Positions 1-64,000 of a DNA stretch of 64,000 nucleotides are shown in pieces. This DNA is from Cytidiella melzeri (Eukaryota > Basidiomycota > Agaricomycetes > Polyporales > Irpicaceae): NCBI GenBank assembly GCA_022592445.1, contig JABYQR010000196.1, positions 20,976 to 84,975 on the forward strand. Reading direction: 5' to 3'. Under the pieces are notes generated by a model that ran no database searches, was not told where the DNA came from, and saw only the letters and a list, made by a program, of their open reading frames with translations. Each line of letters starts with the position of its first letter. Positions within the stretch are counted from its first letter, which is position 1. Both the position numbers and the translations under genes were made by a program.

Positions 1-2
1 TC

Positions 3-287
3 GAGAAGGCTAAGTTGAGACATGAGATGAGAGACCTGTCTCATGCGAGCCTGGTTCTCTTCATGCTCAATGGTGGTACGAGCCTGCTCCTCAAGGTTGA
101 TCCTCTTGATGAGAGGCTTGTTGTTGGGGTACTTGAGCCGGCGAGGCTTTCCAGCGTCTTTGAACTTGTCGAGTGTCTCCTTGGAGACGGTGAGGCGTTC
201 TTGAAGTCCAGTGACTTCATTGCGGACGGGGATAGAGTAGGGGGCCTTGCGGCCAGACCTAGCAGCGATGAAGCGGGAGATTGGCAT
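3..287 (-). CDS. Start of an ORF of LTR retroelement family C (gag position), cut by the window edge
   Basis: An ATG at 287 (minus) opens a frame that runs without a stop for 95 codons to the window edge. It starts MPISRFIAARSGRKAPYS and is rich in K, R and charged residues. I do not recognise the family. Its position suggests a gag start. Read on the minus strand, an LTR-C (27538-28117 continued at 9253-9384) is followed by a leader of about 580 bp (8925-9252 plus 288-543, once the gypsy insertion is removed), and then this ATG. It could also be an unrelated host gene. The reading frame is seen directly; the assignment to element C is inferred from order only. Confidence 0.4.
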   Translation of the reverse strand, partial: MPISRFIAARSGRKAPYSIPVRNEVTGLQERLTVSKETLDKFKDAGKPRRLKYPNNKPLIKRINLEEQARTTIEHEENQARMRQVSHLMSQLSLL

Positions 288-543
288 GGTGACTGTGTGA
301 CAATGTGTGATGAGCTTGACAGCTCAGTAGTGTGCAAAACAAATCTCCATAAAGGAGAGGTCCTGTGTGTGCGTGGGGTAGTGCTGGCGTCGGCCTGGAC
401 TCTCTCTCCAGGTCCGGTGGTGAAAAGGATCTCCGTCATGGTTCCACCCATGCGGCAAATGGTTAGCAGATCAGTATTACACTGACCCTAAGTCCGGCCA
501 GAACAGGTTCCCCGTCTTCGTTCCTAGGCATTCATGGGCTTCA
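288..543 (-). other. Leader upstream of the partial ORF, left side of the gypsy insertion
   Basis: No convincing gene is seen on either strand; the overlapping frames at 15-485 are shadows. On the minus strand this sequence continues from 8925-9252 once the gypsy element and one copy of its CTTCA duplication are removed. It therefore probably belongs to the untranslated leader of LTR element C. Confidence 0.4.
539..543. repeat. Target-site duplication CTTCA of the gypsy element (left copy)
   Basis: CTTCA lies directly before TGTCATGG at 544 and is repeated at 8925-8929 directly after the right LTR. Confidence 0.9.
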
Positions 544-1215
544 TGTCATGGATGGCCTGACTAGCCCTTAATTTCCGCAATGTACCTCTTGTTTTTATCT
601 ATAAAACTCCGGGCTGCAGCTCAGTTGCAACCTTTCCTACATAAAATCCTTTGCACGTCTATTAAGCGCCCGTATCACGTGGCTTAGATGCTCCACACGG
701 TCACATTACTTGCTACTACGTCACACTGGCATGTGACTTAGCTTAAGTAAGACCACATGGCTACAGACACATGGCTCAGCCCATAGCTAGGGTTTGGCGT
801 CATAGATACCATCCACATGGGCTCCTTATTGTTCTTTCCCTATTGTTCTCTTTATGGAAGGATGTTCTCACAGGTGTGGGAATGGAATACTACATAGATT
901 CTCTCACGAGTAGAGTTCTTGGCAAGGTCTAGACAATAGCTATTGTTCTCCTTTAGGTAGTTCTTTTGTTCTTCGTTCACACGGCTTCTTGCAAAGCCTG
1001 CCCTTAACATGGTCTGTGCGCAGGTCCCTGAAGTTTATATAAGCAGCTACATGTACGCTCCTAGCCCCCATCTCGACCTCTTGGTCTTTACTGGGCTAGA
1101 CATCTGCATAAGGTTTATAGCTGGTGAGAGTATTGAGCTTCACGCCTACCACCACCACTTCGCCGTCATCCACTTCGTGTCCCTGTTTGTCACGTCAAGC
1201 CTTGTCTCCGTGTCA
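544..1215 (+). repeat. Left (5') LTR of the gypsy element, family A
   Basis: 672 bp, TG..CA ends. It aligns along its full length with 8237-8924 and, reversed, with 4965-5653. It lacks about 16 bp present in both other copies (near 886). It contains the palindromic-core motif CACGTG near 678. The ORF at 1009 that starts MVCAQVPEVY recurs in every copy of this LTR and is not a gene. Confidence 0.95.
1034..1043 (+). promoter_or_regulatory. TATA box of LTR-A
   Basis: TTTATATAAG, followed about 170 bp later by the LTR end. The same box is in the right LTR at 8744-8753 and, reversed, in the solo LTR near 5137. It probably drives the genomic RNA. Confidence 0.5.
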
Positions 1216-1361
1216 TTAGGTCGAGATTGTTGTGAAAACCCTGGGTCCCCCATTCCCACCGTTTTAAAAAGTTTATTCCTGTTTGACGAGTACGTCTCCG
1301 GTCCTCTCATACCGTTGAGCTACACTTACGTTGTCCGTTTCTACCCCCTGCGCGTTGTCTA

Positions 1362-2090
1362 GTGCCTAAGGACACACGTCCCCGTTTTTCTAAGAACCTC
1401 CCTGCCACTGAGCCTCAGCTCAGGAGGTCTCTTCCACCATCTTTCCTCGACGCTCTCGCTGAAAAGCGCAAGAGTGGTCAACCTCATCGCTGGTCTGACA
1501 AAGACCTGGTCACCGTTGCAAAGTACGTGTCCAAGAAGCCGCCTGTCAAAGGCATCACCCTCACCGTCCCCTCATACAAGGAAAATCGCCAACTCCGTGC
1601 CTCTGCACGAGCATACGGAGAACGAGCAGCTGAGGAGCATGACCGCACCTTAGCTGAGCAACAGACCCACAAGCTCACCTTTGCAGAGCGACTAGCAAAG
1701 CTCCCTGCACCAACTCCCGCCCCCGCTGCACCAAAACCGGTGTTGATCAACTTTAAAAAGTTGTCACCGGTTGATCTTGTAGGCATCTTCAGGCCAAAAC
1801 TTACCGCCGTCTGCACTCGCTTGCAAGCTCTCACAGAGCTTGAAGAACTCCTGAACCGCGCCAACCCCGACCACCGTCGCGCCCTGCTCCACCTCGTCAA
1901 CAAGGTTAATCAGTTCCTCAACCGAGTGGACGATCTCGCACCCGTTACAGCAGACCGCGAGTGGCAGCTCCTAGATTGGGGTTGCAAAGCAATTGGGAAA
2001 ATTTCTTTCAAGCAGCTTCATAAAAACTACGATAGAGTTCTTGCGCAACTTAACGTAGTCAATAGTGATAGCTACATCGAGTGGATCTAG
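1362..2090 (+). CDS. Pre-gag ORF of the gypsy element, unknown function
   Basis: An open frame of 242 codons lies between the left LTR and gag. It has no ATG anywhere in frame; the first possible codon is a GTG at 1362. It either starts at a non-AUG codon, is reached by another route, or has lost its ATG. The product is basic and ends in a helical region with a Leu-rich segment near residues 140-180. It overlaps the next frame by 10 bp (GTGGATCTAG at 2081-2090), with the gag frame lying at -1. No family was recognised. It may be an N-terminal gag module that became separated by a frameshift. Confidence 0.5.
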   Translation: MPKDTRPRFSKNLPATEPQLRRSLPPSFLDALAEKRKSGQPHRWSDKDLVTVAKYVSKKPPVKGITLTVPSYKENRQLRASARAYGERAAEEHDRTLAEQQTHKLTFAERLAKLPAPTPAPAAPKPVLINFKKLSPVDLVGIFRPKLTAVCTRLQALTELEELLNRANPDHRRALLHLVNKVNQFLNRVDDLAPVTADREWQLLDWGCKAIGKISFKQLHKNYDRVLAQLNVVNSDSYIEWI

Positions 2091-3574
2091 ACAGTCCACA
2101 GTTTTTGCCCACCACGTCTTGCAATAATTGTATACATTTCTTTGACTCCAATCTAGTCACCAACAACCACTTCTACGAAGGTCAATTCTACGAGTGTGAC
2201 GACCAACCCTGTCCAAATCGGTACACTCAGGCAGACTCCACCGAAGCCGTCAACAACGAGTACTACTCTGAGCATTATCAGACACCAAACGAAGAAAATC
2301 TACTCCTAATCACAGCACCAGACATGGACCAAAACCAGCAGAACGCTGCTCCCGACGCCGCCCCAGCTGCCGCTGCCAACCTGAGTGCTCAGGACATCCT
2401 CAACATGTTCGGGGTCCTGACACAAAGGATGGTGGATCTCACAAATCAGGTGGCTGCCTTGGCAGCTGTTCAGGCACCAGCCCTCGCCGCGGCCACGCAC
2501 ACATCCCGAGAACGGAGTATTGTCGAGAAGCCGGTCTCCTTCAAGGGGAAAACATCGTCGGAAGCTAGGCTCTTCCGCCACGCGTTCATAGTCTGGGCGC
2601 AAAATCAAGGAAAAGCGTTTTTCCAGCAAGACGCACAAGGCCAGGTCCGGGTGGACAACAATGGCTCAAGGATCTTTGAGCCTCACAAACTCATCACCAG
2701 CGCCCTGTCGTTCATGCAGGACGACACTGCCGACTGGGCTCCCCCTCATATTGAGGAGCTGGCCAGTAGCAAACCAGCTTTTGGCAACAGCTGGGATACG
2801 TTTATCGAGGCTTTCAAGACCAAATTTGAGCCAATAGACGCTGTCATGGAGGCTAAGACAAAAATAGCCAACATGAAGCAAGGCAACAAGACCTTTGCCG
2901 CCCACATCTCTGAGTTTGAGACTTGGGCCCCTCGCACTGGATGGAGCCAGCAGGACCTCTTCGATCGTCTCAAGTCGAGCTTGAGCACTGAGTACTTGCA
3001 ACGTGTCTCGTACTTCCAAACCCGCGCCACTACCTACGACGCACTCAAAGATCAGTGTAAGGTGGTCGATGCACAGCTTGCTGACCTCTGCAACAGCACA
3101 GGCAAGGTTATGGTGGACAGCTCGTCGGGACACGGCAAGTCCCACCAGCAAGCATTCCGTGATCCCAATGCCATGGAGATTGACACATCCCGCTTCTCTG
3201 CCTCGTTCGACTCGCTCTTTGCGGGTCTGGGCAAACAGGAGATCTTCCAGAAATGGAAGAAGGAGATGAGCAAGCGGTGCTCGGTTTGTGGATCTGAGAG
3301 TCACAAGAAGAGGGACTCGTAGCACCCAGATGACCCGGTCTGCAACCACTGCGGTGGTACCGGTCACTGGGGGGCAGTTTGCCTGAAACGGCTTCAAGGC
3401 GTCCCTAAGGGACAAAAGGTTGCTGCTACCTTGTCGACCTCGTCGACTACTACCCCGGTGAAGCAAGACGCATCCAATGACAAGGATGCTAAGATTGCGG
3501 CACTCAAGGACATGCTTGACATCCAAAAGAAGAAAATGGATGAGATGGCAGCCAAAATCAATGCGGTTTTTTGA
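2081..3574 (+). pseudogene. gag of the gypsy element with one in-frame stop
   Basis: The likely start is the ATG at 2324 (MDQNQQNAAPDAAPAAAA), although the frame is open from 2081. The middle is the usual helical capsid-like region of gypsy Gag. Near the end is a cysteine/histidine motif (CSVCGSESHKKRD), then an in-frame TAG at 3320-3322. After the stop the same frame continues with a full CX2CX4HX4C zinc knuckle (CNHCGGTGHWGAVC) and a Lys-rich tail, to a TGA at 3572. The zinc knuckle binds the element RNA during particle assembly. The stop lies between the two cysteine motifs and would remove the second one. It is one transition (CAG to TAG) away from a glutamine codon. Confidence 0.8.
3566..3574 (+). 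promoter_or_regulatory. Possible -1 frameshift site between gag and pol
   Basis: The gag frame ends GTT TTT TGA, and the pol frame lies at -1 and is open from about the same point. A run of six T directly before the gag stop lets a Phe-tRNA slip back by one. This is not a textbook X XXY YYZ heptamer, so the mechanism is inferred. Confidence 0.4.
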
Positions 3575-4964
3575 AGCGGACTCGTGACACAGCCGCAGCT
3601 GCGAGTCCCCCAGATACCCTGTCCTTGCCTCCTTTGTCGTCCTCGTCTCCTGCCTTGTCTTCCTCGTGTACAACGTCTACTCCATGCCCGTTGTCTACTA
3701 TCTCCTCGTGTACTATATCGTCGCTAGATCGGTTATCGTCTCATTTCCGTGTACATGTACTAGTTAAAGGTCTGAATAGAAGCATTTGCGTTCCTGCTAT
3801 GATCGATTCAGGAGCTACGGCTTTATTCATCAGTCACCAGTTCGTCAAGAAGCATAAGATTATTCAGCACCCGCTCGAAAGGGTCATCTCATTGCATAAC
3901 ATTGACAGAACTAAGAATAAAGCTGGCGGATTAACGCACTTCGTTCGCCTTACACTCACAGTCGGAGATCACATGGAAAAGGCAGAGTTTCTCGTCACGG
4001 ACTTAGGTCCAGAAGACGTCATTCTTGGGCTACCATGGCTCAAGCGCGTAAACCCTACCGTTAACTGGGAAAAAGGAGAAATGACAATTCCGAGCGGCTC
4101 GGAAGAATCTCCTAATGAACCTTTCCAGAAAGTTGACGGTAACCGCAAAGAACGTAGACAGTGGGTCAAAGCCAGTATTATTCAAGACACCACTGACAAA
4201 GTCTGGTGTATGGCCGGCTTCACCTACTCTACTAAGCTTGCTGCCGAAGCAAACGAAGCTAAAGCTCAGTGCTCCTTCGAAGACATCGTTCCATCAGAGT
4301 ACCACAGACACGCTAAAGTCTTCTCTGAGGAAGAGTCTAATCGGCTACCCCAGCATCAGCCCTGGGACCATTCGATTGATCTCAAACCAGACGCTCCTGA
4401 GACTATCAAATCAAAAGTTTATCCTATGCCCCTGAATGAACAAGCCGAGCTTGACAAATTCATCCAGGAGAACCTATCCAAAGGTTACATCACGCCTTCT
4501 AAGTCTCCGATGCCTTCTCCAGTTTTCTTCATTAAAAAGAAGGATAACAAACTCCGACTTATTCAGGATTACAGAAAACTCAACGACATCACTGTGAAGA
4601 ACCTCTACCCTCTACCGCTTGCCACCGACATCATCAACAAGCTCAAGGGTGCAAAGATCTTCACAAAATTCGATGTTCGTTGGGGGTATCACAATGTCCA
4701 AATCAAAGAAGGAGATGAGTACAAAGCGGCGTTCGTTACCAACCGAGGACTCTTCAAACCTAAAGTCATGTTCTTCGGTCTCACGAACTCACCCGCTACC
4801 TTCCAAGCTCTGATGGACAACATCTTTGCTGACCTCGTCGCCGAGGGCAAGGTGGCTGTCTATCTAGATGACATCTTGATCTGGAGCAACAACCTGACAG
4901 AGCACCGCAAGGTTGTGCATGAAGTCCTCGAGCAACTTCAACAACACGACCTTTACCTTCAGCC
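3571..4964 (+). pseudogene. pol part 1: protease and reverse transcriptase N-terminal part
   Basis: The frame begins in the -1 register at the gag stop. The aspartic protease active site is DSGAT (near 3805). The reverse transcriptase follows, with its early motif FDVRWGYHNVQ (near 4671), FFGLTNSPATF, and the catalytic YLDDILIW (near 4860). The frame is then broken at 4964, where a solo LTR was inserted. With the LTR and one 5 bp repeat removed, the frame runs on directly at 5659 into PEKCEFEK, a conserved stretch of gypsy reverse transcriptases. The enzyme copies genomic RNA into DNA inside the particle. Confidence 0.85.
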
Positions 4965-5653
4965 TGACACGGAGACAGGGCTCAACGTGACAGACAGGGA
5001 CACGGTGTGGATGACGACGAGGAGGTGGTGGCAGGCGTGAAGCACAATGCGTTCACCAGCTATCAAACTTATACAGAAAGCTAGCCCAGTAAAGACCAAG
5101 AGGTCGAGATGGGGGCTAGGAGCGTACATGCAGCAGTATATATAGACTTCAGGGACCTGCGCACAGACCATGTTGAGGGCAGGCTTTGCAAGAAGCCATG
5201 TGAACGAAGAACAAAAGAACTACCTAAAGGAGAACGATAGCTATTGTCTAGACCTTGCTAAGAACTCTACCCGTGAGAGAATCTATCTAAAAGGAGACCA
5301 ACTATTGTATTCCATTCCCACACCTGTGAGAACATCCTTCCATAAAGAGAACAATAGGGAAAGAACAATAAGGAGCCCATGTGGATGGTATCTATGATGT
5401 CAAACCCTAGCTATGGGCTGAGCCATGTGTCTGTAGCCATGTGGTCTTACTTAAGCTAAGTCACATGCCAGTGTGACGTAGTAGCAAGTAATGTGACCGT
5501 GTGGAGCATCTAAGCCACGTGATACGGGCGCTTAATAGACGTGTAAAGGAGTTTGTGCAGAGAAGGTTGCAACTGAGCTGCAGCCCGGAGTTTTATAGAT
5601 AAAAACAAGAGGTAAATTGCGAAAATTAAGGGCTAGTCAGGCCATCCATGACA
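4965..5653 (-). mobile_element. Solo LTR-A, reversed, inside the pol of its own family
   Basis: 689 bp, bounded by TGACACGG at 4965 and CATGACA at 5653, the reverse complement of the LTR ends at 544/1215. CAGCC is duplicated exactly on both sides (4960-4964 and 5654-5658). No internal sequence remains, so the insert is the product of LTR-LTR recombination. It carries the 16 bp that the left LTR lacks. The insert destroys the reverse transcriptase frame. Confidence 0.95.
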
Positions 5654-5658
5654 CAGCC

Positions 5659-6259
5659 GGAAAAGTGTGAGTTTGAGAAATCTGAGATCGAGTACCTTGG
5701 GTTGATCATTCGCGCCGGCGAAGTAGCTATGGACCCTGTCAAAGTCCAAGCAGTTTCTACGTGGCCTACACCCAAGAACCTCAAAGAAGTTAGAGGATTC
5801 ATCGGGTTTGCCAACTTCTACCGCCGCTTCATTCAAGACTTCTCAAAGCACGCACAGCCTCTACACGACCTGACTAAAAAGGATGTACCGTTTGTCTGGG
5901 GTCCAGCACAGCAGACTGCCTTCACGTTGCTAAAGAAGGCCTTTACCACTAAGCCTATCCTGGCAGTCTGGGACCCTGAACTCCCTACACGTCTAGAAGT
6001 CGATGCCTCGGGCTATGCGACCGGTGGAATCATCTCCCAGAAATCGAAGGAAGATGGATTCTACCACCCTATTGCCTACCGGTCTGCATCTATGACTGAA
6101 GCAGAACGTAACTACGAAATCTTTGATCGGGAGATGTTAGCCATCACCGAAGCTCTCAAAGATTGGCGCCACTACCTTGAGGGGCTCAAGGAACCGTTTG
6201 AGATCTGGACAGATCACGCAAACCTGCAGTACTGGAAGACTGCGCAACACCTCACTTGA
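5659..6259 (+). pseudogene. pol part 2: end of reverse transcriptase and RNase H
   Basis: This continues the pol frame after the solo LTR. RNase H residues are visible as VDASG (near 6000), the Glu in DREMLA (near 6130) and the Asp in WTDHANLQYW (near 6207). The frame ends in a TGA at 6257-6259 and resumes at once in the same register. A CGA arginine codon there would restore the usual basic motif, so a C-to-T transition explains the stop. Confidence 0.85.
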
Positions 6260-7630
6260 CGTCAAGCACGTTGGTCATTACTTTTGGCTGACTTCGACTT
6301 CGTATTGGTACACAAGCCCGGTAGTACCATGATACACGCTGATCCTCTCTCTCGTCTTCACTCACACGCTGTCACGGACAAAGAAGACAACAAGGATCAG
6401 GTGGTACTGAAACCGGAACATTTCCGCATCCTCGCTACCAGTGCACTTGCCACTGCTTCTCCGCTCGAATCAAAGATCCGAGAATGCACGGAACAAGAAG
6501 CAGAAGTCGCACAAGCTCTTGCTACCCTTCGAAAGAAGGGTCCGCGCAAACTTGTCGGCGGTTTACTCGAATGGGAAGAGAGTGACGGACTCATCTACTA
6601 CAAGGGAAAACTCTACAACCCTAACAACAAAGAGCTCCGTCACAAAATCGTCAAATCTTGCCATGACACACCCGCGGCTGGTCATCCAGGCAAACACGGC
6701 ACCATAGAGCTAGTCTCACGACACTATTGGTGGCCAAAGATGAATGCCTTTGTCGAGACTTACGTACTAGGTTGTGATCGTTGTCAACGCTACAAGTCAG
6801 CTCCACACCCTAAAGCAGTACTACAGCCTCAGGAAACTCCGGCCGGACCTTGGGAACACGTCGGAGTAGATCTCATCACTCAGCTGCCACCCACTAAGGG
6901 ATTTGATTCGATTGCGGTCTACGTCGACCATTACTCCGATCAAACGCACATCATCCCTACTACTACTAAGGTTAACGCTGAGGGGATTGCCGATCTACAT
7001 TACAAAGAAGTATTCCGACTTCACGGCATTCCCAAGAAGGTGTTCTCTGACCGAGGACCCCAGTTTGCAGTGCGCTTCATACATGCGCTCTATCACCGCT
7101 TAGGCATAGAGACTGGTTTTACGACCGCCTATCATCCGCAAGGAAATGGCAAAGTCGAACGCAAAAACCAGGATATCGAACAGTACCTGCGTCTATTCTG
7201 TCAGCAACAACAAGACGACTGGGTCAATCATCTGCCGGCGGCTGAGTTTGCACTCAACTCGCGAGTACATGTGGGTAATTCACAAACACCGTTTGAGGTC
7301 ATCTACGGATATTGCCCCAACTTCACTATGCCAGTTGGCAAGCGAAGCAATATCCCTTCACTCGATGAGCGCCTTGATAATATGGCTCGAGTACGAAAGG
7401 AGACCGAAGCAGCTCTTCGTCTAAGCAAAGAAAAGATGAAGCAACTCTACGAGTCTGAGAAGCATTCTCCACGCATCTTCCAAGTAGGGGACATGGTCTG
7501 GCTAAACGCTAAGAACATCCAGATCCACCAGGCTACCCCTAAACTTGGTCCTCGACAACTCGGCCCGTACAAGGTCATCGAACGCATTGGCAATCTTGAT
7601 TACAAACTCGATCTACCCAGCTATCTCTGA
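6260..7630 (+). pseudogene. pol part 3: integrase
   Basis: This is the same frame as the preceding part. It shows an RNase H to integrase linker, then the HHCC zinc domain (HDTPAAGHPGKHG to CDRCQRYK, about 6660-6800). The catalytic core has Asp in VGVDLITQL (near 6862), Asp in FSDRGPQFA (near 7050) and Glu in GKVERKNQD (near 7150). Near the end is the GPY motif (LGPYKVIERIG, near 7560). The frame stops at TGA 7628-7630 and resumes in register. As above, CGA to TGA is the simplest explanation. Integrase inserts the cDNA and makes the 5 bp duplication seen at the element's ends. Confidence 0.9.
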
Positions 7631-8071
7631 ATCCACCCTGTCTTCCATATCAATCATCTAAGTCCCTGGCACGACAACGGCAAAGATGTACCTCCACCTC
7701 CTGATCCTATCGTCATAGAAGGAGAAGAACAGTATGTCGTCGAAAAGGTGCTAGACAGCAGGCTACACAGACACTGGAAGAAATTGCAATTCCTTGTCAA
7801 ATGGGAAGGGTATTCAGACGGACACAATAGCTGGGAACCAGTAGAAAACCTCGAGAATAGTCAAGAAGCAATTGACGACTTCTACAAAGCAAACCCCGGA
7901 GTGCCCCGGGTCATCAAAGCTTCACTCTTCGCGGATCTCCGCTCACACTTTCGGGAATTCAATACCCAGACCGACCCTGCTTTCCTTCGCACGATCTATC
8001 CATCTACATACGATCTTAGCTGGGATGAAGGCAAACACATTGGTCTGGATATCTCAAGAACATCACACTGA
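7631..8071 (+). pseudogene. pol part 4: integrase tail with chromodomain
   Basis: After the stop the frame continues with IHPVFHINHLSPWH, the conserved end of gypsy integrases, and then a chromodomain (about 7745-7900). The chromodomain shows FLVKWEGYSDGHNSWEP and an ENL..Y helix. Chromodomains of chromoviruses bind modified histone tails and steer integration to heterochromatin. The domain itself looks undamaged. A genuine stop is reached at 8069. Confidence 0.9.
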
Positions 8072-8223
8072 CGGGTAACGTCGAGTCAACAACACCAGAA
8101 GGGGAGAAACTTCCTAGCATCCTTCTGACTAGACAATCGGGGCAATTCTGCTGAATCCCTGTAGACGGGTAGAAGACCTCTATCACCACAGCACAGTGAT
8201 GCTTCGCGAGGACGCTCGATTTT

Positions 8224-8236
8224 AGGAGGGGGGTAA
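8224..8236 (+). other. Polypurine tract of the gypsy element
   Basis: AGGAGGGGGGTAA lies directly before the right LTR, the usual site for priming plus-strand DNA. Confidence 0.75.
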
Positions 8237-8924
8237 TGTCATGGATGGCCTGACTAGCCCTTAATTTCCGCAATTTACCTCTTGTTTTTATCTATAAAAC
8301 TCCGGGCTGCAGCTCAGTTGCAACCTTTCCTACATAAACTCCTTTGCACGTCTATTAAGCGCCCGTATCACGTGGCTTAGATGCTCCACACGGTCACATT
8401 ACTTGCTACTACGTCACACTGGCATGTGACTTAGCTTAAGTAAGACCACATGGCTACAGACACATGGCTCAGCCCATAGCTAGGGTTTGACGTCATAGAT
8501 ACCATCCACATGGGCTCCTTATTTTTCTTTCCCTATAGTTCTCTTTATGGAAGGATGTTGTCACAGGTGTGGGAATGGAATACAATAGTTGGTCTCCTTT
8601 TACATAGATTCTCCCACGAGTAGAGTTTTTGGCAACGTCTAGACAATAGCTATTGTTCTCCTTTAGGTAGTTCTTTTGTTCTTCGTTCACACGGCTTCTT
8701 GCAAAGCCTGCCCTTAACATGGTCTGTGCGCAGGTCCCTGAAGTTTATATAAGCAGCTGCATGTACGCTCCTAGCCCCCATCTCGACCTCTTGGTCTTTA
8801 CTGGGCTAGACATCTGCATAAGGTTTATAGCTGGTGAGAGTATTGAGCTTCACGCCTACCACCACCACTTCGTCGTCATCCACTTCGTGTCCCTGTTTGT
8901 CACGCGAGCCTTGTCTCCGTGTCA
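8237..8924 (+). repeat. Right (3') LTR of the gypsy element, family A
   Basis: 688 bp, beginning TGTCATGG and ending GTGTCA. It matches 544-1215 apart from about a dozen substitutions and a 16 bp segment missing on the left. A TATA box lies at 8744-8753. CTTCA follows at 8925-8929. Confidence 0.95.
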
Positions 8925-8929
8925 CTTCA

Positions 8930-9252
8930 AGTCCTCTTGTCTAGCTCTTATAACAAGCTGTCTGACACCAGACTCCACTATCGCCTGTGGGGAGGCACAC
9001 TTTCATCATGTTGGCATAATGCCAACCCCTGCTCTGATCAGCTCTAGCAGCGTCGGGCGAGAGGGTGATTCAAGTTGTGCGCATCAAGGCAAAGCCTAGA
9101 CACGACTACCACTTAGAGCCTATGGTTCGGCAACCTCTATTTCTAGAAAATTTGTAGAGGGGCCCACGCACAGGCACAAGACTTAAAGGAAAGGGGAAAG
9201 AAACCTCCAGCACGTCCAGAGATGTGAGGGAGTAGGGGCAGTCTTACCCAAA
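8930..9252 (-). other. Leader of LTR element C, right side of the gypsy insertion
   Basis: No gene is seen. Read on the minus strand it starts right after the end of LTR-C (TTACA at 9253-9257) and leads to the partial ORF at 287. I see no primer-binding site that matches a common tRNA end with confidence. Confidence 0.4.
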
Positions 9253-9384
9253 TGTAACAGTTGGTTACTACTCACCAGATAAGTGTTAGACTTGAGGGGG
9301 AGATAATGAGATAGAGAGTAAGAGGTGTGGTGAGCGAAGTACTGGGGAGTACAGAGTAGTCCTTTATCAACAGAGTGGATAAGA
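9253..9384 (-). repeat. 3' part of a split LTR-C
   Basis: On the minus strand this matches the last ~130 bp of the solo LTR-C at 52649-53373, from TTATCCACTCTGTTGAT to the terminal TTACA. The missing 5' part is at 27538-28117 and ends exactly where this begins. Between the two halves lies Helitron-like element H1. Confidence 0.85.
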
Positions 9385-9429
9385 CTAGCGTTAGCAGGGC
9401 CGGCAAGCGGCAAGTACAATTCCTGAAGA
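9385..9429 (-). repeat. H1 3' terminus: hairpin plus CTAG
   Basis: On the minus strand: CTTCAGGAATTGTA, then ACTTGCCGCTTGCCGGC with a 4 bp stem (GCCG/CGGC), then CTAG, with T as the next base. The first 14 bases are the reverse complement of the element's 5' end (one mismatch in H1). The same terminus occurs at 37866, 50152, 51221 and 34877. Confidence 0.85.
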
Positions 9430-9551
9430 CTTGATACATTTCCCACAATATCATGAATATCAATAAATCAGAATTCAATATCACGCAGGTTATACATTTC
9501 TCGCAATATCATAGATATTAATAAATTAGACGTCATTATTGCACAGGTATC

Positions 9552-10432
9552 TTAAACATCACAAGATGTGCAAATTGCTACAATACTGGTCCAACTGTGT
9601 TTTGCTGTTGCCAACATGTTGCAGCTTACACCATTCATGTTTTCATCATATTCAGTATGTCTACCTGTACTTATACCATCATGGAACCACAGATCTCCGT
9701 TATCACTGACTATACAAGATGTATAGTGATTATTTCCATAGTAAATGATGCCACGCAGTTTGTAATTGTATCCACTAACGTTTATAACATGTTGGAACCT
9801 GACTACCGGTTCTTCCTATATACACATTGCAATGAACGGTGGTGCATGATCAAATTTGTATATATTCTCCATTACGCTGTGACAGTCACTGCATTTCTTT
9901 CCAGACTTTCTTCTCAATAGAGCTGTCATCCATGCAAATGTAAATTGAGCATTACATGTTCCTGCTCGTTTTGCTTTATTTCTCCATGCAGAATTTGTAC
10001 ATCGCCACATTAGAGAGTTGGAAAATAAACTAGAAGATTTGTCATTTCGACATACAATGCAGTACACAGTTTTGACAATATGGCTAACATCAGGTTTGAG
10101 TAGAAATTCATATAATTCTCTAACATTATTGCCTGTTGTACTGATTGAGAACACACTTGGATCTTTACAATGAAATGCAAGCTGTATACGGTCTCGAGTT
10201 TCATCTATATTATCTGAGTCAAGATCTACACCTTCAAACATGTCACAAAATATTTTTAAATATTCATTTGTTGTTGATGTCAATTTACACCATTCTTCTG
10301 GTGTATGCCTCATAATGCTCAATATCATAGTGAACATACTATCAAATGCACAGCTATATGTTTGACCATTCCATACAAAACCCATGGGGCCATTGAGTAC
10401 AGGTATACGGTCATTGATATTTGTTTTTCTGC
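9552..10432 (-). pseudogene. USP-like ubiquitin protease domain at the end of the H1 helicase gene
   Basis: The domain opens with NGQTYSCAFDS (Cys box, near 10370), followed by a cysteine-rich finger (VYCIVCR .. WRCT .. CSDCHS). It closes with YNYKLRGIIYYGNNHYTS (His box, near 9740) and LWFH. This layout is that of ubiquitin-specific proteases, and such domains are known beside helicases in some fungal Helitrons. An in-frame TAG at about 9811 splits it, where the H2 copy has GAG. A one-base insertion near 10430 (five T versus four in H2) separates it from the helicase frame. In H2 the two frames join, so the ancestor was a helicase-USP fusion. The substrate is unknown. Confidence 0.75.
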
Positions 10433-11794
10433 CATTTACATGGCTGGGTGGAACTTTCCTGATGTTCAGTTACTTTCTGTCTACGCTGTTTATTGATACG
10501 AACACCTTTTAGCCTACTCAGTTGATTGATCTGTACAGTACCCTGAACAGGAATATATCGCACGGTGTCGGTATTGACTCCCAACGGTTTTTTCTTGCTA
10601 GTCTTAGGTTTAGATGTGGATTGTTTTGTCAGTCTTTTCTTTTTGTCAAGTACTTGCCATTCTGCTTCTTGGAATGGATCACCAATATTATAGGTGTTGA
10701 TTAAACCCCATTGTAACGGACTAGGCATTGTTCTAGGAACATAGTCACTTCCTCTTGCATATCTACATGATGATATTAGATGGCTCCGTGTTGTACCATC
10801 TACACCCTTGGGTAATTTGTTTTTGAAATGCAATCTTGTAAGCTCATCTAGCAATGCTAACTCTTGGAACTCCTGTCCCAAATATCCAGACAATCTCCCA
10901 GTCATGTGTTTATCTGAGAAATCTTGAGCAATAATAGTACCCTGATATGTTGAACCTCTTGATAAGCAAGTGTACATAGACTGGTGACTGCGACAATTGT
11001 GTATGTCAACAACATTGTACCTCCTTGTCTGACCTTGGGATGTGTAGTCCATCATGCCTAACTTTACTATTACTGTACACGGTTTATAGTTCTTTGCATG
11101 CCATCAGGATGCTGACAATCACATTTATAGGTTCTGCTGTGACAGGCACCACATCAGGTTCCAATCCATCTAGTTTGATTGGTATTGGTGGTGAAGTTAG
11201 CTTTACAAACAACACATCTAATGTGCTGTGATTTGCGTCTATAGGCTGAGATTCCCACCCAACTACAACACCTTCTGCTCCATTAGTCACACCACACTCT
11301 GTTGCTTTGTTCTTCTTAATCATAATAGGCATTCCTATACAAGTACCTAATTTGCCAGGATGGTTTCCAGTATTTCTTGAAGGCAATGACCAAAACACAG
11401 CTTGATCTTGTGGACAAAGGCAGTCAGTATTCCATGATGGATCTGCTTTTGTTTTACGGATCTTGGTAAAAAGCTTTGTCTCATCATTGTTGGAGCTATA
11501 ACAATCTACAGAGTAAAACTAACTCAGAGTTTGATGGGCCTCTTGCGAGAATCGTTCTGCGCCTCTGTCATTGAATGTATCTCTACTTGCATTGTAAGAT
11601 GTTATAGTTGACACGTTACGGAACACAGTATTGGACCACTTTTGTCAATTTTTTGAAATACCAGCTATTCTAGTTTGCAGAAAAGTAATATCTTCTTTGG
11701 TACAAGACTTGTACCTTAAGTTTTCTAGCAAAATGCAGAACTTTGCATCTTCATCTGTCTGTGAATTTTGTCTCATGTTGGTGCGTAAGATGAC
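10411..11794 (-). pseudogene. Pif1-like Helitron helicase, C-terminal part (H1)
   Basis: Minus-strand frames with DYTSQGQTRRYNVV and YTCLSRGSTYQGT (near 10960-11050), the last helicase motif of Pif1/RecD-type enzymes. 11084-11398 holds the preceding helicase segment (PSRNTGNHPGKLGTCIGMP). The tail after motif VI is Lys-rich (KKKPLGVNTD) and leads to the USP domain. Frames shift several times. The same sequence, differently broken, is in H2 at 38871-39434, 40412-41001 and 50153-50345. The helicase would unwind the transposing strand. Confidence 0.75.
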
Positions 11795-12504
11795 TGACAT
11801 GGATAGTCCAACAGACTGGATTTTTCCAACATTATCACAAGTTGACAGCCTTAGGCGCCTATCTAGAGCGCTTATTTTCAGGCTAGGAGTGTTACCAGAC
11901 CTAACCCTAACCCGGGTCACGTGACATCCTGCCTTATTTATCAATAGTCCAGACCCAAACCCTAGACTCAGTCTGGAGCAGTTCCAGATCAACCTAGGCT
12001 ATTGTTCTATTGTTCTTCTTCCATTGATAGGGATTCCCCAGGGATTCCCCCAGGTTTTATTGTTCTATTGTTCCATTGTTCTATTGTTATAACTTTATTG
12101 TTCTATGTACCCTGGTCCTTGACAGTTACTCAGGTCCTTGACAGTTACCCTGGTCCCTTATTGTTCTACAGTTACTCCAGCCCCACAGTTACTCCAGTCC
12201 CTAGTGTGGGAACTTGTGCACAGACCACCCAGCCACAGTATATATAGTAGCCCTCACCCTCCCTAGCTCTGCATCTTGACCTCTCTGTCATTTGCACTGC
12301 TAGGTGAGTTACTGCATGTAACTTAGTGTCATACCTTATTAACTCTGTCATTTGCACTGCTAGTATCCGGCCTCTGTGCCTGCTTGCCTGCTCATCATCG
12401 ACTCTGACCTTGTTGTCGTCGTTGGAGATCCCTTTCCTTTTCCACCATCATCCATTCCACCCTTGTTTAGGGTTTAGCAGTATAGCAGCAGTCGATCCAC
12501 GACA
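11795..12504 (+). mobile_element. Solo LTR-B inside the H1 helicase
   Basis: 710 bp from TGACATGG to CCACGACA, with ATGAC duplicated exactly (11790-11794 and 12505-12509). The H2 copy at 50346-50356 is the empty site, with one ATGAC and no insert. The LTR contains CACGTG, several TTCTATTGTTC repeats, a TATATATAG box near 12239, and two CCCTAA units that are not a telomere. Confidence 0.95.
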
Positions 12505-12927
12505 ATGACCGCAGTGGTAAACTGATGCCATATTGCTTTACCTAAAGCAGCTTGCTGATCCTTATGAGACTGTGCTGCATGGATACCAGACTGAACAGTA
12601 CTTGAATAGAGGGTGTCTCCTGTTGATACTGGGGGAAGCTGTGCAAAGTCTCCTGCAAAGATGGCATGTTTCCCTCCAAATGGTTCAGTCTCATTGTCCA
12701 AGGCCATACACATTTGTCTGCTAATATTTTATAAGTTGAAACATTCATATCTTATCCATAAATATGTACTCTACATACTGCAAGTTACTATTGATTTCAC
12801 TTAGAGCTCCTAGTTGTTCAGTTCTTACAATAAGGGTTGATACCTAGGATAAAATGATCAGTAGAACCACCAATCAGTGATGCAGCTGATCGAGTAGGTG
12901 CCATACAAAAAAACCGATAAGCTTAAT
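12505..12927 (-). pseudogene. Pif1-like helicase, middle part (H1)
   Basis: The minus strand shows GDFAQLPPVSTGDT (near 12640), the helicase motif III region, and GGKHAIF before it. It continues to an ADSSAAS-like stretch near 12870. The frame is broken at several points. It continues the helicase across the LTR-B insertion and is interrupted again by LTR-D at 12928. Confidence 0.75.
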
Positions 12928-13154
12928 TGTTGTTATTTTAGGTTTGCCGCCTCAAGTTTGTTTGTTTCCGCTTGTTCCCGCCGCCCGCCTTTGTCATTCC
13001 GCGCGGATTACCTGACTCGATATTCCCTTTTTGTGTTATCCGTTTTTCTAAAATTATATAAAAACCTTTGTATTTGCGCCTCTCCAGAATAACATTGTGT
13101 TCATCCCTTCGAGCCCCCTTCCCGTGCGCGCTCCTAAACCCTGCAAAAACAACA
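12928..13154 (+). mobile_element. Short 227 bp LTR-like insert (LTR-D) inside the helicase
   Basis: Begins TGTTGTTATTTTAGG and ends AAAAACAACA; TTAAT is duplicated on both sides (12923-12927 and 13155-13159). H2 near 50750 lacks the insert. TG..CA ends, a 5 bp duplication and a TATATAAAAACC box at about 13055 suggest a very small solo LTR, as in TRIM or SMART elements. A MITE is the alternative. Confidence 0.7.
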
Positions 13155-14030
13155 TTAATTGTGACAGGTATAAAAATGTATCAATGATTTAATAACTTGA
13201 GTTTCCTGTACCAGCCATTCCACCCAAATACATCTTCAGCTGAGATAGTTTTTCAAGTGTTGAGTCATTTGCTATGATTTTGGAAGCCCTGGCCTGTTCA
13301 GTGTTCAATGTATAGCTACTTAAAAATTCATTGATAAGGGAGCGATCTTTCTTAGATGCTGCTTCAAATATACTTTCATAATATGGAATATCAATGACTT
13401 CTACAAGATCAATAGAATAGTTGTGCTTTTTAATTGCCTTTGATGGAGCTTAAAATTTCAGCTTTGGTCTTGTTCAATAATTTTTGCCAATGATAACAGC
13501 TTGGTGTTGTATCATTTTTCCATTGGATATCAACAGAGTGGTCATCTGCATTCAAAAACCCATTCCTTTTGAGCAGGTCTTCAGTATCCATCATATGTTC
13601 TAGCTGTAATATTGTTGATCTGTTGATAGGTCCCATGTCTGTTACATTATGCTCATCAAAACCACATTGTTCTGAATCAAGTATACCAATGAATTCTTCT
13701 TCAGTTCCGTCTAGCATGTCATTACCAAAGTATGGTGGCATAGAAACAACATCTAGAGTTTTTGTTTCTTGTTGTGCTGCAAAATCATCTCTGGCATCAT
13801 AACATTCATATTGCAGATTGAAATTATTTGTAATATATGTGTATCGCTGGGGAAATTTGTAGTTGTTGAACTCATCACTCCAAGTCAAGTCTTTTGACTT
13901 TAACTCTAAACACGAGCGCCATGAGTTGAAAAGTGCCAGCATAGTCATACAGTAGTCTTTTTGATTGCCTTTATCTTCTTGCAGTAGGATACCATCTACA
14001 AAGTCTACACACCTGATCCCTATTAAGGGT
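13155..14030 (-). pseudogene. Helitron helicase, Walker A region and N-terminal linker (H1)
   Basis: The minus strand shows YLGGMAGTG near 13230, where H2 reads GGMAGTGKS. H1 has lost two bases inside the Walker A motif, so it reads GTGNSS and then shifts frame. Upstream (13430-13948) is the linker typical of basidiomycete Helitron proteins: TMLALFNSWRSCLELKSK, TWSDEFNNYKF, and NLQYECYDARDDFAAQQ. Upstream of about 14030 homology to H2 (58020) stops. The Rep domain expected before this point is absent. Confidence 0.75.
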
Positions 14031-14515
14031 GGTTCGAGACACTGACAAACGTCTCATAGAAGGTGCTGATAAGTAACAAAGTGAATGCTACATGGAGATA
14101 TCAGGAGAGCCACTTGAAGTGAGGAACGGAGTGATGCACAGTCCAATAGATGCTCTTGTCCACTTGATTGAGGAGAGAGTGTCCATCCCGGAGAGAGATA
14201 CATGAAATTACAACTACAGCAAACCACAAAACATGTCAGCCCTGCAACACCAAGCCTACACAACACAACAAGAGCAATGTGGTATTGCACAATGCCACAA
14301 CTGTTGCATCATATGACCAAATATAGCCCTGCGTGTATAGAACAATAGGAACAAACATGTACTCACTGTTTCTGTCATTTCAAGACCGAGTACAAAGCTG
14401 ACCTTGAGGATTGATGAGTGAGATATAGAGGTGAGAGTTCAAGTGTATGGAGGTGAGAGGGGAGTGGCAAACGGAGGGAGCACTGTCCTCATGCACCACG
14501 AAGTGTAACTCGCAC
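14031..14515. other. Unassigned stretch between helicase and permease remnants
   Basis: No gene or element was recognised. The open frames here are short and resemble nothing I know. The right edge (14484-14515) shares about 32 bp with 25418-25450 in the same orientation. Confidence 0.4.
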
Positions 14516-14706
14516 TGCAGAGCCAATAGCCCGTGAATTTTGCCGGTCAAACGTGTTAGGGAAGTGGATTTGCACGATAAGGAGTTGAATGTTGGCGAAA
14601 GTTGATATCGAGCGAATATCACGGGGCTGGCGTTAAAATGACCTCGTTCGACTTGGAGCGTAAAATTTGCACAACAAGGGGTATTTACAACAACATGCTG
14701 AGCTCA
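14516..14706 (-). repeat. Repeat flanking the permease block, left copy
   Basis: About 190 bp, highly similar in reverse orientation to 25218-25409. Shared marks are CTCAGCATGTTGTTG at one end and GGGCTATTGGCTCTGCA at the other. With the right copy it brackets the permease and foldback segment as an inverted pair. Identity as an element is unknown. Confidence 0.65.
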
Positions 14707-14814
14707 GCAGGTGAATTTCACCGCTTCCTCGGCGTTGGCGCCATAATATATCATATCATCTGCTATAGCTACATACATATATATGTATAACTTATTGGCA
14801 ACAGTTTCTATAAG

Positions 14815-14901
14815 GGGTATGTATGTAGATATAGCTGCATGGCCTCTCAGACCTAAACCAAAAAGAACACGGGATGCGGCAAACAGGAAAGAGTTGCCAG
14901 C
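14815..14901 (-). pseudogene. Amino-acid permease remnant, part 3
   Basis: Reads on from part 2 after removal of the LTR-B insertion: GNSFLFAASRVLFGLGLRGHA, a conserved loop and membrane segment of fungal amino-acid permeases. Sequence similarity then ends near 14815; about half of the transporter is missing downstream. Confidence 0.75.
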
Positions 14902-15593
14902 TGTCGCGGAGCGACTGCTGCTATGCTGATAAACCCTAAACAAGGGTGAAGAGGAGAGGAAGTGGGAGTGGAAGTAGATCTCCAACGACGACAACGAGGT
15001 CAAAGTCAATGATAAGCAGGCAAGCAGGCACAGAAGCCGGATACTAGCAGTGCAAATGACAGAGTTAATAAGGTATGATACTAAGTTACATGCAGTAACT
15101 CACCTAGCAGTGCAAATGACAGAGAGGTCAAGATGCAGAGCTAGGGAGGGTAAGGGCTACTATATATACTGTGGCTGGGTGGTCTGTGCACAAGTTCCCA
15201 CACTAGGGACTGGAGTAACTGTGGGGCTGGAGTAACTGTAGAACAATAAGGGACCAGGGTAACTGTCAAGGACCAGGGTACAGAGAACAACAGAGTTATA
15301 ACAATAGAACAATGGAACAATAGAACAATAAAACCTGGGGGAATCCCTGGGGAATCCCTATCAATGGAAGAAGAACAATAGAACAATAGCCTAGGTTGAT
15401 CTGGAACCACTCCAGACTGAGTCTAGGGTTTGGGTCTGGACTATTGATAAATAAGGCAGGATGTCACGTGACCCGGGTTAGGGTTAGGTCTGGTAACACT
15501 CCTAGCCTGAAAATAAGCGCTCTAGATAGGCGCCTAAGGCTGTAAACTTGTGATAATGTTGGAAAAATCCGGTCTGTTGGACTATCCATGTCA
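14902..15593 (-). mobile_element. Solo LTR-B inside the permease exon
   Basis: 692 bp, TGTCGCGG at 14902 to CCATGTCA at 15593, reversed relative to the copy at 11795. CCAGC is duplicated exactly at 14897-14901 and 15594-15598. It interrupts the permease reading frame between the AFFAG and GNSFLF stretches. Confidence 0.95.
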
Positions 15594-15649
15594 CCAGCAA
15601 AGAATGCAGAGGTGAAGATGCAGGCGTTGACAATGTGTGAGAGGACTTT
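15594..15649 (-). pseudogene. Amino-acid permease remnant, part 2
   Basis: On the minus strand: KVLSHIVNACIFTSAFFAG, which continues the permease frame that breaks off at 22932-22944. The 13 bp GTGAGAGGACTTT occurs at both break points, so the intervening LINE is the cause. Confidence 0.8.
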
Positions 15650-16965
15650 TTTTTTTTTTTTTTTTCTCCTTGTTTATTGTCCTTGAGGGCTACGCCCTAT
15701 GGTAGACAAAGTACATCTGTGCTACTGCTACGCAAAATATGTGTGTCTGAAAAGCAATCGTGATCAAAACGTATAGGGCAATGATTACCCTTGTTGTGCG
15801 TCGGAGGGTTTTTGGTATTACTGGGAGTGTATTGGGTTGTATCGGAATGAGAAAAGTCAAGGTGCACCTAAGGACTCGAGGGGCTCTGCCGACTTAACGG
15901 GAGAGACTGGGATCTAAACCTGCTACCCATACTGGTGGACGTTGATCCCCTGGGCTGTGGCCTCTTGCGGTAACAGGGATCCGGGTTGCGGTCCTCCGCC
16001 CCCTGTTGAAACTCCCCCAGTCTCTGTCGCGGAGCAACTGCTGCTATGCTGCTAAACCCTAAACAAGGGTGGAATGGATGATGGTGGAAAAGGAAAGGGA
16101 TCTCCAACGATGACAACAAGGTCAGAGTCGATGATGAGCAGGCAAGCAGGCACAGAGGCCGGATACTGGCAGTGCAAATGACGAAGTTAATATAATGCTT
16201 ATACTAGGTTACATTGAGTAACTCACCTAGCAGTGCAAATGACGAAGAGGTCAAGATGCAGAACCAGGGAGGGTAAGGGGTACTATATATACTGTGTCTG
16301 GATGGTCTGTGCACCAGTTCCCACACTAGGGACTGGAGTAACTGTGGGACTGGAGTAACAATAGAACAATAAGGAACCCGGGTAACTGTCAAGGACCGGA
16401 TTAACTGTCAAGGACCTGAGTAACTGTCAAGGACCAGGGTACGTAGAACAATAGAGCTAGAACAATACAACAATAGAACAATAGGATAAGAACAATAGAA
16501 CAATAAGACCTGGGGGAATCCCTGGGGAATCCCCATCAATGGAAGAGGAACAATAGAACAATAGCCTAGGTTGATCTGGAACCGCTCCAGACTGAGTCTA
16601 GGGTTTGGGTCTGGACTATTGATAAATAAGGCAGGATGTCACGTGACCCGGGTTAGGGTTAGGTCCGGTAACGCTCCTAGCCGGAAAATAAGCGCTCTAG
16701 ATAGGCGCCTAAGACTGTAAACTTGTGACATTATTGGAAAAATCCGGTCTCTGTTGGACTATCCATGTCAGTCTCTGAGCTTCAGGTTGCGCGTGAGAAC
16801 TTATAAGTGTGCCTGCGCTGCCATGGATTCTTTTCTCGCCGTGTGACGGTGTGTCCTGGACAATGTGGCCGGCCTCTGTCAGCTCGGGGTGCGCATTGTT
16901 ACGGGAGGTACTTCTCTTTGGCGTCGTTTAGGTATCGTTCTCCTAGCTCCTTCCACTCTACGTAG
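15650..16965 (-). other. 3' untranslated region of the LINE
   Basis: No ORF. It holds the T-run at 15648-15665 (oligo(A) tail on the element strand) and the solo LTR-B at 16025-16770. Confidence 0.7.
16025..16770 (-). mobile_element. Solo LTR-B inside the LINE 3' region
   Basis: 746 bp, TGTCGCGG to CCATGTCA; GTCTC is duplicated exactly at 16020-16024 and 16771-16775. It is younger than the LINE, which is itself younger than the permease copy. Confidence 0.95.
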
Positions 16966-19900
16966 TCACCTCCTCCTCCTTTTCCTTCTCTTTGTCGACG
17001 CCTCCTTTGGTAGGGACAGGCTTCCTAGGGTTTTTGCGAAGCGACCTGTGGCGTGGATGTATCGGAAGAGGGAACGTATGGTGCGAGCGTTGCTGAGGAG
17101 GTTAGGGATGGAGCGGGCTGGGCGTCCCAGTTCGTATGTGATTAAGTCGCGGTGTCTCTCGTATGCTGGGCACTGGAGCAGGAAGTGGTCTACCGTCTCT
17201 GGGTACATTTCGCAGGCGGGACATGTTGGTGAGGTTGCCTTTCCGATGTGGTGAAGGTGACGGCGTAAGGGTGCATGGCCTGTGCGAAGTTGGAAAAGAA
17301 GGGCTGCGTGTCGTCTGGGTAAGTTCGATACAAGGTCAGCGAAACGGTCTGATGGTAGGGTAGGGTCTATTCTGCTTAGTCTTTGGTAGCGCAGGGACTT
17401 TTGCCAGAGTTGCTTCGCCGCCTCCTTGAGTTCTGCCGTCTTGAGTTGTTTGAGCTTGGACGCGCTGATTGGGAGGGCCTGTCTGAGTATGGGAGGCATT
17501 CGCACTGTCTCCGATGTGTTGCCATGTGCCGCCTCCTTCGCCAATACATCTGCCTCTTTGTTCCCTTCCACTCCGCGGTGACCGGGTACCCAGCGTATTG
17601 TGAGCTTGAGGGTTTCGTGTTTCGTCTGTAGCTTCCTCGCCATTCGGTGGAGTCCGTCTAGTAGATAATGGGCTGGCCCGGGGTCCGCTGATCTCAATGC
17701 TAGGATGGCGGCCTTGTTGTCCAAAGCGATAAAGGCCTTCCCCTCCACCCGTGTTCTTATACCCATGAGCATATGCATCCCTAGTAATAAACCTACCAGC
17801 TCTGCCTCGTATACCGTGTGCTGGTCTGAGGTCCCTAGGTAGTGTCGTAAGACCTTCTTTGTTGTGCGTCGTTTCCCCTTGATGTACATGGCCGCTGCTG
17901 CCCCTACACCTCCGTCGATGTCTGAGCCGTCAGAATAAATGTGGTACGTAGCTCTTTGTCTCCAAGCTTTATCCCTCTTTTCCGCCTTGCTCTTCTCCCC
18001 TTTGATCTCCGTTGCGAAGTTCGGTCTCCAGTAGGGCGAGAAACGTACGGGTGCAATCTTTTCGACGTGCTTTGGGTCTAGGCAATAGCGGTGTAGGAGA
18101 TCATGGATGGGTGAGCGATGCTTCTTCACGTACGATTGCCTTGCCTGCGAAATCAGTTTTGTGAGCGGGTGCGAATTCGGAAGGGTGCAGAGATGTAGCG
18201 CGGATCTGTGACACAGTTTGTCTATGGTCAGGCGCATGGGCAACATGTTTGCGTGTACTTCCATCACGTCTGTCGCTGTTGTGCGCATTGCTCCCGTGAC
18301 CATGATGACTGCTTGTTGCTGTATCTGCTCTAGTCTCTTGATGTGTCCAAGTGAGCCCCTTGCGTTTTGGCGGCTGGAGTTTGTAACTGGGGGGACAAGG
18401 TAGACGTCAGCCGCGTACAAAATGCTTGGTATGGCTACCGTCTGATACAGCTTTTTCGCCATTGCTGCTGAAATTCCCCTCTTCGTGTTTGTCATGCGCT
18501 TGAAGAGGGCTAGCCATTGCTGGCCTTTCCCTACCGCCCTCGCGACTTGCTCTGTCCAACGAAGCTGGTGATCTATGCGTACCCCTAGGAATGTGTGTGA
18601 CTTAGCTGGTTTTATTTGTGTGGTGCCCAGATCCAGCTCGGGTCCCAGCTCACGCGCGTTTCGTCAACAGTTTAGTAGGCCGAATTTCTCAAGGGAGAAC
18701 TGTGTGTTGTGCGTGTCCGCCCATTCGAAAGCCCCCCCTGCTCTCGTCATGTAATCCTTCAGCTTCTCATGCGTCTCCTCGTAGCTTTTCCCTATCGTGA
18801 TCACCGCTACATCGTCTATGTTCCCGGTGGCGTATTGCCCTTTGGCTGGGTCTGCTGCGTCGATGTTGCTCGAGTTGTAAATTTGGTACGAGATGACGGA
18901 CGTAGGGCACCCTTGATCTAGCCCACCAATGACGTCCAGGGGGGGTGAGACGTAGTCGTTGAAGCATAATACTACCTTTCTGTCTGCCATCTGCCGTCTC
19001 ATCCACTCCACTATTTCCGGTGGGAAACCCCTCATCCGCATGTCGTGAAAAAGCTGTGCCGGAGTGACGCTAGGAAAGGCCGCCTTGTTGTCTAGGAAGA
19101 GGATTGAGGCGTACTGTCCTTTTCTCCAGGCTGCCTTGATGGTCGACACAACGTAGTGTAGGGAATCTGTGGTAGTACGACCTGGTCGACCGAGGAAATG
19201 ATTATTGGAGATGAGGGAGAGGGACTCAGCTTTCTTTGTGATGATCTGTGTGACGCACGCCGCCAGTATTTTTGCTACGCAGGGCAGGAGAGCGATTGGG
19301 CGGTACGCATTTGGGAGGGTGTAGTCCTTCTTCCCTGGCTTCCGTAGTACAATCGTTCGCGCGGTTTTCCACTCCTCCGGGTAGACGTTCAACGCGAATG
19401 TGGCCTTGAAGATGCGGTGAAGGAAGGGGAGGAGCGTCTCGCTGCAGTTTAGGTAGACCTTGTTCGGCAGGTCGTCGACACCTGGCGCCTTGTATCTCTT
19501 CAGGGACAGTAGCACGGTCTGGACTAAGGCTTTCGAGATGCCAGTGAACATGAAGGCTGGCGTGGGGTACGCGAGACTACCCGTTGGGTTGGGGTCGGGT
19601 CCTGGGCTTGGGAAAAAAGTTTTTTCTCAGCACCTCGCATTTCTCATTGTTTGTCTCCGCCAGCCGCAGGCGCTGGAGGTGGTCGGTGTAATGGAGGTGG
19701 GGAATACACACCTTGCTTCCGTCTGACTGCCCCCCCTTCACGTATTTGCTGAAGTTCCTGACCGTGTCTGCTTTGATTTCCTCCAGATACGTGTTCCAGT
19801 GGTCTGTTTTCGCCCTGGTATCTGTTTCTCGCCTTGCAGTATTCCCTGTGCGCCGGGTGCTGTGGGACGGCATGAAACTGATACGACACTCTAGCTAGCT

Positions 19901-20960
19901 TTCTCACCTGGTCTCGTTGCTTCGATAGCTCCTTCGTCCACCAGCGTTTTGCTAGGGGGTAAGGTTTGGTGCGGGGTACAACTGCCTCCCGTGTGGCCCG
20001 CAAGCAACTCATCACCTCACCAAGGACCTTGTGAAAGTCCTCCACAGATCGGATGCGTGCATCCGGCACGTCTCTCTCTCCTAGCTCCTTGATGAGTCTT
20101 CCCCTTAACTCGTCCCAATCCGTCTCCCTCCAGTTCCATCTTGGTTTCAGTTCGACACGCTCTGCCTTTATCCTTAGTACCGTGCCGACTGGGTAGTGAT
20201 CTGTGTGTGGGGGCTTGAAGTGGGGGAAGGTCTGTGCACGAATGATGTACTCAGCTAGATCTGGGGTCGCAAAGACGTTGTCTGGGCGAGTGTGATTCCC
20301 TGTGCCTCGAGCCACTAAGGTGGGGATCTGACCTGGGAGTACCTGGTCCATTTCGTATCTAGCGAGAGTTTCCAACAACGGGACTGCTGCGTCCAGATAG
20401 GTCTGCGTGGTGAGGTGTGTGTTTTCGCTGAGTTCCCACATGGGGTGATGTCTGTTGAAATCTCCCGCCCACAGGACATGGGTGTTCAGGCCGTCGCGAC
20501 CGGATCTCCTCCGCCTTTCGTCCTCCCCCGCTATCTGCCTCAGTTTCCTCGCGATTAAATGGATGGTGTCGTCGTGTTTCTGGTCATTGTAGATGTTGAT
20601 GATGAGGATGTGGCCTATATGTGTGCGCAGGCGGATGATCACCGCGTCTGGTGTGTCGAGCGAGAGTTGCTCCCAAGCGTCCGTGCTGAGATGTGTGCTG
20701 ATGAGCATTAGTGCTCGCGTGGTTTTACCTTTGTCTTTCCAGTCGTGGTGTCTCGTGGGGTAGACGACTCTCCAGGAGTGTGAGGCGGATGTGAGTGTGT
20801 TGCCGGGCTGCATGTATGGCTCCTGAGTTAGCATGATATCGCAGTCGTCAATAGAGATGGTGTGAAGGAATGCCTGCTGAGCTATGTTCGATTTGGCCAG
20901 CTTGATCTGCCAGACGCGGAGCGTGTCCGCTTCTAATCGTCGTTGGGTTGCACCGTTCAT
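16966..20960 (-). pseudogene. LINE ORF2: endonuclease, reverse transcriptase, RNase H
   Basis: Starts at ATG 20960, overlapping the ORF1 stop as ATGA, which suggests termination-reinitiation. The endonuclease shows LTQEPY, WAGDFNRHHPMW and HTDHYPV (20830 to about 20190). The reverse transcriptase (19551-18664) has ILFLDNKAAFPSV, GLDQGCPTS and NIDDVAVI in place of the usual F/YxDD. RNase H has IYSDGSD, YEAELVG and the Asp in ALDNKAA, followed by WVPGHRGVEGNKEAD. The C-terminus has a CX2C..H..C finger (CPACEMYPETVDHFLLQC, near 17230). The frame shifts twice between about 19870 and 19560, and a TGA lies at 18664-18666. The enzyme would nick the target and prime reverse transcription there. Confidence 0.88.
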
Positions 20961-22765
20961 GAGGAGGGCACAGGTATGTTGTTACTTCCTGTGGTGGGGG
21001 GTGCGAGGAGGTGCGTGGGTGGGGTGCGTTGTGACTGTGGGCGATGCTGCATTTGCGCCGCTCGCGTGTCCTGGAAAGAGAGCGTAGTCTGGGTGAAGCG
21101 GGTCGGGTGGTGAAAACTCAGCTGTCGTTGTCTCGTGTGCTCGGCTGCCCCTCTCCGGTTTTGCACCTCTGTCCACTCGTCATCCAGGCCTATGTCTCCC
21201 CTCCTCGACCCTTCTCTGTCTTCTTCCCTGTCTCTTGGGAGCTCGTAGGGCTCGTCTGACCATCGGAAGTGCATGCGGTCGCTCCCTCTCTGCTGAGCGC
21301 CTGACGGTTTGAAGCCAGACAATTGCGTTGTATCTGTCTTCGGCGTGTCGTCAACTGTTTCCCAGGAGGAGGGATCGGAGGTGGTGGGGAAGAACTTGTA
21401 CTTAGCTTCCGGAATCCTGACGTACAGCTCCTTTCTTTTTGCTAGGAAGGATGGGCAAGTGCGGTCCCAGGCTGCGTGCCCGCTTTGCTTGCAGTTTACG
21501 CAGTAGTAGCCCCATGGGTCGTTCCTGGTGCATACTCGAGTGGGGTGCGTTATGCTCCCGCAGTTTTTGCATGTGTTGTGTATGGCCTTGCATTCAGCCG
21601 CCAAATGCCTTGGGCCAATCGTTTGACACTTTAGACAGCGTCTGGGCTCGGGTAAGTTTTTCCTCGCCCTCAGGGACTTACCGCAGACTGTGATGCCGCT
21701 TCTGATGAGGCGGTTTGCTACTTCTGGTGACGCTATTTGGAGCGAGAGGAGGGCTGATCTCTGCGACGGTGCTCGCTTTTCCGGGAGCTTGATCCATCTT
21801 GCTTCTGCTATCGCTCCCTTTTCCAGCTCGTTTTGTTCCTCTAAACCCCTGATCGCTGTAGGGTCTTGGGTGGCGAAGTTGATCGGTGCGAAGTCCACCA
21901 GTATCTGATATGTCCTGTTTTTAATTGCCATGTCTCCACCGCCTCCGAAATGACAAAGAAACTCAGCTCTGATTTCCTGCGTGCTGGCCCACTTTGCGCT
22001 CTCGGCCGAATTCATCTCGTACATCAACCCGCCGTTCGCCAGGCAACGTAGTCCCTTGAACTTTACGTGCTCCGGCGCCTTCATCATTTGTAGTGCCAAA
22101 TTAGCTTTCTTCAGTAATACTTCCTCCGTCAAAAGCTCGTCAGCGTCGCCTGCTTTGTATCCGTCTATGATGAGCTGCTTAGCTCTGATTTCCGCTCTCG
22201 CTATGGTGCTGGCATGTGTGGGGGGGAGTGTGGCGTTGTTTGCTATCGCTGCCACTTGTGCGTACGAGATTGGAGTCGCGCGGGACGAGAGCTGGGTGGT
22301 CTGTTCTTGTAATGATTTGGAGGCCTGGGCGATGTCCGTGATGTTTGAGGCCAGTTCGCTTTGCTTGTCTGTCAGGGATGTCGTAGCGGTCGTTAATTTC
22401 TCTGCCGCACTGCACAGCTTGCTTGTGCTGTTCTCGATCCGTGCGATGGTCCTTTCTAAGTGTTCTTGCACCGTCTTCACAATGACATGCGCCTGGTAGT
22501 TCAATTCAATAGCTTTTGCATATTCCGCGAGCGCCGTTATGCACTTCTTGGCCGTTGCTGACTTAGTATTACAAGCTATATGGAGGAGTGCCGTGGTTAG
22601 GCCTTCTGTCGTCGGTGGGCCTTCCGGGATTAGGGTCTGTTTTGTCAAGTACGTATGGGCTTCTTCGAAAGATAGAGGAGCAAGGCAAGAGTCATCTGGC
22701 TTGGGCGTAGCTGCTCCCGACCGCCTGGGCTGTGCCCCCCGAGTCGTCACCCCCGGCTTGCTCAT
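20957..22765 (-). CDS. LINE ORF1, nucleic-acid-binding Gag-like protein
   Basis: 602 codons, intact. An N-terminal unstructured stretch leads into a predicted coiled-coil region (residues about 60-170, with repeated Leu/Ile/Ala and Thr/Ser). A central domain follows, then three cysteine-rich motifs near residues 390-455, including CKNCGSITHPTRVC and CVNCKQSGHAAWDRTC. The tail is Arg- and Gln-rich. Such proteins coat LINE RNA. The ATG at 22765 is the first in frame after a leader of about 166 bp. Its TGA overlaps the ORF2 ATG. Confidence 0.88.
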   Translation of the reverse strand: MSKPGVTTRGAQPRRSGAATPKPDDSCLAPLSFEEAHTYLTKQTLIPEGPPTTEGLTTALLHIACNTKSATAKKCITALAEYAKAIELNYQAHVIVKTVQEHLERTIARIENSTSKLCSAAEKLTTATTSLTDKQSELASNITDIAQASKSLQEQTTQLSSRATPISYAQVAAIANNATLPPTHASTIARAEIRAKQLIIDGYKAGDADELLTEEVLLKKANLALQMMKAPEHVKFKGLRCLANGGLMYEMNSAESAKWASTQEIRAEFLCHFGGGGDMAIKNRTYQILVDFAPINFATQDPTAIRGLEEQNELEKGAIAEARWIKLPEKRAPSQRSALLSLQIASPEVANRLIRSGITVCGKSLRARKNLPEPRRCLKCQTIGPRHLAAECKAIHNTCKNCGSITHPTRVCTRNDPWGYYCVNCKQSGHAAWDRTCPSFLAKRKELYVRIPEAKYKFFPTTSDPSSWETVDDTPKTDTTQLSGFKPSGAQQRGSDRMHFRWSDEPYELPRDREEDREGSRRGDIGLDDEWTEVQNRRGAAEHTRQRQLSFHHPTRFTQTTLSFQDTRAAQMQHRPQSQRTPPTHLLAPPTTGSNNIPVPSS

Positions 22766-22931
22766 GTCGTCCTCCTGGCGGTTCTCTCTAATTCTAATGA
22801 CTATGTAAGGTATGTAATATGTTCTCTAAGGTGTGTTCTGAGTCTCTCAAGCGTCCGTGTCTTCACCAAGAGGAATTCCCAACCATGGGAATTCTGTTGC
22901 CAGTGAAGGTCAGAAGCAAGAAGGGTCCCCC

Positions 22932-24243
22932 GTGAGAGGACTTTGTTACCGGTACGTTGCATGGCAATGACGTACGGTGGTTCTGTAGCAGTGCCGGAGC
23001 CGTTGAGTAGAGCGGGGTCGTTGTAGGGGACGAGCATGCTGGTGATGAGGATGCCAAGGATCTGCCCGTGGGGGGTGAGTACAAGGGTAGGAAAGGGAGA
23101 GGGAGAGGGCTTACGTAGAAGATAACGATGCGCCAGAAGACGCAGCGAATGGCCTTGGCGATGTTGCGTCGCGGGCTCTCTGTTTGAGAGGCAGCGCTGT
23201 GTCAGCGAGGTGAGCCGCTGAAAACACACATATACATGGAGGAAAGCTAACACGTACATGGCGGCGAGCTCCATGCCCTGGAAGGAGAAACCAGCCTGAA
23301 CAAAAACGGTGAGGATGCCAAGGAAACGATTGACGCCAATGTGATTGGGCTCGAGACCTGCGCTACCAACGGCGCTGGGTTTCTTCCAGTAGCGGAGCCC
23401 GCGGCGGTCGTGGTCAGGTCCTCCGCCGAGGTCAATGACGAGGCCGGTCAAGATGAGGCCAGTAATGAGAAGGACTGCAATGGGCGATGAGAACAAACAA
23501 GGTGGAAAGAAAGGTAAAATTACAACAAACGCTTGATGATGGAGAAGAAGAACTCAGACTCTCAGAACCATCAAACACCAAAGATGTTGATCAAGCTGAT
23601 GAGAACGCAAATCACTGCGGTGTACGCTGCTTGATGTTTCAACTGTGGGATTTGTGAAGTTTAACGACGAGTGAAGCAGATTTAGAGATGGTGAAAAAAA
23701 CAACCTACATCTGAATCCCAGAACGAGATCAAAATAGTGGCAGCGGTGATTTCAACCGGGGTAGAGATGGCGTTCGAATACCAATAATTCCATCTAGACC
23801 GTATTTGAGTATCCTGGAAGTGCTTATCACGGAAGAAATGCTCACCCGAGCACAAAACCAAGGGCAGGGTCTACCCAACGGGCAGCAAAATGAGGAAAGG
23901 TGCCAGATATGGGGGCGTGAGAGGTCATTTCGCCGATGGCGCAAAGGGCGGAGTAGGCGACGGAGCCGACTACAGCGTAGGCAATGAGGGCTTTGAGAGG
24001 ACCTGCGCCAGACAAGGCAGAACCAGAACCAAGGAAGAGACCTGTCCCAATTGTGCCTGTGACCTAATTTTTGTTTATTTGGGTGAATATGTAGGACGAG
24101 GAAGGACAAGGGAAGCACTACACACCGCAATCATCTGTACATGCCTCTGCTTCAGCTTTCTCTGGACGCGGTTGAGCTCTTGGGCGTCGAAGTGGTAACA
24201 GTCGTCCGCTTTGGCGACATAGACGTCAGGGCGGAGAGAGCAT
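22932..24243 (-). pseudogene. Amino-acid permease pseudogene, 5' half
   Basis: Exons on the minus strand read QRKLKQRHVQMIA (near 24150) and TGTIGTGLFLGSGSALSG with EMTSHAPISGTFPHFA (24058 to about 23840). Next come NYWYSNAISTPVEITAA (near 23770), YTAVICVLISLINIFGV (near 23600), and GGGPDHDRRGLRYWK to GFSFQGMEL (23440-23270). The last exon is MLVPYNDPALL with YVIAMQRTGNKVL, ending at 22932. These are hallmark segments of the fungal amino-acid permease family, multi-pass plasma-membrane transporters. Two in-frame stops follow IFGV (near 23565). The LINE insertion cuts the gene at KVL, and a solo LTR-B cuts it again further on. It is a captured gene now dead. Confidence 0.88.
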
Positions 24244-24336
24244 TGTTTTGAGTCAGCAATGTAATACTAGGACAGAAGCGACGCATATACTCACTTGAAA
24301 GGCCCTAGTAGCTCTCCTGGGGTCTAGTGGCGAGCT

Positions 24337-25215
24337 CTCAGTCCTAGCAGGTGATGGGCTCAGGGGCGTTGGCACTGTTAGACGAGGAGGAGAGGGAAGA
24401 AGATGAGTGATTAGAGAAAGGAAGGATGTTAGTTGTTGTTGAGGTTGTCGTCGCCGTCTGGTGCCCGTAATGTCGTTTCCGTCGTCATAAAGACTCAACG
24501 CAGCAAATAAATTCACTTGCGAGAGGATGGTGGTCGTCTGAGGTGCGCGGCCGACTTGTCAACGTGTCCAAAGCGCCCAGTCCCGCTTGGGCGCCCAAAA
24601 CTAAACTTTGGCTGCGTGCAATGATCACGAACAAGCATGACCACCGCACGGCCACCATTCTCATCCTCTCGCAAGTGAATTTATTCGCTGCGTTGAGTCT
24701 GTACGACGACAGAAACGACATTACAGCCACCATTCTCATAACTACAGCTACAGCATGTGCGACAACGAACCCGGCGCGCGTTGGCCTGCCGTTTTGGGCA
24801 CCCAAACGGGACTGGGCACTTTGGACACGTTGACAAGTCGGCTGCGCACCTCAGACAACCACCATCCTCTTGCAAGTGAATTTATTCGCTGCGTTGAGTC
24901 TGTACAACGACGGAAACAACATTATGGCCACCAGACGGCGACGACAACCTCAACAACAACTAACATCTCTGCTACTCACTACCCACCACTCACTGCTTGA
25001 CTCACTTTGCGACAACCACCACTCTGCAACCACGACCTCGACTCTGGCGAACACATCATAAAACCACACATCGCACTACCGTCTTTGGTTTCTAAAGTCC
25101 AAATCTCACCCGACACCCGTTTTCCCCCTTCCTTCCTCTAATCACTCATCTTCTTCCCTCTCCTCCTCGTCTAATAGTGCCAACGCCCCTGAGCCCATCA
25201 CCTGCTAGGACTGAG
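24337..25215. repeat. Long imperfect inverted repeat (foldback element)
   Basis: The left end CTCAGTCCTAGCAGGTGATG (24337) is the reverse complement of the right end at 25196-25215. The arms can be followed inwards: GGCGTTGGCACTGTTAGACG (24365) pairs with the stretch ending near 25188, and TCAACGCAGCAAATAAATTC (24492) pairs with the stretch near 24880. Further in, GACTTGTCAACGTGTCC (24555) pairs with the stretch near 24830. The centre (about 24600-24790) has a third copy of the AAGTGAATTTATTCGCTGCG segment. No transposase is present. It abuts the permease start. Confidence 0.75.
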
Positions 25216-25217
25216 AA

Positions 25218-25450
25218 CTCAGCATGTTGTTGAAAAGACCCCTTGTTGCGCAAATTTCACGCTCCAAGTCGAATGAGGTCATTTTAACGCCTGCCCCGCG
25301 ATATTCGCTCGATATCAACTTTTGCCAACATTCAACTCCTTATCGTGCGAATCCACTTCCCTAACATGTTTGACCGGCGAAATTCACGGGCTATTGGCTC
25401 TGCAATGATGTTTTTGTCCTCATGCGCCACAAAGCGTAACTCGGTGCTGA
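25218..25450 (+). repeat. Repeat flanking the permease block, right copy
   Basis: 25218-25409 matches 14516-14706 in reverse orientation. 25418-25450 matches 14484-14515 in the same orientation, so one short segment was inverted between the two copies. Between 25450 and 25585 I see no gene, only a short inverted pair ACGTCCTCTTT(G/C)AA near 25468 and 25510. Confidence 0.6.
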
Positions 25451-25585
25451 CAGGCAAGAGCTTACGTCCTCTTTTGAACAAGACGCGCGTTTCTGCACGT
25501 CTTGTTTGAAAGAGGACGTAAGTGTGATTACGCACGCTCCGAAGTCAATGAGGTGAGCCAACAATGAGGATATAGATATTCAACG

Positions 25586-26249
25586 TTGCTGCTGCTCGCG
25601 GTGCTACATGGATGTACGAGTGCCCCTTACCCCGTATTTGGCTTTAACATAGGCTGTCTCGCATTTCTCCTCGTCGCAGGCTGTCTCGTGATCAATTGTC
25701 TCCTTACGGTTATATTCTCCATCTCGTCAATCAACAACTACCCAGGAGGCAAAGCGCTCGCGCGTTTCAATGAGATGTACGCCGATAGACAAGCCGGTGA
25801 GCATTTTATCTCTCTCTTCTTTTGGTTCATTTGAGCATCAATGCCCATGCGTAGTGCAGGTTCACATATCCAACCTCGCCGCTCAAACCGGCGCCTCGCT
25901 TTTCCAACAAACCCACGCACCACCGTACTTCCCTGACCTCGGTGTCCGCCCACCTCCCCTTGCTTACAACTGGGTGTACAACAAAACAGAGGACGTCTCT
26001 CCAACATCCATCACTACTGACCGCTCGATCACGCACGCTATCGTCGAGATTCAGGACGGCGTCGGGATGAACGCGTGGGAGGCGACCAGCTTCCCGAAAA
26101 GTTCTTGGGTGATGATGGCGGTGATACCTGCATTTGAGAAGTGGTAATTCAATGTAGGTGCATTGAAGGTGGAACCGATGAAGCCGTGGCGAGTGCTCGA
26201 GTATGTAGAAGGCGATAAGTTGGCCGTGCTGGAGAGGAGAGGGTGGTGA
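25586..26249 (+). pseudogene. ALG12-like mannosyltransferase, 3' fragment
   Basis: The frame reads INCLLTVIFSISSINNYPGG and KALARFNEMYA, then a short intron (about 25799-25859, GTGAGC..TAG). It goes on to VHISNLAAQTGASLFQQTHA, NWVYNKTE and PWRVLEYVEGDKL. NYPGG followed by HI..A..GASLF is characteristic of the C-terminal half of dolichyl-P-mannose mannosyltransferases of the ALG12 type, which act in N-glycan assembly in the ER. Only the 3' exons are present. A TAA at 26145-26147 interrupts the frame, which continues in register to a second stop at 26247. It is the opposite strand to the permease and is probably another captured host fragment. Confidence 0.65.
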
Positions 26250-26713
26250 TCCAATGATTCTGTACTGTACGCCAACATTTTTCTTGAAACTTTATGTGCT
26301 CTGCGTGTCCAACCCAACTTGCCACTCTACTAGTTGTAAGCTTTTTGCCTGCAGCACCAGTCATTTGATTCTCGACAACATGTGGGTTGTGGGAGCCGGT
26401 GTGCGCAGTTCACATTGACCTTCAGCACTCACGTCCTCGCCCTGTTGTCCTACAATTTCCAACTCAGGACTGTGTTCTGGTATTGTGAGTGCTCGTGAAC
26501 CCTCACGTTACGCAAGACCTTGCACTGATGATTGCAATTCGCGGACAGATCACTCACGGTACAAACCCTCATCCGAGTCTGTGCTATCGCCCAATAGTCA
26601 AGGTACACGACTACATGTACAGGGAAAGAGAAACATATCTAGCTAACAGACAATATTGTCACTGAGTAAATAACCACTGAGACACGCATGCAACACAAGA
26701 AGATTGCCTGTAA
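26250..26713. other. No gene seen
   Basis: A non-coding stretch between the ALG12-like fragment and the MITE. No repeat ends or long frames were recognised. Confidence 0.4.
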
Positions 26714-26874
26714 GGGCCTGATTGGCTGCACATTATGTAGTTGCATTATGGAATAATCCCCCGCCAAATAAAATAATCCAGCGCTTAATTCGACTTATTT
26801 CCACAGTGACTTATTTCCTTATTGGCGGGGGATTATTTATAAGTCGACTACATAATGCAGCGCCAATCAGGCCC
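26714..26874. mobile_element. 161 bp MITE, PIF/Harbinger-like
   Basis: Terminal inverted repeats GGGCCTGATTGGC and GCCAATCAGGCCC, with inner inverted parts ATTATGTAG/CTACATAAT and AATCCCCCGCCAA/TTGGCGGGGGATT. TAA is duplicated on both sides (26711-26713, 26875-26877). A 3 bp TAA duplication with GGGCC ends fits Harbinger-type MITEs. Confidence 0.8.
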
Positions 26875-26877
26875 TAA

Positions 26878-27046
26878 GCCAGCCAAGTGTACTTGAAATT
26901 GCAGAGTGGATGAGAAACGCACATTTCACAAGGTTGGGACATTTGGAAGTTCTGATTTCCCTAAATCAGGTTTATCTCTGGGGTGAAGTTGGCAGAGTGT
27001 CACCCACTGACCATTACAGGTTTTGACATCAGTGAGAGGGGAAATC
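26878..27046. other. No gene seen (H1 only)
   Basis: Not shared with H3. An open frame on the plus strand (26983-27240) starts here and runs into the shared 5' terminal region. Confidence 0.35.
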
Positions 27047-27537
27047 GGCCCGATGCGGTGGCAGCCGCTTGCAAACTATGTGATTGGTACAAACGTGATA
27101 GCCAAAAATCATGTGATAACCTGCAAGAAAAAGATCAGCGGGGTTTCAAACGGAGTCTGAGCAACTTTTATCAGTATATTGACTGTATGTCCCCAACGTT
27201 GGGTTCATCCAAGAAGATTTTTATGTCTGTGTGTTGCTGAGGGGCAGGACTATCTGATGATGTAAAATTTGTGTCTATTCATGTACATGTGTTCAATACA
27301 AAATACAAAAACCAATTTTTGATGGGAGATTCAGCTCATCACACGCATTTGTAGAGTGAATAACAAAGCAAATGAAACACCATCAAATCATTACACCACA
27401 CTGTTACAGAATTTATTACCGCATGTATTACCCCATCAAATTCCCACAGTTTGGGGGACAAAAAGGTCACATCTGAAAAAGCATCAATGCGCTGGCGCGA
27501 ACTGGAACGATTCTTCTTCATTCTTCAGGAATCGTAA
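27047..27537 (-). repeat. H1 5' terminal region, shared with H3
   Basis: About 490 bp that match 41002-41495 in reverse orientation, from CGGCCCGATGCGG to the 5' end TTACGATTCCTGAAG. The outer ~105 bp also match the 5' end of the N-type elements. A GATTC..GAATC pair makes a terminal hairpin. The plus-strand frame ending DQRG.KRSLSNFYQYIDC is open in both copies (27122-27240 and 41299-41420); it is antisense to the element and its coding status is unknown. Confidence 0.8.
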
Positions 27538-28117
27538 CTGAGGGGATATGCCCTCAGGAGTGCCTCTATATATACATGAAGGGGAGGACCCCAGGTACTA
27601 CCCTAAGACCCCTAACATGTACATGAGTAAGCGAAGTCATCTACGTTACTAAGCATGCCCTATGCCCTAGTGGTGCTACTCCAATAATCAACCAATAGCA
27701 ATTGTCCCCATGACCTGACCCCATGACCCAGTCCCAAGGCTAGACTTGTTCTAGCTTGTTCTAAGACAAGGCTAGACTTTTCCAGAAGGTTCTAAGAACT
27801 ATGACATCATCTAATGGAATGTTCTATACTATGACATCATAGTTCCAGCATGTTCCACAATGTTCCAGAGAGTTCTATCATGTGATACACAGATAAGGAA
27901 AGAAGCGCATCAGCGCATCAGAGACAGGAGGCACATCAGCGCATCAATTGATAGGCACTGAGAATAAGCGCCGGAATAGGCGCCTGATAAGCGCTGGATA
28001 AGCGCCTAAATAGACGCCGGATAAGCGCTGGATAAGCGCTTGACAAGCACTTAAATATTCCAATAATACCGTTGCCTGGTAAGGCAAGTCTTGTAGAAAC
28101 ATTGAAAATCTGTGACA
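27538..28117 (-). repeat. 5' part of the split LTR-C
   Basis: On the minus strand this runs from TGTCACAG (28117) to ATATCCCCTCAG (27538) and matches 52649-53240. It includes the AGCGCTTATCC repeats and a TATATATAGAGG box near 27570. The rest of this LTR is at 9253-9384. Confidence 0.88.
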
Positions 28118-28378
28118 GTTTTGATTCTGTACTCACACCCACTGTTGTACTTTAAATAATACAGCACAGTCTTTCTTCTTTCCTGGATGTTTGCTTGCTC
28201 CAGTGAAGACAAACCACCAATTTAATATACATTACTCATCAAAGAAGCTATTCACAACAAAATGACTTAATCAAGCTGCTACCAGCCACAAGCTTACTTA
28301 CAAATCTGGCTCAGAAAGTAATATTTCATTTGATCTTCAGGAGTTGTACTTGCCGCTTGCCGGCACTGCCAACACTAG
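28118..28378 (+). mobile_element. 3' end of an N-type Helitron-like element (N0)
   Basis: It matches 34620-34877 and, reversed, 51221-51480. It ends CTTGCCGCTTGCCGGCACTG and then CTAG at 28375-28378, followed by T. The element's upstream part is cut off by LTR-C at 28117, so LTR element C landed inside it. Confidence 0.75.
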
Positions 28379-28897
28379 TCGATACAGGTAGTCGTCATGG
28401 CAGCAAGGGGATTCATATATCTCTTCATTAATCTTTAGCAGTGCTTACTGCTGATGAAAGAAATTATCTACATACTCTAACAATAAAGGGGTGGGAGACA
28501 TATTGACACAATCAACTTCCAAAACATGTTATATGTGTTCTCTTGATGTCTGAACTGCCTTGTCCTTGTTGGAACTGCCACAGGCTGCGTTCTGATGGTA
28601 GCTCCCTCTCAGAAAGCATCTAATTTTTGTGGGACTTTATGAAACAAACATTTCCAGTGCCCACTGTTGATGCAACATGAGAATGCATGCTATAGCAGTC
28701 GAAAATGTCTTGTTACAATTTGCACCCAAAATATGGGTAATGGTTGCTTAGGGACTACATAATATTTGTGGATTGCTGTAAATGTTTGAAATAGGCGGTG
28801 TTCTGATGGTGATTCTTTCTTGGATCAATGTTTGTGATTTCCTGTACATGTTTGCAACCACTGTAAGTGCAGGGCCAGGATTTGAAATCATCTTGAA
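28379..28897 (-). mobile_element. Fragment of an N-type element, reversed
   Basis: Parts near 28395-28440 and 28540-28620 match the minus-strand N copies at 35600-35830 and 51810-52030, including one minisatellite unit. The ends are not resolved. Confidence 0.5.
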
Positions 28898-30800
28898 TTA
28901 CAATTCCTGAAGAATGAAGAAGAATTGTTCCAGTGTGCTCCAGCACATTGATGCCTTTTCAGATGTGACCTTTTTGTCCCCCAAAGTGTGGGAATTTGAT
29001 GGCAGAATACAGACAGTAACAGCCTCAATAACAAAACAATGAATACAGCTAATGGCATCACACTGGCCTTGTTAGCAGCCCTTGATTACTTTGTATCAGA
29101 TCACTTTTGCAATCAAAATGCAGTTTTTGATTTGAACGGACTGCATATGGGAGCAAATCTGTACATATAATATACCATTGGATAGACCTATCTTGTAGCA
29201 ACATCCTGGTACAAACATCCTGTCAAGTGAGGTGGAATTGAGCAAGTTATGGCCAGTCTACTGAAAAAAAAGTCATTCAGACTCAGATTCAAACTCCACT
29301 CCTGCTGGCAAATGATGTCCAATTCCGGTTACACAAATGTGCAGCACTCAACAGACATTGCTTGCTCTCTGAACAAGGAGTAGAATTAGAAGACAAATAG
29401 GATTGGCTCTGAGCAAGAATTACCAGTACTTTTGGAAGCTAGCTACAAATCCTCAACGCCCACATTCTTGGACGACGTAAATTTGTGGCTGCATCCGGAG
29501 GGAGTACAACATTGGATTGTTCTACAAAGTTTGACAACTGTTATTTGCTCTCTAGGGAGGGGTTACAATCAGAACATAGCCTGTAGCAGTTTCAATGGGG
29601 GTGAGGCAGTTCAAACATCAGCAGGATGTGGTTGCATCAGCATAGAGCACTGCCTTTGATTCTTCCACACAGTTTCACAACCACGGTTACAATCAGAACA
29701 TAGCCTGTGGCAAGCCTAATGGGGCTGAGGCAGCTCAGACATCAACAAGACCTGATTGCATCAGCATAGAGCACGGCCTTTACACAGTTTCACAACCACC
29801 AGTTGCTCTCTAAGGAGGGGTTACAATCAGGAAATGGCCTGTGGCAGTCCTGATGTGGCTGACACAGTTCAGACATCAACAGGACGTCGTTGCATCACCA
29901 TAGAGCACTGCCTTTGATTCTTCCACACAGTTTCACAACCACCAGTTGCTCTATAAGCAGGAGTTACAATCAGAACATAGCCTGTGGCAGTCCTAAATGG
30001 GCTGAGGCAGTTCAGACATCAACAGGACGTGGTTGCATCAGCATAGAGCACTGCCTTTGATGCTTCCACAAGGTTCACAACCACGGTTACAATCAGAACA
30101 TAGCCTGTGGCAGTCCTAATGGGGCTCAGGCAGTTTAAACATCAACAGAATGTGGTTGCATCAGCATAGGGCACAGCCTTTAATTCTTCCACACAGTTTC
30201 ACAACCACCAGTTGCTCTCTAAGGAGGGGTTACAATCAGAACATAGCCTGTGGCATTGTCAATGGGGGTGAGGCAGTTCAGACATCAACAGGACGTCGTT
30301 GCATCAGCATAGAGCACTGCCTCTGATTCTTCCACACAGGTTCACAACCATGGTTACAATCAGAACATAGCCTGTGGCAGTCCTAATGGCGCTCAGGCAG
30401 CTCAGACATCAACAGGACGTGGTTGCATCAGCATAAGCACTGCCTTTGATTCTTCCAAACAGCTTCACAACCACTAGTTGCTCTATAAGCAGGAGTTACC
30501 ATCAGGACCCAGCTTGTGGCAGCTTCAATGGGGGTGAGGCAGTGCAGACATCAACAGGCCACATGTAACATGTTCTAGCAATTGATCCAGTAAGACACCC
30601 TCAAGCCCTTCATTCTTGAAAAAAGTAATTTCCTAGAATCAGCAGTGAACACTGCACAAGATTAATGACAAGATAGATGAAGCCCCTTGCTACCACTGGT
30701 GACTACCTTCATCAATGTATGACTCCTTTTCCTGCAACCAAACTTATCAATTGTAGTACAATCACTTTATCCCAGATCAAGTTGCCTATCAAAGGTGTCA
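28898..30800 (+). mobile_element. N1: N-type Helitron-like element, 3' truncated
   Basis: It starts with TTACAATTCCTGAAG at 28898, followed by the ~105 bp terminal region shared with H1 and H3. A unique segment follows to about 29520, then the minisatellite, then sequence parallel to 34080-34330. Homology stops near 30800 before any 3' terminus. No protein gene. It is related to the H elements by its ends only, so it is probably mobilised in trans. Confidence 0.7.
29560..30570 (+). repeat. Minisatellite of N1, about eight units of 121-143 bp
   Basis: Units restart at about 29568, 29689, 29825, 29968, 30091, 30233, 30356 and 30489, each marked by TTACAATCAG.ACATAGCCTG and ACATCAACAGGACGTGGTTG. 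Short units (about 121 bp) lack the CACCAGTTGCTCTCTAAGG part and alternate with long ones. The same units occur in every N element, in both orientations. Confidence 0.85.
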
Positions 30801-31130
30801 CAAATGACACTCAAATCACTAGAGATACTGTGGCATAAGCTTCATGCACATGCTTTATTGACTAATATCCTATTGCTGACTTTGCCCAACACAGCATGCA
30901 GTTTTTATGAGGTAGCTCAAACATCAACAGGACACATGTAACATGATTTCAGAGCTAGACTGCTCCCCAACATGCTTGGCAATGATATATTGGTGAGAAG
31001 GCATAGCCTTTGACCATCAAAGCTCTTGGTCTATGTCTTAATGAGAGGAGCTATTCCAAGACATTGACAAACTCAATATTTTTGAAGCAAACAAATGTGT
31101 TTGTCACATCTGCACTGCACAGGAACCCCA
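30800..31130 (+). other. Upstream region of the secreted-protein gene
   Basis: No gene. One short minisatellite-like scrap (near 30910-30945, CTCAAACATCAACAGGACAC) shows that N-type sequence continues here in part. Confidence 0.4.
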
Positions 31131-31132
31131 GT

Positions 31133-31144
31133 ATATATATAACC
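31133..31144 (+). promoter_or_regulatory. TATA box of the secreted-protein gene
   Basis: TATATATATAAC, about 195 bp before the start codon. A possible intron in the leader follows (31211-31273, GTAAGT..CACAG, 63 bp). Confidence 0.5.
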
Positions 31145-31335
31145 CCTTGCTACCATGCTCATACCTCAACACTCCTCTATTTCTCCAGATCTTTGATTCA
31201 GTGCTGGTTGGTAAGTGCATTGTCATTCCACATTGCACTTGCCTTGGTCACTGTATTAACATTGTTGCCACAGCTAGGAGTCTTGTCATTTCTCCAAACT
31301 CTCCTCAAATCACCCCTTCCACCTCCTATACTGCC

Positions 31336-31859
31336 ATGAAGATCTCAACCTTTCTCACTCTGTTTGTAGCTGTTGCTACTGGCACATTTTATATGGCAAC
31401 TGTGTCTGCTGCCCCACCATCTCGTGATGATGGCAGCGACACAAACTTGCTTGCATCCACAGACACAGCCGTCAGCAGTTCCAGTCATGGGTCCCAAAAG
31501 ATGCTCCCTGACACTAGTAGCAGGCCTAATCAGGCAGTACCTCTTCAAGGCCCAATAGGTGAGTTGCCAGCTTGCATGTTGCTCATCACATTGATCTCAC
31601 ACAACATGCACTGTAATACTCAGGAATCCCAATTTCATCAGAGCTACAAGGAGCTGCAGATAATGACGCTAGAGTCAAAGAACTGTTAGCCTGGAATCCT
31701 AATGTTGGGACGACAGAAAAGAATATCAAGATCATGTATGACCTCGCCGATGTGATACACCCCAATGCAGGTTGGGGTCAGTTGCGCTCCGAGATAGAGC
31801 GTGTATTTCAATCCAAAGCCACAATTCTCTATCACAGGCTTAACTACATGAGGGGTTAA
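31336..31859 (+). CDS. Small secreted protein, one intron, intact
   Basis: Exons 31336-31558 and 31624-31859 with a 65 bp intron (GTGAGT..CTCAG) give 152 codons plus TAA. The N-terminus MKISTFLTLFVAVATGTF continues hydrophobic to TVSA|APP, a good signal peptide with a cleavage site near residue 25. The mature part (about 127 residues) has no cysteine. It has a Ser/Thr/Asp-rich first half and a structured second half (ARVKELLAWNPNV, IKIMYDLADVIHP, WGQLRSEIERVF). No family was recognised. The start has a TATA box and a probable leader intron upstream. It lies between two N-type Helitron-like copies and is in far better condition than anything around it. It could be an effector-like or cell-surface protein; that is inference. 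Confidence 0.7.
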
Positions 31860-31994
31860 ACTCCTGTCTAGTACCCATGCAGCCAGGTCTTGCGAGTCAG
31901 GCAGATTAGACAGGGAGATAGCATTGAGAAAGAAGACAGGAAACAGGATGTGCAATTGTAACAGAACTTTTCTCTAACTAGTAGTTCTGCAGGC
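31860..31994. other. 3' flank of the secreted-protein gene
   Basis: No feature recognised before N-type sequence resumes at about 31995. Confidence 0.35.
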
Positions 31995-32422
31995 CAGAGA
32001 CAATGAAAAAAGAATGAAAAAGAATGGTTCCAGTGTGCTCCAGCACATTGATGCCTTTTCAGATTTGACCTTTTTGTCCCCCAAAGTGTGGGAAATTGAT
32101 TGCAGAATACAAACAGTAACAGTGTCAATAACAAAACGATGAATACAGCTGATGGTATCACACTGGCCCTGTGATCAGCCCTTTATAACTTTGTATCAGC
32201 TCACTTTTGCAATTAAAATGCAATTCTTGATTTTGTGGCAACATCCTGGGACAAACCTGCTGCCAATTGAAGTGTAATTGAGCAAGTTATGGCCAGTCTA
32301 CTGAAACAACTCATTCAGACTCAGATTCAAACTCAACTCCTGCGGGCAAATGATGTCAAATTCTGGTCAGGTACATGTGCAGCAATCTACAGACATTCCT
32401 TGCTCTCTGAACAAGGGGTGCA

Positions 32423-33148
32423 TGACATGGATAGTCCAACAGACCGGATTTTTCCAACATTATCACAAGTTGACAGCCTTAGGCGCCTATCTAGAGCGCT
32501 TATTTTCAGGCTAGGAGTGTTACCAGACCTAACCCTAACCCGGGTCACGTGACATCCTGCCTTATTTATCAATAGTCCAGACCCAAACCCTAGACTCAGT
32601 CTGGAGTGGTTCCAGATCAACCTAGGCTATTGTTCTATTGTTCTTCTTCCATTGATAGGGATTCCCCAGGGATTCCCCCAGGTTTTATTGTTCTATTGTT
32701 TCTATTCTATTGTTCCATTGTTCTATTGTTATAACTCTATTGTTCTCTGTACCCGGGTCCTTGACAGTTACTCAGGTCCTTGACAGTTACCCTGGTCCCT
32801 TATTGTTCTATTGTTACTCCAGCCCCACAGTTACTCCAGTCCCTAGTGTGGGAACTTGTGCACAGACCACCCAGCCACAGTATATATAGTAGCCCTCACC
32901 CTCCCTAGCTCTGCATCTTGACCTCTCTGTCATTTGCACTGCTAGGTGAGTTACTGCATGTAACTTAAGTATCATACCTTATTAACTCTGTCATTTGCAC
33001 TGCTAGTATCCGGCCTTTGTGCCTGCTTGCCTGCTTATCATCGACTTTGACCTCGCTGTCGTCGTTGGAGATCCCTTTCCACTTCCCCCTCATATCTACT
33101 TCACCCTTGTTTAGGGTTTATCAGTCTACCAGCAGTCGCTCCGCGACA
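32423..33148 (+). mobile_element. Solo LTR-B inside N1b
   Basis: 726 bp, TGACATGG to CCGCGACA; GTGCA is duplicated exactly at 32418-32422 and 33149-33153. Confidence 0.95.
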
Positions 33149-33299
33149 GTGCAGTTAGAAGGCGCGCCGCGCGTAGTATTGGTTCTGAGCAAGAGTTACC
33201 AGTGATTTAAAAGCTAACTGCACATTCTCAACCCCTACATTTCTGCACAATGTAAATTTGTGGCTGCATCATCAGTGAGTGCTGCATCTGATTGTTCCA

Positions 33300-34080
33300 A
33301 AAAGCTTCACAACGGTTAGTTGCTCTCTAAGGAGAGGTTACAATCAGGAAATGGCCTGTGGCAGTCCTGATGTGGCTGACACAGTTCAGACATCAACGTA
33401 CATGGTTACATCAGCATAGAGCACTGCCGTTGATTCTTCCATACAGTCTCACAACTACCAGTTGCTCTATGGGCAGGAGTTACAATCAGAACACAGCCTG
33501 TGGAAGCACTAATGAATGTGAGGCAGTGCAGACATCAGCTAGACGTGGTTTCATCAGCAGCCAGTGCTGCATTCAATTGGTCCACAAATTTTCACACCAC
33601 TGCTTTCTAAGCAAGAGTTACAAAAGTGGCATCTCCAATGGGAGTGAGGCAGTTCAGACATCAACAGTACATGTTTGCATTGGCAGCAAGCACCGCATTC
33701 AATTGGTCCGCAAGGTTCAACAGCCACTACACTCTAAGCAAGAGTTACAATCACAACACAGTCTGTGGCAGTTCCAATAGGGGTGAGGCAGTTCAGAAAT
33801 CAACAGGACATGGTTGTAACAGCAGAAAGCTCTGCATCAGATTGTTCCACAAAGTTTCACAAGCACTAGTCACGCTTTAAAGAGGAGTTCCAATCAGAAC
33901 ACAGAGTTCCAGTGGAGCTAATGCAGTTCAGACATCAACAGGACGTGGTTGCATCACCATAGAGCACGGCCTTTGATTCTTCCACACAGCTTCACAACCA
34001 CTAGTTGTTCCATAAGCAGGAGTTACATTCAGAATCCAGCCTGTGGCAGCTCCAACAAGGGTGAGGCAGCGCAGGCATAA
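33300..34080 (+). repeat. Minisatellite of N1b
   Basis: Five to six diverged units of the same ~130 bp repeat as at 29560-30570 (for example TTACAATCAGAACACAGCCTG near 33480). Confidence 0.75.
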
Positions 34081-34877
34081 ACTAGACACATGTAACATGT
34101 TCTAGCATTTGATCTAATGGGACACTCTAAAGCCCTTCCTCCTTGAAGCAAGTAATTTTGTAGAATAAGCAGTGAACACTGCACAATATTAACGACAAGA
34201 TAGACGAAGCCCCTTGCTATCATCGGTGACTACCTTCATCAATGTATGGCTCCTTTTCCCGCAGCCAAATTAATTAGTTGTAGTACAGTCACTTTATCCC
34301 TGATCAAGTTGCCTATCAAAGGTGTCACCAATAGAAAATGCCTGTAATACAGTCAATATTGATGACTAGATGGCTTGGCAAGATCCCTACCAGGAACAGA
34401 GCTGTTTACTGAGGTTCTTTTTGGGTAACAAGGTCACAGGTGCAATCAACTACTTCACGCTATATGATTTGTTCAATCTGCTATCAATAGTGTGATCACT
34501 TGTAACCCTGCTCATGCAGGTTGCTAGATTGTATCTAGATTCTTCAACATAGTTCAACACCATCAAGAAGAAGACACATGTCAAATTATCTTTATTTCCA
34601 TGGTCTACTCCACAAACTTGTGTTAATTCTGTCCTCACACCCATTGTTGCACTTCAAACAAAACAGCACAGTCCCTCTTCTGTCATGAATGATTGTGTGC
34701 TCCAGTGAAGACAAACCACCAACTTACTATACATTTCTTATCGGAGAAGCTATTTCACACAAAACTACTTGTCCAGGCTGCTACCAGCACCAAGTTTACT
34801 TACAAATCTAGCTCAAACAATATTTCATTGAATCTTCAGGAATTGTACTTGCCGCTTGCAGGCCTTCCTAACGCTAG

Positions 34878-35070
34878 TTACACGGAGATGCTCAGGGAGA
34901 CAATAGTAGCTGTGCTCCTGGAGACAATAGTAGCTGTGCTCCTGGAGACTTGAGGTTAATGGCCGACTAGATTGTCAGCAACAATGCGCACTATGTGTGG
35001 GCAGATAGTGGCATACCAGGCGGAAAACTCAGGGAATTTTTGAGCTCCTCAATAGCCAGTATACCCGGTA
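34878..35070. other. Gap between N elements with a short tandem repeat
   Basis: GGAGACAATAGTAGCTGTGC CCT-type units of 24 bp occur about two and a half times at 34896-34953. No gene. Confidence 0.5.
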
Positions 35071-36603
35071 CTGGTGATAGTGGGGGTGGCATGCAGCAAG
35101 TACAATAGTAAGTTGGTGATTTATCTTCACTGGAGCATGCAATCATTCAGGACAGAAAAGAACTGTGCTGTAGTGCTTAAGGTGCAGCCACTGGGGTGAG
35201 TACAGAATCAGACAAGTTTGTGGAGTAGAGCATAGAGATGAAGGTTGCTTCTTGCGCGCCATCTTTGTAGAGACGTTGAACTATGTTGAATGATCTATAT
35301 AGAATTTTGGGTAACATTGCAGGAGCAGGGTTACAAGTAATTATGTCACTGATAGCAAATTTAACAAGTCACATAGCCTGAATTACCTGAACCAGAAGAT
35401 TTGGTACTGAAAAGAGCCTCAGTAAGCAGCTTCATTCCTGGTAAGAACCTTGCCAAGTAAACTGGTCATGAATCTTGACCGTAGTAAAGGCATTTGCTAT
35501 TGATGACACCTTTTGATAAGCAACTTGATCTGGGATAAAGTCACTGCACTACAATGATCAGTTTGGTTGTGGGAAACAGAGCCATACAATGATAAAGGTA
35601 GTCACCAATGATAGCGAGGGCCTTCATATATTGTGACATTAATCTGTGCAGTGTTCACTGCTGATTTTAAAAAACAACTTGCTTCAAGAATGTAGGGCTT
35701 GAGGGTGTCTCATTAGATCAATTCCAAGAACATCTTACACGTGTGCTGTTGATGTCTGAACTGCCTCACCCCCATTGGAGCTGCCACAGGCTGTGCTCTG
35801 ATTGTACCTCCTGCTTATAGAGCAACTAGCAGTTGTGAAACTGTGTGGCAGAATCAAAGGCAGTGCTTGATGCTGGTGCAACCACATCCTGTTGATGTCT
35901 GAACTGCGCCGGCCCCATTAGAATGGCCACAGGCTGTGTTTTGATTGTAACTCCTCCATAGAGACCAACTAATGGCTGTGAAACTTTGTGGAACAATCAG
36001 ATGCAGCACTTGCTACTGATGCAATCTTCATTGTCCAAGAGGGTAGGGTTTGAGGATGTTTTGTTAGCTTCCAAAGTACTGGTGATTCTTCCTCAGACCC
36101 AACAATAGTTGTTGCATGTTTTCCTTGTTCAGAGAGCAAGCAATGTCTGTAGGTTGTTGCACATGTACCTGACCAAAGGATTTTGAGATCATCTCCCAGC
36201 AGGAGTGCAGTTTGAATCTGAGTGTGGATGATGTTTTTTATAGACTGGCCAAAACTGGCTCAATTCCACTTCAATTGATAGAATGCTTGTACCAAGATGT
36301 TTCCACAGGATAGGGCCATGCAATGGTGTATTATTCTTACAAATTTATACCCATATGCAGTCTGTAGAAAACAAAAACTGTGTTTTGATTGCACAAGTGA
36401 TCTGATCCAAAGTTATAAAGGGCTGCCAACAAAGACAGTGTGATGCCATAAACTATATCCATTGCTGTTTTATTTGAACAGTCACTGTCTGTATTCTGCC
36501 ATCAAATTCCCACAGTTTTGGGGCCAAAAGAGTCACATCTGAAAAAGCATTAATGTGCTTGAGCCCACTGGAACAATCCTTCTTCATTCCTCAGGAATTG
36601 TAA
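35071..36603 (-). mobile_element. N-type element, reversed
   Basis: The 5' end TTACAATTCCTGAGG is at 36603 on the minus strand. The other end (35071) resembles the variant 3' end at 37584 but reads CTGG instead of CTAG. Minisatellite units are at about 35740-36060. It lies head-to-head with the next element. Confidence 0.65.
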
Positions 36604-37583
36604 TCATTCCAGAGCAGCCCAGCATGTTGATGCTTGTTCAGATGTGACTCTTTTGTCCCCCAAAGTGTGGGAATTTGATGGCAGAATACAGACAGTAACT
36701 TCTTGAATGAAAAAGCAATGAGTACATTTCATGGCATCACACTGCCTTTGTTATCAGCCCTTTGTAACTTTGGATCAGATCACATTTGCAATCAAAATGC
36801 AGTTTTTGATTTTTACAGACTGCATATGGGTATAAATCTGTAAGTATAATACACCATTGGAGAGCTCTATCTTGTGGCAGCATCCTGGTACAAGCATTTT
36901 GTTGATTGAAGTGGAATTGAGCAAGTTATGGCCAGTCCATCAAAAAAGGTCATCCAGACTCAGATTTAAACTTCACTCCTGCTGGCAAATGAGATCAAAT
37001 TCTGGTCAGGTACATGTGCAACAATTTACAGACATTGCATGCTCTCTGAACAAGGGGTAAGATTATCACATGTGCCACATATGTTATCTGCTCTGAGCAG
37101 GAATTACCAGTACTTTGGAAGCTAACAAAGTATTCTCATCCCCTACATTCTTGGACAATTGAAGTTTGTGGTTGAATCAGCAGTGAGCACTGCATCTAAT
37201 TGTTCCAAACAGTTTCACAGCCATTAGTTCCTCTCTCTAAGTAGGAGTTACAATCAAAGCGCAGTTTGCAGCAGCTTGAATGGGGATGAGGCAGTGAAGA
37301 CATCATCAGGGCACATGTAACATGTTCTGGGAGTTGATATAATGAGACATCGTCAAGCTCTTTATCTTTGAAGCAAGGAATCTTATGGCATCAGCAGTTG
37401 GTTTTAATGAGCACCACATGTGATTGTTTCATCAGCAGTGAACACTGCCCAAGATTAATGATAAGATATACGAAGCCCCTTGCTACCATTGTTGACTGCG
37501 TTTATCATGTGTGGCCCCTTTTCCCGCAACCAAACTTGTCATTGGTAGCACTGTCACCTGATCCCAAATCAAGTTGCTTATCA
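36604..37583 (+). mobile_element. N-type element, both tips damaged
   Basis: It begins within the 5' terminal region (CAGCATGTTGATGCTTGTTC) and follows N1b through the unique part to one minisatellite unit and a 3' segment. It stops near 37583. With the previous element it forms a head-to-head pair, a large inverted repeat around 36603. Confidence 0.6.
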
Positions 37584-37865
37584 CTAGTGATAGCGGGGCT
37601 GGCATGTGGCAAGTACAATTGCTGAACTCATCATCCGGTATCTGCTGCTTCACCTATGAAAATTGTAAGAAAAATAATGTGGTGTGTTTGAATGTGTCAT
37701 TACATACTTCCTTGTTTGAGTGAATCATTGTGCTATATTCACTCCAACAATTCAGCTTTGTTCAAAAACAAGGAGGGATATGCAAAGCATAACTACAAGA
37801 GTTGTGCAGAGACTTAACATATCTGTTAACATCACCTTGTTGTGATCAATGGCACCTAGAAGATA
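37584..37865 (-). other. Variant Helitron 3' terminus and unassigned sequence
   Basis: 37584-37625 reads on the minus strand TTCAGCAATTGTACTTGCCA and then CAGCCCCGCTATCACTAG, a diverged relative of the standard 3' end. From 37626 to 37865 no feature was recognised. Confidence 0.45.
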
Positions 37866-38032
37866 CTAGCGTTAGCAGGGCCGGCAAGCGGCAAGTACAA
37901 TTCCTGAAGACTTGATTCATTTCTCACAATATCATATATATTGATAAATCAGAATTCAATATCACGCAGGTTATACATGTCTCACAATATCATAGATATC
38001 AATAAATTAGATGTCATTATTGCGCAGGTATC

Positions 38033-38885
38033 TTAAACATCACAACATGTATAAATTGCTACAGTACTGGTCCGACCGTGTTTTGCTGTTGCCAACATGT
38101 TGCAGTTTACACCATTCATGTTTCCATCATATTCAGTATGTCTACCTGTACTTATACCATTGTGGAACCACAGATCTCCGTTATCACTGACTATATGAGA
38201 TGTATAGTGATTATTTCCATAGTAAATGATGCCACGCAGTTTGTAGTTGTATCCACTAATGTTAATAACATGTTGAAACCTGACAACCGGTTCTTCCTCT
38301 ATACACATTGCAATGAAGGGTGGTGCATGATCAAATTTGTATATATTCTCCATTACGCTGTGACAGTCACTGCATTTCTTTCTAGACTTTGTTCTCAATA
38401 GAGCTGGCATCCATGCAGACGTAGTTTGAGCATTACACATTCCTGCTCGTTTTGCTTTATTTCTACATGCAGACTTTGTACATCGACACATTAGAGAGTT
38501 GGAAAATAAGCTAGAAGATTTTTGTTTCGACATACAACGCAGTACACAGTTTTGACAATATGGCTAGCCTCAGCTTTTAGTAGAAATTCACATAATTCTC
38601 TAACATCATTGCCTGTTGTACTGATTGAGAAAACACTTGTATCTTTATAATGAAATGCAAGCTGTATACGGTCTTGAGTTTTATCTATATCATCTGAGTC
38701 AATATCTACATCTTTCAACATGTCACAAAATATTTTCAAATATCCATTAGTTGTTGATGTTAATTTACGCCATTCTTCCGGTGTGTACCTCATAATGCTT
38801 AATATAATAGTGAACAGACTATCAAATGCACAGCTATATGTTTGACCGTTCCATACAAAACCATAGGGCCATTGAGTACAGGTAT
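38033..38885 (-). pseudogene. USP-like protease domain of H2
   Basis: The same domain as at 9552-10432. The His box YNYKLRGIIYYGNNHYTSH and GDLWFHNG are intact (38230-38150), and the finger cysteines CSDCHS are present. The Cys box (near 38835) has lost one G, so the frame leaves the domain just after GPM and comes back at 38793. A second shift lies near 38525. The helicase frame runs directly into INEGIPVLNGPM, the first residues of this domain, which shows that the two were one protein. Confidence 0.75.
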
Positions 38886-39434
38886 ACCTTCATTGATATT
38901 TGTTTTCTGCCGTTTACAGGGCCAGGAGGAACTTTCCTGATGTTCAGTTACTTCCTGTCTACGCTGTTTATGAATACGAACACCTTTTAGCCTACTCAGT
39001 TGATTGATCTGTACAGTACCCTGAACAGGAATATATCGTCTGGCATCAGTATTGACTCCCAACGGTTTTTTCTTGCTAGTTTCAGGTTTAGGTGTAGATT
39101 GTTTTGTCAGTCTTGTCTTTTTGTCAAGTACTTGCCATTCTGCTTCTTGGAATGGATCACCAATATCATAGGTGTTGATTAAATCCCATTGTAACAGACT
39201 AGGCATTGTTCTAGAAACATAGTCACTTCCTCTTGCATATCTATATGATAATATTAGATGGTTCCATGTTGTACTGCCTACACCCTTGGGTAATTTCTTT
39301 TCAAAATGCAATCTTGTAATCTCATCTAGCAATCCTAACTCTTGAAACTGCTGTCTCAAATATCCAGACAATCCCCCAGTCATGTGTTTATCTGAGAAAT
39401 CTTGAGCAATAAGAGTACCCTGATATGTTGAACC
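38871..39434 (-). pseudogene. Helitron helicase C-terminal part of H2
   Basis: Reads GSTYQGTLIAQDFSDKHMTG (after motif VI) to the Lys-rich KKKPLGVNTDARRYIPVQ tail, in one frame of about 190 residues. Homology to H1 breaks at 39434, where the N copy lies; about 32 bp present in H1 are missing here. Confidence 0.75.
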
Positions 39435-40411
39435 TGATATTGTCAAAGGCTGTATTCTGATTGTATCTCCTACTTGTGGAGAAACTGGTGGTTGTGAAAC
39501 TGTATGGAAGAATCAAAGGCAGTGCTCTATGCTGATGCAACCACGTCCTGTTCATGTTTGAACTGCCTCAGCCCCATCAGAACCACCACAGGCTATGTTC
39601 TGATTGTAACCACTCCTTAGAGAGCAATGAATGGTTGTGAAATTTTGTGGAACAATCTGATGCAGTGCTTGCTGCTGATGCAACCATGTCCTGTTGATGT
39701 TTGAACTGCCTCACCCCCATTGGAACTGCCACAGGCTGTGTTCTGATTGTCACTCCTGCTTAGAGAGCAACTAACAGTTGTGAAACTTTGTGGAACAATC
39801 AGATACAGTACTCACTACTAATGCAGCCAAAAATTTACATTGTCCAAGAATGTAGGGGTTGTGAATTTGTAGTTAGCTTCCAAAGTACTGGTTATTCTTG
39901 CTCAGAGGCAATACTATGTGTGGCATGTCTTCTAATTGTATTCCTTGTTCAAAGAGCAAGCAATGTCTGTAGATTGCTGCACATGTACCTGATCAGGATT
40001 TCACATCATTTTCCAGCAGGAGTGGAGTTTGAATCTGAGTCTGGAAGACCATTTTCAGTAGACTGGCCATAATGTGCTCAATCCCACTTCAATTGACAGG
40101 ATGTTTGCACCAGGATGTTGCCACAAGATAGGGCTATCCAATGGTGTATTGTATGTACACATTTGTACCCATATGCAGTCTGTAAAAATCTAAAACTGCA
40201 TTTTGATTGCAAAAGTGATCTGATAAAGGGCTGATAACAAGGCCAGTGTGATGCCATCAGCTGGATTCATTGTTTTGTTATTGACACTGTTACTGTCTGT
40301 ATTCTGCCATCAAATTCCCACACTGTGGGGGACAAAAAGGTCACATCTGAAAAGGCATCAATGTGCTGGAGCACACTGGAACAATTCTTCTTCATTCTTC
40401 AGGAATTGTAA
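39435..40411 (-). mobile_element. N2: N-type element inserted in the H2 helicase
   Basis: The 5' end TTACAATTCC is at 40411 on the minus strand. Minisatellite units are at 39440-39830, then the unique part. The 3' terminus is missing, and a little helicase sequence was lost with it. H1 near 10960-10990 is the uninterrupted state. Confidence 0.75.
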
Positions 40412-41001
40412 CTGCAACAATTGTGTATGTCAACAATGTTGTACTTCCTTGTCTGACCTTGGGATGCATAGTCCGTCATGCCAAAATTTACTATTACTGG
40501 CACTTGTACGTGGTTTATAGTTCTTTGCACGCCATCAGGAAGCTTACAAATCATGGTTTATAGGTTCTGCTGTGACAGGCACCACATCAGGTTCCAATCC
40601 ATCTAGTTTGATTGGTATTGGTGGTGAAGTAAGCTTTACAAACAACACATCTAATGTGCTGTGATTTGCGTCTATAGGCTGAGATTTCCACACCCAACTA
40701 CAACACCTTCTGCTCCATCAGTCACACCACACTCTGTTGCTTTTTTCTTCTTAATCATAATAGGCATTCCTATACAAATACCCAATGAGGCAATGACCAA
40801 AACACAGCTTGATCATGTGGACAAAGGCAGTCAGTATTCCGTGATGGATCTGATTTTGTTTTATGGATCTTTGTCAACAGCTTTGTCTCATCATTGTTGG
40901 AGCTATAACAATCTACAGAGTAAAAATAACTCAGAGTTTGATGGGCCTCTTGCGAGAATTGTTCTGCTCCTCTGTCATTGAATTTATCTCTACTTGCATT
41001 G
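40412..41001 (-). pseudogene. Helitron helicase of H2, segment between N2 and H3
   Basis: Matches H1 10985-11596, including the region encoding motif VI (YNVVDIHNC near 40430) and the helicase domain 2 segment. Small deletions and frameshifts are present. It ends GCATTG at 41001, exactly where H3 begins. Confidence 0.75.
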
Positions 41002-41495
41002 TTACGATTTCTGAAGAATGAAGAAGAATCGTTCCAGTTCGCGCCAGCGCATTGATGCTTTTTCAGATGTGACCTTTTTGTCCCCCAAACTGTGGGAATT
41101 TGATGGGGTAATACATGTGGTAACAAATTTTGTAACAGTGTGGTGTAATGATTTGATGGTGTTTCATTTGCTTTGTTATTCACTTCACAAATGCGTGTGA
41201 TGAGCTGAATCTCCCATCAAAACTCTGTTTTTGTTTTTTGTATTGAACACATGTACATGAATAGACACAAATTTTACATCATCAGATAGTCCTGCCCTTC
41301 AGCAACACACAGACATGAAAATCTTCTTGAATGAACCCAACGTTGGGGATATACAGTCAATATACTGATAAAAGTTGCTCAGACTCCGTTTGGAACCCCG
41401 CTGGTCTTTTTCTTGCAGGTTATCACATGATTTGTTGGCTATCCGGTTTGTACCAGTCACATACTTTGCAAGCGGCTGCCGCCGCATCGGGCCGG
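41002..41495 (+). repeat. H3 5' terminal region
   Basis: Nearly identical to 27047-27537 in reverse. It holds the 5' hairpin (GATTTCTG..GAATC) and the antisense frame ending FYQYIDCISPTLGS that is open in both copies. Confidence 0.8.
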
Positions 41496-41524
41496 GACAC
41501 TGCATAACACACTAGGGTACTCAC

Positions 41525-41978
41525 CTGCAAAGACAGTTGCGAATCCTTGTCTGACAAGCATGGAAGCTGGAGTTTTGTCCCTCTCCTCCCATTTTCTCAT
41601 CAGCTCCGTCTGCACCTTGATATCCTCCATTTGAGCGTGGACAAGCCCTGTCAAGTTCTGTGTGGTATTTGTTAGATGGGTGAGCGGATGTGCTGTTGGC
41701 TGGTTTGGGAGCGGCGGGGGCATCAAGCAGTCCCCCAAGTTGAGATATTGGCATTGCGCATCAGAGAGCGACTTGTTGAAGCTAAGTCCCAACAACAACA
41801 GTGGGGTCAGCAGTACCACTGACACAGCAATTGTAGAACAACGAGATAATGTTGGTAGAGGGGTGGGTGATGCAGAGAGCACCGAAACACAGTAAGTCGT
41901 GTCCATCATTGTTGTCCACTCACCCCATTGACCTCGGAGCGCACGTAAGCTCTTGCCCGTCAGCACCGAGTTGCTCAT
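41525..41978 (-). CDS. Unknown gene, first exon only, cut by the H3 end
   Basis: An ATG at 41978 opens about 150 codons that end at a good splice donor (GCAG|GTGAGTACC at 41525/41524). It has one likely membrane segment, TIAVSVVLLTPLLLLGLSF (near 41790), and a charged helix VQTELMRKWEERDK near the end. The next exon would lie beyond 41495, where the shared Helitron end begins, so the gene is truncated at the capture boundary. The start codon and family are uncertain, and the frame is also open upstream of this ATG. It is divergent to the HMG-CoA synthase remnant. Confidence 0.35.
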
Positions 41979-42026
41979 TGCAGTGCCCGCGAACTGTGGT
42001 ACCACAAAATTGCGGTGTTCCGACAA

Positions 42027-43239
42027 GGAAGCTTTGGTGTAGGCACCGAGACCGCCGTTGAATGTTGACCTCTCAAAGGCTTCCAAGACCTTCCTCATGG
42101 ATCTCTTTGCCTCGCACGGCAACACTGACATCAAGGGTGTTGACTCGAAGAATGCCTGCTACGGCTCCACTGCCACCCTTTTCAACGCCGTTAACTGGGT
42201 CGAATCCTCCTCCTGGGATGGCCGTAACGCGCTCGTCGTCTGCGGTAACATTGCCATCTACACTGAGGGCCCAGGGAGGCCGTCTGGTGGTGCTGGTGCC
42301 TGCGCAATGCTCATCGGCCCAAATGCACCTCTCGTTCTCGAACGTAAGTTTCTTTTCCTTTCGCACACACCTTGATTAACCTCAGAAATGAACATCAGCC
42401 GTACACGGAACACATATCGTCTACACCTACGATTTCTACAAGCCCAAGCTCGACTCTGAGTACCCAGAAGTCAATGGCCCACACTCCATCACCTCCTACA
42501 CCTCCGCGTTGACGCCGCCTACACCACCTACAAGAAGAAGCACGCGCTCAGGGCAAAGAAAGCCGGCAGCAACGCTCCCGTCTTTTCCCTCAACGACGTC
42601 GACTACCCCGTATTCCACAGCCCCTACGGCAAAATGGTGCAAAAGGCGCATGGCCGTCTCGTCTGGAACGACTTTATCTCCAACCCCACTCAGCCCAAAT
42701 ACGCCTCCGTCCCCAACCCCTCCACCGTCCTTTCCCAAGATTATAAAGAATCCCTGCTCAACAAGTCCCTTGAAAAGACCTTCATTGGCCTCGCCAAGCC
42801 CCAATTCAATTCGCACGTCGAGCTCGGGATGAAGTGCTCAAGACGGTGCGGGAACATATACACTGCATCGCTCTACGGCGGACTCACCTTGCTCGTTTCG
42901 AGCGTCGAACCTGCGGAGTTCCTCGGGAAACGCATCAGCATGTTTGCGTACGGCAGTGGCCTCGCCTCTAGCTTCTTCACCATCAAAGTCAAGGGCGACA
43001 CGTCTCGGATCAGGCGCGAGCTTGATTTGGTGGAGAGGTTGGGGAAGATGAAGGTCGTCCCGTGCCAGGAGTATGTCGACACGCTAAAGTTGAGGGAGCA
43101 CCATCATCTGTCAAAGACATGGACTCCGGAGGGGTTGGTGGAGAATATTTGGCCGGGTGGATACTATCTTGGGCATGTGGATGGGAAGTATAGGAGACAG
43201 TACTTGCGCAAGCCGAAGGAGACGACAACAACGGTGTAA
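42027..43239 (+). pseudogene. HMG-CoA synthase pseudogene (ERG13 type), 5' truncated
   Basis: Segments in order are [39 protein letters not shown] (with the catalytic Cys), [19 protein letters not shown] and VHGTHIVYTYDFYKPKLDSE. After these come SPYGKMVQKAHGRLVWNDF and FAYGSGLASSFFTIKV. These are conserved in fungal HMG-CoA synthases, which make HMG-CoA for sterol synthesis. A 55 bp intron is at 42344-42398. One extra base near 42066 and one missing base near 42509 break the frame. The N-terminal ~100 residues, with the catalytic Glu, are absent. The stop is at 43237-43239. Confidence 0.85.
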
Positions 43240-43533
43240 GGGCTCTCCCTTGATCTAAATAGTTGTACTTCGCTTCATCATGGTTTTTCTCTCTCCGTTG
43301 CATTCAGACTGGCATCTCAAATACACAACTCGCTTTTTTGTACTCGTAGCATATCTTCTCCGTCTTTTTGTCTTAGAGGTTTTAGTTTCCGGTTTAATAA
43401 TCAATAGTCCAGTTGCGATTTCATCATTGAGTGTCCACTCTGAGCGTTAAGAAAAACTGCATATGAACTGAACCTTGGCATGAACCCGTTTACCATTTGA
43501 TGCATAGTGGGTATCATGGACTGTAGCTAGGTC
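43240..43533. other. Intergenic region between convergent gene 3' ends
   Basis: The HMG-CoA synthase remnant (plus) and PAN6 (minus) converge here. No other feature was seen; T-rich stretches may hold 3' processing sites. Confidence 0.4.
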
Positions 43534-44705
43534 CTACGTACTGGCCAAAATACCCAAAGACGTAGCATTCCCCAGCACCAAATTATCGATCAATCTCGTC
43601 CTCGTCTTCCCCACCCACATCGCCCCGCTTAGAATCACCGGTCTTCCAGGCTTCTTCCCTTTCCCCTCCTCCTCCCAACGCGCGCAATCCAGACCGTCGT
43701 CGAGCGTGTCAAACGTCTCTGGGTTGTTCATCTCTAGGTAATCCAACGTGATCTCCTCCCCCTTCGCCCTTTGCTTCTCCACAAACTCCAGCGCGAGGGA
43801 CACGCACTCGTGTTTGGTGTGTCGGGAGTCAGACAACCAGGCGGCGTGGGCGGTTTGGAGCGCAGCATACAGTGTGGGCGCGGCGTGGGTGCGTTTGTGC
43901 GGGGTGAGGTACGCATTTCGGGAGGATAGCGCCAGGTGTGTTACCGTGTCACTGGATGTTTGTTAGAATAGGTTGTTGGAAGGAAATCAAAAAGGCAGAA
44001 AGGAAACGCACCGAGTTGTGGGCACAATGAACAAATTATCAGGTGTCAGATGCAACATGAGCAGGTCGCGGGTGAGTCTGCGCAGGAGTAGAGCTTGTTG
44101 GATGTCTTTCTGTCCAAAGTATGTGCGGGTGGGCTCAATGGTGTTGAAAGGTTTTGTGACGATCGTCGCGACGCCTCTGAAGAACGTCGGACGGGTCGTG
44201 CCCTCCATCTGGTGACTGAACCCCTTGACTTCGACAAAGGTGCCCTGTTGGGTGGAGACGTCTTGCGAGATGCCGGAGGGGTGCATGTCGCGGACAGAGG
44301 GGGGGAGGACGGCAGTGGGAGTGCGGGTGATGGGAAGGCCGGACTGGGAGACAGGTGCAAGTGCGGGGACAGAGAGGGAACGTAGGACGGCAAGGTCGTG
44401 CGGGAGTGTGCGGGGGTAGGTTGAAAGGTCTTCGTGCGGGGCAAATTGGGCGGGGTTGACAAAGATAGAGACGACAGTGAGGTCTTTGCTCTCTAACAAT
44501 TTACAAACTTTGCAAAAGAAAAGTTAGATGGGTGTACGGTACGAAGTATCAAGCTCTTTGTACCGAGTGAAGTGTGTCCCTCATGTAGAGCACCCATTGT
44601 TGCCACGAACCCGACAGACTTCCTTTCCTCGTATGCCTTTTGCCTCCACTCCCTGTAAGCCGCGATGGACTTGAGAACCTGGATGTTGTCTGCTTGGGTG
44701 GACAT
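43534..44705 (-). CDS. PAN6: Pantothenate synthetase, three exons, apparently intact
   Basis: Exons on the minus strand are 44705-44564, 44507-44012 and 43951-43534 (introns of 56 and 60 bp, GT..AG), giving 351 residues, about the family length. Motifs are [17 protein letters not shown] (ATP-binding HxGH), [15 protein letters not shown] (pantoate site), [31 protein letters not shown] and [10 protein letters not shown] (KMSKS-like region). The enzyme joins pantoate and beta-alanine using ATP in vitamin B5 and coenzyme A synthesis. The ATG at 44705 is the first in frame. All splice phases match and no stop interrupts. It lies inside H3. A LINE fragment sits 228 bp upstream of its start, in the space shared with the divergent p40-like gene. 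Confidence 0.93.
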
Positions 44706-44918
44706 TGTCCGTCCAGGCGACAATCTGGCTCGAGGGTAATACGCTGTTTTGACTGAGGCTGAGAGGTGTCAGCAGCGCGATTAAAGCATATAGAGTCGGA
44801 TATAGATACGAGAAGGAGAACGACGAGAGAGAGGCAAAATCGCGCGGGACGAGTCCTATAGCAGAGTCATGGTAGGTCGTGAAAGAGAATTGATGGTTCA
44901 ATGGTGGACCTACAAGGA
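44706..44918 (-). promoter_or_regulatory. Remaining promoter region of PAN6
   Basis: About 210 bp of unique sequence between the PAN6 ATG and the LINE fragment. A TATATAGA-like box is near 44790 on the minus strand side. The LINE has pushed the original upstream DNA 1.3 kb away. Confidence 0.35.
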
Positions 44919-44932
44919 CACACATCCGAGTT

Positions 44933-46231
44933 TTTTTTTTTTGAATCAATATTATTAAACGTCGGCGAAGCCAGGGACAATACAAAGACTAGGACTATAC
45001 ACACAGTAAAATATACGTAACAGGGAGACAAAAAGTCAAAACGCACGATTCGCGCAGAGAGTGTATGCTACCAGATCAACTATTCGTGATTATTAGGGGC
45101 GTGGTCGAATGTGAAAGCAAAAGGATTATCAATGAGGAACAAATAAAGGGCAGGATCGGGGTCAGCTGAATTCTTGAGGAACTCCAGGAAGTTGCGCTGC
45201 GGCCGTCAATACCAAGTACATTGGTTGAGGATGTGTGCGTGCGATTGGAAGACGTTGCATTGGTCGCAACAAGTTGCTTCGGTTGGGAAGAAACAAGAAC
45301 GGTACTCTCTGGTGGGTGCATGATTTAAGATGGCACGGGCTGCTCGAGCGGCCAGGCTATTGGTGGTGAAATGAGTGAGGAACTTTCCCCCCTTGAGCGT
45401 AGTGGGGGTTACCAGTCGTCGACCGCATAGAAAGTTGTGTCTGCAATACGCAGGATGTTGACACATGTTCGCCCACGCAGCAGCTGCGCAATACTTCGCT
45501 GTTTTCCTGGTCCATGCGACCGAAGTGAATGGTATGGGGTTGGGGTTCTCCAGCGCTGCTCGGGCTTGCTGGTCCACTAACTCGTTTTTCTCGATACCGA
45601 CGTGTCCCGGACACCAGTGGAGGTGTAAGTGCGCTGCGGGATTCACAGAGAGCCAGGTGTGCAGCCAACTGGCAGTGCTGATGGATATGGCCTGGGCAGA
45701 GTGAGGTTCCACCTTAAGGAGAGTGGTTATGGCGGACTCGCTATTGCAAAATATGTGTAAGTCTGTGGTGGTGTAGTTGATACCGCGTGCGATGCACGCG
45801 GCGAGGGCGAGGAGTTCCGCGTCGAACGACGTGGCGTTAGAGTAGGTGAAGGCCATTGAGGCAACAAGGGCACGTCCACTGTACAGGCGGAAGGCGGCGG
45901 CGGCAACGTCTGGAGTTCCTGTGCGTGCTGACCCGTCCGAGAAGGCAAAAGTGTTAGAGGGGAAGAAGAAAGACGATTAATGTAAGCTCGTTTGTTCTCT
46001 GGCCAAAGATGAAAACTATCAGATGATTTCTTGGGATGATCAAGATGAAAAGAGAAGCGTGAACCAAAGATATCTATAACTCTAAATCCGGGCTGTATTT
46101 CTGGGTGCGAGTGGCTAATGGGCTCGAGGTTGGGCGTGGCTGCTTGATGATGAATTTGAAGGGGCAGAGACAAGTGGGGAAGGACGTTGTGGATGGGAAA
46201 ACCAATGGTGTGGGATGTGTTGCGTGTCGCT
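44933..46231 (-). mobile_element. 5'-truncated LINE fragment between PAN6 and the p40-like gene
   Basis: A T-run at 44931-44942 is the 3' tail on the minus strand. CACACATCCGAGTT is duplicated at 44919-44932 and 46232-46245. Only the last ~1.3 kb of a LINE is present, as is common when reverse transcription stops early. Confidence 0.9.
45206..46005 (-). pseudogene. LINE RNase H domain and C-terminal finger
   Basis: Reads NTFAFSDGSARTG (first Asp), SFDAELLALAACIARG (Glu), LHIFCNSESAITTL (Asn where an Asp is usual) and HWCPGHVGIEKNELVDQQAR. It ends in a cysteine finger (CCDQCNVFQSHAHILNQC). Upstream of about 46000 a TAA breaks the frame. This LINE is not the same as the one at 15650-22931, though it has the same arrangement. 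Confidence 0.8.
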
Positions 46232-46245
46232 CACACATCCGAGTT

Positions 46246-47757
46246 CTGCACGCTCCGCCAAGATTCAGTGCACCTTGGAAAGCTACAGTCACCCCCGCGC
46301 ATACTTTCAATTCGTGCCCTCACAGTTCGAACTCGGACACACTCCCTGTACTAGGTACTACCACCTACAGCTCGATTCTTACACTGGGCACGCGCCATAC
46401 TGAACCCTACTGTTACCGTATGAAAGTACCTGTCCCAACTCCCAAGAGGGTTTTATACACTACAGGGACTTTTGCCTCGCCGCGTTCAGAGACAAATGTC
46501 ATCAACAAGCTGGTCTCGACGCGTCCATTCACACAGCAGGTACGTCCGACTGTGGACTCCCACTTGCTTTGACTCCTTCTCACTAAAAACGGAAGATAGA
46601 CATTGTGTTCCCACTGCTAACCAACTCGGACCTCCAAGCAAGACTGAATCAGTTGACCTCAACATACCGTCGATGCCAATGGAGCCTGCCAGATTTTATA
46701 CAGTATGCTCTGGCGTACCGCTTTGAAACCAATGCTGGGGAGGAGGTTGACAGGTGGGTGTCAGCACGATTGACATTGGTGGATTGCTTATTTGAGGTGC
46801 GGCTACTAGGTCGGTGGTAGCCGTGGGCCTTCCTGGACCTCATGACGACAATTTGTGGTGCTTTGACAGTGAACCACTGTCAATCTCGATGGGAAAAGAC
46901 ACCTGGCAAAGGTTTAGCAGCGGAGATGGGACGCGACTACCTTGGAAGGAACATGAGTGAGCTTTGGGCCTGTTGCTCCCGTTTCTAGTGAGTTTGAATT
47001 CGATCTTGACAGCCTATAGAATCTCTTTGCAGCAACTGGCACAGCTGTCTTCCAAATTGAAACACTCGATCGAAAGCTGGGACCAGCGTAGGGGGCTTTG
47101 GGAGGTCGTTTTTCATCACGAGGCCAAGACGAATACAAATAACTTGGAAGGAGACAGACATGAAATATGCCCCATCACACGGATAACACGTACTGCGCAC
47201 ATACCAACACCTCTGCTCGCATCTCATCCACAGGACAAAGAGGATTGGGAGGAAGAGGTGTCTGCATTGTTTGAGTGGGTCGGTATGGCGTGTCTAGGCT
47301 CAGAAAGGTGAGTGCGAGGCGTGACCCCAGTACATAGCACCTTAACTGCAACTTTCAACTCAGACTACAAGCCAACGATCATCCAGATCCATACATCGCA
47401 GTCTATGAGCCTCCTGAAACCTTGAAAGTGGGCAACCTCGTGCACATGTGTTGAAAAGGATTCATCCTGCGTTCCTTCCTGCGCAGAGTCCTCGACACAG
47501 TCTCAGCAGCCAAGTACGTACCCCAAAAGCTTGTTGTCCCGTCACAGTTCCTCGATCCCTTTGATTTCAGTGACAGGACATGCCATCCTCCAGTCTCCCG
47601 TCACGTACAGCCGGACCACCGCAAAGCAGCAGTGAGTGCCAAGTAACGAGTCTGAGGATACCTGGAGTTTGGTGTTGCAGAGAAATGACACGGATGGGTT
47701 GCAGACGACGCACTGGGTGTTGGGAGAGTCTATCGGTAAATGGGACTCTCGTCTTGG
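46246..47757 (+). pseudogene. RNase P/MRP p40-like subunit, decayed
   Basis: Exon pieces on the plus strand read NSDLQARLNQLTSTYRRCQW, LPGPHDDNLWCFDSEPLSIS, LFEWVGMACLGSERLQ, DPYIAVYEPPETLKVGNLVH, KGFILRSFLRRVLD, and after an intron ISVTGHAILQSPVTYSR. The order LEW-G, Y..PE, GFI..L, V-G-A-SPV matches my knowledge of RPP40, a protein of the tRNA/rRNA-processing RNase P and MRP complexes. An in-frame TGA follows HMC near 47452, where CGTTGG (Arg-Trp) would be expected. Two transitions explain it. The first exons are unclear and may contain further breaks. It is divergent from PAN6. Confidence 0.55.
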
Positions 47758-47859
47758 CTGATGAACAAGTGGATTTGTGGTACTCAGCCTGTATGTCTCA
47801 TATGCTAACCTTGGCTCTACAGCGCTCTGTTGAAGGACGTCAGAATTTTTGAAGGCGTG

Positions 47860-48251
47860 AGATGTGGCTACCATTGATTGCGAGCCGCTGTGGGGCAGGC
47901 TAGGCAACGCTCCGTCCATAGCTAGCATAGTAGTCTCGGTCTCTGACCCTCTGCACGCTGCCACGTGCGCTGCCTTCCTGTTTTGGAAGCAAAGGACAAG
48001 AATGTCTGGTGTTTTAGTCTCGAACCTAGGGTTTTGTCAGTGAGTCAATATTAACAAACACGTGGCAGTAAATGGTGTTACTTACATGTAAGTAACATGT
48101 AAGTAACACCGAGGGCATGGACCAGCAAAAATGTCATGCATATAATTGTTGGCAAATGTTATAAATGCTACAGATTTTGAGAGGTCTGATTACATGGAAT
48201 CAACAACAAGCCCTCAGTGCAAGGGCTGGATGGAGTCTTTCACCCTGGAAG
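47860..48251. other. Non-coding stretch after the p40-like gene
   Basis: No gene seen. It contains the perfect hairpin at 48074-48110 and ends at a hAT-type terminus. Confidence 0.4.
48074..48110. repeat. Perfect 15 bp hairpin
   Basis: GGTGTTACTTACATG, a 7-base loop, and CATGTAAGTAACACC. It could be the relic of a small inverted-repeat element. Confidence 0.75.
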
Positions 48252-48590
48252 TAGTGCTTAGCAAATAGCATTAAATATTCCAACTGGGCTGTATTTATGA
48301 TTACCATTGAATACCAATGTCACATGTTGGATATTGAATAATAATGTATGTAATAGTATTGGCATTGGTTAGTATTGGTATTCATTGGTATGAACTGGTA
48401 ATTGATGATATAGTCAATGTTTGGGTGATTCAAGTTCAAGTTCTTGCTCACCCTGAGTCCCTGATTGTCTTGTATTTACAACTAACACCTTATACATTGT
48501 GAGATGCACTCATGAAGACTGCAAGATGGTATGCATGACTATTAGTATACACTCTAAGTAGCATCACCTACATGCATCACTAGAGCTAAA
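48252..48590 (-). mobile_element. End fragment of a hAT transposon
   Basis: It starts at the hAT terminus TAGTGCTTAGCAAATA and matches 56620-56953 in reverse for about 330 bp. No second end and no target duplication were found. Confidence 0.7.
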
Positions 48591-48822
48591 ATGACAGCTT
48601 GAAGCTTACTGGTGTATTGAATTCCTATTTGATGGAGAGTTGTCTGGAAAATCTACGCTGGAGTGGTGGGAAGATCTCCAATATTGCCGTGGTGCTCATG
48701 AACTTGCAGTATGTCTTCTTGAGCAACATTGATTTTTATCATACTAATCATAGCAAAGATGGTCAGCATCAAGATCTTTTCAGTTCTTGTGACCAACAAA
48801 ACAATATACATTTAAACCTGAA
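48591..48822 (+). other. Unassigned sequence before the H3 helicase remnant
   Basis: The open frame at 48599 is not recognisable. Homology to the H1/H2 helicase tail begins at about 48823. Confidence 0.35.
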
Positions 48823-50046
48823 GCTACCAAGAAAAAACCATTGGGAGTTAATACTGATGCCAGACAATATATTCCTGCTCAGGGTACTGTACAGATCAGT
48901 CAACTGAGTAAGCTAGAAGGTGTTTGTATTCATAATAAGTGTAGACATGAAGTAGCTGAACCTCTGGAAACTTCTACCCGGCCTGCTAAATGTCAGAGAA
49001 AAATATCAATGACTGTATACCTGTAATCGATGGTCCTACAGGATTTTCATGGAATGGTCAAGCATATAGCTGTGCATTTGGTAGTCTATCCACTATATAT
49101 ATTGAGCATCATGAGGTATACACCAGAGGAATGGCATAAATTGACATCAACGACAAATGAATGTTTGAAAAATATTTTGTGACATGTTTGAAGGTGTAGA
49201 TACTGACTCAGAGGATATAGATGAAGCTCAAGACCGTATACAGCTTGAATTTTATCGGAAAGATCCAAGTATGTGCTCAATCAGTACAACAGGCAATAAT
49301 GTTAGAGAATTATGTGAATTCCTACTCAAACCTGATGTTAGCCATATTGTCAAAACTGTATACTGCATATTATGTGAGGAAGATATATCTTCCAGCTTAT
49401 TTTTCAACTCTCTAATGTGGCAATGTACAAAGTCTGCATGGAGAGATAAAGCAAATCAAGCAGAAATGTGTAATGCCCCAACTACTTCTGCATGGATGAC
49501 AGCTCTATTGAGAACAAAGTCTAAGAAAATGCAGTGACTGTCACAGCATAATGGAGAACATATAAAAATTTGATCATGCACTGCCGTTCATTGCAATGTG
49601 TATAGCGCTATTGGAGTGAGGATTGGGCACGTGCAAGACAAGGTAAACCACTTAATAGAAGAGAAGACAAGTTCTAGATACATGATGTAGGTACTTCTAG
49701 ATTGAATTCCCGTCAACTGTATAGTCCGGGAAATTCTGCGTAGTGTGAGTTGCACCGGTGAGGCACTTACCCAACAATAAGAGCAAGAGCTGGTTTTCAG
49801 ATTTCAACATGTCATGAACGTTAGCAGATATGATGACAAACTGCGTGGCATCATTTACTATGGAAAAAATCACTATACATCCGGTATAGTAAGTAATAAC
49901 AGAGATCTGTGGTTTCACAAGGGTATAAGTACAGGTAGACATACTGAATATGATGGAATAATGAGTGATGTAAACTGAAACATTTTGGCAACAGAAAAAC
50001 ACAGTTTGACTATTACTGTAGCAATTTATACATGTTGTGATGCTTA
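48823..50046 (+). pseudogene. Helicase tail and USP domain remnant of H3
   Basis: KKPLGVNTDARQYIPAQGTV (helicase tail) is followed by the Cys box NGQAYSCAFGS (near 49055), then CSISTTGNNVRELCEFLL, the finger cysteines, and a partial His-box region near 49840-49900. About 180 bp without counterpart in H1/H2 sit at 49605-49785. Multiple stops. The remnant is on the plus strand, so H3 has the same gene polarity relative to its 3' end as H1 and H2. Confidence 0.75.
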
Positions 50047-50107
50047 AGATACCTGTGTAAGATTTCAAATTCATTGATATTGATGATATTGTGAGAAATG
50101 CATAAAG

Positions 50108-50152
50108 TCTTCAGGAATTGTACTTGCCGCTTGCCGGCCCTGCTAACGCTAG
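50108..50152 (+). repeat. H3 3' terminus
   Basis: CTTCAGGAATTGTA, CTTGCCGCTTGCCGGC, then CTAG at 50149-50152. The following TAAGATG is helicase sequence of H2. Confidence 0.88.
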
Positions 50153-51220
50153 TAAGATGTTATAGTTGACGCGTTACGGAACACAGTATGTGACCAATTT
50201 AGTCGATTTTTTGAAATACCAGCTATTCTAGTGTGCAGAAAAGTAATATCTTCATTGGTACAAGACTTGTACCTTAAGTTCTCTAGCAAAGTGCGGGATT
50301 TTGCATCTTCATCTGTCTGTGAATTTTGTCTCATGTTGGTGCGTAGGATGACCACAGTGGTAAACTGATGCCATATTGCTTTACCTAAAGCAGCTTGCTG
50401 ATCCTTATGAGACTGTGTTGTATGGATAACAGACTAAACAGTACTTGAATAGAGGGCATTTCCTGTTGATACTGGGCGAAGCTGTGCAAAGTCTCCCGCA
50501 AAGATGACATGTTTCCCTCCAAATGGTTCAGGCTAATATTGTATAAGTTTAAACAATCAATCTTGGATATCTCATCCATAAATATGTAGTCTACATACTG
50601 CAAATCACTTTTAAATTCACTTGTAGCACCTAGTTGTTCAGTTTTTTCACAATAAGGGTTGATACCTAGTATAGAATGATAAGTGGAACCACCAATAAGC
50701 AATGCAGCTGATCCAGTAGGTGTCATACAAAGGAACTGATAAGCTTTATTATGACGGGTATAAAAATGTATCAATGATTTGATAACTTGAGATTTTCCTG
50801 TACCAGCCATTCCACCCAGATACATCTTCAGCTGAGATGTTGAGTGATTTGCTATGATTTTGAAACCTCTGGCCTGTTCAGTGTTCAATGTATAGCTAAT
50901 TATAATCTCATCAATAAGGAAGCAATCTTCCTTAGATGCTGCTTCAAATGTCTTTTCATAATATGAGATATCGATGACTTCTACAAGATCAATAGAATGG
51001 TTGTGCTTTTTGAGTGCCTTTGATGCAGCTACCTGTCCTTGTCGATTGCTCAAAATTTCATCTTTGGTCTTGTTCAATAATTTTTGCCAATGGTAACAGC
51101 TAGGTGTTGTATCATCTACTGTTGGTAGACATTGGATATCAACAGAGTGGTCATCTGCATTCAACACACCATTCCTTTTGAGCATGTCTTCAGTATCCAT
51201 CATACGTTCTAGCTGTAATA
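50153..51220 (-). pseudogene. Helitron helicase core of H2 (Walker A and B)
   Basis: The best-preserved helicase part: 50385-51220 on the minus strand is one frame. It shows NTEQARGFKIIANH (Q-motif region), YLGGMAGTGKSQVI (Walker A, near 50810), PTGSAALLIGGSTYHS and YVDYIFMDEIS (Walker B, near 50580). This is a Pif1-family helicase, as in Helitrons. 50153-50384 continues the gene in other frames. The left end joins H3; the right end joins N3 at CTGTAATA (51220). Confidence 0.85.
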
Positions 51221-51949
51221 CTAGCGTTAGCAAGGCCGGTAAGCAGCAAGTACATTTCCTGAAGATTGCATGAAATATTACTTTTTGAGCCAGCTTTGTA
51301 AGTAAACATGGTGCTGGTAGCAGCCTGAACAAGGAACTTTGTTGGGAGTAGCTTCTTCAATGAGTAATGTATAGTAAGTTGGTGGTTTGTCTTTACTGGA
51401 GCACACAACTATTCATGAAAGAAGAGGGACTGTGCTGTATTGTTTGAAGTGCAACGATGGGTGTGAGTATAGAATTAAAACAATTTTTTAAGTAGACCAT
51501 GCAGACAAAGATTGTTTGAGATGTGTCTTCTTCTTAATGGTGTTGAACAATGTTGAATAATCTAGATACAATTTTGTAAACTGCAAGAGCAGGGTTACAA
51601 GTGATTATGTTACTGATAGCAAATTGAATACATCATATAGCAGGAAATAGTTAATTGCACCTGTGACTTTGTTACCAGAAAGAACCTCAGTGAACAACTC
51701 TGGTCCTGGTAAGGACCTTGCCAAGCCATAGCCAACTTGATCAGGGATAAAATGACTGTACTGCAATTGATAAGTTTGGTTGCAGAAAAAGGAGCCATAC
51801 ATTGATGAAGGTAGTCACCAATGGTAGCAAGGGGCTTTATCTATCTTGTCATTAATCTTGTGCAGTGTTCACTGCTGATTCTAGAAAATTACTTCCTTCA
51901 AGAATGAAGGGCTTGAGGGCGTCTCATTAGATCAATTGCTAGAACATCT

Positions 51950-52600
51950 TACATGTGTCCTGTTGATGTCTGCAATGCCTCACCCCCATCGGAGCTGCCA
52001 CAGGCTGGGTTCTGATTGTAACTTCTGCTTATAGAGCCACTAGTGGTTGTGAAACTGTGTGAAAAAATTGCAGGCAGTGCTCTATAATAATGCAACCACG
52101 TTCTGTTGATGTCTGAACTGCATCAGCCCCACTAGAACTGCCACAAGCTGAGTTCTGATTGTAACTCCTCCTTCGACAGTAACTAACAATTGTCACACTT
52201 TGTGGAACAATCTGATGTAGTGCTTGCTGCCGATGCAACCATGTCCTGTTGATATTGGAGCTGCATCACCCGTTTTGGAACTGCCACAGACTGTGTTCTG
52301 ATTGTAACTCCTCTTTAGAGAGCAACTAATGGTTGTTGTGAAAATTTGTGGAACAATTTGATGCAGTTCTTGCTGCTGATGCAAACATGTCTTGTTGATG
52401 TCTGAGCTGCATCACCCCTATTTGCACTGCTACAGTTGTAATTTCTACTTAGAAAGTAGTGGTTGTGACACTTTGTGGACCAATTGAATGCAGTGCTGGC
52501 TGCTGATGAAACCACGTCCAGCTGATGTCTGCATTGCCTCACCCCCATTAGAGCTGCCACAGGCTGTGTTCTGCTTGTAACTTCCTCACATAGAGCAACT
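51950..52600 (-). repeat. Minisatellite of N3
   Basis: About five units of the ~130 bp repeat in reverse orientation (marks: CAGGCTGTGTTCTGATTGTA, CCTGTTGATGTCTGAACTGC). More units are at 53378-53603 and 56962-57050, on either side of the inserts. Confidence 0.8.
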
Positions 52601-52648
52601 GGTGGTTGTGAAACTGTATGGAAAAATCAAAGTCAGTGCTCTATGGTG

Positions 52649-53373
52649 TGTCACAGATTTTCAATGTTTCTACAAGACTTGCCTTACCAGGCAACGGTAT
52701 TATTGGGAATATTTAAGTGCTTGTCAAGCGCTTATCCAGTGCTTATCCGGCGTCTATTTAGGCGCTTATCCAGCGCTTATCTGGCGCTTATCAGGCGCCT
52801 ATTCCGGCGCTTATTCTCAGTGCCTATCAATTGATGCGCTGATGCGCCTCCTGTCTCTGATGCGCTGATGCACTCCTTTCCTTATCTGTGTATCACATGA
52901 TAGAACTCTCTGGAACATTGTGGAACATGCTGGAACTATGATGTCATAGTTTAGAACATTCCATTAGATGATGTCATAGTTCATAGAACCTTCTGGAAAA
53001 GTCTAGCCTTGTCTTAGAACAAGCTAGAACAAGTCTAGCCTTGGAGCTGGGTCATGGGGTCAGGTCATGGGGACAATTGCTATTGGTTGATTATTGAAGT
53101 GGCACCACTAGGGCATAGGGCATGCTTAGTAAGGTAGATTACTTCGCTTACTCATGTAGGTATTAGGGGTCTTAGGGTAGTACCTGGGGTCCTCCCCTTC
53201 ATGTATATATAGAGGCACTCCTGAGGGCATATCCCCTCAGTGTTATCCACTCTGTTGATCAAGGACTACTTCGTACTCCCCAGTACTCACTCTCACCAAC
53301 ACTCTACTCTCTATCCCACTATCTCCCCTTCAAGTTTAACAACTATCTGGTGAGTGTAACCTTGACTGTTACA
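52649..53373 (+). mobile_element. Solo LTR-C, complete
   Basis: 725 bp from TGTCACAG to CTGTTACA; TGGTG is duplicated at 52644-52648 and 53374-53378. It holds about eight imperfect AGCGCTTATCC units (52727-52815), GATGCGC repeats, and a TATATATAGAGG box at 53205. It is the reference for the split copy at 27538-28117/9253-9384. Confidence 0.95.
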
Positions 53374-53948
53374 TGGTGATGCAACCACGTCCTGTTGATG
53401 TCTGAACTGTGTCAGCCCCATTTGAACTGCCACAGGCTATGTTCTGAATTTATCTCCTCCTTAAAAGCACTTACAAAATGCCAATAATGGTTGTGAAACT
53501 TTGTGCAACAATCCAATGCAGTGCTTGCTGCTGATGCAATCATGTGCTGTTGATGTCTGAACTGCCTCACCCCTATTGAGACTGGCACAGGCTGTGTTCT
53601 GACTAGTGCTCTGCAAAAATACCATTATAATGCAATATAATCTCAGAATATCATTAAATACCCATTAAATACTTGCTTATGGAATTTTTTTTAGAATACA
53701 ATTACCATTAAATACAATACAATACATTACAATACAATACAATACTATTCCTGTATTTAATGGTATTCTAAAATATTATGCATGTGACAAGTTTTGAGCA
53801 CATGCATGTATGTACAGCCTCTTTCCTACAATTTGCACTGTTCATACACCCATACACAGTTTTTCAATGCTGCATAGCTACCTTAATCATTTGCACTGCC
53901 TTTGTTTTGCACTGCTCATGTACTCATACACACTTGTTGATGTTCCAG

Positions 53949-54266
53949 CTATGTTTGTGTGATCTTTGTCTCTCCACTTATACAGACTGTTCCCTATGTT
54001 TTGCACTGCTCATGCATCTATGTACAAGTTTTCATGTTGCGTAGCTACCTTGATCATTTGTACTGCCCCTGTTTTCCACTCCTCATGGATTCATACTTGT
54101 TTCATAGTGTTGCAACTATGTGTTCCAGCTATGTTTGTGCGATCTTTGTCTCTCCACTAATACAGACTGTTCCCTATGTTTTGCACTGCTCATGCATCTA
54201 TGTACAAGTTTTCATGTTGCATAGCTACCTTGATCATTTGTACTGCCCCTGTTTTGCACTGCTCAT
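53949..54266 (+). repeat. Tandem duplication of about 180 bp in the hAT element
   Basis: GCTATGTTTGTG.GATCTTTG to TGCCCCTGTTTT.CACT occurs at 53949 and again at 54129, nearly identical. It gives the repeated frames seen there; these are not genes. Confidence 0.75.
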
Positions 54267-54420
54267 AATATTACCCTGATTGAAGGACTTTGTCATTGCA
54301 TTGTAAAGCGTAACAAGGATGTCCAGCTTAATGCCAATGATTGTCAAGTAGGCTGTGGTCTTCACGTAGGACATCTTGTTGTGCAGTTAGTGCCATATTT
54401 TCTCACAGCTTGACAGCACA

Positions 54421-56502
54421 TTGACTATCAGAAGAGAGCTACTATTTGGCCTTGGACGAGAAGTTAGCCCAGAAGAGGAAGATCTGTACCTTTGTGCTCG
54501 TGAGGTACTTGTCAATGAAGCAGAAGTTGAGGCTGGAGAAGCTGTGTTAGCCAGAGAGGCCTCTGAACAGGAGAAGCTACCAGATAACAATGAGAGTGAT
54601 ACTGACTCAGAGTTGTCTAAGGCTGAATTTGTCAGCAGTGATGAGGACATGGGAGAGGCAGTCACTAGTACTAAGAGGATGTCAATAAAAGCAAAACAGG
54701 AACCAACTGTTGCTGATAAGGTAAGACACTGTTCCTTAAATCACTTGAGCTAATACAGTGGTCAGCTCCATGCTATTGTGGTAGATGTTCTGCGAAGTGA
54801 GCCATGGCACAAGAAAATGTGTCAGATCATCCAGAAAATGTGCAGCACAGAGCATCATCATCTTTATCTTAAACGTGGTATGCCCATCTGGTGAAACACA
54901 ACTCTGGCAGAGATTGAGCGGGGCATTCTTCTTCGAAATGTATGTGCATTCTTGGCATTCTCCAGAGAACTTTGAATCTGTACTCATTTTATCCTAGGCT
55001 ATCACATTCTGGGCTAACACACTGCCTGACGGGCTACGAGGCAAGAAAAGAGCAGCAGCTGTTTGGAAGCAAGCCAAGTTAAACATTGATCCCAAAGGGT
55101 GGCAATTTTTAGAGAATCTTGTGGAAATACTAGCAGTCAGTTTAGCTATCATCACTTGTTGTTTGATTGTCTCCCACTTCACCTCAACAGCCATTCAAAG
55201 AATTCACAAGCAGTCTATCACAGAAGAAAGTTCCAACACTTCCACAACTTCTTCCACTCTATAAGCATCTTGAAAACCATCTCAGTAGTTGTTGTCTTGA
55301 TGCACACTTTTCAGCTCCAAATCTGCAAAAGGCATTGTCCATGGCACTTGCAAAGCTTGATAAGCATATGCAGATTGCATTTAAGAAAAATTTCCCCCTT
55401 CTAGCTGCTGGTAAGTACATATACACTAGGCTATTTATTGATATTTCCAGCTCTTGCTCACGGACAAGGTTACCTTGTTCTTTTCATTGTTCTTTTTCTA
55501 TATGAATCACATGGTAGTGTAGCTTCATTCCCGCGGACACAGCTTTGTTGATTATCAGTTCCTTATTGAGCCATCTCTTGTTGTACTATAAGAGTTCACT
55601 CATTCCTCTCTTTTCCCCCATCGTGCTTTCTTCCTTCGCACCTTGGGGTAAGTTTGTCTCTCTCTCTTGCACTTGCAGTATGTACATATGCTGATCCTGT
55701 ACTCAGCTTACTTGCTCGACGCTTGTGTCTAGGTACAGTTATTAATGATTGTGCTCTCTTGCTTTGCACCTTGGGCTTACTCGCTTGATGCTTGGTCTAG
55801 GTACTCAGAGGTATGACAGTGTTGTTAGGTCTTAGCAGCGCACACAACCCTGCCCTTTCGACGTATCTGTTGTTACTATTCAGGCTGAATTGACATGACT
55901 CTGCAACCACAGTCCTTCATCCGTCTATCCGGCTGAAGTATTTTGAGACAGCAGATTGGGATCAGGCAGTAGCAGCTCAAGCAGAGCGTCTTCTCAGAGA
56001 GGTTTATACCCAGTATTCTTCCGCTCTTGCCAAAACCTTGCAGTCTGCCAACACACCCACATCTGCACAGCCAGCCAACAAGTCAAATTTTGCATCTGCA
56101 ATAGCCTTTGCATCAGTCACATCAGCTGCTCATTGGGAGACTGAGATAGAGCTTTACCTCAGTGGTGCACATTCTCCTCAGGATGATGAGGATGTACTTA
56201 CTTGATGGAAGGTATGTACCACATTTCACACAAAATTGTGGTCCTTGCTAACCAACTTGCCTATGGAGAGTCATGCAAAGGTCTTTCCCACCCTCTCTCA
56301 CATTGCACGAGACATTCTTGCAATTCCTGGTGTCAGTGTCTCAGTTGAGAGGCTATTCTCATCATGCAAGCACACTATGAGAGACTCTCACTCATCTCTT
56401 GGGGCCAGGAAGGCATCAAAGACTGTTATCTCAAAGGAGTGGTTACAGATTGGGCTTGGTGAGGGTATTGAGTATCTCAATGGTGTGTCTATCTGGAGCA
56501 AG
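54421..56502 (+). pseudogene. hAT transposase, interrupted by introns and a stop
   Basis: Recognisable exons begin with an acidic stretch (EAEVEAGEAVLAREASEQ, 54421-54720) and a segment with SEPWHKKMCQIIQKMCS (near 54800). Next are FWANTLPDGLRGKKRAAAVW (55006-55139), PLYKHLENHLSS (55190-55409) and HPSIRLKYFETADWDQAVA (55920-56210). Last is the dimerisation domain FPTLSHIARDILAIPGVSVS with ERLFSSCKHTMRD (56280-56502). The last part is diagnostic of hAT transposases. A TGA at 56203-56205 replaces a Trp codon (TGG). The N-terminal BED zinc finger was not found. Exon limits are approximate. Confidence 0.75.
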
Positions 56503-57635
56503 TAAATGTCATTGACTGCAGCTATGGCCACCTGTGTGTATTAGCATACATGTACCAATTTTTTCAAAGTCTATGTAGTAGCACTGTCCAGTTGCAAGAC
56601 AACAGAACATACCAAACTCCAATGAAGTAGTGGTAACATATACAGTGATGCTACTTATAGTGCATACTAATAGTCATGCATACCATCTTACTGTCTTCAT
56701 GAGTTCATTGTACAATGTGTTAGCTATAAATGCAAGACAATCAGAGACTCAGTTGAGCAAGGACTTGAACTTGAATCACCCAAACACTTACTATATCATT
56801 AAATACCATTACATACCAATAAATACCAATACTAACCAATACCAATACTATTAAATACATTATTATTCAATACACATCACGTGATATTGGTATTCAATGG
56901 TAATCATTAAATACAGGCCAGTTGGAATATTTAATGGTATTTGCTAAGCACTAGTTCTGACTGTAACTCCTGCTTAGAGAGCAACTAACAGTTGTGAAAC
57001 TCTGTGAAACAGTCAGATACAGTACTCACTACTCAGGCAGCAACAAAGTTACATTGTCCAAAAATGTGGGGATTGAGAATTTGTAGTTAGCTTCCAAAGT
57101 ACTGGTAGTTCTTGCTCAGAGCCAATACTATGTGTGGCATGTCTTCTAATTGTATTCCTTGTTCAGAGAGCAAGCAATGTCTGTAGACTGCTGCACATGT
57201 ACCTGACCAGAATTTGACATCATTTTCCAGCAGGAGTGGAGTTTGATTCTCAGTCTGGATGACTTTTTTCACTAGACTGGCCATCACTTGCTCAATTCCA
57301 CTTCAATTGACAGGATGTTTGTACCAGGATGTTGCCATAAGATAGGGCTATCTAATGAGGTATTAAATCTACAGGTTTGTACTTAGATGCAGTCTGAAAA
57401 AATCAAACACTGCATTTTGATTGCAAAAGTGATCTGATACCAAGTTATGAAGGGCTGATCATAAGGCCAGTGTGATGCCATCAGCTGTATTCATTGTTTT
57501 GTTATGAAGACTGTTACTCTCTGTATTCCTCCATTAAATTCCCACACTTTGGGGGACAAAAAGGTCACATCTGAAAAGGCATCAATGTGCTGGAGCACAC
57601 TGGGACAATTCTTCTTCATTCTTCAGGAATTGTAA

Positions 57636-58080
57636 TTATTGATCTGTCGATAGGTCCCATGTCTGTTACATTATGCTAATCAAAACCACATTGTTCTGAA
57701 TCAAGTATACCATTGAATTCTTCTTCAATCTTGTCTGGCATGTCATTACCAAAGTATGATGGCATAGAAACAACATCTAGATTTTTTGTTTTTTGTTGTG
57801 CTGCAAAATCATCTCTGGCATCATAACATCCATATCACAGATTGAAATTATTCAGAATACATGTGTATTGCTGGGGAACTTTGTAGTTGTTGAACACATC
57901 ACTCCAAGTCAAGTCTTTTGACTTTAACTGTAAACCTGAGCGCCATGGTTTGAACATTGTCAGCATAGTCATACAGTAGTCTTCTTGATTGCCTTTATCT
58001 TCTCGCGGTAGGATACCACCTACAAAGTCAGGGAGCTTAGCATGATGCTCTTCTAACATTCACACTTGATGTGTTTCACA
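57636..58080 (-). pseudogene. Helitron protein N-terminal linker of H2
   Basis: Continues from 51220 after N3 is removed: NLQY-like and DFAAQQ segments, then KSKDLTWSDVFNNYKVPQQY, DYCMTMLTMFKPWRSG, PDFVGGILPREDKGNQ (near 58030). This stretch stands before the helicase in basidiomycete Helitron proteins. An in-frame TGA at about 58107 lies between it and the next segment. Confidence 0.7.
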
Positions 58081-58110
58081 CTGTGGGTGGTCTTGCAAAA
58101 ACATGGCTTG

Positions 58111-58613
58111 TCAATGATAATCCTTATTCCGACTCCCTTTGATATTTTTGTCCATTGAAGGAACAAGTTCAGACTGATCAACACCCAAACTGTTTACTAG
58201 TGTATCGGAATCTGATGTGAGATCTTCATCATTGAAATCATCAGATTCTTCCTCAGCATAATTGTCAGCTGAAGTGTCCTCTGAATTGTAACCATTGTTG
58301 TTGTCTCTGTCACTGTTGCTATCAAGGTTGTCACCCTCAATAATAGGAAGCTGTTGCCAGTGCGCTACATTCATTTTGAGGTAATATTCATCTAAAGCCT
58401 GTAGATGTGTACAGTTCTGAAGTGACTCCCAGGTAGTATCACCTTCTTCCCACTCGAGGTTGAATATATCCTGTTCCTGTCCATTTGATACATCTTTGAT
58501 CCACTTATGGGTAATGATTGATTCCACAAGCCATTCTCCAGCTGGAACCTTTGTTTTTGTTTTTTTAATGGTTTTCTAGGTGTTTTTTTTTTTTTTACAG
58601 ATGTATCCAATCA
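58111..58613 (-). pseudogene. H2 upstream segment with a chromo-like domain and acidic region
   Basis: A frame of 138 codons reads ESIITHKWIKDVSNGQEQDI, then FNLEWEEGDTTWESLQN and LQALDEYYLK (58527-58370). It lines up with chromodomains: V/E.I..H, then F.L.WEEG..TW E, then N..L..LDEYY. An acidic, Asp/Ser-rich tail follows (near 58300-58180). HPQCETHQV just downstream (near 58070) is typical of basidiomycete Helitron proteins, so the chromo-like part seems to belong to the same polypeptide. Similarity is by eye only. Confidence 0.5.
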
Positions 58614-58625
58614 TACAGTGATAGA

Positions 58626-58873
58626 TCATGCTATTTCTCTGGACAATACATATAGTCGTGAACTGGGGATAAGCCTACTATGCCGCATACATTTTTTGCC
58701 AATTGCACGCTTAACTTCTGTGTTCTGTGACGTGTCAATTGTAACTAGTGTATTGTCAGCTACTGCCAACGATTGACCAGGGTGTTCACCAGCAATATGC
58801 TCATGTACATCACACACTTCATGAACATAACATCTCCAATAAAACCTTTGAAACTTATGATCTTTATAATGAT
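58626..58873 (-). pseudogene. Unrecognised segment upstream of the chromo-like domain
   Basis: A minus-strand frame reads FQRFYWRCYVHEVCDVHEHI and ADNTLVTIDTSQNTE. I do not recognise it. Its upstream side is cut by the gypsy LTR at 58874. No HUH motif of a Rep nuclease is visible. Confidence 0.35.
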
Positions 58874-59110
58874 TGTCGTGGATGGCCCGACTAGCCCTTA
58901 ATTTTTGCAATTTACCTCTTGTTTTTATCTGTAAATCTCCGGGCTGCAACCCAGTTGCAACCTTCTCTGCACAAACTCCTTTGCACGTCTATTAAGCGCC
59001 CGTATCACGTGGCTTAGACACTCCACACGGTCACATTACTTGCTACTACATTACATTGGCATGTGACTTAGCTTAAGTAAGACCACATGGCTACAACCAC
59101 ATGGCTCAGC
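58874..59110 (+). repeat. 5' part of an LTR-A, broken by a LINE
   Basis: TGTCGTGGATGGC.. matches the first ~235 bp of LTR-A (544 onwards) and stops at ACATGGCTCAGC, where LINE sequence begins. The five bases before it are ATGAT. The remainder of the LTR must lie beyond the window if the LINE is a simple insertion. Confidence 0.85.
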
Positions 59111-59154
59111 ATCCTCTCTTGTACCGGTACCACCACCATCGAAGACAGACGCCC

Positions 59155-62100
59155 ATGACTACTCCTTCGACTCTCGACGTACCTATGGCGACAGCAGCAC
59201 GAACGAAGTCCAGCTCACCTACAGCTGGACCTGTTCGGAGAGAGGGCTCTGTAGAGCCCTTTGAACCATACGGGGGCAGACCTAAAAAGTCTGCTCCCAG
59301 ATCTTTGACCTCGAAAGAGGCCCCTGCTCTGCAGGACCCCGAGGCCTCTAGTGGTGCAACTGCTAGAGGCCTCAACCCAATCCCTGAGGGTTCCACCGCC
59401 CCTGCGCATAGCTCGGGTGCTGGCTCGCACGGGACTCAACTTCATGCCCCCGAAGTCTCTAGTGGTGCAACTGCTAGAGACCTCAAATCAATCCCTGAGG
59501 GTTCCACCGCCCCTGCGCATAGCTCGGGTGCTGGCTCACACGGGACTCAACTTCATGCCCCCCCAACGTATGCGACTATTGTCCAGACGTTGCAGGCGAA
59601 TGAGGTGCCGCTACAGGTAAGCATACGCACCCCCCAACTATCCATCGATCCACGTGCCTGTCATCTGATGGGCACGAGGATTTACTTCGCGCAATATGGG
59701 ACTGCGCTGATACTCTTGTTTCGAATTCAGATTCCGACATCGACCCAGGCTGTTCCAGCCGGGTCTAATCCTTTCCAAGGGCAAACACACACCAGTGAGC
59801 CTGAGGACAGAAACCAATCGCAGCGAACCGAGGAAGGATCTATCCTTCACGCATTCGTGTGCAGAGGCGAGAACGCAGTGGGTGACATCCTGGATCGTGT
59901 CATCGAGTCGTTCGACAATATCGCGATGGCGGCCCCTAGTTGGGACCTGTATGGCGCGTTCTTCGCGGAGCTGCCTGTAGGTAGGCGGGAATTCGCTCGT
60001 AATCGCATTGTGGGTCTGTTACAAATGGTGACAGACCATTTCGAAGCGTACTTCCGAAAGTGGGACCCTGCTTCCCCTTCTCTTCTCATTGCGTCTACTC
60101 AGGCGCACCGACACATCGAGGCCTCAACGTTTATCCGGGGCACGGTGTCCGACATGGCTTCCAGCGTCAGTCAGATTCGCTCTGACATGGCCAAGCTGCG
60201 TAGTGAGCGGAGGCTCAGGTTCCAACAGGAGCATATGGAAGTGGACGACGAGGCTTTGCCGTCGTATGCCCGCCCGACAAAAGCGTCTGCAGCCAAGGGA
60301 CCTGGTCCCAAGGCCAAAAAGACACTTGACTCGATTTGTGTTGCCCCCAGTCGTGCCTCTCGTAGAGAGCATGGCGGCGCGGTAAGCGATGCGATGACTT
60401 CTGCAGACGAGGGTGGTGCTGCCTCCGAAGCGGAAGAGATTATGACACCGGGAGCTCGGAGGAGCTACGCCGATGCCACCAAAAAGAAGGGGAAAGACAA
60501 GGCGCCGGCCAAGTCTCCGTTCGAGGGTATGCACCCATCAGTCGCGTTGACCCATCGTCAGCGCCAAGCAGCGGCTGCCAAGAAGGCGGCTGCTTCTGCC
60601 TCCACATCGACGACTGCTCCTCCTGTTGTGGCGGGAGAGACCAGTCTTGGAAAGCGTCCGCATGCGGACTCCACTCACACCACGGAGCGCCCTGACACTC
60701 CATCTACCGCGGCTCCGCCAGCGAAGAAGCTTCGGACTGCTGACGACTGGTTCAAGTCGCTCTCGGTGGAGATGATCAGCAACTTCGCCCTGGGATTACG
60801 AGTCTTGGGCCCTACGGCCGTTGACTTTAGCATCGACCAGATCCTAGCGACTGGTCAACGAATGGGCTCCTTCGGTTTCCCAATCGAGGTGTCCTCCCAA
60901 TCTGTCCCCCCCCCTCCTCCTGCTCCGGCGAACCCCCCTGCAAATGCTTCGGCAGGACAGGGTGCGAGTACCCCGGCAGCACGAGACAAAGGAAAGGGGA
61001 AAATCGTTGTTCCAGGCACCCACCCTGCGAGTGATACCAAGCCAGATGCGAGAGCAAATCTCGTACGTGAGCCTAAGCCTAAGGCCCCCGTCGTCCATGC
61101 CCCCCGGCCTCCAGAGTCTAAGACTACGGTGGTGATTACGTTCCACCAGTCTGCTGACGAGGGGTCGATCCGCAAGGAAGAAGAAGTTCGAGCCATTGTG
61201 GCCCGACTTTATCATAGCTGGCAGCTTGCTGAGCACAGAAAGAAGGGAGGTGCGACGACCACCCTCCAACCGAAACTGAATCCTGTTATCAGGGTGAAGT
61301 GGGACGAGAAACGGCAAACCAGCTGCAGTTGGCTTTCCAAGTGCGTCCCAACTCAGCTTCGTGAATTGGCTCGAAGATGTCTGGACGAAGATGACCACTG
61401 AGGATCTCGCTGGTTATCCCCTGTCCTCCTCATACCCTCCTGTCCTCTTGGTACATATGTACACGTCGATGGCGGAACTCGTGATCCAGGCTTGCCCAAG
61501 CAAGGATCTATCAATTCAGGATATCTTCGCGGAAATGTCGAGGAACAATCCTGAGGTTTTCCAGCACCTGGTCCCGTCGAACTACACCCCTGTCGCGTTC
61601 TGGGGTGCTGGTCATAGGAAAGGCTCTCCAGGGCCCCTCCATATCTTCGCGTATGACGTTGGCGGCGAGGTCGCCCAACGCCTCATCCAGGAGAGAGTTA
61701 CCATCGGCTCGAAAAAGTGCTCTTTAGTACTTGCTCAGTCGACGGCTCGTGTTGCGATGTGCACTCACTGCCATCGTATTGGCACTGGAGGGACCAGTGC
61801 AAAAACGGAGCGTTCGAATGGTGCAAGGTCTGCCCAGCGAACCACAGGACGGAGGACCATAATGAGGTTGCTCCTTGCTGTATCCCCACGAGGGAGAGGC
61901 TTCAGACAGAAACGTGGCCGTGTCCGAACGAACACTGGATCTGTGCAAATTGTGGTAAGACTGGCCACGGACATTACTCGAACAGATGCTCGAGGTACTC
62001 GAAGCGGGGGGACAAGGCGTACATGCAAGGCGTCGACCCCGCCACCCAACTTCGTCGGGATGTTCCGGCTGTTCCATGCAAGGCTGGTCGTCAGTTGGAC

Positions 62101-62367
62101 AATAACGCGACCAAGTCTGCTAACCGCGCCATTCGCACTCAGAAGAAGCGAGCCGAAGAGGCTGCAGCGGCTCTGATTGCAGTGAAGGATCATGAAGGGA
62201 ATGTTCCCATGCGCGAGTCGACCCCGGTTGCTGGCCCATCGACACAACGCAGGCGCGTTAAGTCTGGAAGGTACGAGGCATTGTCGGAAGTCGCAGAGAC
62301 GTCTGAGGATGATGTTGAGATTATCGGTGCTGGCGCCTCTGAGATAGAGGATGGTCAGCACGAATAG
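59155..62367 (+). pseudogene. LINE ORF1, Gag-like protein with two frameshifts
   Basis: The likely start is the ATG at 59155 (MTTPSTLDVPMATAARTKSS). The frame is also open from an ATG at 59101, but that lies in the LTR. A 37-residue repeat (SSGATAR.L..IPEGSTAPAH) occurs twice in tandem at 59343-59565. Pro/Ala-rich and Lys-rich stretches follow. From 61361 the protein goes on in the +1 frame (ELVIQACPSKDLSIQDIFAE), then returns near 61720 to the first frame. That frame has cysteine-histidine motifs (WPCPNEHWICANCGKTGHG, YSNRC). The tail is acidic. Such proteins bind LINE RNA. The frameshifts could be decay or, less likely, programmed. Confidence 0.7.
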
Positions 62368-62407
62368 CTGATAGCTCGTTTGTAAAAATAACTGCTACTC
62401 CTTTTTT

Positions 62408-63673
62408 ATGTATTGTGACAACCGTAACATGATACCCAGAACGCCGAGCCCAACCAAGGCAGAGCCCCTGACACCCATACACCGTGAGAGTCAAGTGTCA
62501 CCCACGTACTCTAGAGACCAATCACCCGACTTCTGGTCGGGTGCCCCTGAGTATAGAACGGCTTATGAAGCCCGGATGTCATCCTTTGATTATTCAGAGA
62601 AGATGAGTTTCTTGAGAATCGTGTGCTGCAACCGGACATGACGCGCACAACCCTCGCGGGAACTTCCTACATGATGCAGCCTCACACGCCGCGTCGCATC
62701 ACACGTTCACGCCCTCAGAGGGAAACACGTGTTATGTCCCCCGACGATCCAGTCCCAAATCTTGCTGCATGGCGCGGCAGATCTGGGTATAATTCCAACA
62801 AGCGACACCATCACCACATGTCACTCCTGTTCAGAGAGTGATACATGAGCCTGCATTGCTTAATGCTCGCGACATTTCCCCAGATGACATTGTTGAATAT
62901 GATGCAACTTTTTGGGAGGCAGAGGAGGGATATGGACGTTCTCCACTCCTCCTGACACATTTGACCCCAGATACCCCGTCTGTATCTGATGCCAATGAAG
63001 AAACCCCTCTGGCCTGGACAGTATGCCAATCAGAGGGGACAACCCGAATGAGCCCTCGGAGTTAAGCTTGTCATCAGTCCAGCTTACTCCACAAATGACC
63101 GGATCACTTGCTGGTCGTCTACAAATGCCTCGAGAATCACATGCTGTTGATGATGCGTGGGATTTACCGAGTCTCCGGATGCATACCCCTACGCCCTCCA
63201 TAGTGGATTATATGTCTGCATGGAGTTCAATTCCAGGTCCAAGTATGGACCCACACACACCGGTCAGGCAAACATTACGGGCACCTGATCAAGAAGAACT
63301 ACGGTCACCAATTTATGCGCAATCTCTAGATTATACATCTGATGATGCGACCCCCCCGTCACAGGGACGCTTGCCTGTCCTGGCTGAATCATCACCAGAC
63401 ATCCCGTTGGCTACGTTGTCCAACATACCGACGGGCGAGGGATATTTCCTCTCGTCGCCTGACATCCCGCTTGCGCATTTTAAAAGAATGCGAGAGCGGT
63501 TAGAAAATCTTGAATTCAGTGGTGATAGCCTTTTACAACCGTCATCTGAGATTCAATCTGCACATAGTGGTCATGTCCAATCTTCTCCTGACGTACCTCT
63601 AGCGAGCCTTGTTGCTCCTACTCAGCCGGATCTTGACGAACTCCTTGACGTGAAGATGCTGACCCCACCATGA
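62408..63673 (+). pseudogene. Ser/Pro-rich middle ORF of the LINE, frame broken
   Basis: Successive frames 62408-62641, 62623-62841, 62838-63065 and 63023-63673 overlap and appear to be one protein split by frameshifts. It is rich in Ser, Pro and Thr and has the motif SSPD(I/V)PLA three times (near 63395, 63455 and 63580). Several PHTP motifs occur as well. It resembles no family I know. Its TGA (63671-63673) overlaps the endonuclease ATG as ATGA. Confidence 0.55.
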
Positions 63674-64000
63674 GGTGCATTAGCGCCAATGTCCAAAAGT
63701 CTCGATACAACATGTCTTCGTTGCTCGAGAGATATCGTGATTGGGATATAATCTGCGTTCAAGAACCGTTCTGGGGACACATTAAAAATGTTGCCTCCAT
63801 GACGAACAAAGAGGGTGAAGCGTACATGCAAACAGTCACCCATCGTGAGTTCATCAGTATTGGTGCTCAGGAAAAAGCGCGAGCAATGGTGTTCGTGAAC
63901 AAGCGTTGGAAAGCGCATATGCCTCGGCTGCGGTCTGACCTCATTAATCATAATGACATCAACTGCGTTGCAATGGATATTGGAGATAGGGTCATGACCT
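63670..64000 (+). CDS. LINE ORF2 start: endonuclease domain, cut by the window edge
   Basis: From ATG 63670: MRCISANVQKSRYNMSSLLE, then WDIICVQEPFWGHIKNV. The pattern N.QKS (metal site) and Q.PF/QEP is that of AP-type endonucleases of LINEs. The frame is open to 64000. It is coupled by an ATGA overlap to the preceding ORF, as in the LINE at 20957-20960. Confidence 0.8.
   Translation, partial: MRCISANVQKSRYNMSSLLERYRDWDIICVQEPFWGHIKNVASMTNKEGEAYMQTVTHREFISIGAQEKARAMVFVNKRWKAHMPRLRSDLINHNDINCVAMDIGDRVMT

Follow-up and report, generated by a model that had tools for sequence, protein, structure and literature searches.

The repeated elements in the stretch of Cytidiella melzeri DNA analyzed here (64,000 nucleotides, hereafter the window) very probably belong to a non-canonical family of Helitrons, rolling-circle elements with an HUH-Y2 Rep and a PIF1 helicase. 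Their ends are composed of a 14 bp asymmetrical terminal inverted repeat (ATIR), one hairpin at each end and a 3′ CTAG, and hundreds of copies or ends of the family are present in this one genome. To our knowledge, how non-canonical Helitrons define their ends is not settled, and no paper on C. melzeri was found among open-licence PMC papers.

Both termini named in a preliminary description of this DNA were confirmed: TTACRATTYCTGAAG is the common 5′ end of the family, and CTTCAGGAATTGTA followed by the hairpin, CTAG and then T is its common 3′ end. Allowing up to two mismatches, CTTCAGGAATTGTA occurs at 13 sites in the window (seven exact), where 0.63 would be expected and none of 100 shuffles reached 13. 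Genome-wide, the 14-mer has 623 exact sites (reversed control, 0), and the 5′ and 3′ patterns have 472 and 416 sites, respectively (reversed controls, 0). Motif search of the window placed full 3′ ends, reading as the ATIR plus CTTGCCGCTTGCCGGCC.TGCTAACGCTAG or a near variant with T as the next base, at 9385, 37866 and 51221 on the minus strand and at 34877 and 50152 on the plus strand, and a degenerate 3′ end with its motif at 37614 (−). The 5′ ends lie at 27537, 57635, 40411 and 36603 (−) and at 28898 and 41002 (+). As had been proposed, H1, H2, H3 and N1b have one 3′ end with hairpin, CTAG and T (at 9385, 50152, 51221 and 37866, respectively), and H1, H3, N1 and N2 have one 5′ end (27537, 57635, 28898 and 36603). 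N2 (36573..36603, −) is an isolated 5′ end with no recognisable 3′ end, and a worn 3′ end at 28335..28378 (+) has no recognisable 5′ end.

The structure of these ends agrees with the definition of Helitron2 (Bao and Jurka, 2013; PMC3627910), in which the ATIRs measure 8–15 bp, the 5′-ATIR lies 0–2 bp from the end within a 5′ hairpin, a hairpin immediately follows the 3′-ATIR, which lies 20–30 bp from the 3′ end, and the 5′ terminus is T. Here the 14 bp ATIR is exact in A-type ends. Its 5′ copy (TACAATTCCTGAAG) matches the reverse complement of the 3′ copy exactly and sits 1 bp from the 5′ end, within the hairpin ACAATTC/GAATTGT, while the 3′ copy sits 30 nt before the 3′ end, directly upstream of the GCCG-CTTGC-CGGC hairpin. 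The exact complementarity first described thus holds for A-type ends but not for H1 and H2: compared with the complement of the 3′-ATIR in the element itself, the 5′-ATIR (TTACGATT...) has one mismatch in H1 and two in H2. The 5′ terminus is TT (TTAC); with T in the 3′ flank as well, the position of the terminal T is ambiguous by one base. Hairpin energies are only weakly better than those of shuffles (z −1.6 at the 5′ end and −0.8 at the 3′ end). The Helitron2 architecture is supported, as a placement made from the ends.

Compensatory changes that keep the structure are a further likeness to Helitron2 (PMC3627910). In two subfamilies, the large gene-carrying one and the small minisatellite one, the ends co-vary: among the 100 5′ ends listed, the hairpin arms are A..T in 77, G..C in 14, A..C (a mismatched pair) in 8 and G..T in 1, and 29 of 41 paired ends are A..T/T and 5 are G..C/C. 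The co-variation of hairpin arms and ATIR between subfamilies is seen at the sequence level, and its cause may lie in end recognition. These counts are not of independent events, and one lineage change may be their source.

When the genome was searched with both termini and hits were paired by orientation, as the preliminary description had suggested, an exact 5′ end was found within 10 kb upstream of 31 of the 57 exact 3′ ends, against 4 of the 57 in the opposite direction; no strand shuffle of 2000 reached 31 pairs. For the other 26, no such partner lies within that distance. Failure of the termini to co-occur elsewhere had been named as grounds for abandoning the family; co-occurrence is what was found.

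The ends also share a target. A purine precedes all six 5′ ends in the window, as first noted, and the base at −1 among 40 distinct 5′ flanks of the genome is G in 20, A in 15 and T in 5, so the purine is a preference with exceptions and G is at least as frequent as A. The statement that the 3′ flank begins with T proved general (29 of 29 distinct flanks). This R^T target departs from those given for Helitron2 and Helentrons, TTTT^T/C (as compiled for Helitron2 in the legend of Fig. 2 of PMC5148889) or T^T. The latter is also the Helentron/HINE target, whereas here T stands at −1 in just 5 of 40 distinct 5′ flanks. Empty sites were sought with 31 joined-flank queries against loci from the genome and were obtained for 11, eight clean and three poor; the other 20 gave none in the loci searched. 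In all eight clean sites, H1, H2 and H3 among them, the element went in ahead of a T and left no target duplication; exact, duplication-free junctions had been named in the preliminary description as support for the definition. The ends of the family are thus paired, oriented and inserted without duplication. The Helitron2-like reading is supported because the structure fits the definition, the ends co-occur genome-wide and no duplication is seen at the eight clean empty sites.

Copies between the same ends range from 1.3 to 18 kb and may contain helicase, carry genes or bear arrays. H1 (9385..27537, −; 18.15 kb) runs from its 5′ end at 27537 (TTACGATTCCTGAAG) to its 3′ end at 9385 (CTAG|t). 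The former comprises the ATIR and a G-type hairpin (ACGATTC / GAATCGT; 27507..27537, −), and the latter (9385..9428, −) the 3′-ATIR at 9415–9428, the GCCG-CTTGC-CGGC hairpin at about 9399–9411 and CTAG. The H1 empty site (TCAG|TCTT) is found in L001, at 53141–53340 of the window and elsewhere. A RepHel helicase half occupies 9844..14005 (−) as pieces 13155–14005, 12505–12928 and 9844–11796, identified by blastn/tblastn with the RepHel copy L038; the same searches gave no match to Rep, and no PF14214 match is listed on C108. Because only the helicase half is present, its Walker A is altered and a Rep match is absent, we do not retain the earlier view of H1 as autonomous. H1 also contains an amino acid permease fragment (23842..24063, −; PF00324, E 7.2e-17) that was probably captured.

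The gene-carrying and minisatellite forms described initially were both recovered. H2 (41002..50152, +; 9.15 kb) has a G-type 5′ end, a helicase C-terminal fragment ahead of its 3′ end (48797..49579, +) and an HMG-CoA synthase gene; its empty site (ATTG|TAAG) is found in H1 (11495–11694), L037 and L038. H3 (51221..57635, −; 6.4 kb) and N1 (28898..34877, +; 6.0 kb) are of minisatellite type. The H3 empty site (ATAA|TATT) is present in L038 (97%), L037 and H1; that of N1, which has a partial copy of the 5′ end inside it near 32010, was not found in the genome loci searched. A minisatellite of 143-bp and related periods lies at 29483..30616 (+), with further arrays at 33258–34143, 35678–36024, 39447–39829 and 51892–52648, and minisatellite matches are present in many loci from the genome.

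The captured HMG-CoA synthase of H2 extends from within the N domain onward and includes 3′ flank (42039..44720, +). It is homologous to the donor-like gene L041 (94.3% over 2.7 kb, up to the end of L041). Simple dN/dS values are 0 to 0.28 for six copies including L041, and in spectrum-matched simulations against L041 the non-synonymous changes fall below neutral expectation in all five other copies (of 2000 simulations, those with no more such changes than observed: H2, 2; L040, 0; L042, 1; L043, 97; L044, 1). Coding and non-coding divergence from L041 are about equal in four of the five (0.050 and 0.053 in H2), L044 being the exception (0.059 and 0.099). L041 itself is expected to be under constraint, which counts against selection on the captured copies. 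Given this and the similar coding and non-coding divergence, we make no claim of selection on them.

N1b (37866..40411, −) had been listed among the elements with the family 3′ end. It is better described not as a simple element but as a chimera in which a nested 5′ end (40411–39436) is joined to the 3′ part (39435–37866) of an older RepHel copy, H0. H0 (37866..58873, −) encloses H3, H2 and the 5′ piece of N1b, retains helicase pieces at 57635–58873, 50152–51220, 40408–41002 and 38325–39435 (−) and carries an intact family 3′ end. The N1b junction recurs at C86:46198 after a different 5′ flank, which is 86% like L021 5602–5852; there the helicase part stops after about 560 bp and other sequence follows, with no 3′ end seen in the sequence examined. 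N1b is unlikely to be a small element of separate origin that inserted into H0, the rest of the H0 3′ part being lost. At its 5′ end N1b sits cleanly in GCAG^T, which, like the copy elsewhere with another 5′ flank, would agree with such a history, but the helicase part of N1b begins about 30 bp past the point where that of H0 stops (RepHel 5299 versus 5326), and an independent N1b would need a coincidence for the two parts nearly to abut. As in N1b, a nested 5′ end could use the downstream sequence and 3′ end of its host element and so found a chimeric element. Chimera formation by self-insertion was proposed as a model in Fusarium (PMC5148889).

At the sequence level, the common 3′ end and the helicase sequence tie the family ends to a RepHel lineage. 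The RepHel copy L037 ends in the family ATIR and hairpin, with GATGG in place of CTAG. The searches yielded no autonomous copy that is intact and has both ends, and looking for the 5′ end of a RepHel-coding copy in L037, L038, L011, L014 and the next 3 kb upstream of L038 (L045) was unsuccessful. An endonuclease domain, characteristic of Helentrons and the partners of HINEs, was found neither in four relatives scanned nor among the domains precomputed for the 120 relatives listed, none of the copies examined being an intact autonomous one.

The RepHel of the family ends in a predicted USP-type cysteine protease domain, with a USP fold, Cys, His and Asp, and zinc-type cysteines, and such a domain is also present in 61 of the 120 relatives listed. 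The H1 copy of this domain (9555..10442, −) has one in-frame stop and no sequence match in Pfam. Such a domain would remove ubiquitin or a ubiquitin-like tag and thereby protect the transposition machinery. Among open-licence PMC papers, none was found to combine Helitron with USPL1, and of the three combining it with ubiquitin carboxyl-terminal hydrolase all but PMC9741609 mention Helitrons at most twice. The VTD domains of animal Helentrons described there are also Helitron-encoded, deubiquitinase-class cysteine proteases, but they have an Asp-x-His active-site motif and sit in endonuclease-bearing Helentrons, whereas the domain reported here is a predicted USP fold in a RepHel without endonuclease.

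Canonical Helitron1 elements have a 5′ TC and a 3′ CTRR with a hairpin about 10–12 nt upstream, and lack terminal inverted repeats. The 3′ CTAG of the family, with its hairpin about 10 nt upstream, and the target before T are Helitron1 traits, and the genome also encodes a Helraiser-like RepHel (L009; 620 bits, E 3.7e-185 to Helraiser). It is nevertheless very improbable that the elements are canonical Helitrons moved by that lineage (L009, L010): they begin with TT and not TC and have ATIRs and a 5′ hairpin, and the RepHel joined to the ends in L037, H0, H1 and H2 is of another lineage, L038 giving no match to Helraiser at E ≤ 0.001 and a local helicase match at E 0.011. L009 and L010 have no family ends in the 3.5 kb examined, a weak point since L011–L016 likewise have none. 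We give almost no credence to cut-and-paste or MITE-like elements, or to mere satellite arrays with a common motif. The inverted-repeat character of the ATIR and the 143-bp arrays within many copies might suggest them, but this reading is contradicted by the eight clean empty sites without duplication; moreover, the ends are asymmetric and flank helicase, gene-carrying and array copies alike.

The family might instead be classed as a fungal proto-Helentron and not as a Helitron2, a reading that is possible, if somewhat doubtful, and that overlaps with our preferred explanation. Proto-Helentron-Pi of Phytophthora infestans has 5′TT, 3′CTAG and duplication-free insertion before T, and no endonuclease domain (PMC4067079). 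The terminal features and the duplication-free insertion before T recur in the family, and no endonuclease domain was seen in the 4 scanned and 120 listed relatives. However, ATIRs and a 5′ hairpin are Helitron2 traits unmentioned for proto-Helentron-Pi in section 11 of that paper; the base before T is A there and A or G here, with G no rarer; and the USP-type domain is a further difference. The original designation as Helitron2-like thus stands for the ATIR, the two hairpins, the pairing and the lack of duplication, while TT, CTAG and R^T resemble those of a proto-Helentron; with the USP-type domain, CTAG and R^T (not TTTT^T/C) also separate the family from Helitron2 (PMC3627910).

Other systems share parts of this pattern. 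FoHeli1-5 of Fusarium oxysporum have ATIRs, hairpins, exact pre-insertion sites, several 5′ ends, self-insertion and non-autonomous forms, but end in TCAG...ATTTT or TGCCT...CTCCTGT, with TNAT^A as the target of FoHeli1 and 2 and no extra protease mentioned in the relevant parts of PMC5148889. The non-autonomous DINE-1/HINE elements resemble our non-autonomous copies in subterminal inverted repeats, including one at the 5′ end, a 3′ stem-loop and, in some, central tandem repeats, but prefer a TT target and have endonuclease-bearing partners (PMC4067079). HELPO1/HELPO2 of Pleurotus ostreatus are likewise basidiomycete Helitrons with a CT(A/T)G 3′ end, captured genes and, in one subfamily, a satellite, but have a T(C/G) 5′ end, and no ATIRs are described in the corresponding parts of PMC4289320.

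In the transposition that we envisage, Rep would nick the 5′ end, the helicase would peel off one strand, and replication would run to the 3′ terminator of ATIR, hairpin and CTAG; the single strand or circle would then join the target just 5′ of T, preferably at R^T, without duplication. It is quite possible, if still tentative, that the family represents a distinct fungal clade bridging proto-Helentrons, which it resembles in 5′TT, 3′CTAG and the position before T, and Helitron2, with which it shares ATIRs and the two hairpins, with its own USP-type deubiquitinase as a third Helitron protease class after OTU and VTD, with new families arising when a nested 5′ end takes the 3′ terminator of its host, and with ends recognized through the co-varying ATIR and 5′ hairpin. 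Its mixed end type joins two classes so far described separately. The matched changes in 5′-ATIR, 5′ hairpin arm and 3′-ATIR, together with the empty sites, make the roles of these parts testable. N1b, with its likely birth locus and its junction elsewhere, provides sequence evidence for chimera formation by self-insertion, and the USP-type domain on RepHel, if true, would imply that Helitrons have taken up ubiquitin removal on more than one occasion.

The 5' end of this family is TTACRATTYCTGAAGAATGAAGAAGAATYGT, in which a 14 bp asymmetric terminal inverted repeat (ATIR), set 1 bp in from the terminus, supplies the left hairpin arm (ACAATTC...GAATTGT). The 3' end consists of the 3'-ATIR, then CTTGCCGCTTGCCGGCCYTGCTAACGCTAG, then T as the first flanking base; the 3'-ATIR lies 30 nt before the element end, upstream of a GCCG-CTTGC-CGGC hairpin. 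By folding energy both hairpins were only weakly better than shuffled sequences (z of -1.6 for the 5' and -0.8 for the 3' hairpin). CTTCAGGAATTGTA occurred at 13 sites in the window with up to 2 mismatches (7 exact; 0.63 expected) and exactly at 623 sites in the whole genome (49.7 Mb, 731 contigs), against 0 for the reversed control. With up to 3 mismatches, the 5' and 3' end patterns matched 472 and 416 genome sites, respectively, and their controls none. In this genome the window corresponds to C108, 20976-84975.

The preliminary description had assigned both termini to the same insertions, and this was borne out genome-wide. For contigs up to C176, the exact ends listed comprised 93 5' ends and 57 3' ends (misses included). 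Of the 57 3' ends, 31 were preceded on their own strand by a 5' end no more than 10 kb away, and 4 had one at such a distance on the wrong side. Strand shuffling gave a mean of 18 and a maximum of 27 pairs, never reaching 31 in 2000 trials; at a 3 kb limit, 22 of the 57 were paired (shuffled mean 12, maximum 19). Because only exact ends were counted, copies with worn ends scored as misses. Pairing above all shuffles does not refute the family definition.

Joined-flank queries were prepared for 31 pairs of ends; where a 3' end had alternative 5' ends, each combination counted as its own pair. The sources were L037, L038, L003, the window and 20 stretches, each of 9.6 kb, chosen to surround exact 5' ends from the listing. 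A match spanning the junction was obtained in the sampled stretches and window for 11 of the 31, and 8 were clean: H1 (9385..27537, minus strand; TCAG^TCTT), H2 (41002..50152, plus; ATTG^TAAG), H3 (51221..57635, minus; ATAA^TATT), L018 (ATTG^TCTA), L019 (CTAG^TTGC), L020 (TTAG^TTAC), L023 (ATAA^TTTG, 83% identity) and L025 (CTTT^TGTC). The other three were poor (junction mismatches in L027, a gap in L036, only 70% likeness in L026), and in the same stretches no empty site was found for 20 queries, including N1 and N1b. As anticipated, none of the 8 clean sites, all from this same genome, had a target duplication. The first base after the element was T in 29 of 29 distinct 3' flanks, as first described; the base in front of the element, described as a purine, was mostly so in 40 distinct 5' flanks (G 20, A 15), but T in 5. 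Since element and 3' flank both begin with T, the break position is ambiguous by one base. In L018, L019, L025 and L028 a single 3' end is preceded by several 5' ends. The empty site matches the outer 5' end in L025 and the middle of three in L019, so a doubled 5' end has not kept such elements from moving.

One older minus-strand copy of the Rep and PIF1 helicase protein (RepHel), H0 (37866..58873), has its helicase gene interrupted by both H2 and H3 with no loss, RepHel position being continuous over H3 (3572 at both edges) and H2 (4681 and 4680). By eye, 536-8924 and 58866 onward resemble a Gypsy-type retrotransposon with LTR-like repeats of ~690 bp, and a related repeat breaks the H0 RepHel at 58874. 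H1 contains the RepHel helicase half in three pieces, the 3' end and an amino acid permease fragment (PF00324); no Rep match was found in it. H3 and N1 (28898..34877, plus) carry minisatellite of 143-bp and related periods, and no RepHel matches were found inside them. Within H1, 16966-22825 (minus) is probably a LINE insertion, presumably Tad1-like; frames for gag with zinc knuckles, endonuclease, reverse transcriptase and RNase H were read there by eye. A repeat of ~730 bp, perhaps a MITE or solo LTR, has four copies in the window (11795-12507, 14902-15593, 16025-16773 and 32423-33151), two inside L037 and one in L046. An RNase H-like frame in H2 (45206-45856, minus; PF00075, E 1.5e-4, below cut-off) is perhaps a retroelement remnant.

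The H0 helicase breaks again at RepHel 5299, immediately ahead of a family 5' end whose insertion point reads GCAG^T. The 5' module and minisatellite that follow occupy 976 bp, beyond which helicase sequence continues from RepHel 5326 to the H0 3' end at 37866. This break and restart argue that N1b (37866..40411, minus) joins a nested 5' end to the 3' part of its host, an origin in which the host would have lost about 30 bp and the nested element its original 3' end. N1b carries the shared 3' end originally ascribed to it, but on this reading that end is the one of H0 and N1b is a chimera. Its junction 34-mer, allowing up to 3 mismatches, had one further match, exact, at C86:46198-46231. The C86 copy is ~95% identical to N1b with a different 5' flank, 86% like a portion of L021 and not helicase; most simply, the chimera arose in H0 and then moved to C86. 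Speaking against this, the helicase part of that copy ends after ~560 bp, giving way to sequence shared with L026 and then to another repeat, and the 3.4 kb examined showed no 3' end, so that movement as a complete unit is something we infer.

A PF14214 profile search of the genome gave 12 Rep matches. Of the matches other than those on C610 and C448, the ones in L011, L012/L038, L014, L015/L037 and L016 are mutually alike in DNA and represent the lineage linked with the family ends. L037 encodes DUF6570, Helitron_like_N and PIF1 domains, and its family 3' end, at 9126, has degraded to GATGG. The RepHel sequence has an HMH motif and a Y-x3-Y pair, together with a GTGKS Walker A in L038. L038 is not Helraiser-like (E 0.011), whereas L009 is (E 3.7e-185), and L010 is close to L009. 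L009, L010 and L013 represent two further RepHel lineages, one Helraiser-like and the other different again. The L038 search returned 546 relatives; among the 120 listed, five were named (Piloderma, three Athelia, Amanita).

The family agrees with Helitron2 in its end definition, the target being an exception, and shares 5'TT and 3'CTAG ends with proto-Helentrons, although its target is looser. It differs from Helitron1, which has 5'TC, no TIRs and a Helraiser-like RepHel, and from Helentrons, which have an endonuclease and a T^T target. The original Helitron2-like label is therefore kept for the ATIR and hairpin and qualified for target and outer ends: we call the family Helitron2-like with proto-Helentron type outer ends, a class set by ends, target, domains and comparison with Helraiser.

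Among 100 listed of 277 5' ends, the hairpin arm bases were A..T in 77, G..C in 14, A..C in 8 and G..T in 1. In 41 paired ends (from 99 of 100 listed 5' ends and 68 of 100 listed 3' ends, contigs up to C179), arms and 3'-ATIR base combined as A..T/T 29, A..T/C 1, G..C/C 5, G..C/T 2, A..C/C 2, A..C/T 1 and G..T/T 1. A..T/T pairs span a median of 2.2 kb, and the other twelve 6.8-18.9 kb. By these states and spans, a large subfamily has matched changes at three places, which keep hairpin and ATIR both complementary. The counts are of non-independent events and may reflect one lineage change. The two mixed G..C/T pairs are H1 and H2, both carriers of gene pieces.

H2 carries a truncated HMG-CoA synthase gene, of which the 3' portion is present with an intron and flanking sequence on the 3' side. 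Over 2.7 kb this cargo shows 94.3% identity to L041, where upstream exons are present, and L041 is taken as the donor or the donor's close relative. The H2 copy seems to be the public database 377-aa gene P0126, though inside a transposon. L040 is 98.5% identical to H2 in a 742-bp segment close to the 5' end and 94.7% in the captured gene, an unequal divergence of adjacent parts that may reflect gene conversion or a mosaic origin. For the C-terminal part of the synthase there are 19 genome matches on 14 contigs, including the window's own and L041; copies lie in L039-L044 and on C5, C20, C52, C108, C128, C173, C179, C222, C284, C385, C421, C433 and C595, with Helitron context checked for part of them. 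As 8 of 14 N-domain matches start at one profile position, 86, the gene was probably captured once and then amplified.
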